From an uncultured Clostridia bacterium (GTDB lineage Bacteria > Bacillota > Clostridia > Oscillospirales > Ruminococcaceae): a DNA stretch of 43,656 bases. Position 1 is the stretch's first letter, and every line of letters begins with the position of its first letter. The notes beneath the pieces are model-generated. The model saw only the letters and a program-made list of their open reading frames with translations. It did no database searches and was not told where the DNA came from. This document shows positions 1 to 43,656 of this stretch, piece by piece. Both the position numbers and the translations under genes were made by a program. The stretch is from the NCBI GenBank assembly GCA_944386445.1, contig CALXBD010000111.1, positions 1 through 43,656 of the forward strand. Reading direction: 5' to 3'.

Positions 1-1
1 C

Positions 2-2320
2 AGCGCCCGAAAAAGCGGATTTGTTCGGGTGCGGGCCGATGGCATCCTGTATGACCTCTCAGAAGAAATCAAGCTGGAGAAGAATAAGAAGCACAACATT
101 GAAATTGTGGTGGATCGGCTGATGGTCAGCGAATCCATCCGCTCGCGGCTGAACGATTCTCTGGAAACCGCTATGCGCCTGTCCGGAGGGCTGGTGATCG
201 CCGATGTGACCGGCGGCGAGGAGATGCTGTTTTCTCAGAATTACGCCTGCCCGGAACACGGGGTTTCCATCGGAGAACTGGAACCCAGAATGTTTTCCTT
301 CAATAATCCCATGGGAGCCTGTCCCACTTGTACAGGGTTGGGAACCTTTATGAAGGTGGACCCGGACATGGTCATCCCCAATAAAAATTTGTCCATTCGG
401 GGCGGAGCCATCAAGGCCAGTGGTTGGTATATCGGGGAAAGCGGCACCATCGCCCAGATGTACTATGAAGCGTTGGCGGAGCATTATGGCTTTTCCCTTG
501 ATACGCCGGTGAAGGATCTGACAAAAAAGCAGTTGGATGCGATCCTCTACGGGACAAAAGGGGAACGGCTGCATATGGTGCGGAAAAACGAGTACGGCAC
601 CGGGACCTATGAGACGGAATTCGAAGGGATTATCAACAATCTGGAACGGCGATTCCGGGAAACCCAGTCTAGTTATGTCCGAGACGAGATCACCCAGGTG
701 ATGAGTTCGGTGCTTTGCCCGGATTGCCACGGACATCGCCTGAAGCCGGAATATCTGGCGGTGACAGTCGGCGGGAAAAATATCAGCGAATTCTGCCAGA
801 TGTCCGTGACCGACGCGCTGCGATTCGTGGAAAATCTGCAGTTATCTGAGCGTGATACTATGATCGCGGCTCAGATCCTGAAAGAGATCAAATCGCGGCT
901 GGGATTTTTGCAGAGTGTCGGGCTGGAATATCTGACGCTTTCCCGTGCTTCTGCCACCCTTTCCGGCGGCGAAAGCCAGCGGATTCGGTTGGCGACACAA
1001 ATCGGGTCCAGTCTGGTAGGGGTCTTATACATTTTGGATGAGCCAAGCATCGGGCTTCATCAACGGGATAACGACAAGCTGCTGGCAACTCTGCAGCGGC
1101 TGCGGGACCTGGGGAATACCCTCATTGTCGTCGAGCATGACGAGGATACTATGCGTGCGGCAGATTTTATTGTGGACGTTGGACCGGGAGCGGGCGTCCA
1201 TGGCGGGGAGATCGTCTGCGCCGGCACGCCGGCCGAAATCATGGCTTGCGAACGGTCTATTACAGGGCAGTTCCTTTCCGGTAAGCGGAAAATCCCGGTC
1301 CCGGCGGAACGGCGTCCGGGAAATGGCGGATTCCTGACCATTCGGGGGGCAAGGGAGAATAACCTGAAGAATATCGATGTCAGGATCCCGCTGGGGACCT
1401 TTACCTGCGTATCTGGCGTATCTGGATCGGGAAAGTCCTCCCTGGTCAATCAGGTGCTGCATAAGACCTTGGCCATGGAATTAAACGGCGCTAAGCAGAA
1501 ACCCGGTGCCTGTGACGGCATTGATGGGATGGAACTGCTTGATAAGGTCATCGATATCGATCAGTCACCGATTGGGCGCACACCGCGTTCCAATCCCGCG
1601 ACCTATACAGGAGTGTTTACCGATATCCGGGAGCTGTTTGCCCAGACCGCGGACGCAAAGATGCGGGGTTATGGCAGCGGACGTTTTTCCTTCAATGTCA
1701 AAGGCGGCCGCTGTGAGGCCTGCGAAGGGGACGGCATCATCAAAATCGAGATGCACTTCCTGCCGGATATCTTTGTGCCCTGCGAGGTCTGCAAGGGACG
1801 CAGGTATAACCGTGAGACGCTGGAGGTCAAATATAAAGGGAAAAGTATTTACGATGTACTGGAAATGACTGTCGAGGAAGCTATGGGATTCTTTGACAAT
1901 CTGCCACGGATCCAGCGGAAAATAGCCACACTTTTTGAGGTGGGGCTGGGATATATCAAGCTGGGGCAGCCTGCTACCACCCTTTCCGGCGGCGAAGCGC
2001 AGCGTGTAAAGCTGGCTACGGAGCTTTCCAGAAGGAGCACTGGGAAAACGATATATATTTTGGATGAGCCGACGACAGGGCTTCACAGCTATGATGTTCA
2101 AAAGCTGATTGAGGTTCTGGAAAAGCTGGTAGATGCCGGAAATACCGTGGTGGTCATCGAGCATAACCTGGATGTGCTGAAAACCGCAGACTGGATTATC
2201 GACCTGGGGCCGGAAGGCGGCGACCGGGGCGGCACTATCGTCGCTGCCGGAACGCCGGAAACATTGGCACAGATCCCGGAAAGCTATACCGGGCAATATT
2301 TGAAGCCTCTGCTGAAATAG
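2..2320 (+). CDS. uvrA: UvrABC excision nuclease subunit A (5' end outside window)
   Basis: UvrA is the dimeric ATPase that recognises DNA damage and loads UvrB in nucleotide excision repair. The frame is open from base 2, so the first complete ATG (position 29) is internal; about 770 of roughly 940 residues are present and the first Walker A lies upstream. Visible parts are a zinc module with CPEHG and CPTC, a second with CPDCHGHR, the first ABC signature [13 protein letters not shown] followed by Walker [10 protein letters not shown], a second Walker A (GVSGSGKSS near base 1425), the CEAC and CEVC zinc cysteines, and the second signature [13 protein letters not shown] with LDEPTTGLH. This domain order is diagnostic. 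The gene ends in a terminator and looks intact apart from the window edge. Confidence 0.97.
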
Positions 2321-2328
2321 GGGATAGG

Positions 2329-2361
2329 ACGGCACTTTCTGAATATAGGAAGTGCCGTTTT
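2329..2361 (+). terminator. Rho-independent terminator after uvrA
   Basis: ACGGCACTT pairs with AAGTGCCGT around a 12-base loop and is followed by TTTT. It starts eight bases after the uvrA stop codon. Confidence 0.85.
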
Positions 2362-2412
2362 GCAGTTGAAACCGGACTTTTTATCAATAGATGGGGAAGG
2401 TGGGAGGATCCC

Positions 2413-2441
2413 TTGACATTTTGGGGAAATTGTCCTATAAT
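2413..2441 (+). promoter_or_regulatory. Consensus sigma-A promoter for secDF
   Basis: A perfect TTGACA (2413-2418) and a perfect TATAAT (2436-2441) are separated by 17 bases. The transcript would carry a leader of about 75 bases before secD. Confidence 0.9.
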
Positions 2442-2524
2442 TTCTAGTATCAATGCCTTGCGGTCATCCGGCCTTCCGATAACGGCAATGGCATCAAGAT
2501 GAAAGATATTGGAGGAATTGTTCC

Positions 2525-3907
2525 ATGAAACGAGTTGGAAAACCCGTCTTTTTTGTGGTAGCAATCCTGATTGTCGCTTTTCTGCTGTGTTCCTTTTTCG
2601 GGATCAGTACGACATATGGCGACCGGACGGATGTTTACATTAAAGGCGGAAACGACATTCGCTGGGGGATCGATATCCGCGGCGGCGTCGATGTAACGTT
2701 TACACCTCCCGAAGATGTGGACGCTACCGAAACCCAGATGAAGGCTGCAGAGGCGGTTATCAAACAGCGTTTGGTAACGCTCCATATTACGGACAGCGAA
2801 GTCTATACCGACTATGATAAAGGCCGGATTATTGTCCGTTTCCCGTGGAAGGAAGGAGAAACGGATTTCGACCCGCAGGCTGCTATCGAAGAATTGGGCG
2901 CAACAGCCCGGCTGACCTTCCGCGAGGGGACAGATACGGATGAGGAAGGAAAGCCCACAGGCGAGATTATCCTGGAAGGTAAGGATGTGGCAGAAGCAAC
3001 TCCTTACTATAATTCGGAGGACGGCGGCTATGGCGTCAGCTTGGAATTGAACGACTCCGGCAAAGACGCGTTTGCAGAGGCGACAACCCGGCTTTCTGAA
3101 ACCAAAGGGACAATCTCTATCTGGATGGACGATACGATGATCTCTGCGCCGACTGTGCAGGTTCCGATCACCGACGGCAAGGCTTCCATTACCGGAAGTT
3201 TTACATCAGAAAGCGTGCAGACCCTGGCAAACCAGATCAATTCCGGCGCGCTTCCCTTTGAGTTGGTAGTGAACAGCTATTCTACTATTGATCCGACCTT
3301 GGGAACTGGCGCACGGGATGCCATGGTAATTGCCGGCGCAGTTGCTTTTGTGCTGGTTGCAATTTTTATGATTTGCCTTTACCGGCTGCCCGGTGTGGTA
3401 GCTGTTCTGGCATTGATGGGACAGCTTGCTTTGTCGATTGCAGCTGTATCTGGGTTCTTCCCGTTTATTTCCAGCTTCACGTTGACGTTGCCCGGTATTG
3501 CCGGTATCATTTTGGCAATCGGTATGGGCGTAGACGCCAATGTGATTACGGCTGAACGTATTAAAGAGGAAATCCAGAACGGCAAATCCATTGACGGCGC
3601 AATTGAATTGGGCTATCAGCGGGCATTTACAGCAATTTTGGATGGCAATATGACAGTGGTAATCGTTGCAATTATTTTGATGGGAGCGTTTGGCCCGCCA
3701 TCATCCATCTTTGCAAAGCTTCTGACGCCAATCTTCTTTATGTGCGGCCCGGCGCCTGCAGGTACGGTTTATTCTTTCGGCTACACGTTGCTGGTGGGAG
3801 TCGTCGGAAACTTTGTTTTCGGTATCATTTCCAGCAAACTGATGCTGAAATCCGTTTCGCGGTTTAAGGCATGCCGCAAACCTGTGTTGTATGGAGGTGA
3901 GCGGTAA
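2525..3907 (+). CDS. secD: Protein translocase subunit SecD
   Basis: SecD is the membrane partner of SecYEG that uses the proton gradient to help pull exported proteins through in late translocation. The 460-residue product has an N-terminal membrane helix (about residues 7-28), a DIRGGVD motif typical of SecD near residue 50, a periplasmic-type P1 region (about 60-250), then a helical RND-fold bundle containing GIILAIGMGVDANVI, a hallmark of SecD. ATG 2525 is preceded by GGAGG at 2511-2515. Its stop overlaps the secF start by one base (TAATG), so the two are translationally coupled. It is shorter than Gram-negative SecD, as is usual for separate secD/secF in clostridia. Confidence 0.96.
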   Translation: MKRVGKPVFFVVAILIVAFLLCSFFGISTTYGDRTDVYIKGGNDIRWGIDIRGGVDVTFTPPEDVDATETQMKAAEAVIKQRLVTLHITDSEVYTDYDKGRIIVRFPWKEGETDFDPQAAIEELGATARLTFREGTDTDEEGKPTGEIILEGKDVAEATPYYNSEDGGYGVSLELNDSGKDAFAEATTRLSETKGTISIWMDDTMISAPTVQVPITDGKASITGSFTSESVQTLANQINSGALPFELVVNSYSTIDPTLGTGARDAMVIAGAVAFVLVAIFMICLYRLPGVVAVLALMGQLALSIAAVSGFFPFISSFTLTLPGIAGIILAIGMGVDANVITAERIKEEIQNGKSIDGAIELGYQRAFTAILDGNMTVVIVAIILMGAFGPPSSIFAKLLTPIFFMCGPAPAGTVYSFGYTLLVGVVGNFVFGIISSKLMLKSVSRFKACRKPVLYGGER

Positions 3908-4848
3908 TGAAATTGAAACGGGAATTGGACTTTTTTGGGCATCGGAAAATATTTTATGGAATTTCAATTGCCCTGATTGTTATAGCAGCAATTTTTGCTG
4001 TGATTTTCGGGATTCGTGTAGACATTCAGTTTACCGGAGGCACAATTGCCAATTATTCGTATACCGGCTCCATTGATACAAACGCGATTGTAAATGCCGC
4101 AGAAGAGGCAACTGGCCTGAATGCGACAGTGGATACTTCATCCAGTATGACCACTGACGGGGATCAGTTTTCAATCAATTTTGAAAATAAGAAGAGCTTA
4201 AGCATGGAGGCTCAGGAGGCGCTGACAACCAAGCTTACGGAAACGTTTCCTGACAACCAGGTAGAAATGATTTCTATCGATAGCGTTTCAGCGACCATGG
4301 GCCAGGATTTTCTGGTGAAATGTCTGGTAGCGGTTTTGGCGTCATTTGTGCTGATGGTGTTGTATATTACCATACGTTTCCGGCGGATCGGAGGCTTGTC
4401 AGCTGGTATTACCGGTGTGGTTGCGCTGTTCCATGACGTGCTGATGGTTTTGGCAACCTTTATCATCTTCCGTCTGCCCATTGATGATAATTTTATGGCA
4501 GTTATCCTGTTTATTTTGGGATATTCCATCAATGACACCATCGTCATTTTTGACCGGATCCGTGAGAATGGGAAGTTGTACGGCAAAGGGCTTACCTTCC
4601 CGCAGCTGATGAACAAAAGCGTCAGCCAGACAATGACACGTACCATGAATACTTCGATTTCTACTTTGATCGCGATGATTTCGGTTTGTGTATTTGCTGT
4701 TGTGTTCCATGTCAGCAATATTCTTACCTTTGCATTCCCGATGGTAGTGGGCTTGGTTTCAGGTACTTACAGCAGTTTGTGCCTGACAGGGCCGATTTGG
4801 GCTACCTGGAAAAGCAGAAAAAAATCCGGCGGTAAAGCCGGTCGTTAA
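3907..4848 (+). CDS. secF: Protein translocase subunit SecF
   Basis: SecF forms the RND-type translocation motor together with SecD. The 313-residue protein has an N-terminal helix (about 15-35), the SecF signature DIQFTGGT near residue 40, an extracytoplasmic loop (about 50-125), and a five-helix block containing GYSINDTIVIFDRIRENGK, a motif diagnostic of the SecD/SecF C-terminal domain. It starts one base inside the secD stop codon and is followed by a strong terminator, giving a two-gene operon. Confidence 0.96.
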   Translation: MKLKRELDFFGHRKIFYGISIALIVIAAIFAVIFGIRVDIQFTGGTIANYSYTGSIDTNAIVNAAEEATGLNATVDTSSSMTTDGDQFSINFENKKSLSMEAQEALTTKLTETFPDNQVEMISIDSVSATMGQDFLVKCLVAVLASFVLMVLYITIRFRRIGGLSAGITGVVALFHDVLMVLATFIIFRLPIDDNFMAVILFILGYSINDTIVIFDRIRENGKLYGKGLTFPQLMNKSVSQTMTRTMNTSISTLIAMISVCVFAVVFHVSNILTFAFPMVVGLVSGTYSSLCLTGPIWATWKSRKKSGGKAGR

Positions 4849-4858
4849 GGAAGTATGG

Positions 4859-4893
4859 GCCTGTCCCGGGAAGTAAACTGGGGCAGGCTTTTT
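4859..4893 (+). terminator. Rho-independent terminator after secF
   Basis: GCCTGTCCC pairs with GGGGCAGGC (one G-T pair) around a 12-base loop, followed by TTTTT. The next gene begins only 23 bases later, so it has its own promoter or depends on readthrough. Confidence 0.85.
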
Positions 4894-4915
4894 CTTCTTC
4901 TAAAGGGAGGACGAT

Positions 4916-5713
4916 ATGTCAGCAATAGAGATTGGAATTTCCACCTCCTGTTTTTACCCGGAGCGGACGGAGGTCGCTGTCCGGCACCTGTCGGAGATGG
5001 GGATCGATTGCATGGAAGTATTTTTAAACGCGGATTCCGAACTGTCCGGGCCATGCTTTGATGAGATACGCCGGACCCTGGCGGCAGGAAAGACCAGAGT
5101 GGCGTCTGTCCACCCCTTTACCTCCGGTTTTGAATCGGTGCTGTTTTTTTCCGACTATGAGCGCCGCTTTGAGGATGCGCTGGAATATTACAAACGCTTT
5201 TTTCAGGCAACAGCGGCCTTGGAAGCCAGATATATGGTGATCCATGGCGGACGTGCGGAGCATCATATTCCGGAAGAACGCTACTTTGAACGGTATTTGC
5301 GGCTGGCCCAAACGGCTCGAAGCTTTGGGATCCGAATCGTTCATGAAAATGTCAACTGGTGTATGGGACGTTCGCCGGAGTTTTTGGCGCGGATGCGTAA
5401 GGCTTTGGGTGAGGAAGCTTTGTTTGTGCTGGACTTAAAGCAGGCAATTCGTGCGGGAGTCGATTATCATGAGTTTTTCCGTTTGCTGGGTGAGGCAATA
5501 CGGCATATTCATATCAGCGACCACGATGAAAAACGGGATTGCTTGTTGCCAGGGAAAGGCATTATGAAATTGGAAGAGTTTTTCCGGGAACTGGCAGAGT
5601 ATGAATACAACGGTAGCGTCATCTTGGAGCTTTACCGGCAAAACTATGACAACTATGGGGAATTATTTGATTCCTGCCGGCTGCTGAAAGCGGCTGCGGC
5701 GAGAATAAGATAA
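4916..5713 (+). CDS. Sugar phosphate isomerase/epimerase-like TIM-barrel protein
   Basis: The 265-residue protein belongs to the xylose-isomerase-like/AP-endonuclease-2 TIM-barrel superfamily, whose members isomerise or epimerise sugars or cleave DNA at abasic sites using divalent metals. Likely metal ligands appear at strand ends: the Glu of VHEN, the Asp of VLDLKQA, the His of HIHISDHD and the Glu of VILELY. The order matches the sugar isomerase/epimerase branch better than endonuclease IV. The start at 4916 follows AAAGGGAGG at 4902-4910. There is no sugar operon next to it, so the substrate is unknown. It is cytoplasmic, with no signal peptide. Confidence 0.8.
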   Translation: MSAIEIGISTSCFYPERTEVAVRHLSEMGIDCMEVFLNADSELSGPCFDEIRRTLAAGKTRVASVHPFTSGFESVLFFSDYERRFEDALEYYKRFFQATAALEARYMVIHGGRAEHHIPEERYFERYLRLAQTARSFGIRIVHENVNWCMGRSPEFLARMRKALGEEALFVLDLKQAIRAGVDYHEFFRLLGEAIRHIHISDHDEKRDCLLPGKGIMKLEEFFRELAEYEYNGSVILELYRQNYDNYGELFDSCRLLKAAAARIR

Positions 5714-5719
5714 AGTTTC

Positions 5720-5748
5720 TTGTATTTAGTGGAAAAATATGGTATGAT
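5720..5748 (+). promoter_or_regulatory. Probable sigma-A promoter for nrdR
   Basis: TTGTAT (5720-5725) and TATGAT (5743-5748) are spaced by 17 bases, about 40 bases upstream of the nrdR start. Confidence 0.65.
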
Positions 5749-5788
5749 AAGGGTGCCTGACGAATGTCGGTGAGAGGAGGCCGCTGCA

Positions 5789-6244
5789 TTGAAATGTCCT
5801 TTTTGTTCCTATACCGAGAGTAAGGTCGTAGATTCCCGGCCCGCGGAGGACAGTGAAAAGATCCGTCGGAGAAGGGAGTGCCTTTCCTGCGGCAAACGAT
5901 TTACAACTTATGAAGCAATTGAGAATACGCCTTTGATCGTGGTGAAGAAGGATCATACCAGACAGATATTTGATCGTGATAAGCTTCTCCGGGGGTTACT
6001 GCGGGCATGCGAAAAGCGGCCGGTGGCTTTGGAGACTTTGGAGGGACTGGTGGATTCTATTGAGCAGACCTATGCCAATGCCATGTTAAAAGAGGTTAGT
6101 TCCGTGGAACTGGGAGAGCAGGTCCTGAAAGAACTGAAAAAGCTGGATAAGGTGGCATATATTCGGTTTGCATCGGTGTATCGTGATTTTTCCGATGTGG
6201 ATTCGTTTTTGAACGAACTGCGGAAGCTGCAGGAAGAAAATTGA
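5789..6244 (+). CDS. nrdR: Transcriptional repressor NrdR
   Basis: NrdR represses ribonucleotide reductase genes in response to ATP/dATP. The 151-residue product has the usual length, an N-terminal zinc ribbon (CPFC at residues 3-6 and CLSC at about 32-35, followed by GKRFTTYE) and an ATP-cone domain beginning about residue 47 (IVVKKDHTRQIFDRDKL). The start is TTG at 5789, supported by GAGGAGG at 5774-5780 and by the family's conserved MKCPFC opening. No nrd gene or NrdR box is visible nearby, so it acts in trans. Confidence 0.96.
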   Translation: MKCPFCSYTESKVVDSRPAEDSEKIRRRRECLSCGKRFTTYEAIENTPLIVVKKDHTRQIFDRDKLLRGLLRACEKRPVALETLEGLVDSIEQTYANAMLKEVSSVELGEQVLKELKKLDKVAYIRFASVYRDFSDVDSFLNELRKLQEEN

Positions 6245-6303
6245 ACAGTACTCCCTATGTTTCTGTGGAGATGTAAACAGAATAAGAATGTATTCGAATG
6301 AAT

Positions 6304-6340
6304 GAGAGCGAAAGTACGAATTGTCTTCGCTCTCTTATTT
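6304..6340 (+). terminator. Probable terminator after nrdR
   Basis: GAGAGCGAA pairs with TTCGCTCTC over a 13-base loop, followed by TTATTT. It marks the edge between the nrdR block and the AT-rich amidase gene, and argues against an amidase start upstream of 6373. Confidence 0.7.
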
Positions 6341-6372
6341 GTACAAGGGTATTTTATATTATGGAGGATTCT

Positions 6373-7695
6373 ATGGACGAGCTGTGTAGGATGACCGCCC
6401 TTGAACTTAGAACGGAGATTCGAAAAAGGAATATTGGTATTGAAGAACTAACAAGTTCTTATCTTAAACGTATCGAAAAGTATGACCCAATGCTGAACAC
6501 GGTATCAGAGATTAATGAATTAGCTATCAACCAAGCCAGAAAATTAGATTCCCAAAAATCAGGACGTGACGCCATATTGTTTGGACTTCCTTTGCTAGTA
6601 AAAGATAATATTGATGTTGCCGGACTTCATACAACAGCAGGCAGTCTTGCTTTATCAGATAACAAAGCAAAGGACAGTGCGCCAATAGTTACGAACATTA
6701 TACATAACGGCGGCATTATTTTGGGTAAGACAAATATGACAGAGTTCGCCAATTTTACCTCTCAGGGTATGCCGAATGGCTATAGCTCTAAGAGTGGGAT
6801 TGTTAAAAATGCTTATGATCCCAATAAAGATCCGAGTGGGTCCAGTACGGGGTCAGCGGTAGCTGTTTCGGCCGGATTTTGCTCTATGGCAGTCGGAACA
6901 GACACATCTTTTTCAATCGTAGGCTGTGCAACAGAAAACGGAATCGCAGGTTTAAAACCACAATTTGCTTCTCTGTCCTCAAAAGGGATTGTCCCAATAT
7001 CCAGTACATTAGATAGTGCGGGAGCATTAAGCAAGGACTTATCTGATGCGATTTTATTATATAGCGGAATGCGAGACAAATCATTTGCTCCGATCCACCC
7101 AGTCCCTGTAAAAGAATTAAAAATTGGTATTAATTTATACAACAAAGAGATGGTGTCGGATGCACAATGCCAGAGATATGAGCGACTTTTCGGTTCTCTT
7201 CGCAGAGAAGGAGCCCGGTTTTTTGAAATTACACAGCCATATTCTCCTTACCAGTATCGTATTATGCAATGTGAATTTAAACGGGATTTAGAGACTTATT
7301 TGTCACATTCGTCTGCAAAGCTGAAAACTCTGAATGATATTATTGCTTTTTATGAAGCCAATCCGCAGACGATGATGAAATATGGAATATCTATGTTGCA
7401 GGAAGCCGCTCAAAAAAGTACAAATGATTTGATTTACAAAGAAGCAATAGCGGAGCGCGCCCGAATGCGTAGTCAGGTCATAGATGAACTTAAAGACTAT
7501 GATGTGTGCATAATGACTGGTCCAACAAATATTATGCATTTCGTAGGATTACCATCGCTTGCATTGAATTTGTGTATGGGAGAAGATGGATTTCCCAAGG
7601 GGATCATTATGTATGGCGCGGATGAACGTAGGCTTTTGGCTGCTGCACTTACAATTGAAACATATTGCGATCCTTTTTGTCCTCCAAAATTGTAA
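6373..7695 (+). CDS. Amidase-signature family protein
   Basis: The product is a 440-residue amidase-signature hydrolase, a family that cleaves carboxamides through a Ser-cisSer-Lys triad and includes GatA. The triad is visible: Lys77 in PLLVKDNID, the Ser157-Ser158 pair in PSGSSTGSAV, and the putative nucleophile Ser181 in GTDTSFSIVG. The last motif normally reads GTDTGGSI, so two glycines next to the nucleophile are replaced by Ser-Phe. Start 6373 is chosen because GGAGG (6363-6367) sits five bases upstream; the longer frame from 6298 would run through a terminator. No gatB or gatC is adjacent, so it is not a clear GatA. Base composition is more AT-rich than the flanks, suggesting transfer together with the next gene. 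Confidence 0.88.
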   Translation: MDELCRMTALELRTEIRKRNIGIEELTSSYLKRIEKYDPMLNTVSEINELAINQARKLDSQKSGRDAILFGLPLLVKDNIDVAGLHTTAGSLALSDNKAKDSAPIVTNIIHNGGIILGKTNMTEFANFTSQGMPNGYSSKSGIVKNAYDPNKDPSGSSTGSAVAVSAGFCSMAVGTDTSFSIVGCATENGIAGLKPQFASLSSKGIVPISSTLDSAGALSKDLSDAILLYSGMRDKSFAPIHPVPVKELKIGINLYNKEMVSDAQCQRYERLFGSLRREGARFFEITQPYSPYQYRIMQCEFKRDLETYLSHSSAKLKTLNDIIAFYEANPQTMMKYGISMLQEAAQKSTNDLIYKEAIAERARMRSQVIDELKDYDVCIMTGPTNIMHFVGLPSLALNLCMGEDGFPKGIIMYGADERRLLAAALTIETYCDPFCPPKL

Positions 7696-7855
7696 GTAAA
7701 ATTCATTGTGCGATAAATTCCAATTTGTTGAGTAGAGAAAAATATCGTGATAGATACAAGCTTGTATGGGAGAAATTATTATGAAGTATAAATTTCCATA
7801 GTGCCTTTTTAATAAAACAAACGGATATGTAAAATAGATTTATAGGGGTGACAAT

Positions 7856-8524
7856 ATGACAAATATCTTGCTTGAAGGGTTCGATATAAATGCACATTGG
7901 CTTTATGATGAATTGAAAAACTACATAAAGCCCCATTATACAGTAGCTGTTGTTGCATTTTCATTTCGGGATAACAGAGTAAAAGGTTTGTCGGATTGGA
8001 ACCAATTGTATAGTAAGGAAAGCGGAAAATTCTACAATGGGATTGTTGGAGGTTTTGTCGCTTACGGGATTTCAGAAAACAATATTACATTTGTAAATTA
8101 TTTTTCTGACACAAAAGAAATTGCTGCACAAAAAATTCAAAATGCAGATATAGTATATTTTCTTGGCGGATTGCCCGACAGAATGATGGATAGAATCAAT
8201 GAGTTTGACCTGTACGATGTCCTGTTAAATCACAAGGGAGTTATTATGGGTTACAGTGCAGGAGCAGTTATTCAACTTGCAGAATATCATTTATCACCGG
8301 ATGAAGATTATAAGGAGTTTTCTTTTTATAAAGGTATTCCATATTTAGGTGACTTTTATTTGCAAGTCCATTACGAGAATACAGAAACACAAAATGCTGC
8401 CATACAAAAAGTCTTAAAAGAACGCGGTAAAACTGTGTATGCGACATCACTTGGAAAAGGGGCAGTAATCGTACATAACGGGACAGTAAAACTGCTCGGA
8501 GAAGTTCATACTTTTAATAAATGA
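7856..8524 (+). CDS. Peptidase S51 (dipeptidase E-like) family protein
   Basis: The 222-residue protein resembles the S51 peptidases, class-I-glutamine-amidotransferase-fold serine hydrolases that include alpha-aspartyl dipeptidase PepE and cyanophycinase. The nucleophile elbow GYSAGAV places the serine at residue 134, and a YFLGGLPDRMM segment matches the upstream glycine-rich motif. It lacks a signal peptide. ATG 7856 follows GGGGTGA at 7844-7850. It is AT-rich like the amidase 160 bases upstream; the pair could process small amide- or Asp-containing compounds, but that is inference. The intervening 160 bases hold no convincing gene. Confidence 0.83.
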   Translation: MTNILLEGFDINAHWLYDELKNYIKPHYTVAVVAFSFRDNRVKGLSDWNQLYSKESGKFYNGIVGGFVAYGISENNITFVNYFSDTKEIAAQKIQNADIVYFLGGLPDRMMDRINEFDLYDVLLNHKGVIMGYSAGAVIQLAEYHLSPDEDYKEFSFYKGIPYLGDFYLQVHYENTETQNAAIQKVLKERGKTVYATSLGKGAVIVHNGTVKLLGEVHTFNK

Positions 8525-8580
8525 GCACAAAATTATAACGGTTCGTTAAGGGCTTGGATATTTATGGAAAGTATAATAAA

Positions 8581-8616
8581 AACACGCCATGGAGTTGTTC
8601 CATGACGTGTTTTTTT
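8581..8616. terminator. Bidirectional terminator between S51 peptidase and rpiR-type gene
   Basis: A 13-bp stem (8581-8593 with 8599-8611, one mismatch) has a T-run on its right side (8610-8616) and an A-run on its left side, so it can end both converging transcripts. Confidence 0.88.
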
Positions 8617-9484
8617 ATAGTTCAGCGCGGTTACCGTTGACGTGTTTGCGCATCGTCACTAGGCGTGTTTTGTCCAGCTGTTTTTTGACCTTTTCGTAAT
8701 CTCTGCTGGCCACGCAGGTATAAAGCGCGTCAACGATGGTCATCAACGCGATCCTGGATCCCATGGCGCCGCTCCGGATCAAGGTTTCAGAAGCGGAAGC
8801 ATAAAGCTGAATATCAGATTTTTGCGACAAAAGATTTTTGCCATAACGTGTAACAGAAATCATTGTGGCACCGGTTTGTTTTACAATGTCCGCGACTTCC
8901 AAAATGTCGCGCGTGTCTCCTGTATAGGAAAGCATAACAGCGATATCCCCGGCCTTAAGAGTTGTTGCTGTCAAAATTTGATCGTGAGGATCCGAGGTAG
9001 GTAGGGATACCTTGTTGATTCGGAGAAACTTATTTCTGGCGTCCAGAGCCACCAATCCCGAAGTACCGACCCCGTAAAAATCCACACGTCGGGCTTCCGC
9101 GATTTTGTCCACAGCTTTTTCCAGTTCCCCAATATCCAAAACCGCCATAGTGCTTTCGATGGCCTTCATATCGCTCATGCAGACACTTCGGAAAATAGCC
9201 TCCACCGAATCACCGGGGCGGACGTCGTTATAGGCCACTGTCTCCAGCTGGTTCATAGCCAGGTCGGTTGCCAGCATCCGGCAAAGCTCCTTGTAGCCGG
9301 TGTAACCTGCGGACTTGCAAAGCCGGACCACCGAGGAAATGCTGGTTCCGCAGGCAGTAGCCAGCTCTTCGATGGACATGTTGATAGCCTCTTGGGGAAA
9401 ATCCAGGATAAACATGGCGATTTGCTGCTCCTTAAGAGAAAAGGAACTAAGCATTTCTTTCAGTTTCAGGCAGCAGCCGGACAT
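8615..9484 (-). CDS. MurR/RpiR family transcriptional regulator
   Basis: The 289-residue protein has an N-terminal HTH_6 domain (about 1-75, with the recognition segment GTSISSVVRLCKSAGYTGYKE) and a C-terminal SIS sugar-phosphate-binding domain (about 110-260, with VDFYGVGTSG and VMLSYTGDTRDI). RpiR regulators bind DNA under control of a phosphorylated sugar. It is the last gene of the leftward arm of the glycan locus and has its own promoter. The likely effector is a sugar phosphate made by the neighbouring kinase and isomerases, and the likely targets are the promoters in 13758-14082 and its own; this is inference from context. Confidence 0.93.
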   Translation of the reverse strand: MSGCCLKLKEMLSSFSLKEQQIAMFILDFPQEAINMSIEELATACGTSISSVVRLCKSAGYTGYKELCRMLATDLAMNQLETVAYNDVRPGDSVEAIFRSVCMSDMKAIESTMAVLDIGELEKAVDKIAEARRVDFYGVGTSGLVALDARNKFLRINKVSLPTSDPHDQILTATTLKAGDIAVMLSYTGDTRDILEVADIVKQTGATMISVTRYGKNLLSQKSDIQLYASASETLIRSGAMGSRIALMTIVDALYTCVASRDYEKVKKQLDKTRLVTMRKHVNGNRAEL

Positions 9485-9528
9485 GTAAACAACTCCTTTC
9501 CCATAGCGGGCCGACAGAATACAAACTA

Positions 9529-9557
9529 ATTATACACGATTTTTGTGTAAAAAACAA
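9529..9557 (-). promoter_or_regulatory. Promoter of the rpiR-type regulator
   Basis: Reading leftward, TTGTTT (9552-9557) and a perfect TATAAT (9529-9534) are spaced by 17 bases. ACAC...GTGT within the spacer makes a small inverted repeat that could be an autoregulatory site. Confidence 0.72.
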
Positions 9558-9569
9558 TATGTTTCCAGA

Positions 9570-10472
9570 TCAGTATGTTTGAAGAATTGCGCGAACAGTA
9601 CCCAGCAGGGGGGCATTGTCCGGATCTTCGGCCGGGCGAATCTGAGGAATCCACTCCCCATACATTGCTTTTTTCATAGCAGGCAGGAAAAGCTCCGCCG
9701 ATTTGGAAATAGCGCCGCCCAGCAAGAGAAGCTCGAATCGATTCTCAATACAGATATCCTTGAGAATTTCACCCAAAGCAGTACCGAATTCCTCAAACAC
9801 CTGTCGGGATACCGCATCACCCTTTCGAGCCATTCCTGCGATATCCGCTACAGAAGGAAGCGGGGCATCCGGGCGCAGACGGCGGTAATTTTGTTCTAAA
9901 GCCCGTTTAGAAGCGTAATCTTCTGCAATGGAGCCACGGAAGGGCCTGGCAAAGATGCTGATTCCGGGGCCTCCCTGGGGATTCTGAAAAATTTTTCCAT
10001 CAAACATGGAAGCAAATCCCAAACCAGTTCCGATGATGGTTCCGGCAATACGGCTGTAATGCATCCTGTCCTCTCCGGAGACAGCTCCCAGCAGAAATGC
10101 CGTGGAATCGTGCAGAAACTTTATTGGGATTTCTCCTAAAATTTCCTGAAACCAAGGCCGCATGGGCAATCCGAAAATGGCCGCATATTTGTGGGTCATA
10201 GCGCAGACCCCCTCTGCGTACCGGAAAGGCCCCGGGATACAGACAGACACAGCTGTAACAGAAGCACCAAGTTGTGTGGCTGCATCTTTGGCCTGAGCAG
10301 CCAGATTGCGATAGGAGGCGGAGATTTCCTCCGCCGTCCCGTCGGAATTGACCGCCACCTTCAGAAAACTGTCCGGAAGCAGAACGCCCTCTTCCGAAGC
10401 CAGGGCCGCCTTCAAAAAGGTTCCCCCAGCGTCCACTGCCAGAATCAGGGATTTATTCATTTTCATACCCAT
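9570..10472 (-). CDS. ROK family sugar kinase (zinc motif absent)
   Basis: This is an ATP-dependent sugar kinase of the ROK family, of which glucokinases, fructokinases and N-acetylhexosamine kinases are members. The phosphate-binding motif LAVDAGGTFLKAAL is at the N-terminus, and LHDSTAFLLGA contains the probable catalytic Asp; LLLLGGAISKS matches the second ATP-binding segment. The usual ROK zinc motif (CxCGxxGC with a preceding His) is missing: the corresponding stretch reads QGGPGISIFARPFRGS. Three in-frame ATGs compete (10472, 10466, 10460). AAGGATGG just upstream favours 10466 or 10460, and all overlap the end of the PMI gene, implying coupling. Substrate is unknown; an imported hexose is expected. 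Confidence 0.88.
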   Translation of the reverse strand: MGMKMNKSLILAVDAGGTFLKAALASEEGVLLPDSFLKVAVNSDGTAEEISASYRNLAAQAKDAATQLGASVTAVSVCIPGPFRYAEGVCAMTHKYAAIFGLPMRPWFQEILGEIPIKFLHDSTAFLLGAVSGEDRMHYSRIAGTIIGTGLGFASMFDGKIFQNPQGGPGISIFARPFRGSIAEDYASKRALEQNYRRLRPDAPLPSVADIAGMARKGDAVSRQVFEEFGTALGEILKDICIENRFELLLLGGAISKSAELFLPAMKKAMYGEWIPQIRPAEDPDNAPLLGTVRAILQTY

Positions 10473-12300
10473 CCTTCAGAAGGGTCTTGTGCATGGTAAT
10501 GACGCCGACGCCTTCATTGATGACTTCATATGGGCCGAACCCTGCGGGGACGATGACCATATCCAAATAGTTCTGGTGGAAGCAGCGGCTGGGGTCTGTC
10601 AGAGAACGGATCAGGCACTTTTCGCCTTCCACCAGTACCAGCACATGGAACCGGTCGGTAGTCTCATCGGTGTACCGCTCCGGGAACCGGACATTGCGGA
10701 GGCTGAAATAGATAAGCTCATGTTCGCCCACGATATATTCCCGGAAGCCGTCGCCTTCCCGGATGGTCCGAGGTGCCTGGATAAAGTTTTCCTTAACCCA
10801 GTTTTCACGGAAATCCCTGCGCAGCACCTTGTCACCATGATAGGTGTGAATGGGCCGGAGATTTCCGTCCAGATCCTTGCGCATGTAGTCGTACATCTTG
10901 TAGGTATAGGAACCAATCGTCAAGCTGCCGATTTCGAGGATCACCTGATTGCGGCCGGAAGCGTGGATGGTGCCTGCCGGGATAAGGAACTGCATCCCCG
11001 GACGAGACGGCTCTGAGTAAACATACTGATCGTGGTCGAAGCCTTCACCGTATTTTTCCGCTCGCCGGGCTTTGGCGATAAACTCTTCCACGTCGGCATT
11101 CTGCCGGAAGCCGCAGTAAGTTTTTGCTTCCTGACCGGTGACGACCATATAATAGCTCTCATCCTGCCGGCCCAACTCATCGTTATTTTCCTTGACGTAT
11201 TTCCCGTCGGGATGGCACTGGATAGACATGTTCCCGCTGGCATGGAAGGTATCGTCATAATTGAAGCGGATGGGGAAGTAGCCGTTAAATTTTTCAGCCA
11301 CTTGTTTTCCCATCAGTTTAGGTCCGATGATCTGCACGAAGAAATAGAAGGGGAATTCCAGCTGGAGTCCATCCAGATCTGCAACGATGGAAACCTCCAT
11401 GGGGATCAGATCGAAAACCCAGGCGCAGTTGCGCATTTCTTCCGGCAGGTTCCGCAGATGCTTCACATAGAATCCACCCCAGACGCCTTCGATATAGACA
11501 GGTTTGCAGCGCAGAGGCTGGTCTGTCATGGTTGAGAACAGTTCTTTCAGCTCCGGGATCGGCAGAGCCTGGATCTCATCCGGATGGTCACCGGTAAGAT
11601 AGTAGTCCACTTCCTCATTGCGGACTAACTTTCCGCGGTGGGCGGCGACTGCTTCAAAATCCACATAGTAGCTGTGGCGGATCATCTCATTTGGCGAACG
11701 CCGTTCCGGGAACCCCAGGTTTCCGCAGGAGCCGTTGCGGATATTGAGAATGGTCCGTTTCTGAGTCATGTCGATGAACAGCCTAAGATCGCACAAGGGC
11801 CGGAAGGCGTCAAGCAGCGCGCCATTGCCCCAAATAATCAGCAAGCCTTTGCCATTTTTGGAAAACGCTTCTATTTTTGAAGCCATTGCGGCGATTTTTT
11901 CAGTGTCCATCAAGCCTTCCAAGCCGTCATGGTACAAGCGTCCATAAAGGAGCGGGGGGTCTGTTTCCCTGTCTTCCGGCAGATAATGGAGCAGCTTGTC
12001 ATGAAGAGTTTTGCTATCCAGATACAAGGCTTCTGTAGAGAGGGATTGGGCCTCCATTCCCGCCTGGAATGCCAGCAGCGACAAAAGCCCACGAAATCGG
12101 TCCAGAGGAGCGCTGATATATCCGTCCAGGCCGATGATGCAGCGGCCTTTTTCTTTTATAATTGCTGCAGCATCCCGCAGAATTCGTTTTGCACTGGCTG
12201 TCGTGTCGGTGGAAATGGCTTCACGCAATGCCTGTGAATAGGGAACGTGGTTGATTGCATCGGGATCGTCGTAAGGATAGGGATTGAACATGAAACTCAT
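10453..12300 (-). CDS. Mannose-6-phosphate isomerase with N-terminal degenerate kinase-like domain
   Basis: The 615-residue protein is far longer than a standard class I phosphomannose isomerase (about 300-390). The C-terminal part (about 265-615) has PMI/cupin features: VWGGFYVKHLRN, MSIQCHPDGKY (like the zinc site of LSVQVHPDD), and AGTIHASGRNQVILEIG. The N-terminal 250 residues resemble a uridine-kinase-type P-loop fold (LLYGRLYHDGLEGLMD, LLIIWGNGALL, LCDLRLFIDMTQKRTI), but the P-loop position (about 54-65) reads IIGLDGYISAPL and lacks GKS/GKT, so it is unlikely to bind ATP in the usual way. Start 12300 has AGGAGG eight bases upstream. The enzyme would interconvert mannose-6-P or a related sugar phosphate with a ketose phosphate; the N-domain could be a sensor or structural. 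Confidence 0.85.
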   Translation of the reverse strand: MSFMFNPYPYDDPDAINHVPYSQALREAISTDTTASAKRILRDAAAIIKEKGRCIIGLDGYISAPLDRFRGLLSLLAFQAGMEAQSLSTEALYLDSKTLHDKLLHYLPEDRETDPPLLYGRLYHDGLEGLMDTEKIAAMASKIEAFSKNGKGLLIIWGNGALLDAFRPLCDLRLFIDMTQKRTILNIRNGSCGNLGFPERRSPNEMIRHSYYVDFEAVAAHRGKLVRNEEVDYYLTGDHPDEIQALPIPELKELFSTMTDQPLRCKPVYIEGVWGGFYVKHLRNLPEEMRNCAWVFDLIPMEVSIVADLDGLQLEFPFYFFVQIIGPKLMGKQVAEKFNGYFPIRFNYDDTFHASGNMSIQCHPDGKYVKENNDELGRQDESYYMVVTGQEAKTYCGFRQNADVEEFIAKARRAEKYGEGFDHDQYVYSEPSRPGMQFLIPAGTIHASGRNQVILEIGSLTIGSYTYKMYDYMRKDLDGNLRPIHTYHGDKVLRRDFRENWVKENFIQAPRTIREGDGFREYIVGEHELIYFSLRNVRFPERYTDETTDRFHVLVLVEGEKCLIRSLTDPSRCFHQNYLDMVIVPAGFGPYEVINEGVGVITMHKTLLKDGYENE

Positions 12301-12335
12301 ACAGAAAACCTCCTATGTAATTGGTGTGGTTACCA

Positions 12336-13757
12336 TTAAAGACGAGTGAATGAGAAGCCCATCAGGCGGGCAAGGACTTCCAACTGAGCGGTATAGTCTC
12401 CGTCCACGATACCGTAGTGCTGCGTAACGCCTGTTTCCAGCAGCTTTTGGAAGAAGGGACGAAGCTCTCCTTCGGCAGGGCGGAACAAGCCGTGGGAGTA
12501 GGATGTGATGAAATGCCGGCCAGGGAGCCCGTCTACTAGGCCGCAGACCATTTGGAAGGAGCCGTCCTTCTGAGAGATATGCAGCATTGTTTTCCGTCCG
12601 GGAGGAATGAGATACCAGGCAAAGGGTGCCCCTGCATGTTTATAAGAAGTTTTTGCAAAACGCACATCCCGGGCAATTAAGACCTTCCCGGCAGGGTCTG
12701 TATAGTCGTTTGGACCGGCATGACCGCCTGCAAAGCAGTTGTTGGGCAGGTCAATATGGAAAGGCTCGATAAAGCTGACGGGCTTGCCGGACAGCAGCCG
12801 CAGGATATAGACAGCCAGCCCTCCGCCGATGTCGCCTTCAGGAACCACCGGGACGTCACCGCCTTCCGGTGTCGGAATAAATCCTGGCCGGAGACCCACT
12901 TCTGTCAGCAGAACCGGATCTACATCATTTAAAACGACCATATCAGCGCCCACATTGCGTCCGGTATTTTCCAGTGCGATGGAAGCCCGAACAGAAGCCG
13001 CAAATTTATCCGGATCCACATCAGGCAGTACCTCGTAGCGGTCTGACAGCATTTTGCAGGCTCTTTTGACATCTTCTTCCGGAATCCGGTCAATTTCCTG
13101 AGTCAACGTTGCCACGGAAAGGAAACGCAGCTCCGGCCCTGCCTTTTGAAATAGGGCATAAGGATCCACATAGGTAGACCACATGACCTCATTATAGCAA
13201 GCCATCAGGGCGAAGGTAGATTTGCGCAGTTTAGTGCGAACCATTGCGGCCCGGCAGAAATCTTCTGCTTTTGCAGCAAGTTCATCTAATGTGCCGATGG
13301 CAGTTTCCAGCATGGGGCGGTCGAAGCGCCGCACAGATCCGGAGGCTTCCAGAGCGCCTACCAAACCGCCGGCTGACAGATATTCTACAAAATCGCTTTC
13401 TGATTCTGTATTCGTAAAATCGATGGAATCCCGGATCTTGCTGGCAAAGAGGATGGGAATAGGAGGCATATCGCGTAAAAAGCGTACCCAAAGGAAATCC
13501 TCAGACCAGGAAAGAAAGAGGGCAAAAATGCAGTCCACTTTTTCCCGCTGGAACAGATCCATTGCAGCCGCCAGATCTTCACGGGTATAGAGCGGGCCGG
13601 GGCAGACAGGGGTACAAAATTTTTTCATTGACAAAATGAACGCGTCTGTTTCTGCGAGCTTTCTTTTTTCGTAACTGCCTTCCGGCGTATCTGCTCCCAA
13701 CGCCCGAAATCGGGAAGTTGCAATCAGCAGAACGCCCATTTTTCCGTTTTCTATCAA
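12336..13757 (-). CDS. L-fucose/L-arabinose isomerase-like protein
   Basis: This is a 473-residue member of the FucI/AraA isomerase fold, which interconverts free aldoses and ketoses with Mn2+. Support comes from the long C-terminal region with VVPEGDIGGGLAVYIL, FIEPFHIDL and CFAGGHAGPND, giving acidic and His residues in family-like order. The start is set at TTG 13757, seven bases after GGGAGGG; ATG 13739 is the alternative. The frame extends further to 13904, but that part is poly-A/T leader crossing the promoter and is unlikely to be translated. It is the first gene of the leftward arm, 36 bases before the PMI gene. The actual sugar is unknown. Confidence 0.8.
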   Translation of the reverse strand: MIENGKMGVLLIATSRFRALGADTPEGSYEKRKLAETDAFILSMKKFCTPVCPGPLYTREDLAAAMDLFQREKVDCIFALFLSWSEDFLWVRFLRDMPPIPILFASKIRDSIDFTNTESESDFVEYLSAGGLVGALEASGSVRRFDRPMLETAIGTLDELAAKAEDFCRAAMVRTKLRKSTFALMACYNEVMWSTYVDPYALFQKAGPELRFLSVATLTQEIDRIPEEDVKRACKMLSDRYEVLPDVDPDKFAASVRASIALENTGRNVGADMVVLNDVDPVLLTEVGLRPGFIPTPEGGDVPVVPEGDIGGGLAVYILRLLSGKPVSFIEPFHIDLPNNCFAGGHAGPNDYTDPAGKVLIARDVRFAKTSYKHAGAPFAWYLIPPGRKTMLHISQKDGSFQMVCGLVDGLPGRHFITSYSHGLFRPAEGELRPFFQKLLETGVTQHYGIVDGDYTAQLEVLARLMGFSFTRL

Positions 13758-13800
13758 GATAAATCCCTCCCATAAGTCATCTAAAAATATCGACATTTTT

Positions 13801-13829
13801 AATATACAAAGAATTTTTCCAAACGTCAA
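13801..13829 (-). promoter_or_regulatory. Promoter of the leftward sugar-metabolism arm
   Basis: On the minus strand, TTGACG (13824-13829) and TATATT (13801-13806) are separated by 17 bases, about 45 bases upstream of the isomerase start. Confidence 0.8.
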
Positions 13830-13832
13830 TAG

Positions 13833-13861
13833 TTTTTCGAAAAAAATATTCAAAATTGAAT
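13833..13861. promoter_or_regulatory. Candidate operator palindromes in the divergent region
   Basis: The region 13758-14082 has no gene and is extremely AT-rich. Next to the leftward -35 box lie a perfect 12-base palindrome TTTTTCGAAAAA (13833-13844) and an inverted repeat ATTCAA-AA-TTGAAT (13848-13861). Either could be the RpiR-type regulator's operator, but palindromes arise easily in A/T tracts. Confidence 0.4.
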
Positions 13862-14008
13862 GTTTTTTTATTTTTTGAAAAAATAACAAGTTTCTAAAAA
13901 ACAATGCAAATTACTCAGAATTTACTTTGATTTTAAAATATAAATAGCTTTTTTAAATAATTTTAAAAAAATAATTTGAAAAAATTTTTTTGAAATTGAA
14001 AAAACTAC

Positions 14009-14037
14009 TTGATTTTTTCGTCGTAATTCGTTATCAT
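14009..14037 (+). promoter_or_regulatory. Promoter of the rightward transport/hydrolase arm
   Basis: TTGATT (14009-14014) and TATCAT (14032-14037) are spaced by 17 bases, about 45 bases before the first permease. Confidence 0.68.
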
Positions 14038-14082
14038 GGTTTTATAAAGATACACAAAATGATTTTGGCAGGAGGATGAAAA

Positions 14083-15048
14083 ATGGACAAATCAACAAAT
14101 CAAGTAATTACGACTGTTCCACGTTCCACCGTCTGGTCACGGCTGATTGCCTATATGAAACGCGACTGGATGCTTTATGTCATGTTTCTGCCAGGTTTAG
14201 CTTATTTCGTGATTTTCAAGTATCTTCCGATGTATGGCGTTACGATTGCTTTCAAGGATTACAAAATCGGCATGGAGATACTGGAGGCGCCTTGGGTTGG
14301 ATTCAAGCATTTTGCGGATCTGTTTGGGCGTACTGCATTTCAGCGGGCGTTTTGGAACAATATCATTATCAGCATACTGAAGTTAGTCGTAGGCTTCCCG
14401 TTTCCCATTATTCTTTCGCTGATGATCAATGAGATTCGGAGCAGTAAAGCGAAGAAATTCGTTCAAACTTCTGTGATTCTCCCCAACTTTGTTTCCTGGG
14501 TTGTAGTATACGGATTGTTTTATGCAATTCTTTCGCCCAATGCCGGCGTTTTGAAGGATATCTTGGGATTGTTTGGCTATTCGGGCAGTGTCCCGAATCT
14601 TTTGGCCAGCCAGTCGGCAGCCCGTCCGATCATTGTGTTGTCCCACGTGTGGAAAGGCGCAGGCATGGGGACCATTGTTTACCTGGCCGCCATTACCGGG
14701 ATCGACCAGGGGCTGTATGAAGCGGCTGCTATTGACGGAGCCGGGCGTTGGCGGCAGATGTGGCATATCACTTTATCCAGTATCCGGTCGACGATCGTAG
14801 TGCTGTTGATTTTCCGGCTTGGTGAGATGATGTATGCTGGATTTGACCAAGTCTTTGTTTTCAGCAACGACGCGATTATCAGCAAAATTGATATTATCGA
14901 TACTTATGTTTACCGTCTGGGCCTTCAGGACCGGAAATACGGCATTTCTACTGCGGCAGGACTGTTCCAGTCATTGATCGGGCTGTGCCTAGTACTGTTT
15001 ACCAACTGGATTGCCAAAAAAGTAGATCCCGACAGCGGTATTATGTAA
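14083..15048 (+). CDS. Sugar ABC transporter permease (LplB-type, CUT1)
   Basis: The 321-residue integral membrane protein is the first of two permeases of a CUT1 oligosaccharide importer. It has about six membrane segments starting near residue 30 and the EAA loop LYEAAAIDGAGRWRQMWHIT near residue 210, where the shared ATPase docks. The opening (MKRDWMLYVMFLPGLAYFVIF) and the LplB/YtcP-like pattern fit importers that use a large binding lipoprotein. The start follows AGGAGG at 14071-14076. No ATPase gene is present in the window, so a shared MsmX-type ATPase elsewhere is expected. Confidence 0.93.
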   Translation: MDKSTNQVITTVPRSTVWSRLIAYMKRDWMLYVMFLPGLAYFVIFKYLPMYGVTIAFKDYKIGMEILEAPWVGFKHFADLFGRTAFQRAFWNNIIISILKLVVGFPFPIILSLMINEIRSSKAKKFVQTSVILPNFVSWVVVYGLFYAILSPNAGVLKDILGLFGYSGSVPNLLASQSAARPIIVLSHVWKGAGMGTIVYLAAITGIDQGLYEAAAIDGAGRWRQMWHITLSSIRSTIVVLLIFRLGEMMYAGFDQVFVFSNDAIISKIDIIDTYVYRLGLQDRKYGISTAAGLFQSLIGLCLVLFTNWIAKKVDPDSGIM

Positions 15049-15070
15049 TCTGGGAAAGGAGAATTGAGTT

Positions 15071-15970
15071 ATGGCACGTTCTAAGCTGAAACCTGCTACT
15101 GCCGGCGGTCGAGTTGGCAACATCATTATTGGAATTTTTCTGGGGCTGATGGTGGTTATAACGATTTATCCGTTTTGGCATGTTATCATGTATTCTCTTT
15201 CCGATTCCCATGCTTCCATGAGCGGCGGCATTTTTCTCTGGCCGCGGGATTTTTCCTTGCTGTCCTATCAGCAGCTGTTAAGTACAAAGCAGATTTACGT
15301 CTGTTATCGGAACAGTATTCTGAAAACAGTTGTGGGCACAGGTATATCTCTGATTTTGACAGCCCTTACCGCTTATCCGTTGTCGTTGAGGCGTTTTAAA
15401 GGCCGCAATTTCTTCTGTATGATGATTTTCTTTACGATGCTTTTTAACGGCGGTTTGATTCCTACTTACCTGCTGATTAAAGACCTGCATCTGCTGGACA
15501 GCTTCTGGGTATATGTCCTGCCCGGAGCCATGAGCGCTTACAACCTGTTTATTCTGCGGAATTTCTTCCAGTCGATTCCGGCTTCCCTGGAGGAATCTGC
15601 CCATCTGGATGGAGCGAATCCATTCCAGATCCTGTTTAAGATCGTTTTACCGTTGTCTTTGCCCTCTTTGGCTGCGCTGGCGATGTTCTACGGAGTGGGA
15701 CTCTGGAATGGTTATATGGATAATGTCCTTTATGTCAATAATCAAGACCTTCAGCTGCTCCAAAACTACCTTCGTCAGCTGATTGCTGCCGCGGGGGCAA
15801 AGAGCGGTACGATGAGTGAAATGTCCAATATTGGTGCGGCGGCCCGCTTGACGGAGGAAACCGTTAAGATGACTGTTATTACAGTATCGGTCGTTCCTGT
15901 GCTTGTCGTTTATCCGTTCCTGCAGAAATACTATACCAAAGGTGTCATGGTAGGATCGGTTAAAGGTTAA
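15071..15970 (+). CDS. Sugar ABC transporter permease (LplC/YtcP-type, CUT1)
   Basis: This 299-residue protein is the second permease of the importer. It has six predicted membrane spans and an EAA-type loop (EESAHLDGANPFQILFKIVL near residue 178). The C-terminal PFLQKYYTKGVMVGSVKG is the characteristic ending of this permease subfamily. AAAGGAG lies 11 bases upstream of ATG 15071, and the gap to the first permease is 22 bases. Confidence 0.94.
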   Translation: MARSKLKPATAGGRVGNIIIGIFLGLMVVITIYPFWHVIMYSLSDSHASMSGGIFLWPRDFSLLSYQQLLSTKQIYVCYRNSILKTVVGTGISLILTALTAYPLSLRRFKGRNFFCMMIFFTMLFNGGLIPTYLLIKDLHLLDSFWVYVLPGAMSAYNLFILRNFFQSIPASLEESAHLDGANPFQILFKIVLPLSLPSLAALAMFYGVGLWNGYMDNVLYVNNQDLQLLQNYLRQLIAAAGAKSGTMSEMSNIGAAARLTEETVKMTVITVSVVPVLVVYPFLQKYYTKGVMVGSVKG

Positions 15971-15997
15971 ATTTCAAGAATAAAAAGGAGGATTCCC

Positions 15998-17560
15998 ATG
16001 AAAAACGGCAAAAAAACCCTGTGTTTGTTCCTTGTCCTTGCGATGGCAGCGACTATGATGTCCGCTTGTGGTGATGATTCATCCAATAGCAGTGGAAGCA
16101 GCGGAAGCACACAGACTGGTTCCAGCGGCGGAACATCGGCCTCTACCTCTGAGGATGAGGAGGAACCTGCGACAGTTTCTATCCTGTTGGGTGGCGACAA
16201 TACTCCTAATGCGGAAAATCTGGTGTTGGATGAATTGGGCAAACAAACCAATACCATTATTGAAATGACCTATGTAGCAGGCGCGGATCTTGCTACAAAG
16301 CGCAGTACCATGGCAGCCTCCGATACTTTGCCTGACCTGTTTGATGTAGGCGGCACCGAAGCACAGGAATACATAGATGCTGGTTTACTCTATGACCTGA
16401 CCGGATTGGAAGATAAGGCTCCCAACTGGTTCAATAATGCTGGTGATCTGATTTCCCAGATGCCGTTAAATGCCAATGGGATTTATGTCGTACCAACAGG
16501 GGCCCAGGGCTGGGCGGACAATCTGAATATTCGTACCGACTGGCTTGAGAACCTGGGGATGGATATGCCCACCAATCTGGATGAACTTTATGATGTTTTC
16601 TATGCGTTTACCTATAACGATCCTGATGGCAATGGACAGGACGATACCTTCGCCCTCTGCGCCAATTCAGACCGCCGTCCTTACAGCCTGATTTTCGGCG
16701 CTTATGGGATTGCATATGATTCGGACATCGTTCTGGAGGACGGGACGGTCAGCAAATGGGTAAAGCATCCGCATTTCCTGGAAGCGGTTACTTATATCCG
16801 GAAGCTGATCAATGACGGTTTGGTTGAACCTGACTGGCTGACTATCCCGCAGATGGATATGTTCGGTAAGCTGTGGAATGGTGTAGCCGGCGCCATGGTT
16901 TGGGAATGTGTGGGGCCGACCAACAACTGGTATCCGTCCCGGTATACGGAAGAAGTTACTCCGACCTTTGGCTTTGCCACAATCGAAGGCCCTTATGGCG
17001 ATTCCGGTGTAAAACCCAGTTTCCCCAGCCTGAACTATGGGTTTGCTGTTGCTGCCCGGACAGAGAACATTGATGCAGTTCTTCGGGTGGCAGACTACTG
17101 CTGCACAGATGAAGGAAACGCATTGCTTTATCTGGGCGTGGAAGGTGTTATGTTTGAGTGGACCGATAAGGAAAACGGGCAATACCAGTATTTGGGCGAG
17201 TATACAGATAGTGCTGTCCAGCGTGCAGAAGGCGGGTTCTGTTACCATCACCTTTGCCGTCCTGCCATTAACTGCGAGGTCCAGATCCTGAACGCGCAGA
17301 CCCAGGAAGGCGTACAGCTGGCTTGGGACAGCATGATTACCGACGGTGTGGTTTACTGCTATGACAGCCTCCAGAGCAGCATCGACTATGGTTCTGACAT
17401 GGATCAGATCATCGATGAGATGTGGGTAGCTCTTCTGCAGGCCGGCAGCGATGACGAGCTGCAGGGCATCTATGACGACTATATGAATCGTTGGGAAACA
17501 GAGGCTCACGGCTCTGAGTGGGAAGAAGAAATTACAGAGTGGTATAATAATCACAAATAA
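15998..17560 (+). CDS. Extracellular sugar-binding lipoprotein of ABC importer
   Basis: The 520-residue protein is the solute-binding component. It has a lipoprotein signal peptide with lipobox MSAC and lipidated Cys24, then a Ser/Gly/Thr/Glu-rich linker (about 26-55) and a family 1-type binding domain (LGGDNTPNAENLVLDELGK, FDVGGTEAQEYIDAGLLYDLT). Its length matches the LplA/YtcQ-type binding proteins. AAGGAGG precedes ATG 15998. It would capture oligosaccharides at the outer membrane face and deliver them to the two permeases just upstream. A terminator 15 bases downstream probably keeps its expression above that of the enzymes that follow. Confidence 0.94.
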   Translation: MKNGKKTLCLFLVLAMAATMMSACGDDSSNSSGSSGSTQTGSSGGTSASTSEDEEEPATVSILLGGDNTPNAENLVLDELGKQTNTIIEMTYVAGADLATKRSTMAASDTLPDLFDVGGTEAQEYIDAGLLYDLTGLEDKAPNWFNNAGDLISQMPLNANGIYVVPTGAQGWADNLNIRTDWLENLGMDMPTNLDELYDVFYAFTYNDPDGNGQDDTFALCANSDRRPYSLIFGAYGIAYDSDIVLEDGTVSKWVKHPHFLEAVTYIRKLINDGLVEPDWLTIPQMDMFGKLWNGVAGAMVWECVGPTNNWYPSRYTEEVTPTFGFATIEGPYGDSGVKPSFPSLNYGFAVAARTENIDAVLRVADYCCTDEGNALLYLGVEGVMFEWTDKENGQYQYLGEYTDSAVQRAEGGFCYHHLCRPAINCEVQILNAQTQEGVQLAWDSMITDGVVYCYDSLQSSIDYGSDMDQIIDEMWVALLQAGSDDELQGIYDDYMNRWETEAHGSEWEEEITEWYNNHK

Positions 17561-17574
17561 GGTGTCATGAGAAG

Positions 17575-17607
17575 CCGGGAACCAGCAGCGGCTGGTCCCC
17601 GGTTTTT
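17575..17607 (+). terminator. Intra-operon terminator after the binding protein
   Basis: CCGGGAACCAGC pairs with GCTGGTCCCCGG (one mismatch) around a 4-base loop, followed by TTTTT. Placed between transport genes and enzymes, it likely gives partial readthrough. Confidence 0.85.
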
Positions 17608-17646
17608 GACTGACCGGCAGCAGCCGGCGGAAAGGCGGAGAGATAC

Positions 17647-19725
17647 ATGAGCAAACAAACAATCCAGCTTGAACAGTGGAAATTCCTTCAGGGAACCGGA
17701 GTAAAGGACGCTGAAGGGCTTTTGGCAAAACCCGATGCAGAAGGCTTTATTCGTCTGGAATTGACAGGAGAAAAAAGCCGGATGGGCGGGGTCAGCTGGA
17801 CACCGGAACAATATCTGGTAATTGACATGCTGGCGGATATGGACGCCATGACGACGGTAGACGTTTTGTTTTTCAAGGAAAAGCCTCTGGAAGAAGGGGA
17901 AAGAAATACCTTGAACTATCATATGATTCCTACCCGTCGGGTAAAAATGGTTTTAAAGCTGGATGAGCTGGCTTCCCGCCGCTTCTTCCTTCCGACCCTT
18001 CCGGGCACTTTAAAGGGACATTCCAACGGCCGGCCGACGTCTATTGAGGAAATCAATCGGATCGAGATTTTGGTTCATCCCGGATACAGCCACTATTTTA
18101 ACTCGCTGCGGCTGTATGAGATCTATCTGGCGGATGAGCTGCCGGATATGACGGTGATCGGGGAACCAATGGTGGATGAGTTGGGGCAGTGGATTCAAAA
18201 GGACTGGAATACCAAGACCCACAGCGTGGAGGAACTGGTCACCTATCTTCACAGCGAGTACGAAAAGGCGAAAGAAGGGGCATCGTATCCGGAAGGCTGG
18301 AGCCGGTATGGCGGCTGGCTGGATAAGAAATTCGACACGACCGGATATTTCCATACGCATTATGATGGCCGCCGTTGGTGGCTGGTGGACCCGGATGGAT
18401 ATGCGTTCATTTCCAACGGTGTCTGCTACGGCTCCCGGATGGGCGTACATGGCTTTGTGGATCGGATGGAGAATCTCTTTTCCTGGCTGCCTGCTAAGGA
18501 TGATCCGGAGTATCGGGACGCATGGACGACTGCCGACCAGATCGCGGAATTTGTCAAGCGCAACGGCGCGGAAGCCGGAAAGGGCAGATATATGTTCAAC
18601 TTTGCCCGAGCCAATATGATCCGAGCTTTCGGAGCTGACGGATGGTGGAATGCCTGGGTCACCATCAATGCCGCCCGGCTGAAAAACTGGGGCTTTAACA
18701 CCATCGGCGTAGGAGTAAACAACTATTTTGACGAACATGTTATGGAATATCTGGCCAAAGCGGAGATTCCGTTTGTCTGGACACTGAAGGAGTTCCCGCA
18801 GACAAAAGAGAAAATTTTCCGAGATTTCCCCGACGTTTACGCGGAGGAGTACGCGGAAAATTCCCGGATCTTTGCGGAGAATCAGCTTTCTCCCTTCGTC
18901 GGAAACCCGTACATGATCGGTTACTTTGTCAATAATGAACCGGAGTGGAAGTTCCAGTATATCAACCTGGCGGAGCGTACCTTTGCGCATCCTTCACATC
19001 TGGCAACGAAGGATGCTCTGATCGGCTGGCTGAAGGAGAAATATGGGACGGTTTCCGCTTTGAACGCAGCATGGAACCGGCAATATGCAGCCTTCGAGGA
19101 CTTGCTGAAGCCGGAAGAAATGCTGGATACGTCCAGCGAGGCAGCTGCAGAGGATTTTGCCCAGATGCACGCTGTTTTGTTGGAAAAGTATGCTCAGGTA
19201 CCCGGAGATGCCCTGCATAAGGTGGATCCGAACCATCTGAATTTGGGAATGCGGTTTTCCAGCGTCAGCGAGCGAGAAATGGCCGGTTGCGAGTGTTATG
19301 ATGTATTTTCCTTCAACCGGTATGCTCCCAATGCCACAGAATCCCTGGAATTGGCTTCGTCTATCAGCAATATGCCGATGATTATCGGCGAATGGCATAT
19401 CGGCGGAGGCGATAAGGGGCTTTTGTCCAATGGGCTTCTTTCTGCTCCCACGCAGGAAGAGCGCGGGAAAGCATGCGCTTTCTATATGGAAGGAGCGATC
19501 AGCAATCCCAATTGCGTCGGACTTCATTATTTTGAAATGAACGACCAGCCGTTGCTGGGGCGTTTCGATGGGGAGTGCATGGAGCACGGTATCATCGATA
19601 TCTGCAACCGGCCTTTTGACGAACTGGTAGCACATTTCAAGGACGTTTCATCGAAGCTTTATGCTTTGGCGGACGGACAGGAAGAACCTACCCAGATTCA
19701 AGGAACCATCTGGTACAGCCGCTAA
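17647..19725 (+). CDS. GH50/agarase-like glycoside hydrolase, cytoplasmic
   Basis: The 692-residue protein has a beta-sandwich-like N-terminal region (about 1-190) and a TIM-barrel hydrolase domain of clan GH-A type. The probable acid/base is Glu431 in GYFVNNEPEW and the probable nucleophile Glu582 in MIIGEWHIGGGDKG; the pair resembles GH50 beta-agarases as I recall them, though GH42-like families were considered. There is no signal peptide, so it should act on imported oligosaccharides. GGAGAG precedes ATG 17647. It heads the enzyme section of the operon. Agar as substrate is unproven: no GH117 or sulfatase gene is present in the window. Confidence 0.72.
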   Translation: MSKQTIQLEQWKFLQGTGVKDAEGLLAKPDAEGFIRLELTGEKSRMGGVSWTPEQYLVIDMLADMDAMTTVDVLFFKEKPLEEGERNTLNYHMIPTRRVKMVLKLDELASRRFFLPTLPGTLKGHSNGRPTSIEEINRIEILVHPGYSHYFNSLRLYEIYLADELPDMTVIGEPMVDELGQWIQKDWNTKTHSVEELVTYLHSEYEKAKEGASYPEGWSRYGGWLDKKFDTTGYFHTHYDGRRWWLVDPDGYAFISNGVCYGSRMGVHGFVDRMENLFSWLPAKDDPEYRDAWTTADQIAEFVKRNGAEAGKGRYMFNFARANMIRAFGADGWWNAWVTINAARLKNWGFNTIGVGVNNYFDEHVMEYLAKAEIPFVWTLKEFPQTKEKIFRDFPDVYAEEYAENSRIFAENQLSPFVGNPYMIGYFVNNEPEWKFQYINLAERTFAHPSHLATKDALIGWLKEKYGTVSALNAAWNRQYAAFEDLLKPEEMLDTSSEAAAEDFAQMHAVLLEKYAQVPGDALHKVDPNHLNLGMRFSSVSEREMAGCECYDVFSFNRYAPNATESLELASSISNMPMIIGEWHIGGGDKGLLSNGLLSAPTQEERGKACAFYMEGAISNPNCVGLHYFEMNDQPLLGRFDGECMEHGIIDICNRPFDELVAHFKDVSSKLYALADGQEEPTQIQGTIWYSR

Positions 19726-19738
19726 GGAGGAAAGTAAA

Positions 19739-20563
19739 ATGATCGATTTTAAACTGGACAATCACGAGAATAGCCTTTTGCCGGAAGGATATTCCTGGAA
19801 GTTGGTTTGGCATGACGAGTTTGACGGCACGGAGTTGGATCGCAGCAAATGGGATTTCCGGCTCCATTTGATGCAGAAGAGACACAAAACCTTTACCGAT
19901 GAAGGCGCAGTTCTGGACGGCAACAGCAATCTGCTGCTGAAGCTGATCAAAAAAGACGGACAATTCTATTCACCGCATCTTCAGACCGGAGAAAACTTCA
20001 TGGACCGGCCTGTGGAAAAAGGAGATGGGGATTACTCCAAACAATTAAGTTGGCCCATTGCTAAACTCAACGAGCCGAAATTCCTCCATCGGTACGGATA
20101 TTATGAGATCCGCTGCAAATTCCAGCAGCAGCCTGGTTGGTGGTCGGCATTCTGGCTGCAGTCGCCGATCATCGGATGCTGCCTTGACCCTGGGATTGCC
20201 GGCGTAGAGCTGGATATCATGGAGAATTTCACCCGGGATGGCGTTATCAGCCACAATCATCACTGGAATGGCTATGGTGTCCAGCATGAATGGGTTGGTT
20301 CTGGAAATATCCAGACAGAGGAGACGGAGGACGGATACCATCGTTTCGGATTGCACTGGCGTCCGGACGGATATACCTATTATGTGGACGGAAAAGAAAC
20401 ATGGCATATTGACGGGCCAGTGTCTCATACTCCGGAGTTCATTCTGGTTTCTACGGAGTGTATGGGATACCGGGATGGCGATCATCCCAGTGAAGCATTG
20501 GCTGCTGTTACAGAAGATGACGCATTTGTAGTGGATTATGTTCGGGTATTTGACGAGGTATGA
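19739..20563 (+). CDS. Glycoside hydrolase family 16 protein, cytoplasmic
   Basis: GH16 enzymes cleave beta-1,3/1,4 bonds in glucans and galactans (lichenase, laminarinase, agarase, porphyranase, keratan-type endo-beta-galactosidase). The 274-residue protein carries the catalytic ExDxxE motif as ELDIME, with Glu157 nucleophile, Asp159 and Glu162 acid/base. WHDEFDGTELD near residue 24 and GYYEIRCKFQQQPGWWSAFWL before the active site are typical. ATG 19739 is chosen because AAGGAGG overlaps the stop of the previous gene; the longer frame from 19661 lies inside that gene. There is no signal peptide, which is uncommon for GH16 and implies an intracellular oligosaccharide substrate. Confidence 0.93.
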   Translation: MIDFKLDNHENSLLPEGYSWKLVWHDEFDGTELDRSKWDFRLHLMQKRHKTFTDEGAVLDGNSNLLLKLIKKDGQFYSPHLQTGENFMDRPVEKGDGDYSKQLSWPIAKLNEPKFLHRYGYYEIRCKFQQQPGWWSAFWLQSPIIGCCLDPGIAGVELDIMENFTRDGVISHNHHWNGYGVQHEWVGSGNIQTEETEDGYHRFGLHWRPDGYTYYVDGKETWHIDGPVSHTPEFILVSTECMGYRDGDHPSEALAAVTEDDAFVVDYVRVFDEV

Positions 20564-20575
20564 GGAGGAATCCTT

Positions 20576-22672
20576 ATGTATCAGTTGAAGAACGAATTCC
20601 TGACTGCCGGGTTTGATGATCAGGCCCGGCTGGTCTTTTTGGAAAACAATCAGCGGGGTACGGGGAATATCGTGGATTCTCCGGCCAAAGATGGCTTCCA
20701 GATGGTATTCTGCAAAGGTGAGGACTGGGAAAACGCGGTTTTTGGTCATGAGCAGGTTTTTACTGTCCGGGAAGAAGAAAATCGCCTGACTTTTTTCTGC
20801 GGGCAGTGTCTGTCTGAGCGGGCTGCGGCCCAGGTCGGTGTTACACTGACGGTAGAACTTGACGGCGCGCATTTGAATTTTGGGGCGTCGCTGCAAAATG
20901 AGGATGACGTATTGGTCACGGATTTTACATATCCGGTAATCGGGACGATCAAATCATTAGGCAGTGAAACTCCGCCGGCTTTGCTCTTCCCCTGCCATTG
21001 CGGCGAGCGTTATTCCAATGTAGGGGAATATCTGTCCCGGATACCGCGTTCCCGGGAAGCCCATCCCCAAAGTCTTTCCCTCAGCTATCCCGGCGGCCAC
21101 GGCCGTGGAGGAAGCATGCAGTGGATCGCCTTGACAGATGACCGTCAGACCTTGGCTTTTTCCGGACGGGATACGCTTTTTTACACCTCTGAATTCAGGG
21201 TGGAAGGGACTGCCGGCGACCGGGGCGCTGTCACTATGATGCTGACAAAGCTCCCCTTTGTCAAAGCAGGGGAGACCTGGGAAGCTCCGCCCGTGTTAGT
21301 CAGCCTTTATGCGGGAGATTGGCATCAGGCGGCCCGGGAATATCGGGAGTGGGCGGAAACCTGGCGCAATGTGCATCCCAAACCGGAATGGATCAAAGAT
21401 ATGCGGGGCTATTTCCTGGTGATCAATAAGCAGCAGTTCGGTACGGAGATGTGGCGCTATGATGAGCTACCCAAACTTTACGAATTGGCTCAGGCCCACG
21501 GCTTTGATACTTTAGGGCTGTTCGGCTGGTACGATTCCGGCCATGACAACCAGTATCCGGACCTGAAGGTCAGCGACTCTCTGGGCGGAGCGGAGTGCCT
21601 GAAGGAGAATATCCGCAAGGTCCAGGCATCCGGCGGACACGTGACGCTGTATCAGCAGGGGCACCTCATTGATGTTACCACTGATTTTTACAAAAACGGC
21701 GGCAGCCGGTATGAATCGGTGAGCCGATGGGGAATGCCATATTTTGAAAGCTATAATAAATCTCATAAAAGCCAGTTTTTGGCCAACTATACCAATAAAA
21801 CCTTTTCCAATGCCTGCCCCAGCTGTCCGGAGTGGCAGGAACTGATGGAGGAAAAGGCAAAATTTGTTGCCGAGTTCGGAGCAGATGGCGTTTTGTACGA
21901 CCAGATCGGTGGGATGTACGCGTATCCTTGCTTCAACGAAGAACACCCTCATGCATTGGGAAAACCATCCCTTTCCATGTCTCAGGGACGGATCCAGCTG
22001 TTAGACCGTATCCAGAAGCAGACCAAGCAAATCAGCCCGGAATTCTGCTTCATGACGGAGCATGTCACGGATCTGTATTCGGCGTTTGTGGATTGTCTGC
22101 ACGGAATGTATCTGGGGCCGTTTCCGCAGGGCGCCCGTGAAAAACTTGCAGAAGGCACAGAGCCGGAATGTGTCAATTACCCTGAATTGTTCCGCTATTG
22201 CTTCCCATCCACCGACGTGACATTGCGCAACTGCAATCCCTATGTTCCGCCGCGGGCAGCCAATTATACCTTCCTGTTCGGCCTGAAAATGGAAATGGAG
22301 GTCCGCTACCAGGACGACAAGGACGATATATTGGCGGATCGCTGGCCGGAATACCGGGAATACGTAAAAAAGGTTGACAGCCTGCGGGCCAGATACTGGG
22401 ATATTTTCAGCCGGGGAGAATTTGTAGATGAAGATCCGTTGGAAAACGCCTGCCCGGGACTGCTGGCGAAAGCCTTTGTCAGCGGAAACCACATGGTCAC
22501 GGCCCTTTGGAACGATTCGGAGCAGCCGGTTTGGCTGAAAGGGTTCCGTGCTCCCGGCTGGGGGGCAACAGAGGCGGCTACAGTGGATGCAGCGTACTCA
22601 TCGCTGCCGGAGCAGTTGGGGCCGGGAGAAATCCTTGCCGTTCTGTGGGAAAAGGAAGGGAAGGTGAACTGA
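20576..22672 (+). CDS. Putative glycosidase, DUF6259-like, copy 1
   Basis: The 698-residue protein resembles a family I recall as DUF6259, large proteins of uncharacterised function found in glycan loci. Layout: N-terminal beta-rich region (1-250), a TIM-barrel-like middle with LFGWYDSGHDNQYPDL, YQQGHLIDVTTDFY, then GADGVLYDQIGG (Asp442) and FCFMTEHVTDLYS (Glu495), and a C-terminal beta domain. Asp442 and Glu495 lie at strand-end-like positions and are shared with copy 2, so they are the best catalytic candidates. There is no signal peptide. GAGGAGG overlaps the GH16 stop. It directly abuts its paralogue. Function as a hydrolase is inference. Confidence 0.75.
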   Translation: MYQLKNEFLTAGFDDQARLVFLENNQRGTGNIVDSPAKDGFQMVFCKGEDWENAVFGHEQVFTVREEENRLTFFCGQCLSERAAAQVGVTLTVELDGAHLNFGASLQNEDDVLVTDFTYPVIGTIKSLGSETPPALLFPCHCGERYSNVGEYLSRIPRSREAHPQSLSLSYPGGHGRGGSMQWIALTDDRQTLAFSGRDTLFYTSEFRVEGTAGDRGAVTMMLTKLPFVKAGETWEAPPVLVSLYAGDWHQAAREYREWAETWRNVHPKPEWIKDMRGYFLVINKQQFGTEMWRYDELPKLYELAQAHGFDTLGLFGWYDSGHDNQYPDLKVSDSLGGAECLKENIRKVQASGGHVTLYQQGHLIDVTTDFYKNGGSRYESVSRWGMPYFESYNKSHKSQFLANYTNKTFSNACPSCPEWQELMEEKAKFVAEFGADGVLYDQIGGMYAYPCFNEEHPHALGKPSLSMSQGRIQLLDRIQKQTKQISPEFCFMTEHVTDLYSAFVDCLHGMYLGPFPQGAREKLAEGTEPECVNYPELFRYCFPSTDVTLRNCNPYVPPRAANYTFLFGLKMEMEVRYQDDKDDILADRWPEYREYVKKVDSLRARYWDIFSRGEFVDEDPLENACPGLLAKAFVSGNHMVTALWNDSEQPVWLKGFRAPGWGATEAATVDAAYSSLPEQLGPGEILAVLWEKEGKVN

Positions 22673-24730
22673 ATGTATCGTCTGGAAAACGCCTGTCTTT
22701 CGGCGGAGTTTGACGACCGGGGACGGTTGACAGAGCTGGCATGTTCGGAATACAATGTGATTGATTCCCCGGCCGCAGACAGCTTCCGGCTAGTGTTCCG
22801 AAAAGGCGGGAACTGGGAAAACGTGGTTTTTGGCCACGAGCAGGAGTTCAATACCGACCTGTCCGGGGATGAGTTGCGGTTCCATGCGGAACGTCTCCGC
22901 TGCCGGGACGGTTCTTCTGCGGAGATTGCACTGACGCTGGTAGTGAAGCTTACAGAGGATCGCCTGCGGTTTTGGGCCGAAATTGACAACCGGGATGAGG
23001 ATGCCCTGATTACGGATTTTGAGTATCCCAATGTCGGCGTGATCAAATCCCTGGGCGGCGGGAAGCCGGCGTTGCTTTTCCCCAACCAGAGCGGTACCCG
23101 GATTTCCAATATCGGAGAATACCTGTCCCGTCGCGGTCCCAGCCGGGAGCAGGGAAACTGTACCTTCAGCGAGACCTATCCCGGCCATGCATCCATGCAG
23201 TGGATGGCGTTGGAAGACAGCGGGTACACGCTGTTCCTTACCAGCTATGACGCGGAACATTATGTGACTGCAATGACTGCCCGGGGAAGCGTTGAAGACA
23301 GGGGCGCTGTCACCTTGCTTTTTGACAAGATGGCCTTTGTGAAGCCCGGGGAACATTGGGAGTACCCTGAAGCTGCCCTGATGCTTTATCAGGGTTCATG
23401 GCGCAGGGGCGCTGATGCATATGTAGCATGGTCGCGGACCTGGCGGCCTGTTCATAAGGTGCCGGATTGGGTCCGGAATATGACAGGTTATTATCTGGTC
23501 ATTATGAAGCAGCAGTACGGCAGTGAAATGTGGCCGTATTCTTCTATCCCGCAGCTTTACGCTATGGCCCGGGAAAATGGCTGCGATACGGTGGGCTTAT
23601 TCGGATGGTACGATTCCGGTCATGATAACCAGTACCCAGACCTGAAGGAGAGCCAGTCTATGGGCGGCGCCGAAGCCCTGCGGGAAGGAATCCGTCAGGT
23701 GCGGCAGCAGGGCGGAAATGTAACGCTGTATCATCAGGGGCACCTCATTGATGTTTCCACGGAATTCTATCGGAAAACTGGAAATCGAATCATTACCCGC
23801 AGTAAAGACGGGATGCCTTATTATGAACAACATAATAAGGCGCATAACAGTACCTATCTGCGGCTGTTTACCAGGAAAACCTTTACGACAGCCTGCCCCT
23901 GCTGTCCGGAGTGGCAGGAAGTGATGAAGGAAAAAACCGAATGGATTGCTTCTTTTGGCCCCAGCGGAGTCCTTTTCGACCAAATCGGAGGGATCCCGCC
24001 TCGCCCGTGCTTTGATGAGCGGCATCCGCATCCCAAGGGGAAGCCGTCCTTGTCGGTATCCGGGGGCCGAAAGCAGCTTCTGGACGTGATCCAAAAGCGC
24101 AGCAAGGAGATCGACTCGGAATACGCCTTTTTCAGCGAGCATATTACCGATATTTATTCGGCTTACCTGGACGCGCTCCATGGTATCTCCGCTTATCCCG
24201 GCGAGGAAGGGGAACGAATTGAGACAAGTGATGAGCCCATGCAGCAAAATTATCCGGAGCTGTTCCGGTATTGCTTCCCGGAGGTTGTGATTACGCTGCG
24301 GAACCAGCGGCCCTGGATTGAGCGACGGGCTGTCAACTATGCGGCGGTTTTTGGATTCCGGTATGAGATGGAGGTCCGTTATGAGGCCGACCGTCAGGAC
24401 GTTTTGGCAAACCGGTATCAGCAAGAAGCTCTTTACGCTAGAAGGATAACAGAACTGCGGAAGCGGCATTGGAATTTGGTGGGGATCGGACAATTTGTCG
24501 ATACACAGCCGTTGGAGCAGAAGAATCCCGCGATCATCGCAAAAGGATATGAAAACGGGGATCAGCTGGCGGTAGTCCTTTGGAATGACAGTTCTGAAGA
24601 GCAGGCGTTAGCGCTGACGGTGCCGGGCTGGACGCTGGAGGAAACAGATACAGAAAATGGCCCCGTGAGTGGGATTCCGGCGAAAATGGCGCCTCAGCAG
24701 CTGCTGGTCTGCGTTTATCGAAAGGAATGA
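22673..24730 (+). CDS. Putative glycosidase, DUF6259-like, copy 2
   Basis: The 685-residue product is a diverged tandem paralogue of the preceding gene, collinear over its whole length; by eye about half of residues match in the core (LFGWYDSGHDNQYPDL and YPELFRYCFP are identical). Candidate catalytic residues are Asp436 in GVLFDQIGG and Glu489 in AFFSEHITDIYS. The start ATG immediately follows the previous TGA, with AAGGTG upstream, so translation is coupled. Differences cluster at the N-terminus and after the Asp motif, consistent with a changed specificity. No signal peptide is visible. Confidence 0.75.
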   Translation: MYRLENACLSAEFDDRGRLTELACSEYNVIDSPAADSFRLVFRKGGNWENVVFGHEQEFNTDLSGDELRFHAERLRCRDGSSAEIALTLVVKLTEDRLRFWAEIDNRDEDALITDFEYPNVGVIKSLGGGKPALLFPNQSGTRISNIGEYLSRRGPSREQGNCTFSETYPGHASMQWMALEDSGYTLFLTSYDAEHYVTAMTARGSVEDRGAVTLLFDKMAFVKPGEHWEYPEAALMLYQGSWRRGADAYVAWSRTWRPVHKVPDWVRNMTGYYLVIMKQQYGSEMWPYSSIPQLYAMARENGCDTVGLFGWYDSGHDNQYPDLKESQSMGGAEALREGIRQVRQQGGNVTLYHQGHLIDVSTEFYRKTGNRIITRSKDGMPYYEQHNKAHNSTYLRLFTRKTFTTACPCCPEWQEVMKEKTEWIASFGPSGVLFDQIGGIPPRPCFDERHPHPKGKPSLSVSGGRKQLLDVIQKRSKEIDSEYAFFSEHITDIYSAYLDALHGISAYPGEEGERIETSDEPMQQNYPELFRYCFPEVVITLRNQRPWIERRAVNYAAVFGFRYEMEVRYEADRQDVLANRYQQEALYARRITELRKRHWNLVGIGQFVDTQPLEQKNPAIIAKGYENGDQLAVVLWNDSSEEQALALTVPGWTLEETDTENGPVSGIPAKMAPQQLLVCVYRKE

Positions 24731-24737
24731 GAAAGAA

Positions 24738-25568
24738 ATGATTGTTCTTGAAACAGGAGCCTGGCAGGCGGCAATCTGGCCGGAACGAGGAGCCCGGGTT
24801 ATGCGGCTTGCCTTCCATGGGCAGCCTATATTGAGAGAACCGGTTTCTTCAGAAGACCTGGACAAAAACCCAATGGTTTATGGGATTCCGTTTCTATTTC
24901 CTCCGAATCGGACAGACGGCGGTAGATTTTCCTTTGAAGGCAAAGAGTATCGCCTTCCTGTCAATGAACCCCAATGGAACAATCATATTCATGGCCTGTT
25001 TGCGGACGCACCTTTTGAAGTGGTCGAGGAAGGAAAAGATCGACTGCTTACAAAAGTGGAAAATAAGGGGAATTTGTTTCCGTTCCCTTGTAGGGTGGAA
25101 ATGCTGGACCTTCTTACAGAGAAAGGGTTCCGGCGGGAAACGAGGATCATAAATACCGGTTCCGGGAGAATGCCGGTGGAGATCGCGTTCCATACAACCT
25201 TTGCCAGTGGGGAATCGGTTCAGGTTCCGCTGGCTCTCCGCTGGGAAACCGATGAACGTTACCTGCCAACGGGACGCATGCTTGCCTTATCCTCTTGGGA
25301 GGAGCAGCTTTGCTTGGGAGCGGATACCAGAGGGCAGATCGTGTCAGGATTTTATACGGCCGCGGGACATACCGCCCAGATTGGAGATTTCCTCTATACG
25401 GTATCGGAAAATTTTACGGATTGGATCACCTTTAACGGTAAAGGGCAGGAATGGATCTGTCTGGAGCCGCAGAGCGGGCCAGTCAATGGGTTGAATCTTC
25501 CAGGAGGATGTACTGTTTTGGAACCGGGAGAAGAGATCAGCTTTTGGCAGGAAATTCGAAAAAATTAA
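24738..25568 (+). CDS. Aldose 1-epimerase family protein
   Basis: This 276-residue galactose-mutarotase-like protein interconverts alpha and beta anomers of free sugars. The likely catalytic residues are His83 or His85 in NNHIHGLFAD and Glu243 in CLEPQSGPVNGLN; FLFPPNRTDGGRF matches the family's N-terminal substrate loop. ATG 24738 follows AAAGGA near the stop of the preceding gene; the longer frame from 24669 would overlap that gene by 62 bases. It is the last gene of the rightward arm. Its role would be to supply the right anomer to the isomerase or kinase of the leftward arm. Confidence 0.9.
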   Translation: MIVLETGAWQAAIWPERGARVMRLAFHGQPILREPVSSEDLDKNPMVYGIPFLFPPNRTDGGRFSFEGKEYRLPVNEPQWNNHIHGLFADAPFEVVEEGKDRLLTKVENKGNLFPFPCRVEMLDLLTEKGFRRETRIINTGSGRMPVEIAFHTTFASGESVQVPLALRWETDERYLPTGRMLALSSWEEQLCLGADTRGQIVSGFYTAAGHTAQIGDFLYTVSENFTDWITFNGKGQEWICLEPQSGPVNGLNLPGGCTVLEPGEEISFWQEIRKN

Positions 25569-25580
25569 TGCTATTGTAAG

Positions 25581-25614
25581 ATGTCCGGAAGACCATTGAG
25601 AATCTTCCGGACAT
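25581..25614 (+). terminator. Strong hairpin closing the glycan operon
   Basis: A perfect 12-bp stem, ATGTCCGGAAGA with TCTTCCGGACAT, has a 10-base loop. No T-run follows, so it may stabilise the 3' end or terminate imperfectly. Confidence 0.65.
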
Positions 25615-25694
25615 CCGCATATATGGGAACACATCATAAGTTATTACATAGTATGGAAAGAAGGTAACCAGTGTATAGAGAAAGGGGGAGAATT

Positions 25695-26366
25695 ATGGAT
25701 TGCGAAGATTTTCCCAAGATGAATGTGATACATTGTTCCCGGAATCAGCCAGCACCAAGCTGCAGATGTTTTCCGGAATGCTGTAGTTTATGTCCGGCAG
25801 GCCCACAGGGAGAGGCAGCAACGATACAAATTGGTACGGTAACTACAGGGGCGCCCGGAACGGAGGCGGAGGTAACCAACAGCGGAACGGAGCAGAATGC
25901 TATTTTAAATTTCGTGATTCCAAGCGGGGAGTCTGGCAGCAGCGCGCCGCCAGAATTTTTGACAGCATATTCTACGCCGCCTCAGCCGGGAAATTCGGGA
26001 GAGGCATTGATTTTTGATCGGAACGCCGCTTCCAACGGAACGGCAGTGACGCATACAGTGAATACGGCGGATGTAGTGATTCAGCAGCCCGGCTATTATA
26101 GCGTTTCTTTTCATGGCATGGTTTCCCCCATCGGCACAAATTTTCCTTTAGCCATTCTGTTATATCTGGAGCAGAACGGCAGCAGTGTTGCGGGAACAGG
26201 TGTGCGTCACATCTTTCAGACATCTGCTGAAACCAGCAATCTTGCATTTACGCAGATCATTGAAGTAGACACCGTACCGACTACATTGAATATTGTCACC
26301 CAAGGGGGATCAATCCTATACAGCGACGCAACTATAACAGTAAATAAGATAGGAACAATTGAATAA
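25695..26366 (+). CDS. Cysteine-rich BclA/C1q-like surface protein
   Basis: This 223-residue protein has a cysteine-rich start (seven Cys within about residues 13-34, including CRCFPECCSLCPAGPQG), a short Gly/Pro/Glu/Thr-rich linker (GAPGTEAEVTNSGTEQ), and a C-terminal jelly-roll-like domain (about 95-223) like the C1q/BclA trimer domain of exosporium proteins. The collagen GXY tract that normally joins such parts is almost absent. The start follows GGGGGAG at 25684-25690. A spore-coat or exosporium role is plausible because sporulation genes are nearby in the window, but is inference. Confidence 0.7.
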   Translation: MDCEDFPKMNVIHCSRNQPAPSCRCFPECCSLCPAGPQGEAATIQIGTVTTGAPGTEAEVTNSGTEQNAILNFVIPSGESGSSAPPEFLTAYSTPPQPGNSGEALIFDRNAASNGTAVTHTVNTADVVIQQPGYYSVSFHGMVSPIGTNFPLAILLYLEQNGSSVAGTGVRHIFQTSAETSNLAFTQIIEVDTVPTTLNIVTQGGSILYSDATITVNKIGTIE

Positions 26367-26393
26367 ATTTCGGTAGAGTGTGCCTGCAAAAAG

Positions 26394-26420
26394 AAGACAG
26401 CCTTTGAAAGGCTGTCTTTT
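26394..26420. terminator. Terminator between surface protein and XRE remnant
   Basis: AAGACAGCCT pairs with AGGCTGTCTT around a 5-base loop, followed by TTTT. Confidence 0.85.
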
Positions 26421-26426
26421 GGCATA

Positions 26427-26606
26427 TCAGGATTTTTCTTTAGAACGCAGCATGCGAAGATGCTGAACAAGTTGATATATGATATCAATATCCTGTTCAG
26501 TCAGCCCCGAAATATCGAGGGATGCTTTTTTGTTCTGCCCCAAAAGATAATCGGTAGAAACAATGGTACGGGGATTACCATATGCCTTATATTGGATTGG
26601 AGGAGG
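26427..26606 (-). pseudogene. Decayed XRE-family regulator, C-terminal remnant
   Basis: On the minus strand, bases about 26583 down to 26427 translate to a tail containing VSTDYLLGQNKKASL and DISGLTEQDIDIIYQL, then QHLRMLRSKEKS and a stop. VSTDYLLG is the usual end of an XRE helix-turn-helix domain and DISGLTEQD the usual tail. Upstream in the frame there is a TAG (26607-26609), no start codon and no recognisable helix-turn-helix, so the DNA-binding part is lost or scrambled. The rest of the interval to the rnpB terminator (26610-26732) holds nothing recognisable. Confidence 0.6.
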
Positions 26607-26733
26607 CTATATCTCCAGATTGGTTATGCATGCATTGGCTGTTGTTACTGAGTCGGCGTATAGAAGCCTGATATCGCCCAAAAAGACAAACAGATAGCTT
26701 TTTATGAAAATTCTGCCTATGATTTTCTAAGCA

Positions 26734-26781
26734 AAAAATCCATTGCAAATCGGGATTTCGGACCGCTTGCAATGGATTTTT
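26734..26781 (-). terminator. Terminator of rnpB
   Basis: A perfect 15-bp stem (26734-26748 with 26767-26781) flanks an 18-base loop. On the minus strand it ends in TTTTT just past the RNase P RNA. Confidence 0.85.
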
Positions 26782-26792
26782 AATTCTAAATA

Positions 26793-27124
26793 TGCTGAGA
26801 GGACCTATAAGCCGAGTTCTGTCGAGTGTGACAATCTATCTCGACGACACGTTGCCGTGCCGCTCAAGCCACCCGTCGGGAGCGTCGGACCAACGATAAC
26901 CCCCCAATCGGTGTTGCATCGGATAGGGTTTACATGGCAGCAGGGTTCCCCCTGCTCCGGTGAGCTCTTACCTCGCCTTTCCACCCTTGCCGGAAAACCG
27001 GCGGTATCTCTCTGTTGCACTTTCCCTGAAGTCGCCTTCGGCTGCCGTTAGCAGTTATCCTGTCCTGTGATGCTCGGACTTTCCTCATGGAATACTCCAC
27101 GCTGCCACACAGTCTTCTCAGCTT
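26793..27124 (-). ncRNA. rnpB: RNase P RNA component
   Basis: This is the catalytic RNA that matures tRNA 5' ends. The minus strand contains the universal GAGGAAAGTCCGAGC (about 27071-27085) and ends with a segment containing AACTCGGCTTATAG. Helix P1 forms between GCTGAGAAGAC (27112-27122) and GTCCTCTCAGC (26794-26804), which sets both ends; the length is about 332 nt. A near-consensus promoter and a terminator flank it. Small open frames inside it are spurious. Confidence 0.97.
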
Positions 27125-27128
27125 ATCT

Positions 27129-27157
27129 ATTTTACCCGATTTTTACAGCGGTGTCAA
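27129..27157 (-). promoter_or_regulatory. Promoter of rnpB
   Basis: On the minus strand a perfect TTGACA (27152-27157) and TAAAAT (27129-27134) are separated by 17 bases, a few bases before the RNA 5' end. Confidence 0.88.
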
Positions 27158-27204
27158 GAAAAAGATTTTCGCGAAAATTTGGACAAAAAGTGTTCATGTT
27201 TTCG

Positions 27205-27233
27205 TTGACAAGGCGGAGGGAACATGTTAGTAT
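27205..27233 (+). promoter_or_regulatory. Promoter of the DUF2752 gene
   Basis: TTGACA (27205-27210) and TAGTAT (27228-27233) are spaced by 17 bases, about 40 bases before the GTG start and divergent to the rnpB promoter. Confidence 0.78.
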
Positions 27234-27271
27234 AAAGATAATACATCAGGAATTCTGAAAGGGAGAAATCA

Positions 27272-27694
27272 GTGTTTCAAAAAATGGAACGCTTGACGTT
27301 CCGACGGTTGATTACATTGCTGCTCGCAGCAGCGGGAATTTTGCTGCTGTTGGATGTGGGCTGCCTGTTTCGGCATATTACGGGCATTCCTTGCCCGGGC
27401 TGCGGAATGACAAGGGCACATTTGGCTGCACTAAGGCTGGATTTTCGGGCTGCTTTCTGGTATCATCCGTTGTGGTTTTTGCCGCTACCGCTGTTGGCTG
27501 GACAGTTCTTATTTCCGAACGGCCTTTTTCGGAACAAGAAGTGGAACACAGGTCTGAGTATTGTTCTGCTGATTCTGGTAGTGGGAGTGTATGGAATACG
27601 GATGTTTTTGTATTTCCCCGATACTCCGCCGATGGAATATCAGCCGAATAATTTGCTGCACTGGATTTTCTCTTTAATACAGGGAATTCTCTGA
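27272..27694 (+). CDS. DUF2752 membrane protein
   Basis: This 140-residue protein has about three hydrophobic segments (roughly 13-30, 60-80, 90-110) and the DUF2752 hallmark ITGIPCPGCGMTRAHLA between the first two. The family's biochemical function is unknown to me; the CPGCGMTR motif is its constant feature. The start is GTG at 27272, with GGGAG eight bases upstream. It is followed 27 bases later by another small membrane protein gene, so the two are probably co-transcribed. Confidence 0.88.
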   Translation: MFQKMERLTFRRLITLLLAAAGILLLLDVGCLFRHITGIPCPGCGMTRAHLAALRLDFRAAFWYHPLWFLPLPLLAGQFLFPNGLFRNKKWNTGLSIVLLILVVGVYGIRMFLYFPDTPPMEYQPNNLLHWIFSLIQGIL

Positions 27695-27721
27695 GAGATT
27701 CGATTGGAGGTACTTTTACCT

Positions 27722-28147
27722 ATGATTCAACAAAGAAATTTTGTGACGTTTATTTTGCTGAGTCTCGTTACGTGCGGCATCTACACATTTTACTTCATTT
27801 ATACGACGACCAGAGATATCAATACGATGGTCGGCAACGACGGCCGGAATACAGAGCCTACAACCGCAATTTTATTAAGTATCGTTACTTGTGGCTTTTA
27901 TACATACTATTGGTACTACGATCAGGGCAACCGTATCAAAGCATTGGCTGACCGTAACGGAATCCCTTGTAATGAGAACGGCACCAGCTATTTGATGTGG
28001 GTCCTTTTGGGCACATTGATTTGCGGCATCGGTTCTTGGATTGGAATTTATCTGTTTATAAAGAATCTGAACAACCTGATTGCAGCATATAACTCCAGCA
28101 ATTACGGCGGTTATTATCCTCAGAATCCGAGTGCGCCTCAGGCATAA
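27722..28147 (+). CDS. DUF4234 membrane protein
   Basis: The 141-residue protein has paired hydrophobic segments with repeated LSLVTCGIYTFYFIY and LSIVTCGFYTYYWYY motifs, the pattern of DUF4234, then a third helix (about 88-110) and a Tyr/Asn/Gly/Pro-rich tail. ATG 27722 is preferred over the TTG at 27704 because the TTG overlaps the GGAGG at 27706-27710. The two repeats suggest an internal duplication of a two-helix unit. Function is unknown; it lies downstream of a DUF2752 gene. Confidence 0.85.
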   Translation: MIQQRNFVTFILLSLVTCGIYTFYFIYTTTRDINTMVGNDGRNTEPTTAILLSIVTCGFYTYYWYYDQGNRIKALADRNGIPCNENGTSYLMWVLLGTLICGIGSWIGIYLFIKNLNNLIAAYNSSNYGGYYPQNPSAPQA

Positions 28148-28160
28148 TGATAAAAATGAG

Positions 28161-28188
28161 CGGCGGATGGTAATACATCCGCCGTTTT
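28161..28188 (+). terminator. Terminator after the DUF4234 gene
   Basis: CGGCGGATG pairs with CATCCGCCG around a six-base loop and is followed by TTTT. Confidence 0.85.
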
Positions 28189-28207
28189 CATATGGAGTGA
28201 GATAACA

Positions 28208-28237
28208 AAAAGGCGCTTCCGGATGGAAGCGCCTTTT
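28208..28237 (-). terminator. Terminator of rpmB
   Basis: AAAAGGCGCTTCC pairs perfectly with GGAAGCGCCTTTT over a four-base loop. On the minus strand it follows the rpmB stop by about 16 bases. Confidence 0.85.
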
Positions 28238-28253
28238 ATCGATCCGCACAAAG

Positions 28254-28442
28254 TCAGATGGCCCGGGTCACCTTATTGGAACGCAGGCACCGGGTGCAGG
28301 CATAAACGCGGCAGGGCTTGCCGTCTACGATTGCCTTCACACGTACTACATTGGGTTTCCAGGTTCTGTTGGAACGTCTGTGAGAGTGAGAAACCTTAAT
28401 CCCAAACGTTACGCCTTTTCCGCAGAAATCACATTTTGCCAT
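28254..28442 (-). CDS. rpmB: 50S ribosomal protein L28, zinc-binding form
   Basis: L28 is a small large-subunit ribosomal protein. The 62-residue product begins MAKCDFCGKG, contains SHSHRRSNRTWKPNV and ends with CTRCLRSNKV, so it keeps both CxxC pairs (the zinc-binding C+ type). AAAGGAGG lies 10 bases upstream of the ATG. It is a single-gene unit with its own promoter and terminator, as is common in Firmicutes. Confidence 0.97.
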   Translation of the reverse strand: MAKCDFCGKGVTFGIKVSHSHRRSNRTWKPNVVRVKAIVDGKPCRVYACTRCLRSNKVTRAI

Positions 28443-28478
28443 AATACTGCACCTCCTTTAGGTTCACATAACGATATT

Positions 28479-28508
28479 ATTCTAGCAGATTTGGGCGGGA
28501 AAAGCAAG
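28479..28508 (-). promoter_or_regulatory. Promoter of rpmB
   Basis: On the minus strand TTGCTT (28503-28508) and TAGAAT (28479-28484) are spaced by 18 bases. Confidence 0.6.
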
Positions 28509-28568
28509 AGTTTTTTTCAAAGAAATTCGGAAAGTCGTGAAAAAACCTTGAATTTACCGGAATATCCC

Positions 28569-28597
28569 TTGTAATTTTTTGGCGGAAACGATATAAT
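28569..28597 (+). promoter_or_regulatory. Promoter of the site-2 protease/scpAB operon
   Basis: TTGTAA (28569-28574) and a perfect TATAAT (28592-28597) are spaced by 17 bases, about 70 bases before the first gene. Confidence 0.75.
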
Positions 28598-28666
28598 AAA
28601 ACTGCTGTGTATGATGTTTAGAATGAGGCAGCAGAATATTTTGATTGTGACGAGGGATTCTAATTT

Positions 28667-29344
28667 ATGCCGATCGATATCATTTCATTGATGTACCGAA
28701 CCGTGGTACGGCTGATCGTATTGCTGACGGCGCTGCCGTTTCATGAGTTCGCCCACGCCTGGACGGCCAACAAGCTGGGGGATCCTACCGCCAAATATCA
28801 GGGCCGGCTGACTTTGAACCCTTTGCGGCATCTGGATCCGATGGGAGCAATTCTGATGCTGGTGGCAGGCTTCGGTTGGGCGAAACCTGTACCCGTTAAT
28901 CCGAATTATTTCAAAAACCGGAAAGCCGGAATGGCAATTACAGCAGTGGCAGGGCCACTGTCCAATTTATTGCTGGCATTTATCTGTATGATCCTTTATA
29001 AGATATTTGCATACGCAGGTATCATAACGACGGGCTTGGTTGGAGAAACCTTGACCAGCTTGTGCAGCGCGTTTGCGTTGATGGTATCGCTGAATGTAGG
29101 GCTGGCCGTCTTTAACCTGGTTCCGATTCCGCCGCTGGATGGTTCCCGGGTGCTGAACTTGGTACTGCCTACCAAGCTGTATTTCCAGATCATGCAGTAT
29201 GAGCGCATCATTATGTTGGCGCTGTTTGCAGCGATTTTCCTGGGGCTTCTGGATAGGCCGCTGTCCTTTGTTCAGTCCCATGTATTTAATTTGTTGGATT
29301 TCCTTACCCGGTTTGTCGATCTGATCGCCAGGGCGGTGCTGTAA
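28667..29344 (+). CDS. Site-2 protease (peptidase M50) family membrane protein
   Basis: This 225-residue intramembrane zinc metalloprotease-like protein has HEFAH with zinc ligands His26 and His30 and catalytic Glu27, and the third ligand region [14 protein letters not shown] near residue 148. Five to six membrane segments are present. The short form without a PDZ domain matches the stand-alone rhomboid-like S2P proteins next to scpA in many clostridia. Only three bases separate it from scpA. The cellular substrate is unknown. Confidence 0.93.
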
Positions 29345-29347
29345 GCG

Positions 29348-30094
29348 ATGGCAGTACAGCTGGAATTTCGGCTAGGAGAATTCGAGGGGCCGCTGGAGCT
29401 GCTTTTGTATCTGATTTCTAAGCATAAGCTGAATATCAATGATATCGAGATTTCCGCTTTGCTGGAACAGTATCTGGAATATATCGAGCAGATGCGGGTA
29501 GCCGATTTGGAAGTGGCTTCAGAATTTTTGGAGATGGCAGCCAGGCTCGTGTATATCAAGACGGTGTCGTTGCTGCCACGGCAGGAGGAAGAGGGCGAAC
29601 AGCTGAAACGGGAATTGCAGGGTCAGCTGTTGGAATACAGTCTTTGCAAGCAGATCGCAGGACAGATGGCGGAAATGTATCGGGGCGGCAGAGATTTTGT
29701 CAGAAGACAGGCCCAGATTCATGTGGATATGACATACCGGTGCAGCCACCGGCCGGAGGAATTGCTTGCAGCGTACAGGATGGTTGCCGGAAAGGCCGCA
29801 AGACGGCTTCCACCGCCTGCCGCAGCGTTTTCGGGGATCGTCAGCCGCAAGGTGGTATCTGTAACCTCGAAAATCGTGTATATTCTCAAAAAGCTCTACC
29901 GTACCGGACAGGTGGCCTACGATGAGTTTTTCTGTGTTCCGGATCGAAGCGAGTTGGTGGCTACCTTTTTGGCAATGCTGGAACTGATGAAATCTAAGCG
30001 GATTGTAGTCAGTGATGATAATACAACTGTTTATTTCAGGCGGGAAACCCCTGTTCATGAAGAAAATGAAGGAGGCGAAGTCCATGGCTTCTGA
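29348..30094 (+). CDS. scpA: Segregation and condensation protein A
   Basis: ScpA is the kleisin subunit of the bacterial SMC-ScpAB condensin, bridging SMC heads during chromosome segregation. The 248-residue protein opens with the family's FEGPLELLLYLISKHKLNI, followed by YLEYIEQMRVADLEVASEFLEMAARLVYIKT, and ends with a winged-helix-like segment. Length is normal. Its 3' end overlaps scpB by 11 bases. Confidence 0.96.
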   Translation: MAVQLEFRLGEFEGPLELLLYLISKHKLNINDIEISALLEQYLEYIEQMRVADLEVASEFLEMAARLVYIKTVSLLPRQEEEGEQLKRELQGQLLEYSLCKQIAGQMAEMYRGGRDFVRRQAQIHVDMTYRCSHRPEELLAAYRMVAGKAARRLPPPAAAFSGIVSRKVVSVTSKIVYILKKLYRTGQVAYDEFFCVPDRSELVATFLAMLELMKSKRIVVSDDNTTVYFRRETPVHEENEGGEVHGF

Positions 30095-30650
30095 GAATCC
30101 GTTTAGTTTGTTGGAAGCAGTGCTTTTCGCCTGTGGGGAACCAATTGAAATCACCCGGCTGGCAGCGGGGCTGAATGTGGATACCGCTGCGATACGAGAA
30201 CAGCTGTTAGCGTATTCCCAGCGGCTGAAAGCCGAGGATCGGGGAATCGAACTGCTTTTCTTGGGGGAAACGGTTCAGCTGTGCAGCAAACGCTGTTATG
30301 AGGATCGAGTCGCTGCAGTGGTGAGTTCCAGGAAGAATGTCCCGCTGTCCGGAGCCGCAATGGAGGTCTTGGCAGTGATTGCGTATAATCAGCCGGTGAC
30401 AAAAGGATTTATTGAACAGGTTCGCGGTGTAGAAAGCGGTCAGGTTGTCAATAATCTGGTGGAAAAAGCATTGGTGGAAGAGGCAGGAAGACTGGATGTG
30501 CCTGGACGACCGATTACATACCGGACAACCCCGGTGTTTCTGCGGAGCTTTGGAATTTCGAGTTTGGCAGAACTGCCGCCGCTGCCCGGTAAACCGGAGG
30601 AAGATCCGATGCAGGATGGGGAACAGTTAACAATCGATTCGGGAAATTAG
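30084..30650 (+). CDS. scpB: Segregation and condensation protein B
   Basis: ScpB is the dimeric partner of ScpA, made of two winged-helix domains. The 188-residue protein contains LLEAVLFACGEPIEI at the start and AMEVLAVIAYNQPVTKGFIEQVRGV in the middle, both diagnostic. ATG 30084 is chosen because GGAGG (30071-30075) sits eight bases upstream and the length becomes typical; the longer frame from 30012 lies inside scpA. It overlaps the scpA end, so the two are coupled. Confidence 0.96.
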   Translation: MASENPFSLLEAVLFACGEPIEITRLAAGLNVDTAAIREQLLAYSQRLKAEDRGIELLFLGETVQLCSKRCYEDRVAAVVSSRKNVPLSGAAMEVLAVIAYNQPVTKGFIEQVRGVESGQVVNNLVEKALVEEAGRLDVPGRPITYRTTPVFLRSFGISSLAELPPLPGKPEEDPMQDGEQLTIDSGN

Positions 30651-30670
30651 GCCGCAAAGGGGGAGCGCGG

Positions 30671-31378
30671 ATGGGTTGGATCATCTTTGGGTGTATCATC
30701 GGCCTTTTCGCGGGGATATTATCCTTAAGCGCAGTTGTAACAGTTCACTATTCGGAAGAATTCTTGATCTGGATCGGAGCCGGGCCTTTTCGATACGGCG
30801 TGCTGGTTACCGAAGAGGAACAGGCCGCCCGGGAGGCAAAAAAGAAGCAGAAAGAAAAGAAGAAAAAAACTGTCCCAGTAAAGAAAAAAAACAGCAATGT
30901 CCGCCAAAAGAAGCCTTCACAGCCGAAAAAAAAGCCTCAGAAGGGCAATGTGAAGGAAACGGTGGGGATCGTACTGGACCTGATCCGGGCAATTGCCGGA
31001 CCGCTGCCATTTTTGCTGAGACATTTCCGGGTTACTGGCCTGGATGTGCAGGTCGTAGTGGGCGGCGAGGATGCAGCAGAAGTCGCCTTAAATTACGGGA
31101 AACTGTGCGGAATCGTCCATGGCAGTCTGGTAGCTCTCAAAAATCTGATTTCGGTTCGGATAAAGCGTGTGGATATTTTCTGCAATTTCTGCAGCGAAGA
31201 GACGAATCAGCAGATCAAATTCAAGCTGAAAATCAGATTGGGAATCCTGCTGTGGGCAGCACTGCGTATGGCCGGACGTTTTTTAGTTTATACTTTTAGG
31301 AGAGTTGTCCCGGAAAGGACAGCTGTGTCACAACAAACATCTGACCGGCAAAAAACGGCCGGTTCCTATAACAAATAA
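30671..31378 (+). CDS. DUF2953 protein with lysine-rich insert
   Basis: This 235-residue protein has an N-terminal membrane helix (about 5-27), a highly charged lysine-rich stretch (about 55-95), and a conserved C-terminal part with LNYGKLCGIVHGSLVAL and VDIFCNF, the pattern of DUF2953. Such proteins commonly sit between scpB and ytfJ in spore formers, as here. The low-complexity lysine run is likely cytoplasmic. Function is unknown. Confidence 0.8.
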   Translation: MGWIIFGCIIGLFAGILSLSAVVTVHYSEEFLIWIGAGPFRYGVLVTEEEQAAREAKKKQKEKKKKTVPVKKKNSNVRQKKPSQPKKKPQKGNVKETVGIVLDLIRAIAGPLPFLLRHFRVTGLDVQVVVGGEDAAEVALNYGKLCGIVHGSLVALKNLISVRIKRVDIFCNFCSEETNQQIKFKLKIRLGILLWAALRMAGRFLVYTFRRVVPERTAVSQQTSDRQKTAGSYNK

Positions 31379-31398
31379 GAATCAGGAGGAATTGCAAT

Positions 31399-31806
31399 AT
31401 GTCGGAACATCCAATTGAAGGACTTATGGGAATTACCATGCAGAAAATCAAGGAAATGGTGGATGTCAATACCATCATCGGCGATCCGGTGATTACGCCG
31501 GACGGGACTACCATCATTCCGGTTTCGAAGGTTTCTTTCGGATTTGCCAGCGGCGGTACCGATCTGCCGACTAAAGACCCAAAACAGACCTTCGGCGGCG
31601 GCGGCGGCGCAGGAATTACTTTGCAGCCGCTGGCGTTTTTGGTGGTGAAGGACGGGGACGTGAAGCTGCTGCAGATTGCAACTGCGTCCAATACAGCGGA
31701 TAAGGTTGTCAATTCGGTGCCGGATATCATCGATAAGATTTCTGATGCTATCGGCAAGGCCAAAGATGCGAAGGCCAAGGAAGCTAAAGGGGAAAAAGCG
31801 GAGTAA
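31399..31806 (+). CDS. ytfJ: GerW/YtfJ family sporulation protein
   Basis: The 135-residue protein matches GerW (YtfJ), which is needed in Bacillus for normal spore germination. Visible marks are MSEHPIEGLMGITMQKIKEM, the NTIIGDPVITPDGTTIIPVSKVSFGFASGG segment, a GGGGGAG run, and QPLAFLVVKDGDVKLL. Length is usual. AGGAGG precedes the start. Its presence supports a spore-forming host. Confidence 0.93.
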   Translation: MSEHPIEGLMGITMQKIKEMVDVNTIIGDPVITPDGTTIIPVSKVSFGFASGGTDLPTKDPKQTFGGGGGAGITLQPLAFLVVKDGDVKLLQIATASNTADKVVNSVPDIIDKISDAIGKAKDAKAKEAKGEKAE

Positions 31807-31886
31807 CCGCATGATTTCCAGGCCGCCTGCATACAGTTTGGTATGGCGGGATCTCCCGCAATCCCAACGATGCAGGTGGTTTTGGC

Positions 31887-33035
31887 ATGAAAAAGAGACT
31901 TTTCAGCTGGATTGCAGCAATATTTTGGATGATTCTCATGGCGCTGCCGGGACAAAAGGCTGCAGCTGCCGATCAGCCTTCCGTGTCGGCAAAAGGAGCC
32001 GTATTGATGGAGGCATCTACCGGCCGGATCCTGTGGGAACAGAATGGGGAAGAAAGGCTGGCTATGGCCAGCACTACCAAAATTATGACGGCGCTGCTGA
32101 CCTTGGAACAACCGGGACTGGACGATCCGTTTGTGGTGAATTCCCAGGCGATTATGGTGGAAGGAACCTCCATGGGGCTGACAGAAGGCGCAGAAGTGAC
32201 GCTGCGGACTTTGGCGGCTGGAATGCTGCTGGCCTCCGGAAATGACGCCGCAAATGCTGCTGCTGTCCGGATCGCCGGAACACAGGCGGATTTCGTCATG
32301 ATGATGAACCGGCGGGCGGCTCAGCTGGGAATGACGGATACCTGTTTTGAAACTCCGTCCGGGCTGGATGGGCAGAATCACTACTCAGCCGCCCGGGATA
32401 TGGCGGTATTGGCAAGGGCAGCATTGGAAAACGAGGATTTCAGGGAAATTTGTTCCTCGGAAAGCATGAAGCTCACCTATGGAAATCCGCCTACGGACAG
32501 ATGGCTTTCCAATCATAACCGGCTTTTGAAAGAGTACACGGGATGTATCGGGCTTAAGACCGGATTTACCAAAAAAGCGGGCCGCTGCCTGGTGACAGCC
32601 GCAGAGCGGGATGGGATTACTTTGATTTGCGTCACGCTTTCCGACCCGGATGACTGGCAGGACCATACCGAGCTTTTGGATTGGGGATTTACGCAAGTAG
32701 GACTGGTACCGGGCAGACCGGAACAGATTTCGTTGCCGGTGACAGGAGGAACTGCCCAGACCGTAGCTGTTTCCTGCAGCGGACCGGAGCCTTGTGCCTT
32801 AACGGATGAACTGTCCCGTATCACCTGGGAGGTAGAAGCAGAACCGTTCCTTTATGCCCCGGTGCAGCTGGGACAGCAGGTGGGAATCGCTCGCTGTCTG
32901 CTGGATGGGGAAGAATATTTTACCGCTCCATTGGTGGCGCAGCAATCGGTAGAGGCAAAATCCTCGCCGGAGGAAATGCCTGGACTTTGGGAAAGGTTAT
33001 GGCAGTGGATTACAGGGTTATTTAAAAAAGATTGA
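31887..33035 (+). CDS. D-alanyl-D-alanine carboxypeptidase (peptidase S11)
   Basis: This penicillin-binding protein 5/6-type enzyme trims the terminal D-Ala of peptidoglycan stem peptides. The 382-residue protein has a signal peptide (about 1-28), the SxxK motif as STTK (Ser62, Lys65), SGN (Ser117) and KTG (Lys224-Gly226), then a C-terminal beta domain (about 275-345) and a short amphipathic tail (LWERLWQWITGLFKKD) that would anchor it to the membrane. AGGTGG precedes ATG 31887. Next to gerW and rluB it best matches DacF/DacB, implicated in spore cortex shaping, but a vegetative role is also possible. Confidence 0.94.
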   Translation: MKKRLFSWIAAIFWMILMALPGQKAAAADQPSVSAKGAVLMEASTGRILWEQNGEERLAMASTTKIMTALLTLEQPGLDDPFVVNSQAIMVEGTSMGLTEGAEVTLRTLAAGMLLASGNDAANAAAVRIAGTQADFVMMMNRRAAQLGMTDTCFETPSGLDGQNHYSAARDMAVLARAALENEDFREICSSESMKLTYGNPPTDRWLSNHNRLLKEYTGCIGLKTGFTKKAGRCLVTAAERDGITLICVTLSDPDDWQDHTELLDWGFTQVGLVPGRPEQISLPVTGGTAQTVAVSCSGPEPCALTDELSRITWEVEAEPFLYAPVQLGQQVGIARCLLDGEEYFTAPLVAQQSVEAKSSPEEMPGLWERLWQWITGLFKKD

Positions 33036-33081
33036 CATAAAATGAGGTGCCCGTTTTACGCGCGCCGGAAAGAAGGAAATT

Positions 33082-33843
33082 ATGGAAGTTCGTTTGCAGA
33101 AAGTGTTAGCAGAAAGCGGCCTTTGCTCCCGCCGGAAAGCGGAGGAGCTGATCGCGGAAAAGCGGGTGCGGGTCAACGGCCATATTGCTGAAATCGGCCA
33201 AAAGGTGGACCCTGCCCGGGATCATATCCAGGTGGACGGCGAAAAGCTGGATACCCGCCAGCGGGAAGAGTTGGTTTACTATATGCTTTATAAGCCCAGA
33301 GGGTATTTAACGGCTATGTCCGATGACCGTGGAAGAAAATGCGTGGCGCAGCTGGTAGAAGAGATTCCTCAGCGGGTTTTCCCGGTGGGAAGGCTGGATC
33401 TGAACTCTGAAGGATTGCTGCTGTTTACAAATGACGGCGATTTTGCCAATGACATGACACATCCGTCCCGGCAGGTGCCCAAAACTTATCGAGTTACCGT
33501 CCACAGTGAGGTCACGCCGGAACAGCAGATGCGTCTCAGCGAGGGTGTAGAGTTGGATGGCGTTATGACCCTTCCGGCAGAGGTCAGAATCCTTTCGGAA
33601 GAGCCGGGCCGCACAGTGATGGCGATTACCATTACAGAAGGCCGCAACAGAGAGATCCGCCGGATGTGTGAAGCGGTAGGGCTGGAGGTTGCCCGGCTCA
33701 AACGCTTGGCTGTGGGGCCGGTACGGTTGGGAATGCTGAAACCCGGTACCTACCGGGAGCTGACTGTTGAGGAAGTGGAGCAGCTCCGTCGGCTGGCCAA
33801 ACGGGGAGCTGCAGCTGCGCCGGAAAGACGCGGCAGAAAGTGA
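33082..33843 (+). CDS. rluB: Ribosomal large subunit pseudouridine synthase B
   Basis: This RsuA/RluB-family enzyme makes pseudouridine in rRNA. The 253-residue protein has an N-terminal S4 RNA-binding domain (about 1-60, LQKVLAESGLCSRRKAEELI) and a catalytic domain with VGRLDLNSEGLLLFTNDG, whose Asp is the catalytic residue, and NREIRRMCEAVGLEV. It follows the carboxypeptidase gene by 46 bases, the common order in Firmicutes. RluB is preferred over RsuA on context; the two are hard to separate by motif alone. Confidence 0.92.
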   Translation: MEVRLQKVLAESGLCSRRKAEELIAEKRVRVNGHIAEIGQKVDPARDHIQVDGEKLDTRQREELVYYMLYKPRGYLTAMSDDRGRKCVAQLVEEIPQRVFPVGRLDLNSEGLLLFTNDGDFANDMTHPSRQVPKTYRVTVHSEVTPEQQMRLSEGVELDGVMTLPAEVRILSEEPGRTVMAITITEGRNREIRRMCEAVGLEVARLKRLAVGPVRLGMLKPGTYRELTVEEVEQLRRLAKRGAAAAPERRGRK

Positions 33844-33850
33844 GGAGGAC

Positions 33851-34216
33851 ATGCTTTACATCAGACCATATCGTTCCGGAGACAATTTTCCTCAGTTTGA
33901 GGGAGGACTCCGGGAAGGAAAGCTTTATTATATTGCGCTGGCAGGCAAGGATTTGATCGGCTGGATTTGTTACCGAAAGCTGGAAACTGCAATCCGGATT
34001 GAGATGGTGGAATCCGGCGGAGATGCGGATCTCTTTGACGGGCTGATGCGGGCAGTGTTTGATGCAGCAGTCAATATCGGATTGGATGAGGCAATCTTCG
34101 CGCCTGAGGTGGATCGGACTGTTTTGGACAAGCTGGGCGTCCCTTTGGAGGCGGGTAATTGCGTAAAATCACTAAGCGGATTCTTAAGGAACTGTCGAAA
34201 ATGTCAAATGTCCTGA
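33851..34216 (+). CDS. Small GNAT-like protein, hypothetical
   Basis: The 121-residue product opens MLYIRPYRSGDNFPQFEGGL, which resembles the start of a GNAT acetyltransferase, and continues with a beta strand IALAGKDLIGWICYR. The acetyl-CoA-binding loop Q/RxxGxG/A is absent, so activity is doubtful. ATG 33851 has GAGGAGG immediately upstream. It ends the scpA-rluB operon and is translated close behind rluB. The longer frame from 33767 overlaps rluB and is rejected. Confidence 0.6.
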   Translation: MLYIRPYRSGDNFPQFEGGLREGKLYYIALAGKDLIGWICYRKLETAIRIEMVESGGDADLFDGLMRAVFDAAVNIGLDEAIFAPEVDRTVLDKLGVPLEAGNCVKSLSGFLRNCRKCQMS

Positions 34217-34223
34217 AATCTTC

Positions 34224-34252
34224 TTGTTATTTGAAATTCGGTGTAGTATAAT
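34224..34252 (+). promoter_or_regulatory. Promoter of the carboxyltransferase operon
   Basis: TTGTTA (34224-34229) and TATAAT (34247-34252) are separated by 17 bases, giving a leader of about 100 bases before the first gene. Confidence 0.75.
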
Positions 34253-34359
34253 ATAATGGGTGAATTTGATGAACTTGGAAAGAAATGGTCTTTCTAAGAA
34301 GTTTTGTATTCATCCGTTTTCAACGGTTTAAGCCAATGACATAGAATGGGGGCTGTACA

Positions 34360-35715
34360 ATGAGTTACCAAACCAAACTGGAGCAGCTTGAACAGAAAAA
34401 AGCCGCTTTCCAGAAATCCTCTCCCGCCCGGGACCGGATTACCGCGCTGTTTGACCAGGGCACATTTGTGGAGCTGGATGCTTTCACAGGCTGCGAGGAC
34501 GGCGTGGGAGTGATTACCGGCTACGGCAGCGTGGAAGGCGATGTGGTCTATGCGTTTTCGCAGGACGTGACCACTCTGGGAGGCGCTGTTTCCCGTGCAC
34601 ATGCTGCTAAAATTGCTAAAATTTATGACCTTGCCGTCAAAAACGGTGCCCCGCTGGTGGCAATTTATGATTCCAACGGCGCTAAGCTCAGCGAAGGTCC
34701 GGAAATCTTAGCTTCTTACGGAAAGATTCTGGCAGATGCCGCAAACCTGTCCGGCGTTGTGCCGCAGATTGCAGTCGTTGCCGGCAGCTGCGTGGGCATC
34801 AGTGCAATGATGGCCTGCTCTGCGGATGTGGTCGTTATGGCAGAAGATGCATCTTTGTATTTCGCCGACGCGGAAGGAGACGACAGCGCCGCTGCAGCTA
34901 TGGAGGCCGGTGTGGTGGATATCCTTTGCGAGAATGCTGCCGCTGCCGTTGCCAAGGCACGGGAACTGGTTTCCATGCTTCCTTTGAATAATCTCTCTGT
35001 TTCACCGGTCTGTGAGGGCACAGCTTCCGGTACTGCCGTAGATCCGAATATGGATTCCATTGACCTGATTAAAGCTGTCTGCGACGCGGATACGGTGGTG
35101 GAATTGAAGGCTGGTTACGGCGATGCTGCCTGCACGGCTCTGGCTTCTCTGGGTGGCGGAACAGTAGGCGTCGTGTACGCCAACGGTCAGGCCGGACGGA
35201 AATCCAACAGCAAGATTGCCGATTTCGTTCGGTTCTGTGACTGCTTTAATCTGCCGGTTATTACATTTGTAAATGTGGACGGCTTCTGCACCTGCGGCGG
35301 CGTGAAAACTGAAAGTGCAAAGGTTTCCGCTAAATTGGCTCGTGCGTATGCCGACGCTACAACCGCAAAGATCACGGTTTATACCGGCTCTGCTATTGGT
35401 GGCGCCGCAGTTGCCTTCGGCTGCGCTGATTTGCGTATTGCCTGGCCGACAGCCGTGATTTCTGCCCTGGCCCCTCTGACAGCAGTGGAATTCTTCTGGC
35501 ATGACAAGCTCAAAGGCGCTGACGATGCCGCAAAACGCCGTGAGGAACTGGCTGCCGAGTATGCCGATACAGAGGCGAGCCCCTATGAGGCTGCAAAGGC
35601 ATCTATGGTGGAAGAAATCATTGATCCGGCCAATACCCGCAACGTTTTGATTTCCGCTTTGGAGATGCTGGCATCCAAACGTGTTTCTCGGCTTCCCAAA
35701 AAGCATACCAACTGA
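34360..35715 (+). CDS. Carboxyltransferase, 12S/propionyl-CoA-carboxylase-beta-like
   Basis: The 451-residue protein belongs to the crotonase-fold carboxyltransferases that move CO2 between carboxybiotin and an acyl-CoA. It has two fold repeats: ARDRITALFDQGTFVELDAF then GAVSRAHAAKIAKIYDLA and GSCVGISAMMACSADVVVM in the first, and ITFVNVDGFCTCGGVKTE, SAIGGAAVAFGCADLRIAWP in the second. It is shorter than classic 12S/MmdA subunits (about 510). It heads an operon with a biotin carrier and a 5S-like subunit. The acyl-CoA partner (methylmalonyl-, propionyl-, malonyl- or acetyl-CoA) cannot be read from the sequence. Confidence 0.87.
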   Translation: MSYQTKLEQLEQKKAAFQKSSPARDRITALFDQGTFVELDAFTGCEDGVGVITGYGSVEGDVVYAFSQDVTTLGGAVSRAHAAKIAKIYDLAVKNGAPLVAIYDSNGAKLSEGPEILASYGKILADAANLSGVVPQIAVVAGSCVGISAMMACSADVVVMAEDASLYFADAEGDDSAAAAMEAGVVDILCENAAAAVAKARELVSMLPLNNLSVSPVCEGTASGTAVDPNMDSIDLIKAVCDADTVVELKAGYGDAACTALASLGGGTVGVVYANGQAGRKSNSKIADFVRFCDCFNLPVITFVNVDGFCTCGGVKTESAKVSAKLARAYADATTAKITVYTGSAIGGAAVAFGCADLRIAWPTAVISALAPLTAVEFFWHDKLKGADDAAKRREELAAEYADTEASPYEAAKASMVEEIIDPANTRNVLISALEMLASKRVSRLPKKHTN

Positions 35716-35760
35716 GTTGTCTGACGATTTTACATGCAAATAGGAAAGGAATGACTTGTC

Positions 35761-36156
35761 ATGAGAAGATTCAATATTACGGTTAACGGAAAAGCTTACG
35801 ATGTCGCCGTTGAGGAAGTCGGCGGCGCAGCAGCTCCTGTGGCTCCCGCTGCCCCTGCAGCCCCCGCAGCAGCCCCTGCTCCTGCAGCTGCTCCCGCTGC
35901 CCCCGCACCGGCCCCCGCTGCAGCTCCGGCCGGCCCTGTCAGCGGCACTGAAATGAAAGCTCCAATGCCCGGCACTATTTTGGAAGTAAAAGCAAATGTC
36001 GGCGATACTGTGGAAAAAGCTCAGGTGCTGATTATGCTGGAAGCTATGAAAATGGAAAACGAAATCGTTGCTCCGGTAGCCGGCAAGGTTCTGGACATTC
36101 GCGTCAAGAAAGGCGACAGCGTCAACGCCGGCGATGTGATGGTCGTCATTGGCTGA
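35761..36156 (+). CDS. Biotin carrier protein (1.3S/oxaloacetate-decarboxylase type)
   Basis: The 131-residue protein carries the covalently bound biotin that shuttles CO2 between the two catalytic subunits. It has a short N-terminal MRRFNITVNGKAYDV strand, an unusually long Ala/Pro linker (about residues 28-60, nearly all Ala and Pro), and a biotinyl domain with EAMKMENE, whose Lys97 is the biotinylated residue. It lies 45 bases behind the carboxyltransferase gene. It is not an AccB by context, because no accC is adjacent. Confidence 0.95.
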   Translation: MRRFNITVNGKAYDVAVEEVGGAAAPVAPAAPAAPAAAPAPAAAPAAPAPAPAAAPAGPVSGTEMKAPMPGTILEVKANVGDTVEKAQVLIMLEAMKMENEIVAPVAGKVLDIRVKKGDSVNAGDVMVVIG

Positions 36157-36180
36157 GAATTTGCTGTCAAATTTTGAAAT

Positions 36181-36208
36181 GGCCCGGCTGGGATGGCCCC
36201 AGTGGGCC
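36181..36208 (+). promoter_or_regulatory. Intra-operon GC-rich hairpin before the 5S-like gene
   Basis: GGCCCgGCTGGG can fold with CCCAGtGGGCC around a short loop just after the biotin carrier gene. It has no T-run, so it is more likely an mRNA-stability or translation element than a terminator. Confidence 0.5.
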
Positions 36209-36228
36209 GGAAAGGCGTGAAGATAGAA

Positions 36229-37626
36229 ATGGCAAAAATCAAAGTTTCCGAACTGGTGCTGCGGGATGCGCATCAATCCCTGATCGCCACCCGTATGCCG
36301 CTTTCTGATATGCTTCCCATCCTCGGGGAAATCGATAAAGTGGGTTTTTATTCTTCTGAATGCTGGGGCGGCGCTACATTTGATGCCTGTCTCCGCTTTC
36401 TGAACGAGGATCCCTGGGAACGTCTGCGGGCGCTGCGTAAGGGGATGCCCAACACTAAGCTGCAGATGCTGTTCCGTGGCCAGAATATGCTGGGTTATCG
36501 CCATTATGCCGATGATGTGGTGGAGTATTTTGTCCAGAAATCCATTGCAAACGGCATCGATATCATCCGGATTTTCGACGCTTTGAACGATATCCGGAAT
36601 CTGGAAACCGCTGTCAAGGCTGCTAAAAAAGAGGGCGGCCATGCTCAGATCGCGATTTCCTATACCACCGGCGATACTTTTACAGATGAGTACTATGTGA
36701 ATTATGCGAAAGAAATTGAAGGAATCGGCGCGGACTCTATCTGCATTAAGGATATGGCCGCTTTGCTGACCCCTTACCGGACCTATAATCTGGTGAAGGC
36801 CATCAAGGCTGCAGTCAAAGTGCCGGTACAGATCCATACCCACTACACATCCGGTTTGGCGTCTATGTGTCTGCTGAAGGGAATTGAGGCAGGTGCAGAT
36901 ATGATCGATACCACCATGTCTCCTCTGGCTCTGGGAACCTCTCATGCGCCGACTGAGTCTATGGTTGCCGCTCTCCAGGGAACAGAGTATGATACCGGCT
37001 TGGATCTGAAGCAGCTGATGGTGATCCGCGATTACTTTATGAAGCTGCGGAAAAAATACATCGATTCCGGCCTGCTGGATCCTTCTATGCTGGCTACCAA
37101 CGCCAATGCTCTGATCTATCAGGTCCCCGGCGGAATGCTCTCCAACCTTCTGTCTCAGCTGAAACAGGCCGGCAAGGCGGATCAGCTGGAAGAAGTTCTG
37201 AAGGAAGTCCCGAAGGTTCGCCGCGATGCCGGTATGCCTCCGTTGGTTACTCCGACCTCTCAGATTGTGGGTACACAGGCAGTGTTCAACGTGATCACCG
37301 GGGAACGTTATAAGATGGTTACCAAGGAATTTAAAGGGTTGGTTCGTGGCGAATACGGCAAAACTCCGGAGCCTATCGATCCTGAGTTCCAGAAGAAGAT
37401 CTGCAAAGATGAACCGATTATTACCTGTCGTCCTGCAGACCTCCTGAAACCTGAATTGGAGACCCTCCGTAAAGAATGTGCTGAGTGGGTGGAGCAGGAA
37501 GAGGATGTCCTCAGCTATGCCCAGTTTGGACAGGTTGCTACCAAGTTCTTTGAAAAGCGTCGCAACGCTCGTTATGGAATCGATGGCCAGCGCGCGGACT
37601 TTGCGAACAGCGTACATCCGGTGTAA
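36229..37626 (+). CDS. Oxaloacetate/pyruvate carboxyltransferase (5S/OadA-like)
   Basis: The 465-residue TIM-barrel enzyme interconverts oxaloacetate and pyruvate using biotin-bound CO2, like transcarboxylase 5S and the OadA and pyruvate-carboxylase CT domains. Hallmarks are LRDAHQSLIATRMPLSDML at the start, ECWGGATFD, IFDALNDIRN, ICIKDMAALLTPY with the metal-bridging Lys, and VQIHTHYTSGLASM with metal-binding His. ATG 36229 gives the family's usual MAKIKVSEL start; the frame upstream to 36193 crosses a hairpin. No biotinyl domain is attached, since it is a separate gene here. It completes the three-gene module. Confidence 0.94.
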   Translation: MAKIKVSELVLRDAHQSLIATRMPLSDMLPILGEIDKVGFYSSECWGGATFDACLRFLNEDPWERLRALRKGMPNTKLQMLFRGQNMLGYRHYADDVVEYFVQKSIANGIDIIRIFDALNDIRNLETAVKAAKKEGGHAQIAISYTTGDTFTDEYYVNYAKEIEGIGADSICIKDMAALLTPYRTYNLVKAIKAAVKVPVQIHTHYTSGLASMCLLKGIEAGADMIDTTMSPLALGTSHAPTESMVAALQGTEYDTGLDLKQLMVIRDYFMKLRKKYIDSGLLDPSMLATNANALIYQVPGGMLSNLLSQLKQAGKADQLEEVLKEVPKVRRDAGMPPLVTPTSQIVGTQAVFNVITGERYKMVTKEFKGLVRGEYGKTPEPIDPEFQKKICKDEPIITCRPADLLKPELETLRKECAEWVEQEEDVLSYAQFGQVATKFFEKRRNARYGIDGQRADFANSVHPV

Positions 37627-37651
37627 AGGAAATAACGTTTACAGCAAAATG

Positions 37652-37686
37652 AATGGACGGAAGATAAACCTTCCGTCCATTTTTAT
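37652..37686 (+). terminator. Terminator of the carboxyltransferase operon
   Basis: AATGGACGGAAG pairs with CTTCCGTCCATT around a six-base loop, followed by a T-run. Confidence 0.88.
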
Positions 37687-37733
37687 GATTATGACTGAAA
37701 AAATTCATAAATGAAAGAAATCCTGCAAAATCG

Positions 37734-37762
37734 TTGACAGATTGTTCAAAATGTGGTATACC
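37734..37762 (+). promoter_or_regulatory. Promoter of the yitT-type gene
   Basis: A perfect TTGACA (37734-37739) is followed after 17 bases by TATACC (37757-37762), preceded by TGTGG as a possible extended -10. Confidence 0.7.
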
Positions 37763-37802
37763 ATAATAGGCCTAAAAAATGGAAGCGGGAGAGAATCGAA
37801 AT

Positions 37803-38660
37803 ATGAAGATCACAAAGCAACAGCTGTCAGATTTTTTGATATTAAATCTGGGAACGATCCTGATTACAATCGGGATATATTTTTTTAAGTTCCCGAATAA
37901 TTTTTCCATCGGGGGAGTCTCCGGTATTGCAATTGTGGTAGGACATTACACATCTGTATTATCGCCAACGATGCTGACGAACATTTTAAGCATATCTCTG
38001 TTGATTGTAGGGTTCCTGGTCTTGGGGAAAGGCTTCGGCTTTATGACAGCTTATTCCACAATTCTGATGTCTGTGCTGCTGCAGGTGTTGGAGATCGTTT
38101 ACCCGATGACAGAACCCTTTACAAATCAGCCTTTTCTGGAACTGGTTTTTGCAGTATTGCTGCCATCAGTAGGGTCGGCCATGATTTTTAATATCGGCGG
38201 TTCCAATGGCGGAACAGAAATTATCGCTATGATTTTCAAAAAGTATACCAGTGTCAATATCGGGAAGGCGCTGGCTTTTTCTGATTTTATCATCGCGCTG
38301 GCAGCTTGCGTGGCATTTGGGGTTGAAACGGGACTTTATTCCTTACTGGGTTTGGTTTTAAAATCGTTCTTGATTGACTACGTGATTGAAAGCATCAACC
38401 TTTGCAAATATTTCACCATCATTTGTGAGAACCCTCAGGGCATCTGCCAGTATATCAATCGGGAACTAGGACACAGTGCGACGATTATCCGGGCAAAAGG
38501 CGCCTACAGCGGGCAGGAAAAGTATCTGGTTTTGGTGATTGTGCGGCGGATGGAGGCCGTTCAGTTGAGAAGGAAAATTCGGGAGTTGGATTCCAGCGCG
38601 TTTATGACGATTACGAATACCAGTGAGATTATCGGCAAGGGCTTTCGGGGCGATCTTTAA
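37803..38660 (+). CDS. YitT family membrane protein
   Basis: The 285-residue protein has five to six membrane helices in the first 190 residues (LNLGTILITIGIYFFKFPNNFSIGG is the classic opening) and a C-terminal cytoplasmic DUF2179 domain (about 200-285, with IIRAKGAYSGQEKYLVLVIV). The family's transport substrate is unknown. ATG 37803 is chosen over the upstream frame start because a GGGAGAG lies nine bases ahead. Confidence 0.92.
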   Translation: MKITKQQLSDFLILNLGTILITIGIYFFKFPNNFSIGGVSGIAIVVGHYTSVLSPTMLTNILSISLLIVGFLVLGKGFGFMTAYSTILMSVLLQVLEIVYPMTEPFTNQPFLELVFAVLLPSVGSAMIFNIGGSNGGTEIIAMIFKKYTSVNIGKALAFSDFIIALAACVAFGVETGLYSLLGLVLKSFLIDYVIESINLCKYFTIICENPQGICQYINRELGHSATIIRAKGAYSGQEKYLVLVIVRRMEAVQLRRKIRELDSSAFMTITNTSEIIGKGFRGDL

Positions 38661-38688
38661 CGGACCCCTCAGGTGCTATTTAATACAA

Positions 38689-39117
38689 CTATAATTTCTT
38701 TTTATAGCCCTTGTTGTTTTTAGAAAACCCATATTTCTCATAAAAGTTACAAGCATCGATTCTATCATTTTCGGTAACTAAAATCATTTGGGTGCAATAA
38801 CGTTCTTTAGCTAATCTTTCTAACTCATGCAGTAAAAGAGTACCTATTCCCTTATGTCGGGATGATTTGTCAACAATCATATTCTCCACCACTAGAAAGG
38901 GATTGCAATCACCATATAATTCTTTACAGACAATCCCCATGACTGAACCGACAACAGCATTATTTATTTCACAAACTAAGATGATATGACTGCCTTCGTG
39001 CGAAATGATATCAAATTGTTCTTCCATTTTTTGAACGTTTGATTCGTCTCCCCAAAACTGCTTATATAGTATTGCAAGTTGAGCTAAATCTCTTTTTTCA
39101 AGCATACGAATAACCAT
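38689..39117 (-). CDS. GNAT family N-acetyltransferase
   Basis: This 142-residue acetyl-CoA-dependent acetyltransferase has the acetyl-CoA loop SSRHKGIGTLLLHELE and a C-terminal ACNFYEKYGFSKNNKGYKK. The body is complete for a minimal GNAT. It is more AT-rich than its neighbours, converges on yitT, and is flanked by the tRNA-Leu terminator, so it may be a recent insertion next to the tRNA gene. The substrate is unknown. The gap 39118-39210 holds no gene. Confidence 0.9.
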   Translation of the reverse strand: MVIRMLEKRDLAQLAILYKQFWGDESNVQKMEEQFDIISHEGSHIILVCEINNAVVGSVMGIVCKELYGDCNPFLVVENMIVDKSSRHKGIGTLLLHELERLAKERYCTQMILVTENDRIDACNFYEKYGFSKNNKGYKKKL

Positions 39118-39210
39118 TTGCTAACACCTACCAATGTAATAACCGTATTATAAAAGTATAATTCTCCATAACATATCGGATGCAATTCCTTCTATATGGT
39201 GAAAAATATA

Positions 39211-39238
39211 ACGCACACTCATATTTATGAGTGTGCGT
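39211..39238 (-). terminator. Terminator of tRNA-Leu
   Basis: A perfect 13-bp stem, ACGCACACTCATA with TATGAGTGTGCGT, has a two-base nominal loop. On the minus strand it is followed by TATATTTTTC. Confidence 0.8.
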
Positions 39239-39245
39239 TCGTGGT

Positions 39246-39332
39246 TGGTGCGGATAGCAGGACTTGAACCTGTATGACCGTGAAGTCACTAGAACCTGAA
39301 TCTAGCGCGTCTGCCAATTCCGCCATATCCGC
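39246..39332 (-). tRNA. tRNA-Leu, anticodon CAG
   Basis: The acceptor stem GCGGATA pairs with TATCCGC, and the gene encodes its own CCA end. The anticodon arm CTAGA-TTCAGGT-TCTAG reads CAG, so it decodes CUG. The 87-nt length includes a long variable arm, as in class II leucine tRNAs. Confidence 0.96.
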
Positions 39333-39357
39333 ATATGCTGCTTGCGACAGCTTTATA

Positions 39358-39386
39358 AGTATAGCATATTTTGGCGGATTTGTAAA
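39358..39386 (-). promoter_or_regulatory. Promoter of tRNA-Leu
   Basis: On the minus strand TTTACA (39381-39386) and TATACT (39358-39363) are spaced by 17 bases, about 20 bases before the tRNA. Confidence 0.78.
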
Positions 39387-39404
39387 GAGAAATTTCAAAA
39401 AAGG

Positions 39405-40316
39405 TCAAATTTTTTCCAGCAGCTGATAGGCAGCCTGTGTATCAGTTCTTATTTGCCGGAAAAGCTCCTCAACAGAGTCAAAGCGTTTTTCGGGACGAAG
39501 GAAAGCTACCAGAGAAAGCGGAATTCGGCGGCCATAAAGATCACCGCGGTAATCCATCAGATAAGTTTCGGCAGAGGGGGCATCGCCGCCTGCAATGGTG
39601 GGCTTGATACCAATATTGGTAACACCCCTGTAATCCTGTCCGTCGATGTTGGCCAGGGAGGCATAAACGCCGAACTTCGGAAGCAGGCTGCCCTTAGGAT
39701 AAAGCTGATTGATCGTAGGGAATCCCATTTTCCGGCCCAGCTGGCGGCCATGGGCAACAGGAAAATCAATTGTGTAACGTTCGCCCAACAGTACGGCAGC
39801 ATCTTCTACGCGGCCATCCTGCAGCAGTTCGCGGATACGGGTAGAGCTGATTGGGCTGCCGTCATAGGATAACGGAGGCACTGCTTCAAAGCGAATACCG
39901 GCTTCCCGGCAAAGCGTTTCCAACAGGGAAGCATCCCCACGGGCATCCTTGCCAAAATGGTAATCATACCCGCAAAAGACGGCTTTGGCTTGAAGATGTT
40001 GTAAAAGGATCTGTCGGAAAAAGGGTTCCGGCTCCAACTGCCGGAAGGCGGAAAAAGGAGGTTCACAGATCAGTTGAATGCCGAGGGAATCCAGGATGGT
40101 TCGTTTGCGTTCCGGTGACAAGAGAGAGGCATAATGGGGTTTAGTAATATGTTCCGGGTCATCGAAAGTAAAAGTAAATACTGCAGGCAGCAGTTCAGGG
40201 GCACAGTTCACCGCTTTGCGGATGACGGCCCGGTGTCCCTTGTGGAGGCCATCAAAAAGGCCCAAAGCGACTGCTGTAGGTTGGTCCAAAACAGGAATTT
40301 CCGTGGTGTAGCGCAT
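39405..40316 (-). CDS. ribF: Bifunctional riboflavin kinase/FAD synthetase
   Basis: RibF turns riboflavin into FMN and then FAD. The 303-residue protein has an N-terminal nucleotidyltransferase domain (GLFDGLHKGHRAVI near residue 18) and a C-terminal flavokinase domain (about 180-303, GRKMGFPTINQLYPKG and YRGVTNIGIKPT). Both domains are full length. It lies 11 bases after truB, the standard order. Confidence 0.96.
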   Translation of the reverse strand: MRYTTEIPVLDQPTAVALGLFDGLHKGHRAVIRKAVNCAPELLPAVFTFTFDDPEHITKPHYASLLSPERKRTILDSLGIQLICEPPFSAFRQLEPEPFFRQILLQHLQAKAVFCGYDYHFGKDARGDASLLETLCREAGIRFEAVPPLSYDGSPISSTRIRELLQDGRVEDAAVLLGERYTIDFPVAHGRQLGRKMGFPTINQLYPKGSLLPKFGVYASLANIDGQDYRGVTNIGIKPTIAGGDAPSAETYLMDYRGDLYGRRIPLSLVAFLRPEKRFDSVEELFRQIRTDTQAAYQLLEKI

Positions 40317-40327
40317 AATCTGCTCCT

Positions 40328-41242
40328 TTAGCTGAAACGTTTTCGAAGAACCAGTTCCGCAGTTTCAGGGCGGCAGTCAGCCAGTCCTAAAAACGTGCGG
40401 TTCATATCATAAACGGCATGAAGACCTTCATCGGCCTCGTGACGGACACGTTTAAGATCAAGACGGACCCCGTTTGTAAACATTCGAGTTTGGACGGGGC
40501 TCAGATGGACAGCAGGCAGCTCCCGGAAAAGCTGTTCGACTGGAATGAGAACTTCTGAAAAGCGGTTTTGTTCCAGCAGGTCAGAAATATTTTCCAAGGT
40601 CAGGCAGTTTTCCAGGGTAAACCCGGCGGCTTCGGTGCGGACCAGAGAAGTCATCACGGCACCGCACCCCAAGACACTTCCCAAATCGTGACAAAGAGTA
40701 CGGATATAAGTCCCCTTTGAGCAACGCACATCCAAAATGGCTTCCCGGCTGATTTCGTTATAGGAAAGGATCTCCAAATGATAAATCGTAACACGTCTGG
40801 GCTGACGTTCCACTTCGATCCCCTGACGCGCCAGATCGTACAGTCGTTTCCCATTGATTTGGACTGCGGAATACATAGGCGGCAACTGAGAAATCTCCCC
40901 CTGAAAATCGGGCAGAACCGCTTCCAGCTCAACCCTGGAAACTGGAACGTCTGATTGTTTCAAAACAGTTCCCCAAATATCCTGTGTATCCGTTGTGACT
41001 CCAAACCGAATTCCGGCCCGATACCGCTTGTCGGTAACAGGGATCAGGTCACAGGCTTTGGTGGCATTTCCAAGAAAAATCGGCAAAACACCGGTGGCCA
41101 TGGGGTCTAAGGTACCCGCGTGTCCCATTTTTCGGGTATGGGTCATACCCCGCAGCTTGGCGATCACATCAAAGGAGGTGAATTCCTGAGGCTTATTGAC
41201 ACAGAGAATGCCTGTATAACCGGTATCAGGGGCTTTTATCAT
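40328..41242 (-). CDS. truB: tRNA pseudouridine-55 synthase
   Basis: TruB makes the universal pseudouridine 55 in the T-loop of tRNAs. The 304-residue protein contains KMGHAGTLDPMATGVLPIF with the catalytic Asp, and a C-terminal PUA-like part. The gene overlaps the end of nrnA by four bases (ATGA), so it is translationally coupled. Confidence 0.96.
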   Translation of the reverse strand: MIKAPDTGYTGILCVNKPQEFTSFDVIAKLRGMTHTRKMGHAGTLDPMATGVLPIFLGNATKACDLIPVTDKRYRAGIRFGVTTDTQDIWGTVLKQSDVPVSRVELEAVLPDFQGEISQLPPMYSAVQINGKRLYDLARQGIEVERQPRRVTIYHLEILSYNEISREAILDVRCSKGTYIRTLCHDLGSVLGCGAVMTSLVRTEAAGFTLENCLTLENISDLLEQNRFSEVLIPVEQLFRELPAVHLSPVQTRMFTNGVRLDLKRVRHEADEGLHAVYDMNRTFLGLADCRPETAELVLRKRFS

Positions 41243-42192
41243 TTCAGCTCCTCCAATGCCTGTCCTGCGGCTCCCAGAATCAGCGTTTTTGCTTCATCGA
41301 GAGAGCCTTCAATGGTGCAGCCCGCAGCTCTAGCATGACCGCCGCCTCCAAAGTTCTTGCAGATAGCGCAGGCATCTACAGACTCTCCGGTGCGCAGAGA
41401 AATTTTGTATTCATTTTTTCCGCGCTCCTTGATGGTGATCCCGATCTCAACGCCTTCGATTTTCCTGGGGATCGCAGAAATCCCATCCAATTCTGATTCC
41501 ATGACGCCGGTGCGTTCCATCATTTCCAGGGAAATAAACAGCAATGCCACCCGGCCATCAAAGTGAAATTCCAAAGAATTCAGCGCTTCGCGTTCCGCAG
41601 CCATAACAGAGAGAGATTTTGTTTCAAAAAACAGCTTATTGATCTGCTTGTAGCTGCACCCAGCCTCGATCAGATCGGCGGCGATGCGATGGCTTCTGGG
41701 TGTGGTATTGGAGTAAGCAAAGCAGCCGGAATCGGTAATCAGGCCGGTGTAAAGGCAGTCTGCAATTTCCGGCAGCAGTGGGATATCCAGCTCCCGGATA
41801 ATCAGGAAAATCAGTTCTGTGGTAGCTGCCGCGCTCGGGTCCAGAAAGACCCGTTGGGCAAAATGCGTATTGGAAGGATGATGATCGATTGCCAGATCCA
41901 CCTTTCCCAGATAGGGGGCAAGAGCCTCTCCGAAAAGCTGTTCATCCGCAATATCAACGGAAACGATGGTCTTCGGAAGAAAACCCCCGTCTAAACCTTC
42001 CGCCATTTTCAGCATCTTTCTAGGAATGGGGTCATTGACCAGGATACGGGCCCTTTTTCCCATCTGCCGGAGGGCACGGCAAAGGCCGCTGCCGCTGCCG
42101 ATGGTATCGCCGTCCGGATTTCGGTGGCAAAGGATCAAAATATCTTCCGCTTTTTGCAAAAAAGCTGCGGTTTCTTTACAGCTGATTTCCAT
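41239..42192 (-). CDS. nrnA: DHH phosphoesterase, NrnA-type oligoribonuclease/pAp phosphatase
   Basis: NrnA degrades short RNA oligomers and 3'-phosphoadenosine 5'-phosphate. The 317-residue protein has HRNPDGDTIGSGSGL with metal-binding residues, the DHHPSN motif for which the family is named, and the C-terminal DHHA1 motif FGGGGHARAAGC. It sits between rbfA and truB as in many Firmicutes. Confidence 0.93.
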   Translation of the reverse strand: MEISCKETAAFLQKAEDILILCHRNPDGDTIGSGSGLCRALRQMGKRARILVNDPIPRKMLKMAEGLDGGFLPKTIVSVDIADEQLFGEALAPYLGKVDLAIDHHPSNTHFAQRVFLDPSAAATTELIFLIIRELDIPLLPEIADCLYTGLITDSGCFAYSNTTPRSHRIAADLIEAGCSYKQINKLFFETKSLSVMAAEREALNSLEFHFDGRVALLFISLEMMERTGVMESELDGISAIPRKIEGVEIGITIKERGKNEYKISLRTGESVDACAICKNFGGGGHARAAGCTIEGSLDEAKTLILGAAGQALEELK

Positions 42193-42222
42193 GTTGGCAT
42201 CCGCCTTTCTGTGATTCGTGGT

Positions 42223-42597
42223 TCATTCGGATTCGTTTGCTTTTTCAGGGGAAGTTCCCTCGTCCAGCTCATGGAGGATCTCATTGATTTTAGCGCTGTA
42301 AGCGATGGAGCCGTCTGCAATGAAATGAAGCTCAGGGCACTTTCTCAGATGGAGCCGGTTGGCGATTTCCCGCCGCAGGAATCCGGAAGCGGAAATCAGA
42401 CCTTTAATAGATTCTTTTGTAGCAGCCTCACCCTCCAGTGCGGAGACATGAACCTTGCAGTGGGAGAGATCTCCCGAAACCTCACAGCGGATGACGCTGA
42501 GCATTTTGGAAATTCTGGGATCCTTCAGTTCCCGGAAAAGGGCGCTCAGTTCCCGTTTCAGATCTTCAGACAAGCGTCCGATTTTATAACTGGGCAT
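42223..42597 (-). CDS. rbfA: Ribosome-binding factor A
   Basis: RbfA is needed for late 30S maturation and 16S 5'-end processing. The 124-residue KH-fold protein contains RELKDPRISKMLSVIRCEVSGDL and PELHFIADGSIAYSAKINEIL. ATG 42597 is chosen because AAAGGA sits ten bases upstream; the frame up to 42627 would add ten unconserved residues. It lies directly after infB. Confidence 0.95.
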   Translation of the reverse strand: MPSYKIGRLSEDLKRELSALFRELKDPRISKMLSVIRCEVSGDLSHCKVHVSALEGEAATKESIKGLISASGFLRREIANRLHLRKCPELHFIADGSIAYSAKINEILHELDEGTSPEKANESE

Positions 42598-42628
42598 AAT
42601 TTTTTCCTTTCTGGTTTTAAAGAACAAA

Positions 42629-42652
42629 GGGACGGGCCTGTAAGCCCGCCCC
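42629..42652 (-). terminator. Weak hairpin between infB and rbfA
   Basis: GGGACGGGC (42629-42637) pairs with GCCCGCCCC (42644-42652), with one mismatch and a six-base loop, and is followed on the minus strand by TTTGTT. It may attenuate rather than stop transcription, since rbfA lies 32 bases on. Confidence 0.45.
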
Positions 42653-42664
42653 GTGCATCCGGAA

Positions 42665-43656
42665 TCAGTCCCGGTATTCCTCTACGGTGAAGGCTTCATA
42701 GATGTCGCCTTCCTTGATGTCGTTAAATTTTGCCAAAGTCACACCGCATTCATAGCCTTGAGCGACTTCCTTGACGTCATCTTTAAAGCGCTTAAGGGAG
42801 GCAATGGCATCCACGGCGATGATGATTCCGTCACGGACCACGCGGATCTGGGCGTTACGGGTAATTTTGCCATCCAGGACGTAGCAGCCCGCGACAGTAC
42901 CCACGTTGGTAATCTTATAGACCTGACGGACTTCGATGCGGCCCATATCCACCTCTCTGGTTTTAGGAGCCAGCATACCTTTCATTGCAGACTTAACCTC
43001 TTCGATAGCGTCATAGATAATCCGGTAAAGGCGGAGTTCCACATTTTGCTGTTCTGCGGCCGCCTTGGTGCTGGGATTCGGTCGGACATTGAACCCGATG
43101 ATGATGGCGTTGGAAGCGTCAGCTAGCATGATATCGGAATTATTGATGGCGCCCACACCTGTATGGATCACCCGAACCCGAACCTCATCGGTAGAAAGCT
43201 TTTCGAGGGATTGTTTGACAGCCTCGGCAGTACCCTGTACGTCAGCTTTTACGATGAGCGGGAGTTCCTTCATTTCGCCCTCAGCGATCTGGCTGAAAAG
43301 GTTATCCAGAGTCACCTTCTGGTAATTCTTGAATTGATCCTCTTTTTGTTCTGTGCGACGCTGTTCGACCAATTCACGGGCAAGGCGTTCATCCTTAACG
43401 GCGTTGAAGATATCGCCGGCAGAGGGAACCTCAGTCAAACCGGTAATTTCTACCGGAACAGAAGGACCCGCGGAATCCACTACCTGACCGCGGTCATTGC
43501 GCATCTGACGGATACGGCCTACAGAGGTGCCTGCAATAATAATGTCGCCGGAATGGAGCGTGCCGTTCTGGACCAAGAGGGTAGCTACCGGGCCGCGCCC
43601 CTTATCGAGACGAGCTTCGATAACGCTGCCCTTAGCCAGACGGTTGGGATTGGCCT
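42665..43656 (-). CDS. infB: Translation initiation factor IF-2 (5' end outside window)
   Basis: IF-2 is the GTPase that places initiator tRNA on the ribosome. About 330 C-terminal residues are present, and the frame is open to the window edge; the ATG at 43576 is internal. Visible are [36 protein letters not shown], the [19 protein letters not shown] segment, [15 protein letters not shown] and the C-terminal tRNA-binding domain with [18 protein letters not shown]. The G domain lies outside. It is followed by rbfA. Confidence 0.97.

Follow-up and report, generated by a model that had tools for sequence, protein, structure and literature searches.

We report that the window analysed here, a 43,656-nucleotide stretch of DNA from an uncultured Clostridia bacterium, contains a real locus of twelve genes (positions 8615–25568), which are arranged in two divergent arms and of which every open reading frame is intact. 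It has the architecture of a Gram-positive glycan-utilisation locus and is an uncharacterised variant of that type. Known loci of this type combine a solute-binding protein and permeases with cytoplasmic glycoside hydrolases and a regulator; the locus in the window resembles them in architecture and logic but differs in its enzyme set and in its sugar-entry arm. No description of either was found in the literature searched, in agreement with a first-pass annotation of this DNA, which had not recognised the gene set as a known pathway. We consider the chances even that the locus serves the complete cytoplasmic hydrolysis of imported short oligosaccharides with alpha- and beta-galactosyl-type linkages, and it may represent an unstudied sugar-use pathway common to several anaerobes.

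Organisation of the locus

The (+) arm encodes ABC sugar permeases A (321 aa, 14083–15048) and B (299 aa, 15071–15970), both of the BPD_transp_1 family, a solute-binding lipoprotein (SBP_bac_1, 520 aa, 15998–17560), a GH50-like enzyme (692 aa, 17647–19725), a GH16 enzyme (274 aa, 19739–20563), DUF6259 enzymes A (698 aa, 20576–22672) and B (685 aa, 22673–24730; 49% identical to A) and an aldose 1-epimerase (mutarotase, 276 aa, 24738–25568). On the (-) arm are an AraA-like aldose-ketose isomerase (467 aa, 12336–13739), a PMI fusion (615 aa, 10453–12300), a ROK-family sugar kinase (300 aa, 9570–10472) and an RpiR/MurR-family regulator with HTH_6 and SIS domains (289 aa, 8615–9484). The Pfam cut-offs are passed by the ROK kinase, the RpiR regulator, the lipoprotein, the GH16 enzyme, both DUF6259 enzymes, the epimerase and both permeases. 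The PMI part of the fusion and the isomerase reach no curated cut-off in Pfam or NCBIfam. Ribosome-binding sites are clear for most genes, while that of the isomerase is weak. All genes named in the first-pass annotation are thus present as intact reading frames, with some corrections of detail: the most probable start of the isomerase is 13739 and not 13904, the start of the mutarotase has been revised to 24738, and the four hydrolase-like proteins are there but are not all large, the GH16 enzyme having 274 residues with its start at 19739.

The isomerase arm is preceded by a promoter/operator-like element (13801–13843, (-) strand) in which TTTTCGAAAAACTA adjoins a -35 box TTGACG (13829–13824), followed by a 17-bp spacer and a -10 box TATATT (13806–13801). 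This element is locus-specific; it is common to six loci, the window counted, and occurs once per genome. The promoter-like site of the import arm (14009–14037, (+) strand), TTGATT-17-TATCAT with GAAAAAACTAC just upstream, is a consensus match only.

Conservation in other genomes

Eleven related loci, ten clostridial and one spirochaetal, retain parts of the cluster, and one of them (L005, Oscillospiraceae) is complete with all twelve genes. Such conserved neighbourhoods in other genera rule out a chance grouping. The cluster is a unit, as had been proposed earlier for the two arms, since related genomes hold these genes together. Among the ten GH50 loci compared (the window and nine members of its clade), the three transport genes occur together in nine, the isomerase in eight, the PMI fusion in eight, the ROK kinase in seven and GH16 in only three. 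Two further loci (L047 and L049) carry the isomerase, PMI fusion, ROK kinase, RpiR regulator, transporter, GH16 and two DUF6259 genes, with GH50 absent from the locus.

Import and cytoplasmic digestion

Signal-peptide-like N-termini are absent from the four hydrolases and from the 23 relatives checked, as judged from N-terminal hydropathy, which is a proxy and not a SignalP call. The hydropathy maximum within the first 45 residues is 0.29–0.55 in the four hydrolases and 0.82 in the mutarotase, compared with 2.91 in the lipoprotein and 2.32–2.84 in four signal-bearing controls. These values favour the earlier suggestion that oligosaccharides are imported and then digested in the cytoplasm. The lipoprotein itself has a hydrophobic N-terminus with a lipobox-like Cys, and AlgQ1 and AlgQ2 are among its solved relatives. 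The first-pass annotation further suggested, from the absence of secreted hydrolases, that fragments released by other microbes are scavenged; such scavenging is no more than conceivable, and a large secreted protein adjoins the cluster in some related loci.

In the pathway that we propose, the lipoprotein and the two permeases would take in the oligosaccharide, the ATPase presumably being encoded elsewhere. Beta-galactosidic links would be cut by the GH16 enzyme acting as an endo-hydrolase and by the GH50-like enzyme acting as an exo-hydrolase of the retaining, clan A type, and alpha-galactosyl-type residues would be removed by the two DUF6259 enzymes. The freed aldose would then be equilibrated by the mutarotase, and the AraA-like isomerase, the ROK kinase and the PMI fusion would pass at least one freed hexose into glycolysis. 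The RpiR regulator may sense a sugar phosphate and control the arms.

The sugar-entry arm

The isomerase belongs to a rare family and is only distantly related to L-arabinose isomerase. All of the 33 best fold matches of its model are AraA structures (7cxo, 4r1o and 2ajt among them; Foldseek E=2.3e-20, with a model pLDDT of only 65.6). A local profile alignment of 388 columns, with an HH probability of only 4.5 (E=0.009) and with the global alignment having failed, places the four positions that we take to be the metal ligands of AraA on E301, E325, H340 and H441, and these candidate ligands are invariant in eight sequences. While the fold and the four ligand positions are shared with AraA, the identity is 13–16% and scores remain under the Pfam and NCBIfam cut-offs (12.3 vs 24 bits for AraA_central), and the window's own genome has no PF02610 match. 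Canonical AraA is also present in seven of the eleven isomerase carriers, so the protein is not simply their L-arabinose isomerase. Among 398 genomes of the phylum a close match was found in its own genome only, whereas it occurs in 10 of 14 genomes picked for GH50-like or PMI-fusion genes, the four without it being G829 and three that have only distant GH50-like proteins. For this rare family the cluster supplies a context.

The N-terminal part of the PMI fusion (~250 aa) has no family match and looks by eye like a degenerate P-loop kinase. Its C-terminal domain resembles class I mannose-6-phosphate isomerases and aligns with ManA (1qwr) at the His of the HP motif, a Glu, the His of GTxHA and the Arg of YDYxR, which presumably form the metal site and active site. 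The likeness to ManA lies in this domain and its site residues; the differences are the N-terminal extension and a score below the curated ManA equivalog cut-off (24.3 vs 116.2 bits). Because the ManA site residues are kept, it is possible, though doubtful, that the glycan contains mannose together with galactose (a galactomannan, a gum, or a mannogalactan from fungi or algae), that the ROK protein phosphorylates mannose, that the PMI fusion is a genuine mannose-6-phosphate isomerase, and that the isomerase acts on a separate sugar. More distant relatives of the PMI fusion adjoin a ROK kinase in several genomes, and in two they adjoin GH38-type genes, of which one is a complete GH38 and the other matches the N-terminal domain only. 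L011 has an extra ManA-type reading frame (318 aa, by eye) directly after GH50, and G042 has a GH130 gene at a distance of ~7 kb from the cluster. However, Pfam recognised no mannan-type hydrolase in the window's locus, and two GH50 loci belong to genomes without a close PMI fusion: L006 has the isomerase but lacks the ROK kinase and the PMI fusion in the locus, with no PMI-fusion match in its genome, and neither a close isomerase nor a close PMI fusion was found in the genome of L002. The GH38-type neighbours and the additional frame of L011 suggest that mannose takes part too.

Returning to galactosyl-type oligosaccharides, a galactokinase domain is present in 11 of 12 genomes, so that the isomerase would be dispensable for galactose alone. 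In a bolder form of our proposal, the isomerase, ROK kinase and PMI fusion would constitute an undescribed route for a hexose of a mixed alpha/beta galactan (galactose or a rarer hexose), with a new AraA-type isomerisation before phosphorylation; DUF6259 would be a new alpha-galactosidase-like family of glycoside hydrolases, and both arms would be under one locus-specific RpiR operator beside their -35 boxes. We regard this combination as rather unlikely. If the sugar were indeed galactose or a rarer hexose, the arm would provide an extra entry route into glycolysis common to several clostridia.

The GH50-like enzyme

This protein passes the Pfam cut-off for GH42 (37.4 vs 21 bits) but its matches to GH50 agarases of known structure are much stronger (E=5e-55 to 5z6p and 5e-53 to 4bq2), with homology from residue ~134 to ~672. 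E431 and E582, which we take to be the acid/base and the nucleophile, align with the solved agarases and are invariant in 12 sequences; the position of E431 is Glu in 4bq2 and Gln in 4bq4. The GH50 link put forward earlier is thus supported at the sequence level by catalytic-domain homology and both glutamates, to which a shared DGE...G stretch may be added. In contrast to the beta-agarases (4bq2, 5z6p), the enzyme has no signal-like N-terminus, sits in a cytoplasmic ABC-transporter locus and belongs with the GH50 proteins of the other loci to a separate clade (support 100/100), apart from those of Flavobacteriaceae.

Homology to agarases raises the possibility that the substrates are oligosaccharides of seaweed galactans (agar, porphyran, carrageenan) freed by other gut microbes, to which we assign a small probability. 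A 3,6-anhydro-D-galactosidase is among the best DUF6259 folds, and two distant relatives come from Flavobacteriaceae, a family of marine habit. GH50 is also mentioned for Bacillota_A of the surgeonfish gut in the available text of PMC11333855. However, GH86 and GH117, which the available text of PMC6952198 names with GH50 as keystone agar enzymes, were not recognised within 8615–25568 with Pfam and NCBIfam, libraries which may lack a GH117 model. The same libraries recognised no sulfatase or anhydrogalactose-pathway gene in the locus, and the clade separation argues in the same direction. Several carriers are named Ruminiclostridium or Anaerobacterium, cellulose degraders living on land. Agar itself is an unlikely substrate. 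Our analysis rather suggests that GH50-type enzymes act inside cells of anaerobes that do not live on seaweed, and GH50 in metagenomes should not be taken as a seaweed marker unless its neighbours are inspected.

The DUF6259 enzymes

The model of enzyme A (pLDDT 81.5) has a predicted GH36/GH129-like fold. Its best PDB folds are alpha-galactosaminidase (8x1b/9awt), 3,6-anhydro-D-galactosidase (5opq; ZgGH129 is named in entry 8rzk) and GH36 alpha-galactosidases, with Foldseek E-values of 5.8e-28 to 1.3e-26 at 13–14% identity for the top three. D442 and E495 are invariant in eight sequences, as are other Asp and Glu residues. The predicted fold is shared with GH36/GH129-type alpha-glycosidases, and the invariant Asp/Glu pair offers candidates for the catalytic Asp nucleophile and the acid/base, but there is no sequence-level membership: only DUF6259, a Pfam family without an assigned function, scored above its cut-off in Pfam, and a sequence search of solved structures gave no convincing match. 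No paper on DUF6259 was found in the literature searched, and the cluster supplies a testable function for it.

The alpha-galactosidase-like fold and a D-galactonate dehydratase gene in a close relative make the galactose theme stronger. In that relative (L002, with GH50 82% and permeases 85 and 88% identical to those of the window), an SDR gene, a putative galactose dehydrogenase, and the dehydratase gene (358.9 bits, cut-off 311) lie directly before permease A. A GH42-like gene in L002 is likewise in line with galactose. The beta-galactan hinted at in the first-pass annotation accordingly survives in its GH50 link and in galactose, but not as a purely beta-linked glycan, as mixed alpha/beta links are indicated and GH16 leans elsewhere.

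Alpha- and beta-galactosidase-type folds would also suit digalactosylglycerol. The chance is slim that the substrates are galactolipid head groups (mono- and digalactosylglycerol of plant membranes), from which DUF6259 would take alpha-1,6-galactose and the GH50-like enzyme beta-galactose, with glycerol left. A glycerol dehydrogenase gene (533.9 bits, cut-off 336), a DhaK gene and, by eye, a DhaL-like frame come after the import operon of R. cellobioparum (L010); however, the window and L003 carry other genes at that place, the GH16 enzyme, ROK kinase and PMI fusion are left unexplained, and nothing on such a pathway was found by title in the literature searched.

The GH16 enzyme

The GH16 enzyme speaks in part against the mixed-linkage galactosyl reading that we prefer. 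It passes the Pfam GH16 cut-off (51.9 vs 22 bits) and has the ExDxxE motif (ELDIME), but neither the curated models nor the solved structures closest to it are galactanases: the top-scoring curated model describes a beta-1,3-1,4-glycanase, far under cut-off (47 vs 700 bits), and the best solved relatives are 6t2n and beta-1,3-glucanases, with kappa-carrageenase lower in the list. The structure match annotates 6t2n only as a GH16 family protein; we take it to be a mucin O-glycan enzyme. That the locus degrades host mucin O-glycan fragments, with the roles of O-glycan endo-beta-galactosidase, alpha-N-acetylgalactosaminidase and beta-galactosidase falling to GH16, DUF6259 and the GH50-like enzyme, respectively, would agree with this relative, with the resemblance of the DUF6259 fold to the blood-group galactosaminidase and NagBb and with a GH20 hexosaminidase-family gene in L002, but is very improbable, as Pfam and NCBIfam revealed neither an amino-sugar deacetylase or deaminase nor a fucosidase among the genes of the locus and the carriers include free-living cellulolytic clostridia, for which we know of no contact with mucin. 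L002 also carries a GH65/GH95-like gene, which together with GH20 broadens the range of possible glycans.

Architecture of the locus

We find that the region at 8615-25568 is a real, conserved and uncharacterised glycan-utilisation locus, the general class of which is already known. Every gene named for it in the first-pass annotation is present. The minus arm encodes an RpiR regulator (8615-9484), a ROK protein (9570-10472), a PMI fusion with an N-terminal extension and a mannose-6-phosphate-isomerase-like domain (10453-12300) and an isomerase (12336-13739). The plus arm encodes two permeases (14083-15048 and 15071-15970), a lipoprotein (15998-17560), a GH50-like protein (17647-19725), a GH16 protein (19739-20563), two DUF6259 proteins (20576-22672 and 22673-24730) and a mutarotase (24738-25568). 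The starts chosen for three genes differ from the longest-ORF starts, and a clear ribosome-binding site precedes most starts. No transport ATPase gene was seen within the locus.

Flank genes tested include those for UvrA, SecD/SecF, NrdR, ScpA, TruB, riboflavin kinase/FAD synthetase and IF-2. Variation in GC content is as large in the flanks as inside the locus. A collagen-like protein is encoded directly 3' of the locus (window 25671-26366, plus strand); its match to BclA_C, a spore-surface domain, is weak (27.7 bits, below the Pfam cut-off of 38). Just past the locus lies a bacterial class A RNase P RNA (window 26792-27120, minus strand).

Conservation and mosaic build

The proposal that these genes form a unit is supported by other genomes, which keep many of them together in nine further GH50-clade loci and in loci L047 and L049. 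When genome contigs were scanned with the GH50-like protein as query, 34 pattern matches and 11 loci were obtained. Nine of these form, with the window, one clade of the GH50 tree (support 100/100), separate from two Flavobacteriaceae proteins and from five other GH50-like proteins of the window's class; branches among some outgroup sequences are long. The three transport genes are present in nine of the ten clade loci, the isomerase, PMI fusion and RpiR in eight each, ROK and DUF6259 in seven, the mutarotase in five and GH16 in three. Locus L007 ends at a contig edge, and its genome carries part of an isomerase, together with a piece of the PMI fusion, on one other contig. L002 and L006 are exceptions in the clade: the genome of L002 (G829) lacks close matches to both the isomerase and the PMI fusion, and that of L006 (G833) holds an isomerase and no PMI-fusion match.

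The PMI fusion is matched in 40 of 391 genomes of the class at E 1e-20. Matches of at least 68% occur in three of the 391, namely its own genome and those of L047 and L049, where ROK, RpiR, transporter, GH16, two DUF6259 and isomerase genes share the locus and GH50 is absent from it. One of these two genomes, G356, carries two GH50-like genes elsewhere (38-41%). A second GH50-like lineage, 40% identical, lies in this genome at 9868-17932 of L088, with a gene of the alpha-L-fucosidase family a few kb away. Among 398 phylum genomes a close isomerase is found in its own genome only, with a 24% match in one further genome. Isomerases of at least 50% are present in 10 of 14 genomes picked for GH50-like or PMI-fusion genes, and in none of G829, G421, G438 and G430.

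Since GH50-like proteins occur in only 4 of 61 relatives (own genome included) and in 0 of 6 genus mates, the locus is accessory in the relatives of the window's genome. The flank upstream of ScpA is long enough for an empty-site test in three of the six genus mates, and the locus is absent there in all three. Two of these flanks (L100 and L101) are alike and the third (L099) is arranged otherwise, so that no clean boundary of the locus was found.

Identities to the window's proteins differ between loci. For L002 they are 85 and 88% (permeases), 77% (lipoprotein), 82% (GH50) and 51% (GH16); for L005, an Oscillospiraceae locus, they are 78 and 83%, 67%, 60% and 75%, respectively, with 73% for the isomerase and 81% for the PMI fusion. 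From these values, parts seem to have been exchanged between loci. A second RpiR, 57-58% identical to that of the window, faces the transporter operon in L003, L004, L010 and L012; the window's locus has a single RpiR.

Hydrolases and isomerase

The suggestion that the hydrolases carry no signal peptide and would act in the cytoplasm agrees with their low N-terminal hydropathy, taken as the maximum over 11 residues within the first 45 as a proxy. Values are 0.51 for GH50, 0.29 for GH16, 0.35 and 0.55 for the DUF6259 proteins and 0.82 for the mutarotase, against 2.91 for the lipoprotein and 2.32-2.84 for four signal-bearing controls, two of which are the GH50 relatives from Flavobacteriaceae, L008 and L009. 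Of the hydrolase relatives, 23 were entered, read from the first start codon of each ORF and leaving out GH50 of L005 and DUF6259 of L007 and L012; all of these score at most 1.25.

The GH50-like protein is homologous to solved beta-agarases (E 5e-55) and also exceeds the Pfam GH42 cut-off. Its E431 aligns with a position occupied by Glu in 4bq2 and by Gln in 4bq4, and E582 with the second glutamate of the solved agarases. The GH16 protein has an ELDIME motif; its best solved relatives are 6t2n and beta-1,3-glucanases (E 7e-10 to 8e-8), and kappa-carrageenase is matched at E 1e-5. DUF6259 has no convincing relative among solved sequences. The nearest folds to its predicted structure (pLDDT 81.5) are FpGalactosaminidase 8x1b (5.8e-28) and 3,6-anhydro-D-galactosidase 5opq (1.3e-26), followed by GH36 alpha-galactosidases (from 3.0e-25) and NagBb (from 5.5e-22). 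Eight DUF6259 sequences have a set of invariant residues in common that includes D442 and E495, for which we infer a role in the protein.

L-arabinose isomerases make up all of the 33 best fold matches to the isomerase model (pLDDT 65.6), and L-fucose and D-arabinose isomerases come next. When its profile is aligned locally with five AraA sequences, the alignment spans 388 columns (E 0.009, HH probability only 4.5) and places the AraA metal-ligand positions on E301, E325, H340 and H441; the global HH alignment failed, the local one alone working, and the isomerase profile gave nothing useful against solved sequences. A sulfoquinovose isomerase was rejected (14 bits, cut-off 700). That the rare isomerase is an L-arabinose isomerase became less likely, a canonical AraA being already present in 7 of 11 isomerase carriers.

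A promoter element of the isomerase arm

Six loci (window, L003, L004, L005, L010 and L012) have in common an element upstream of the isomerase, TTTTCGAAAA(T)ACTATTGAC, with small differences among them. It ends in the -35 box of a promoter of sigma-70 type, in which 17 bp separate this box from a TATA-type -10 (TTGACG-17-TATATT in the window). A degenerate pattern of the element occurs exactly once per genome in 6 of 12 genomes, always before the isomerase, and is absent from G042, G356, G829, G833, G834 and G836; a reversed control pattern has 0 occurrences. Because these six loci also served to build the pattern, only the single occurrence per genome is independent. It is possible that the element is an RpiR operator. 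By eye, a GAAA-rich stretch stands at the matching position of the import-arm promoters. Between their PMI-fusion and permease genes, L047 and L049 share a different perfect palindrome, TGAAAATATTTTCA. A general promoter scan of the region gave no excess (20 against 17.1 in shuffles).

Nature of the imported sugar

The lines of evidence do not agree on a single glycan. Galactosyl oligosaccharides as the substrate are, in our judgement, an evenly balanced proposition. GH50 and the DUF6259 and AraA folds point to galactose, as does the L002 operon, in which a galactonate dehydratase (358.9 bits against a cut-off of 311) and an SDR without assigned substrate come first. However, a galactokinase domain, present in 11 of 12 genomes, argues against galactose as the sole task of the isomerase, and lowers the possibility that this arm replaces the Leloir pathway.

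A mannose-containing glycan is suggested by the PMI fusion, which matches 1qwr (E 1.6e-10) and preserves its site residues but scores far below the ManA cut-off. L054 and L057, where PMI-fusion/ROK pairs lie close to GH38-type genes, point the same way, as do an additional ManA-type ORF in L011 (by eye) and a GH130 gene about 7 kb past the cluster in G042. A glycerol-bearing glycoside would fit the glycerol dehydrogenase and DhaK genes after the R. cellobioparum operon, behind which comes a DhaL-like ORF (by eye); for galactolipid head groups no title found was on topic, some being on sulfoquinovose. GH20 in L002 favours amino-sugar glycans. Agar is unlikely, and an agar or porphyran locus was set aside as first choice: none of its partner genes was recognised in the locus, and carrier genera include land-dwelling ones. 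The PfkB, GntR, 6PGDH-type and DHDPS family genes upstream of the L006 isomerase do not settle the sugar.

No description of the gene set was found in a search whose scope excluded most subscription papers, nor was literature found on DUF6259, on the AraA/tagatose/ROK/PMI combination or on GH50 in Ruminiclostridium. The enzyme set, the role of DUF6259 and the sugar-entry arm are new leads.

Neighbouring proteins in related loci

The protein of 2325 aa that follows the R. cellobioparum operon shows LTD, metallophosphatase, fn3 and SLH domains and lacks any glycosidase domain. In L047, two DUF6259 genes flank a gene (3636-6842) for a protein whose N-terminus is signal-like and which contains a metallo-beta-lactamase-fold domain. 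Neither protein names the glycan. Very large secreted-type proteins of the former kind, with lamin-tail and metallophosphatase domains, lie at L081 1237-8214, there with fn3 and SLH, and at L004 17437-22115, and by eye a piece of one at L003 20133-21271; in Ruminiclostridium/Anaerobacterium-type loci this protein is placed after the import operon. Unassigned proteins with a clan-A glycosidase look (by eye) are encoded at L051 7932-9554, L053 11447-13045 and L049 5553-6935, and for the latter two no Pfam family reaches its cut-off. The L051 and L053 proteins lie near the PMI fusion, whereas GH16 and the mutarotase flank the L049 protein.
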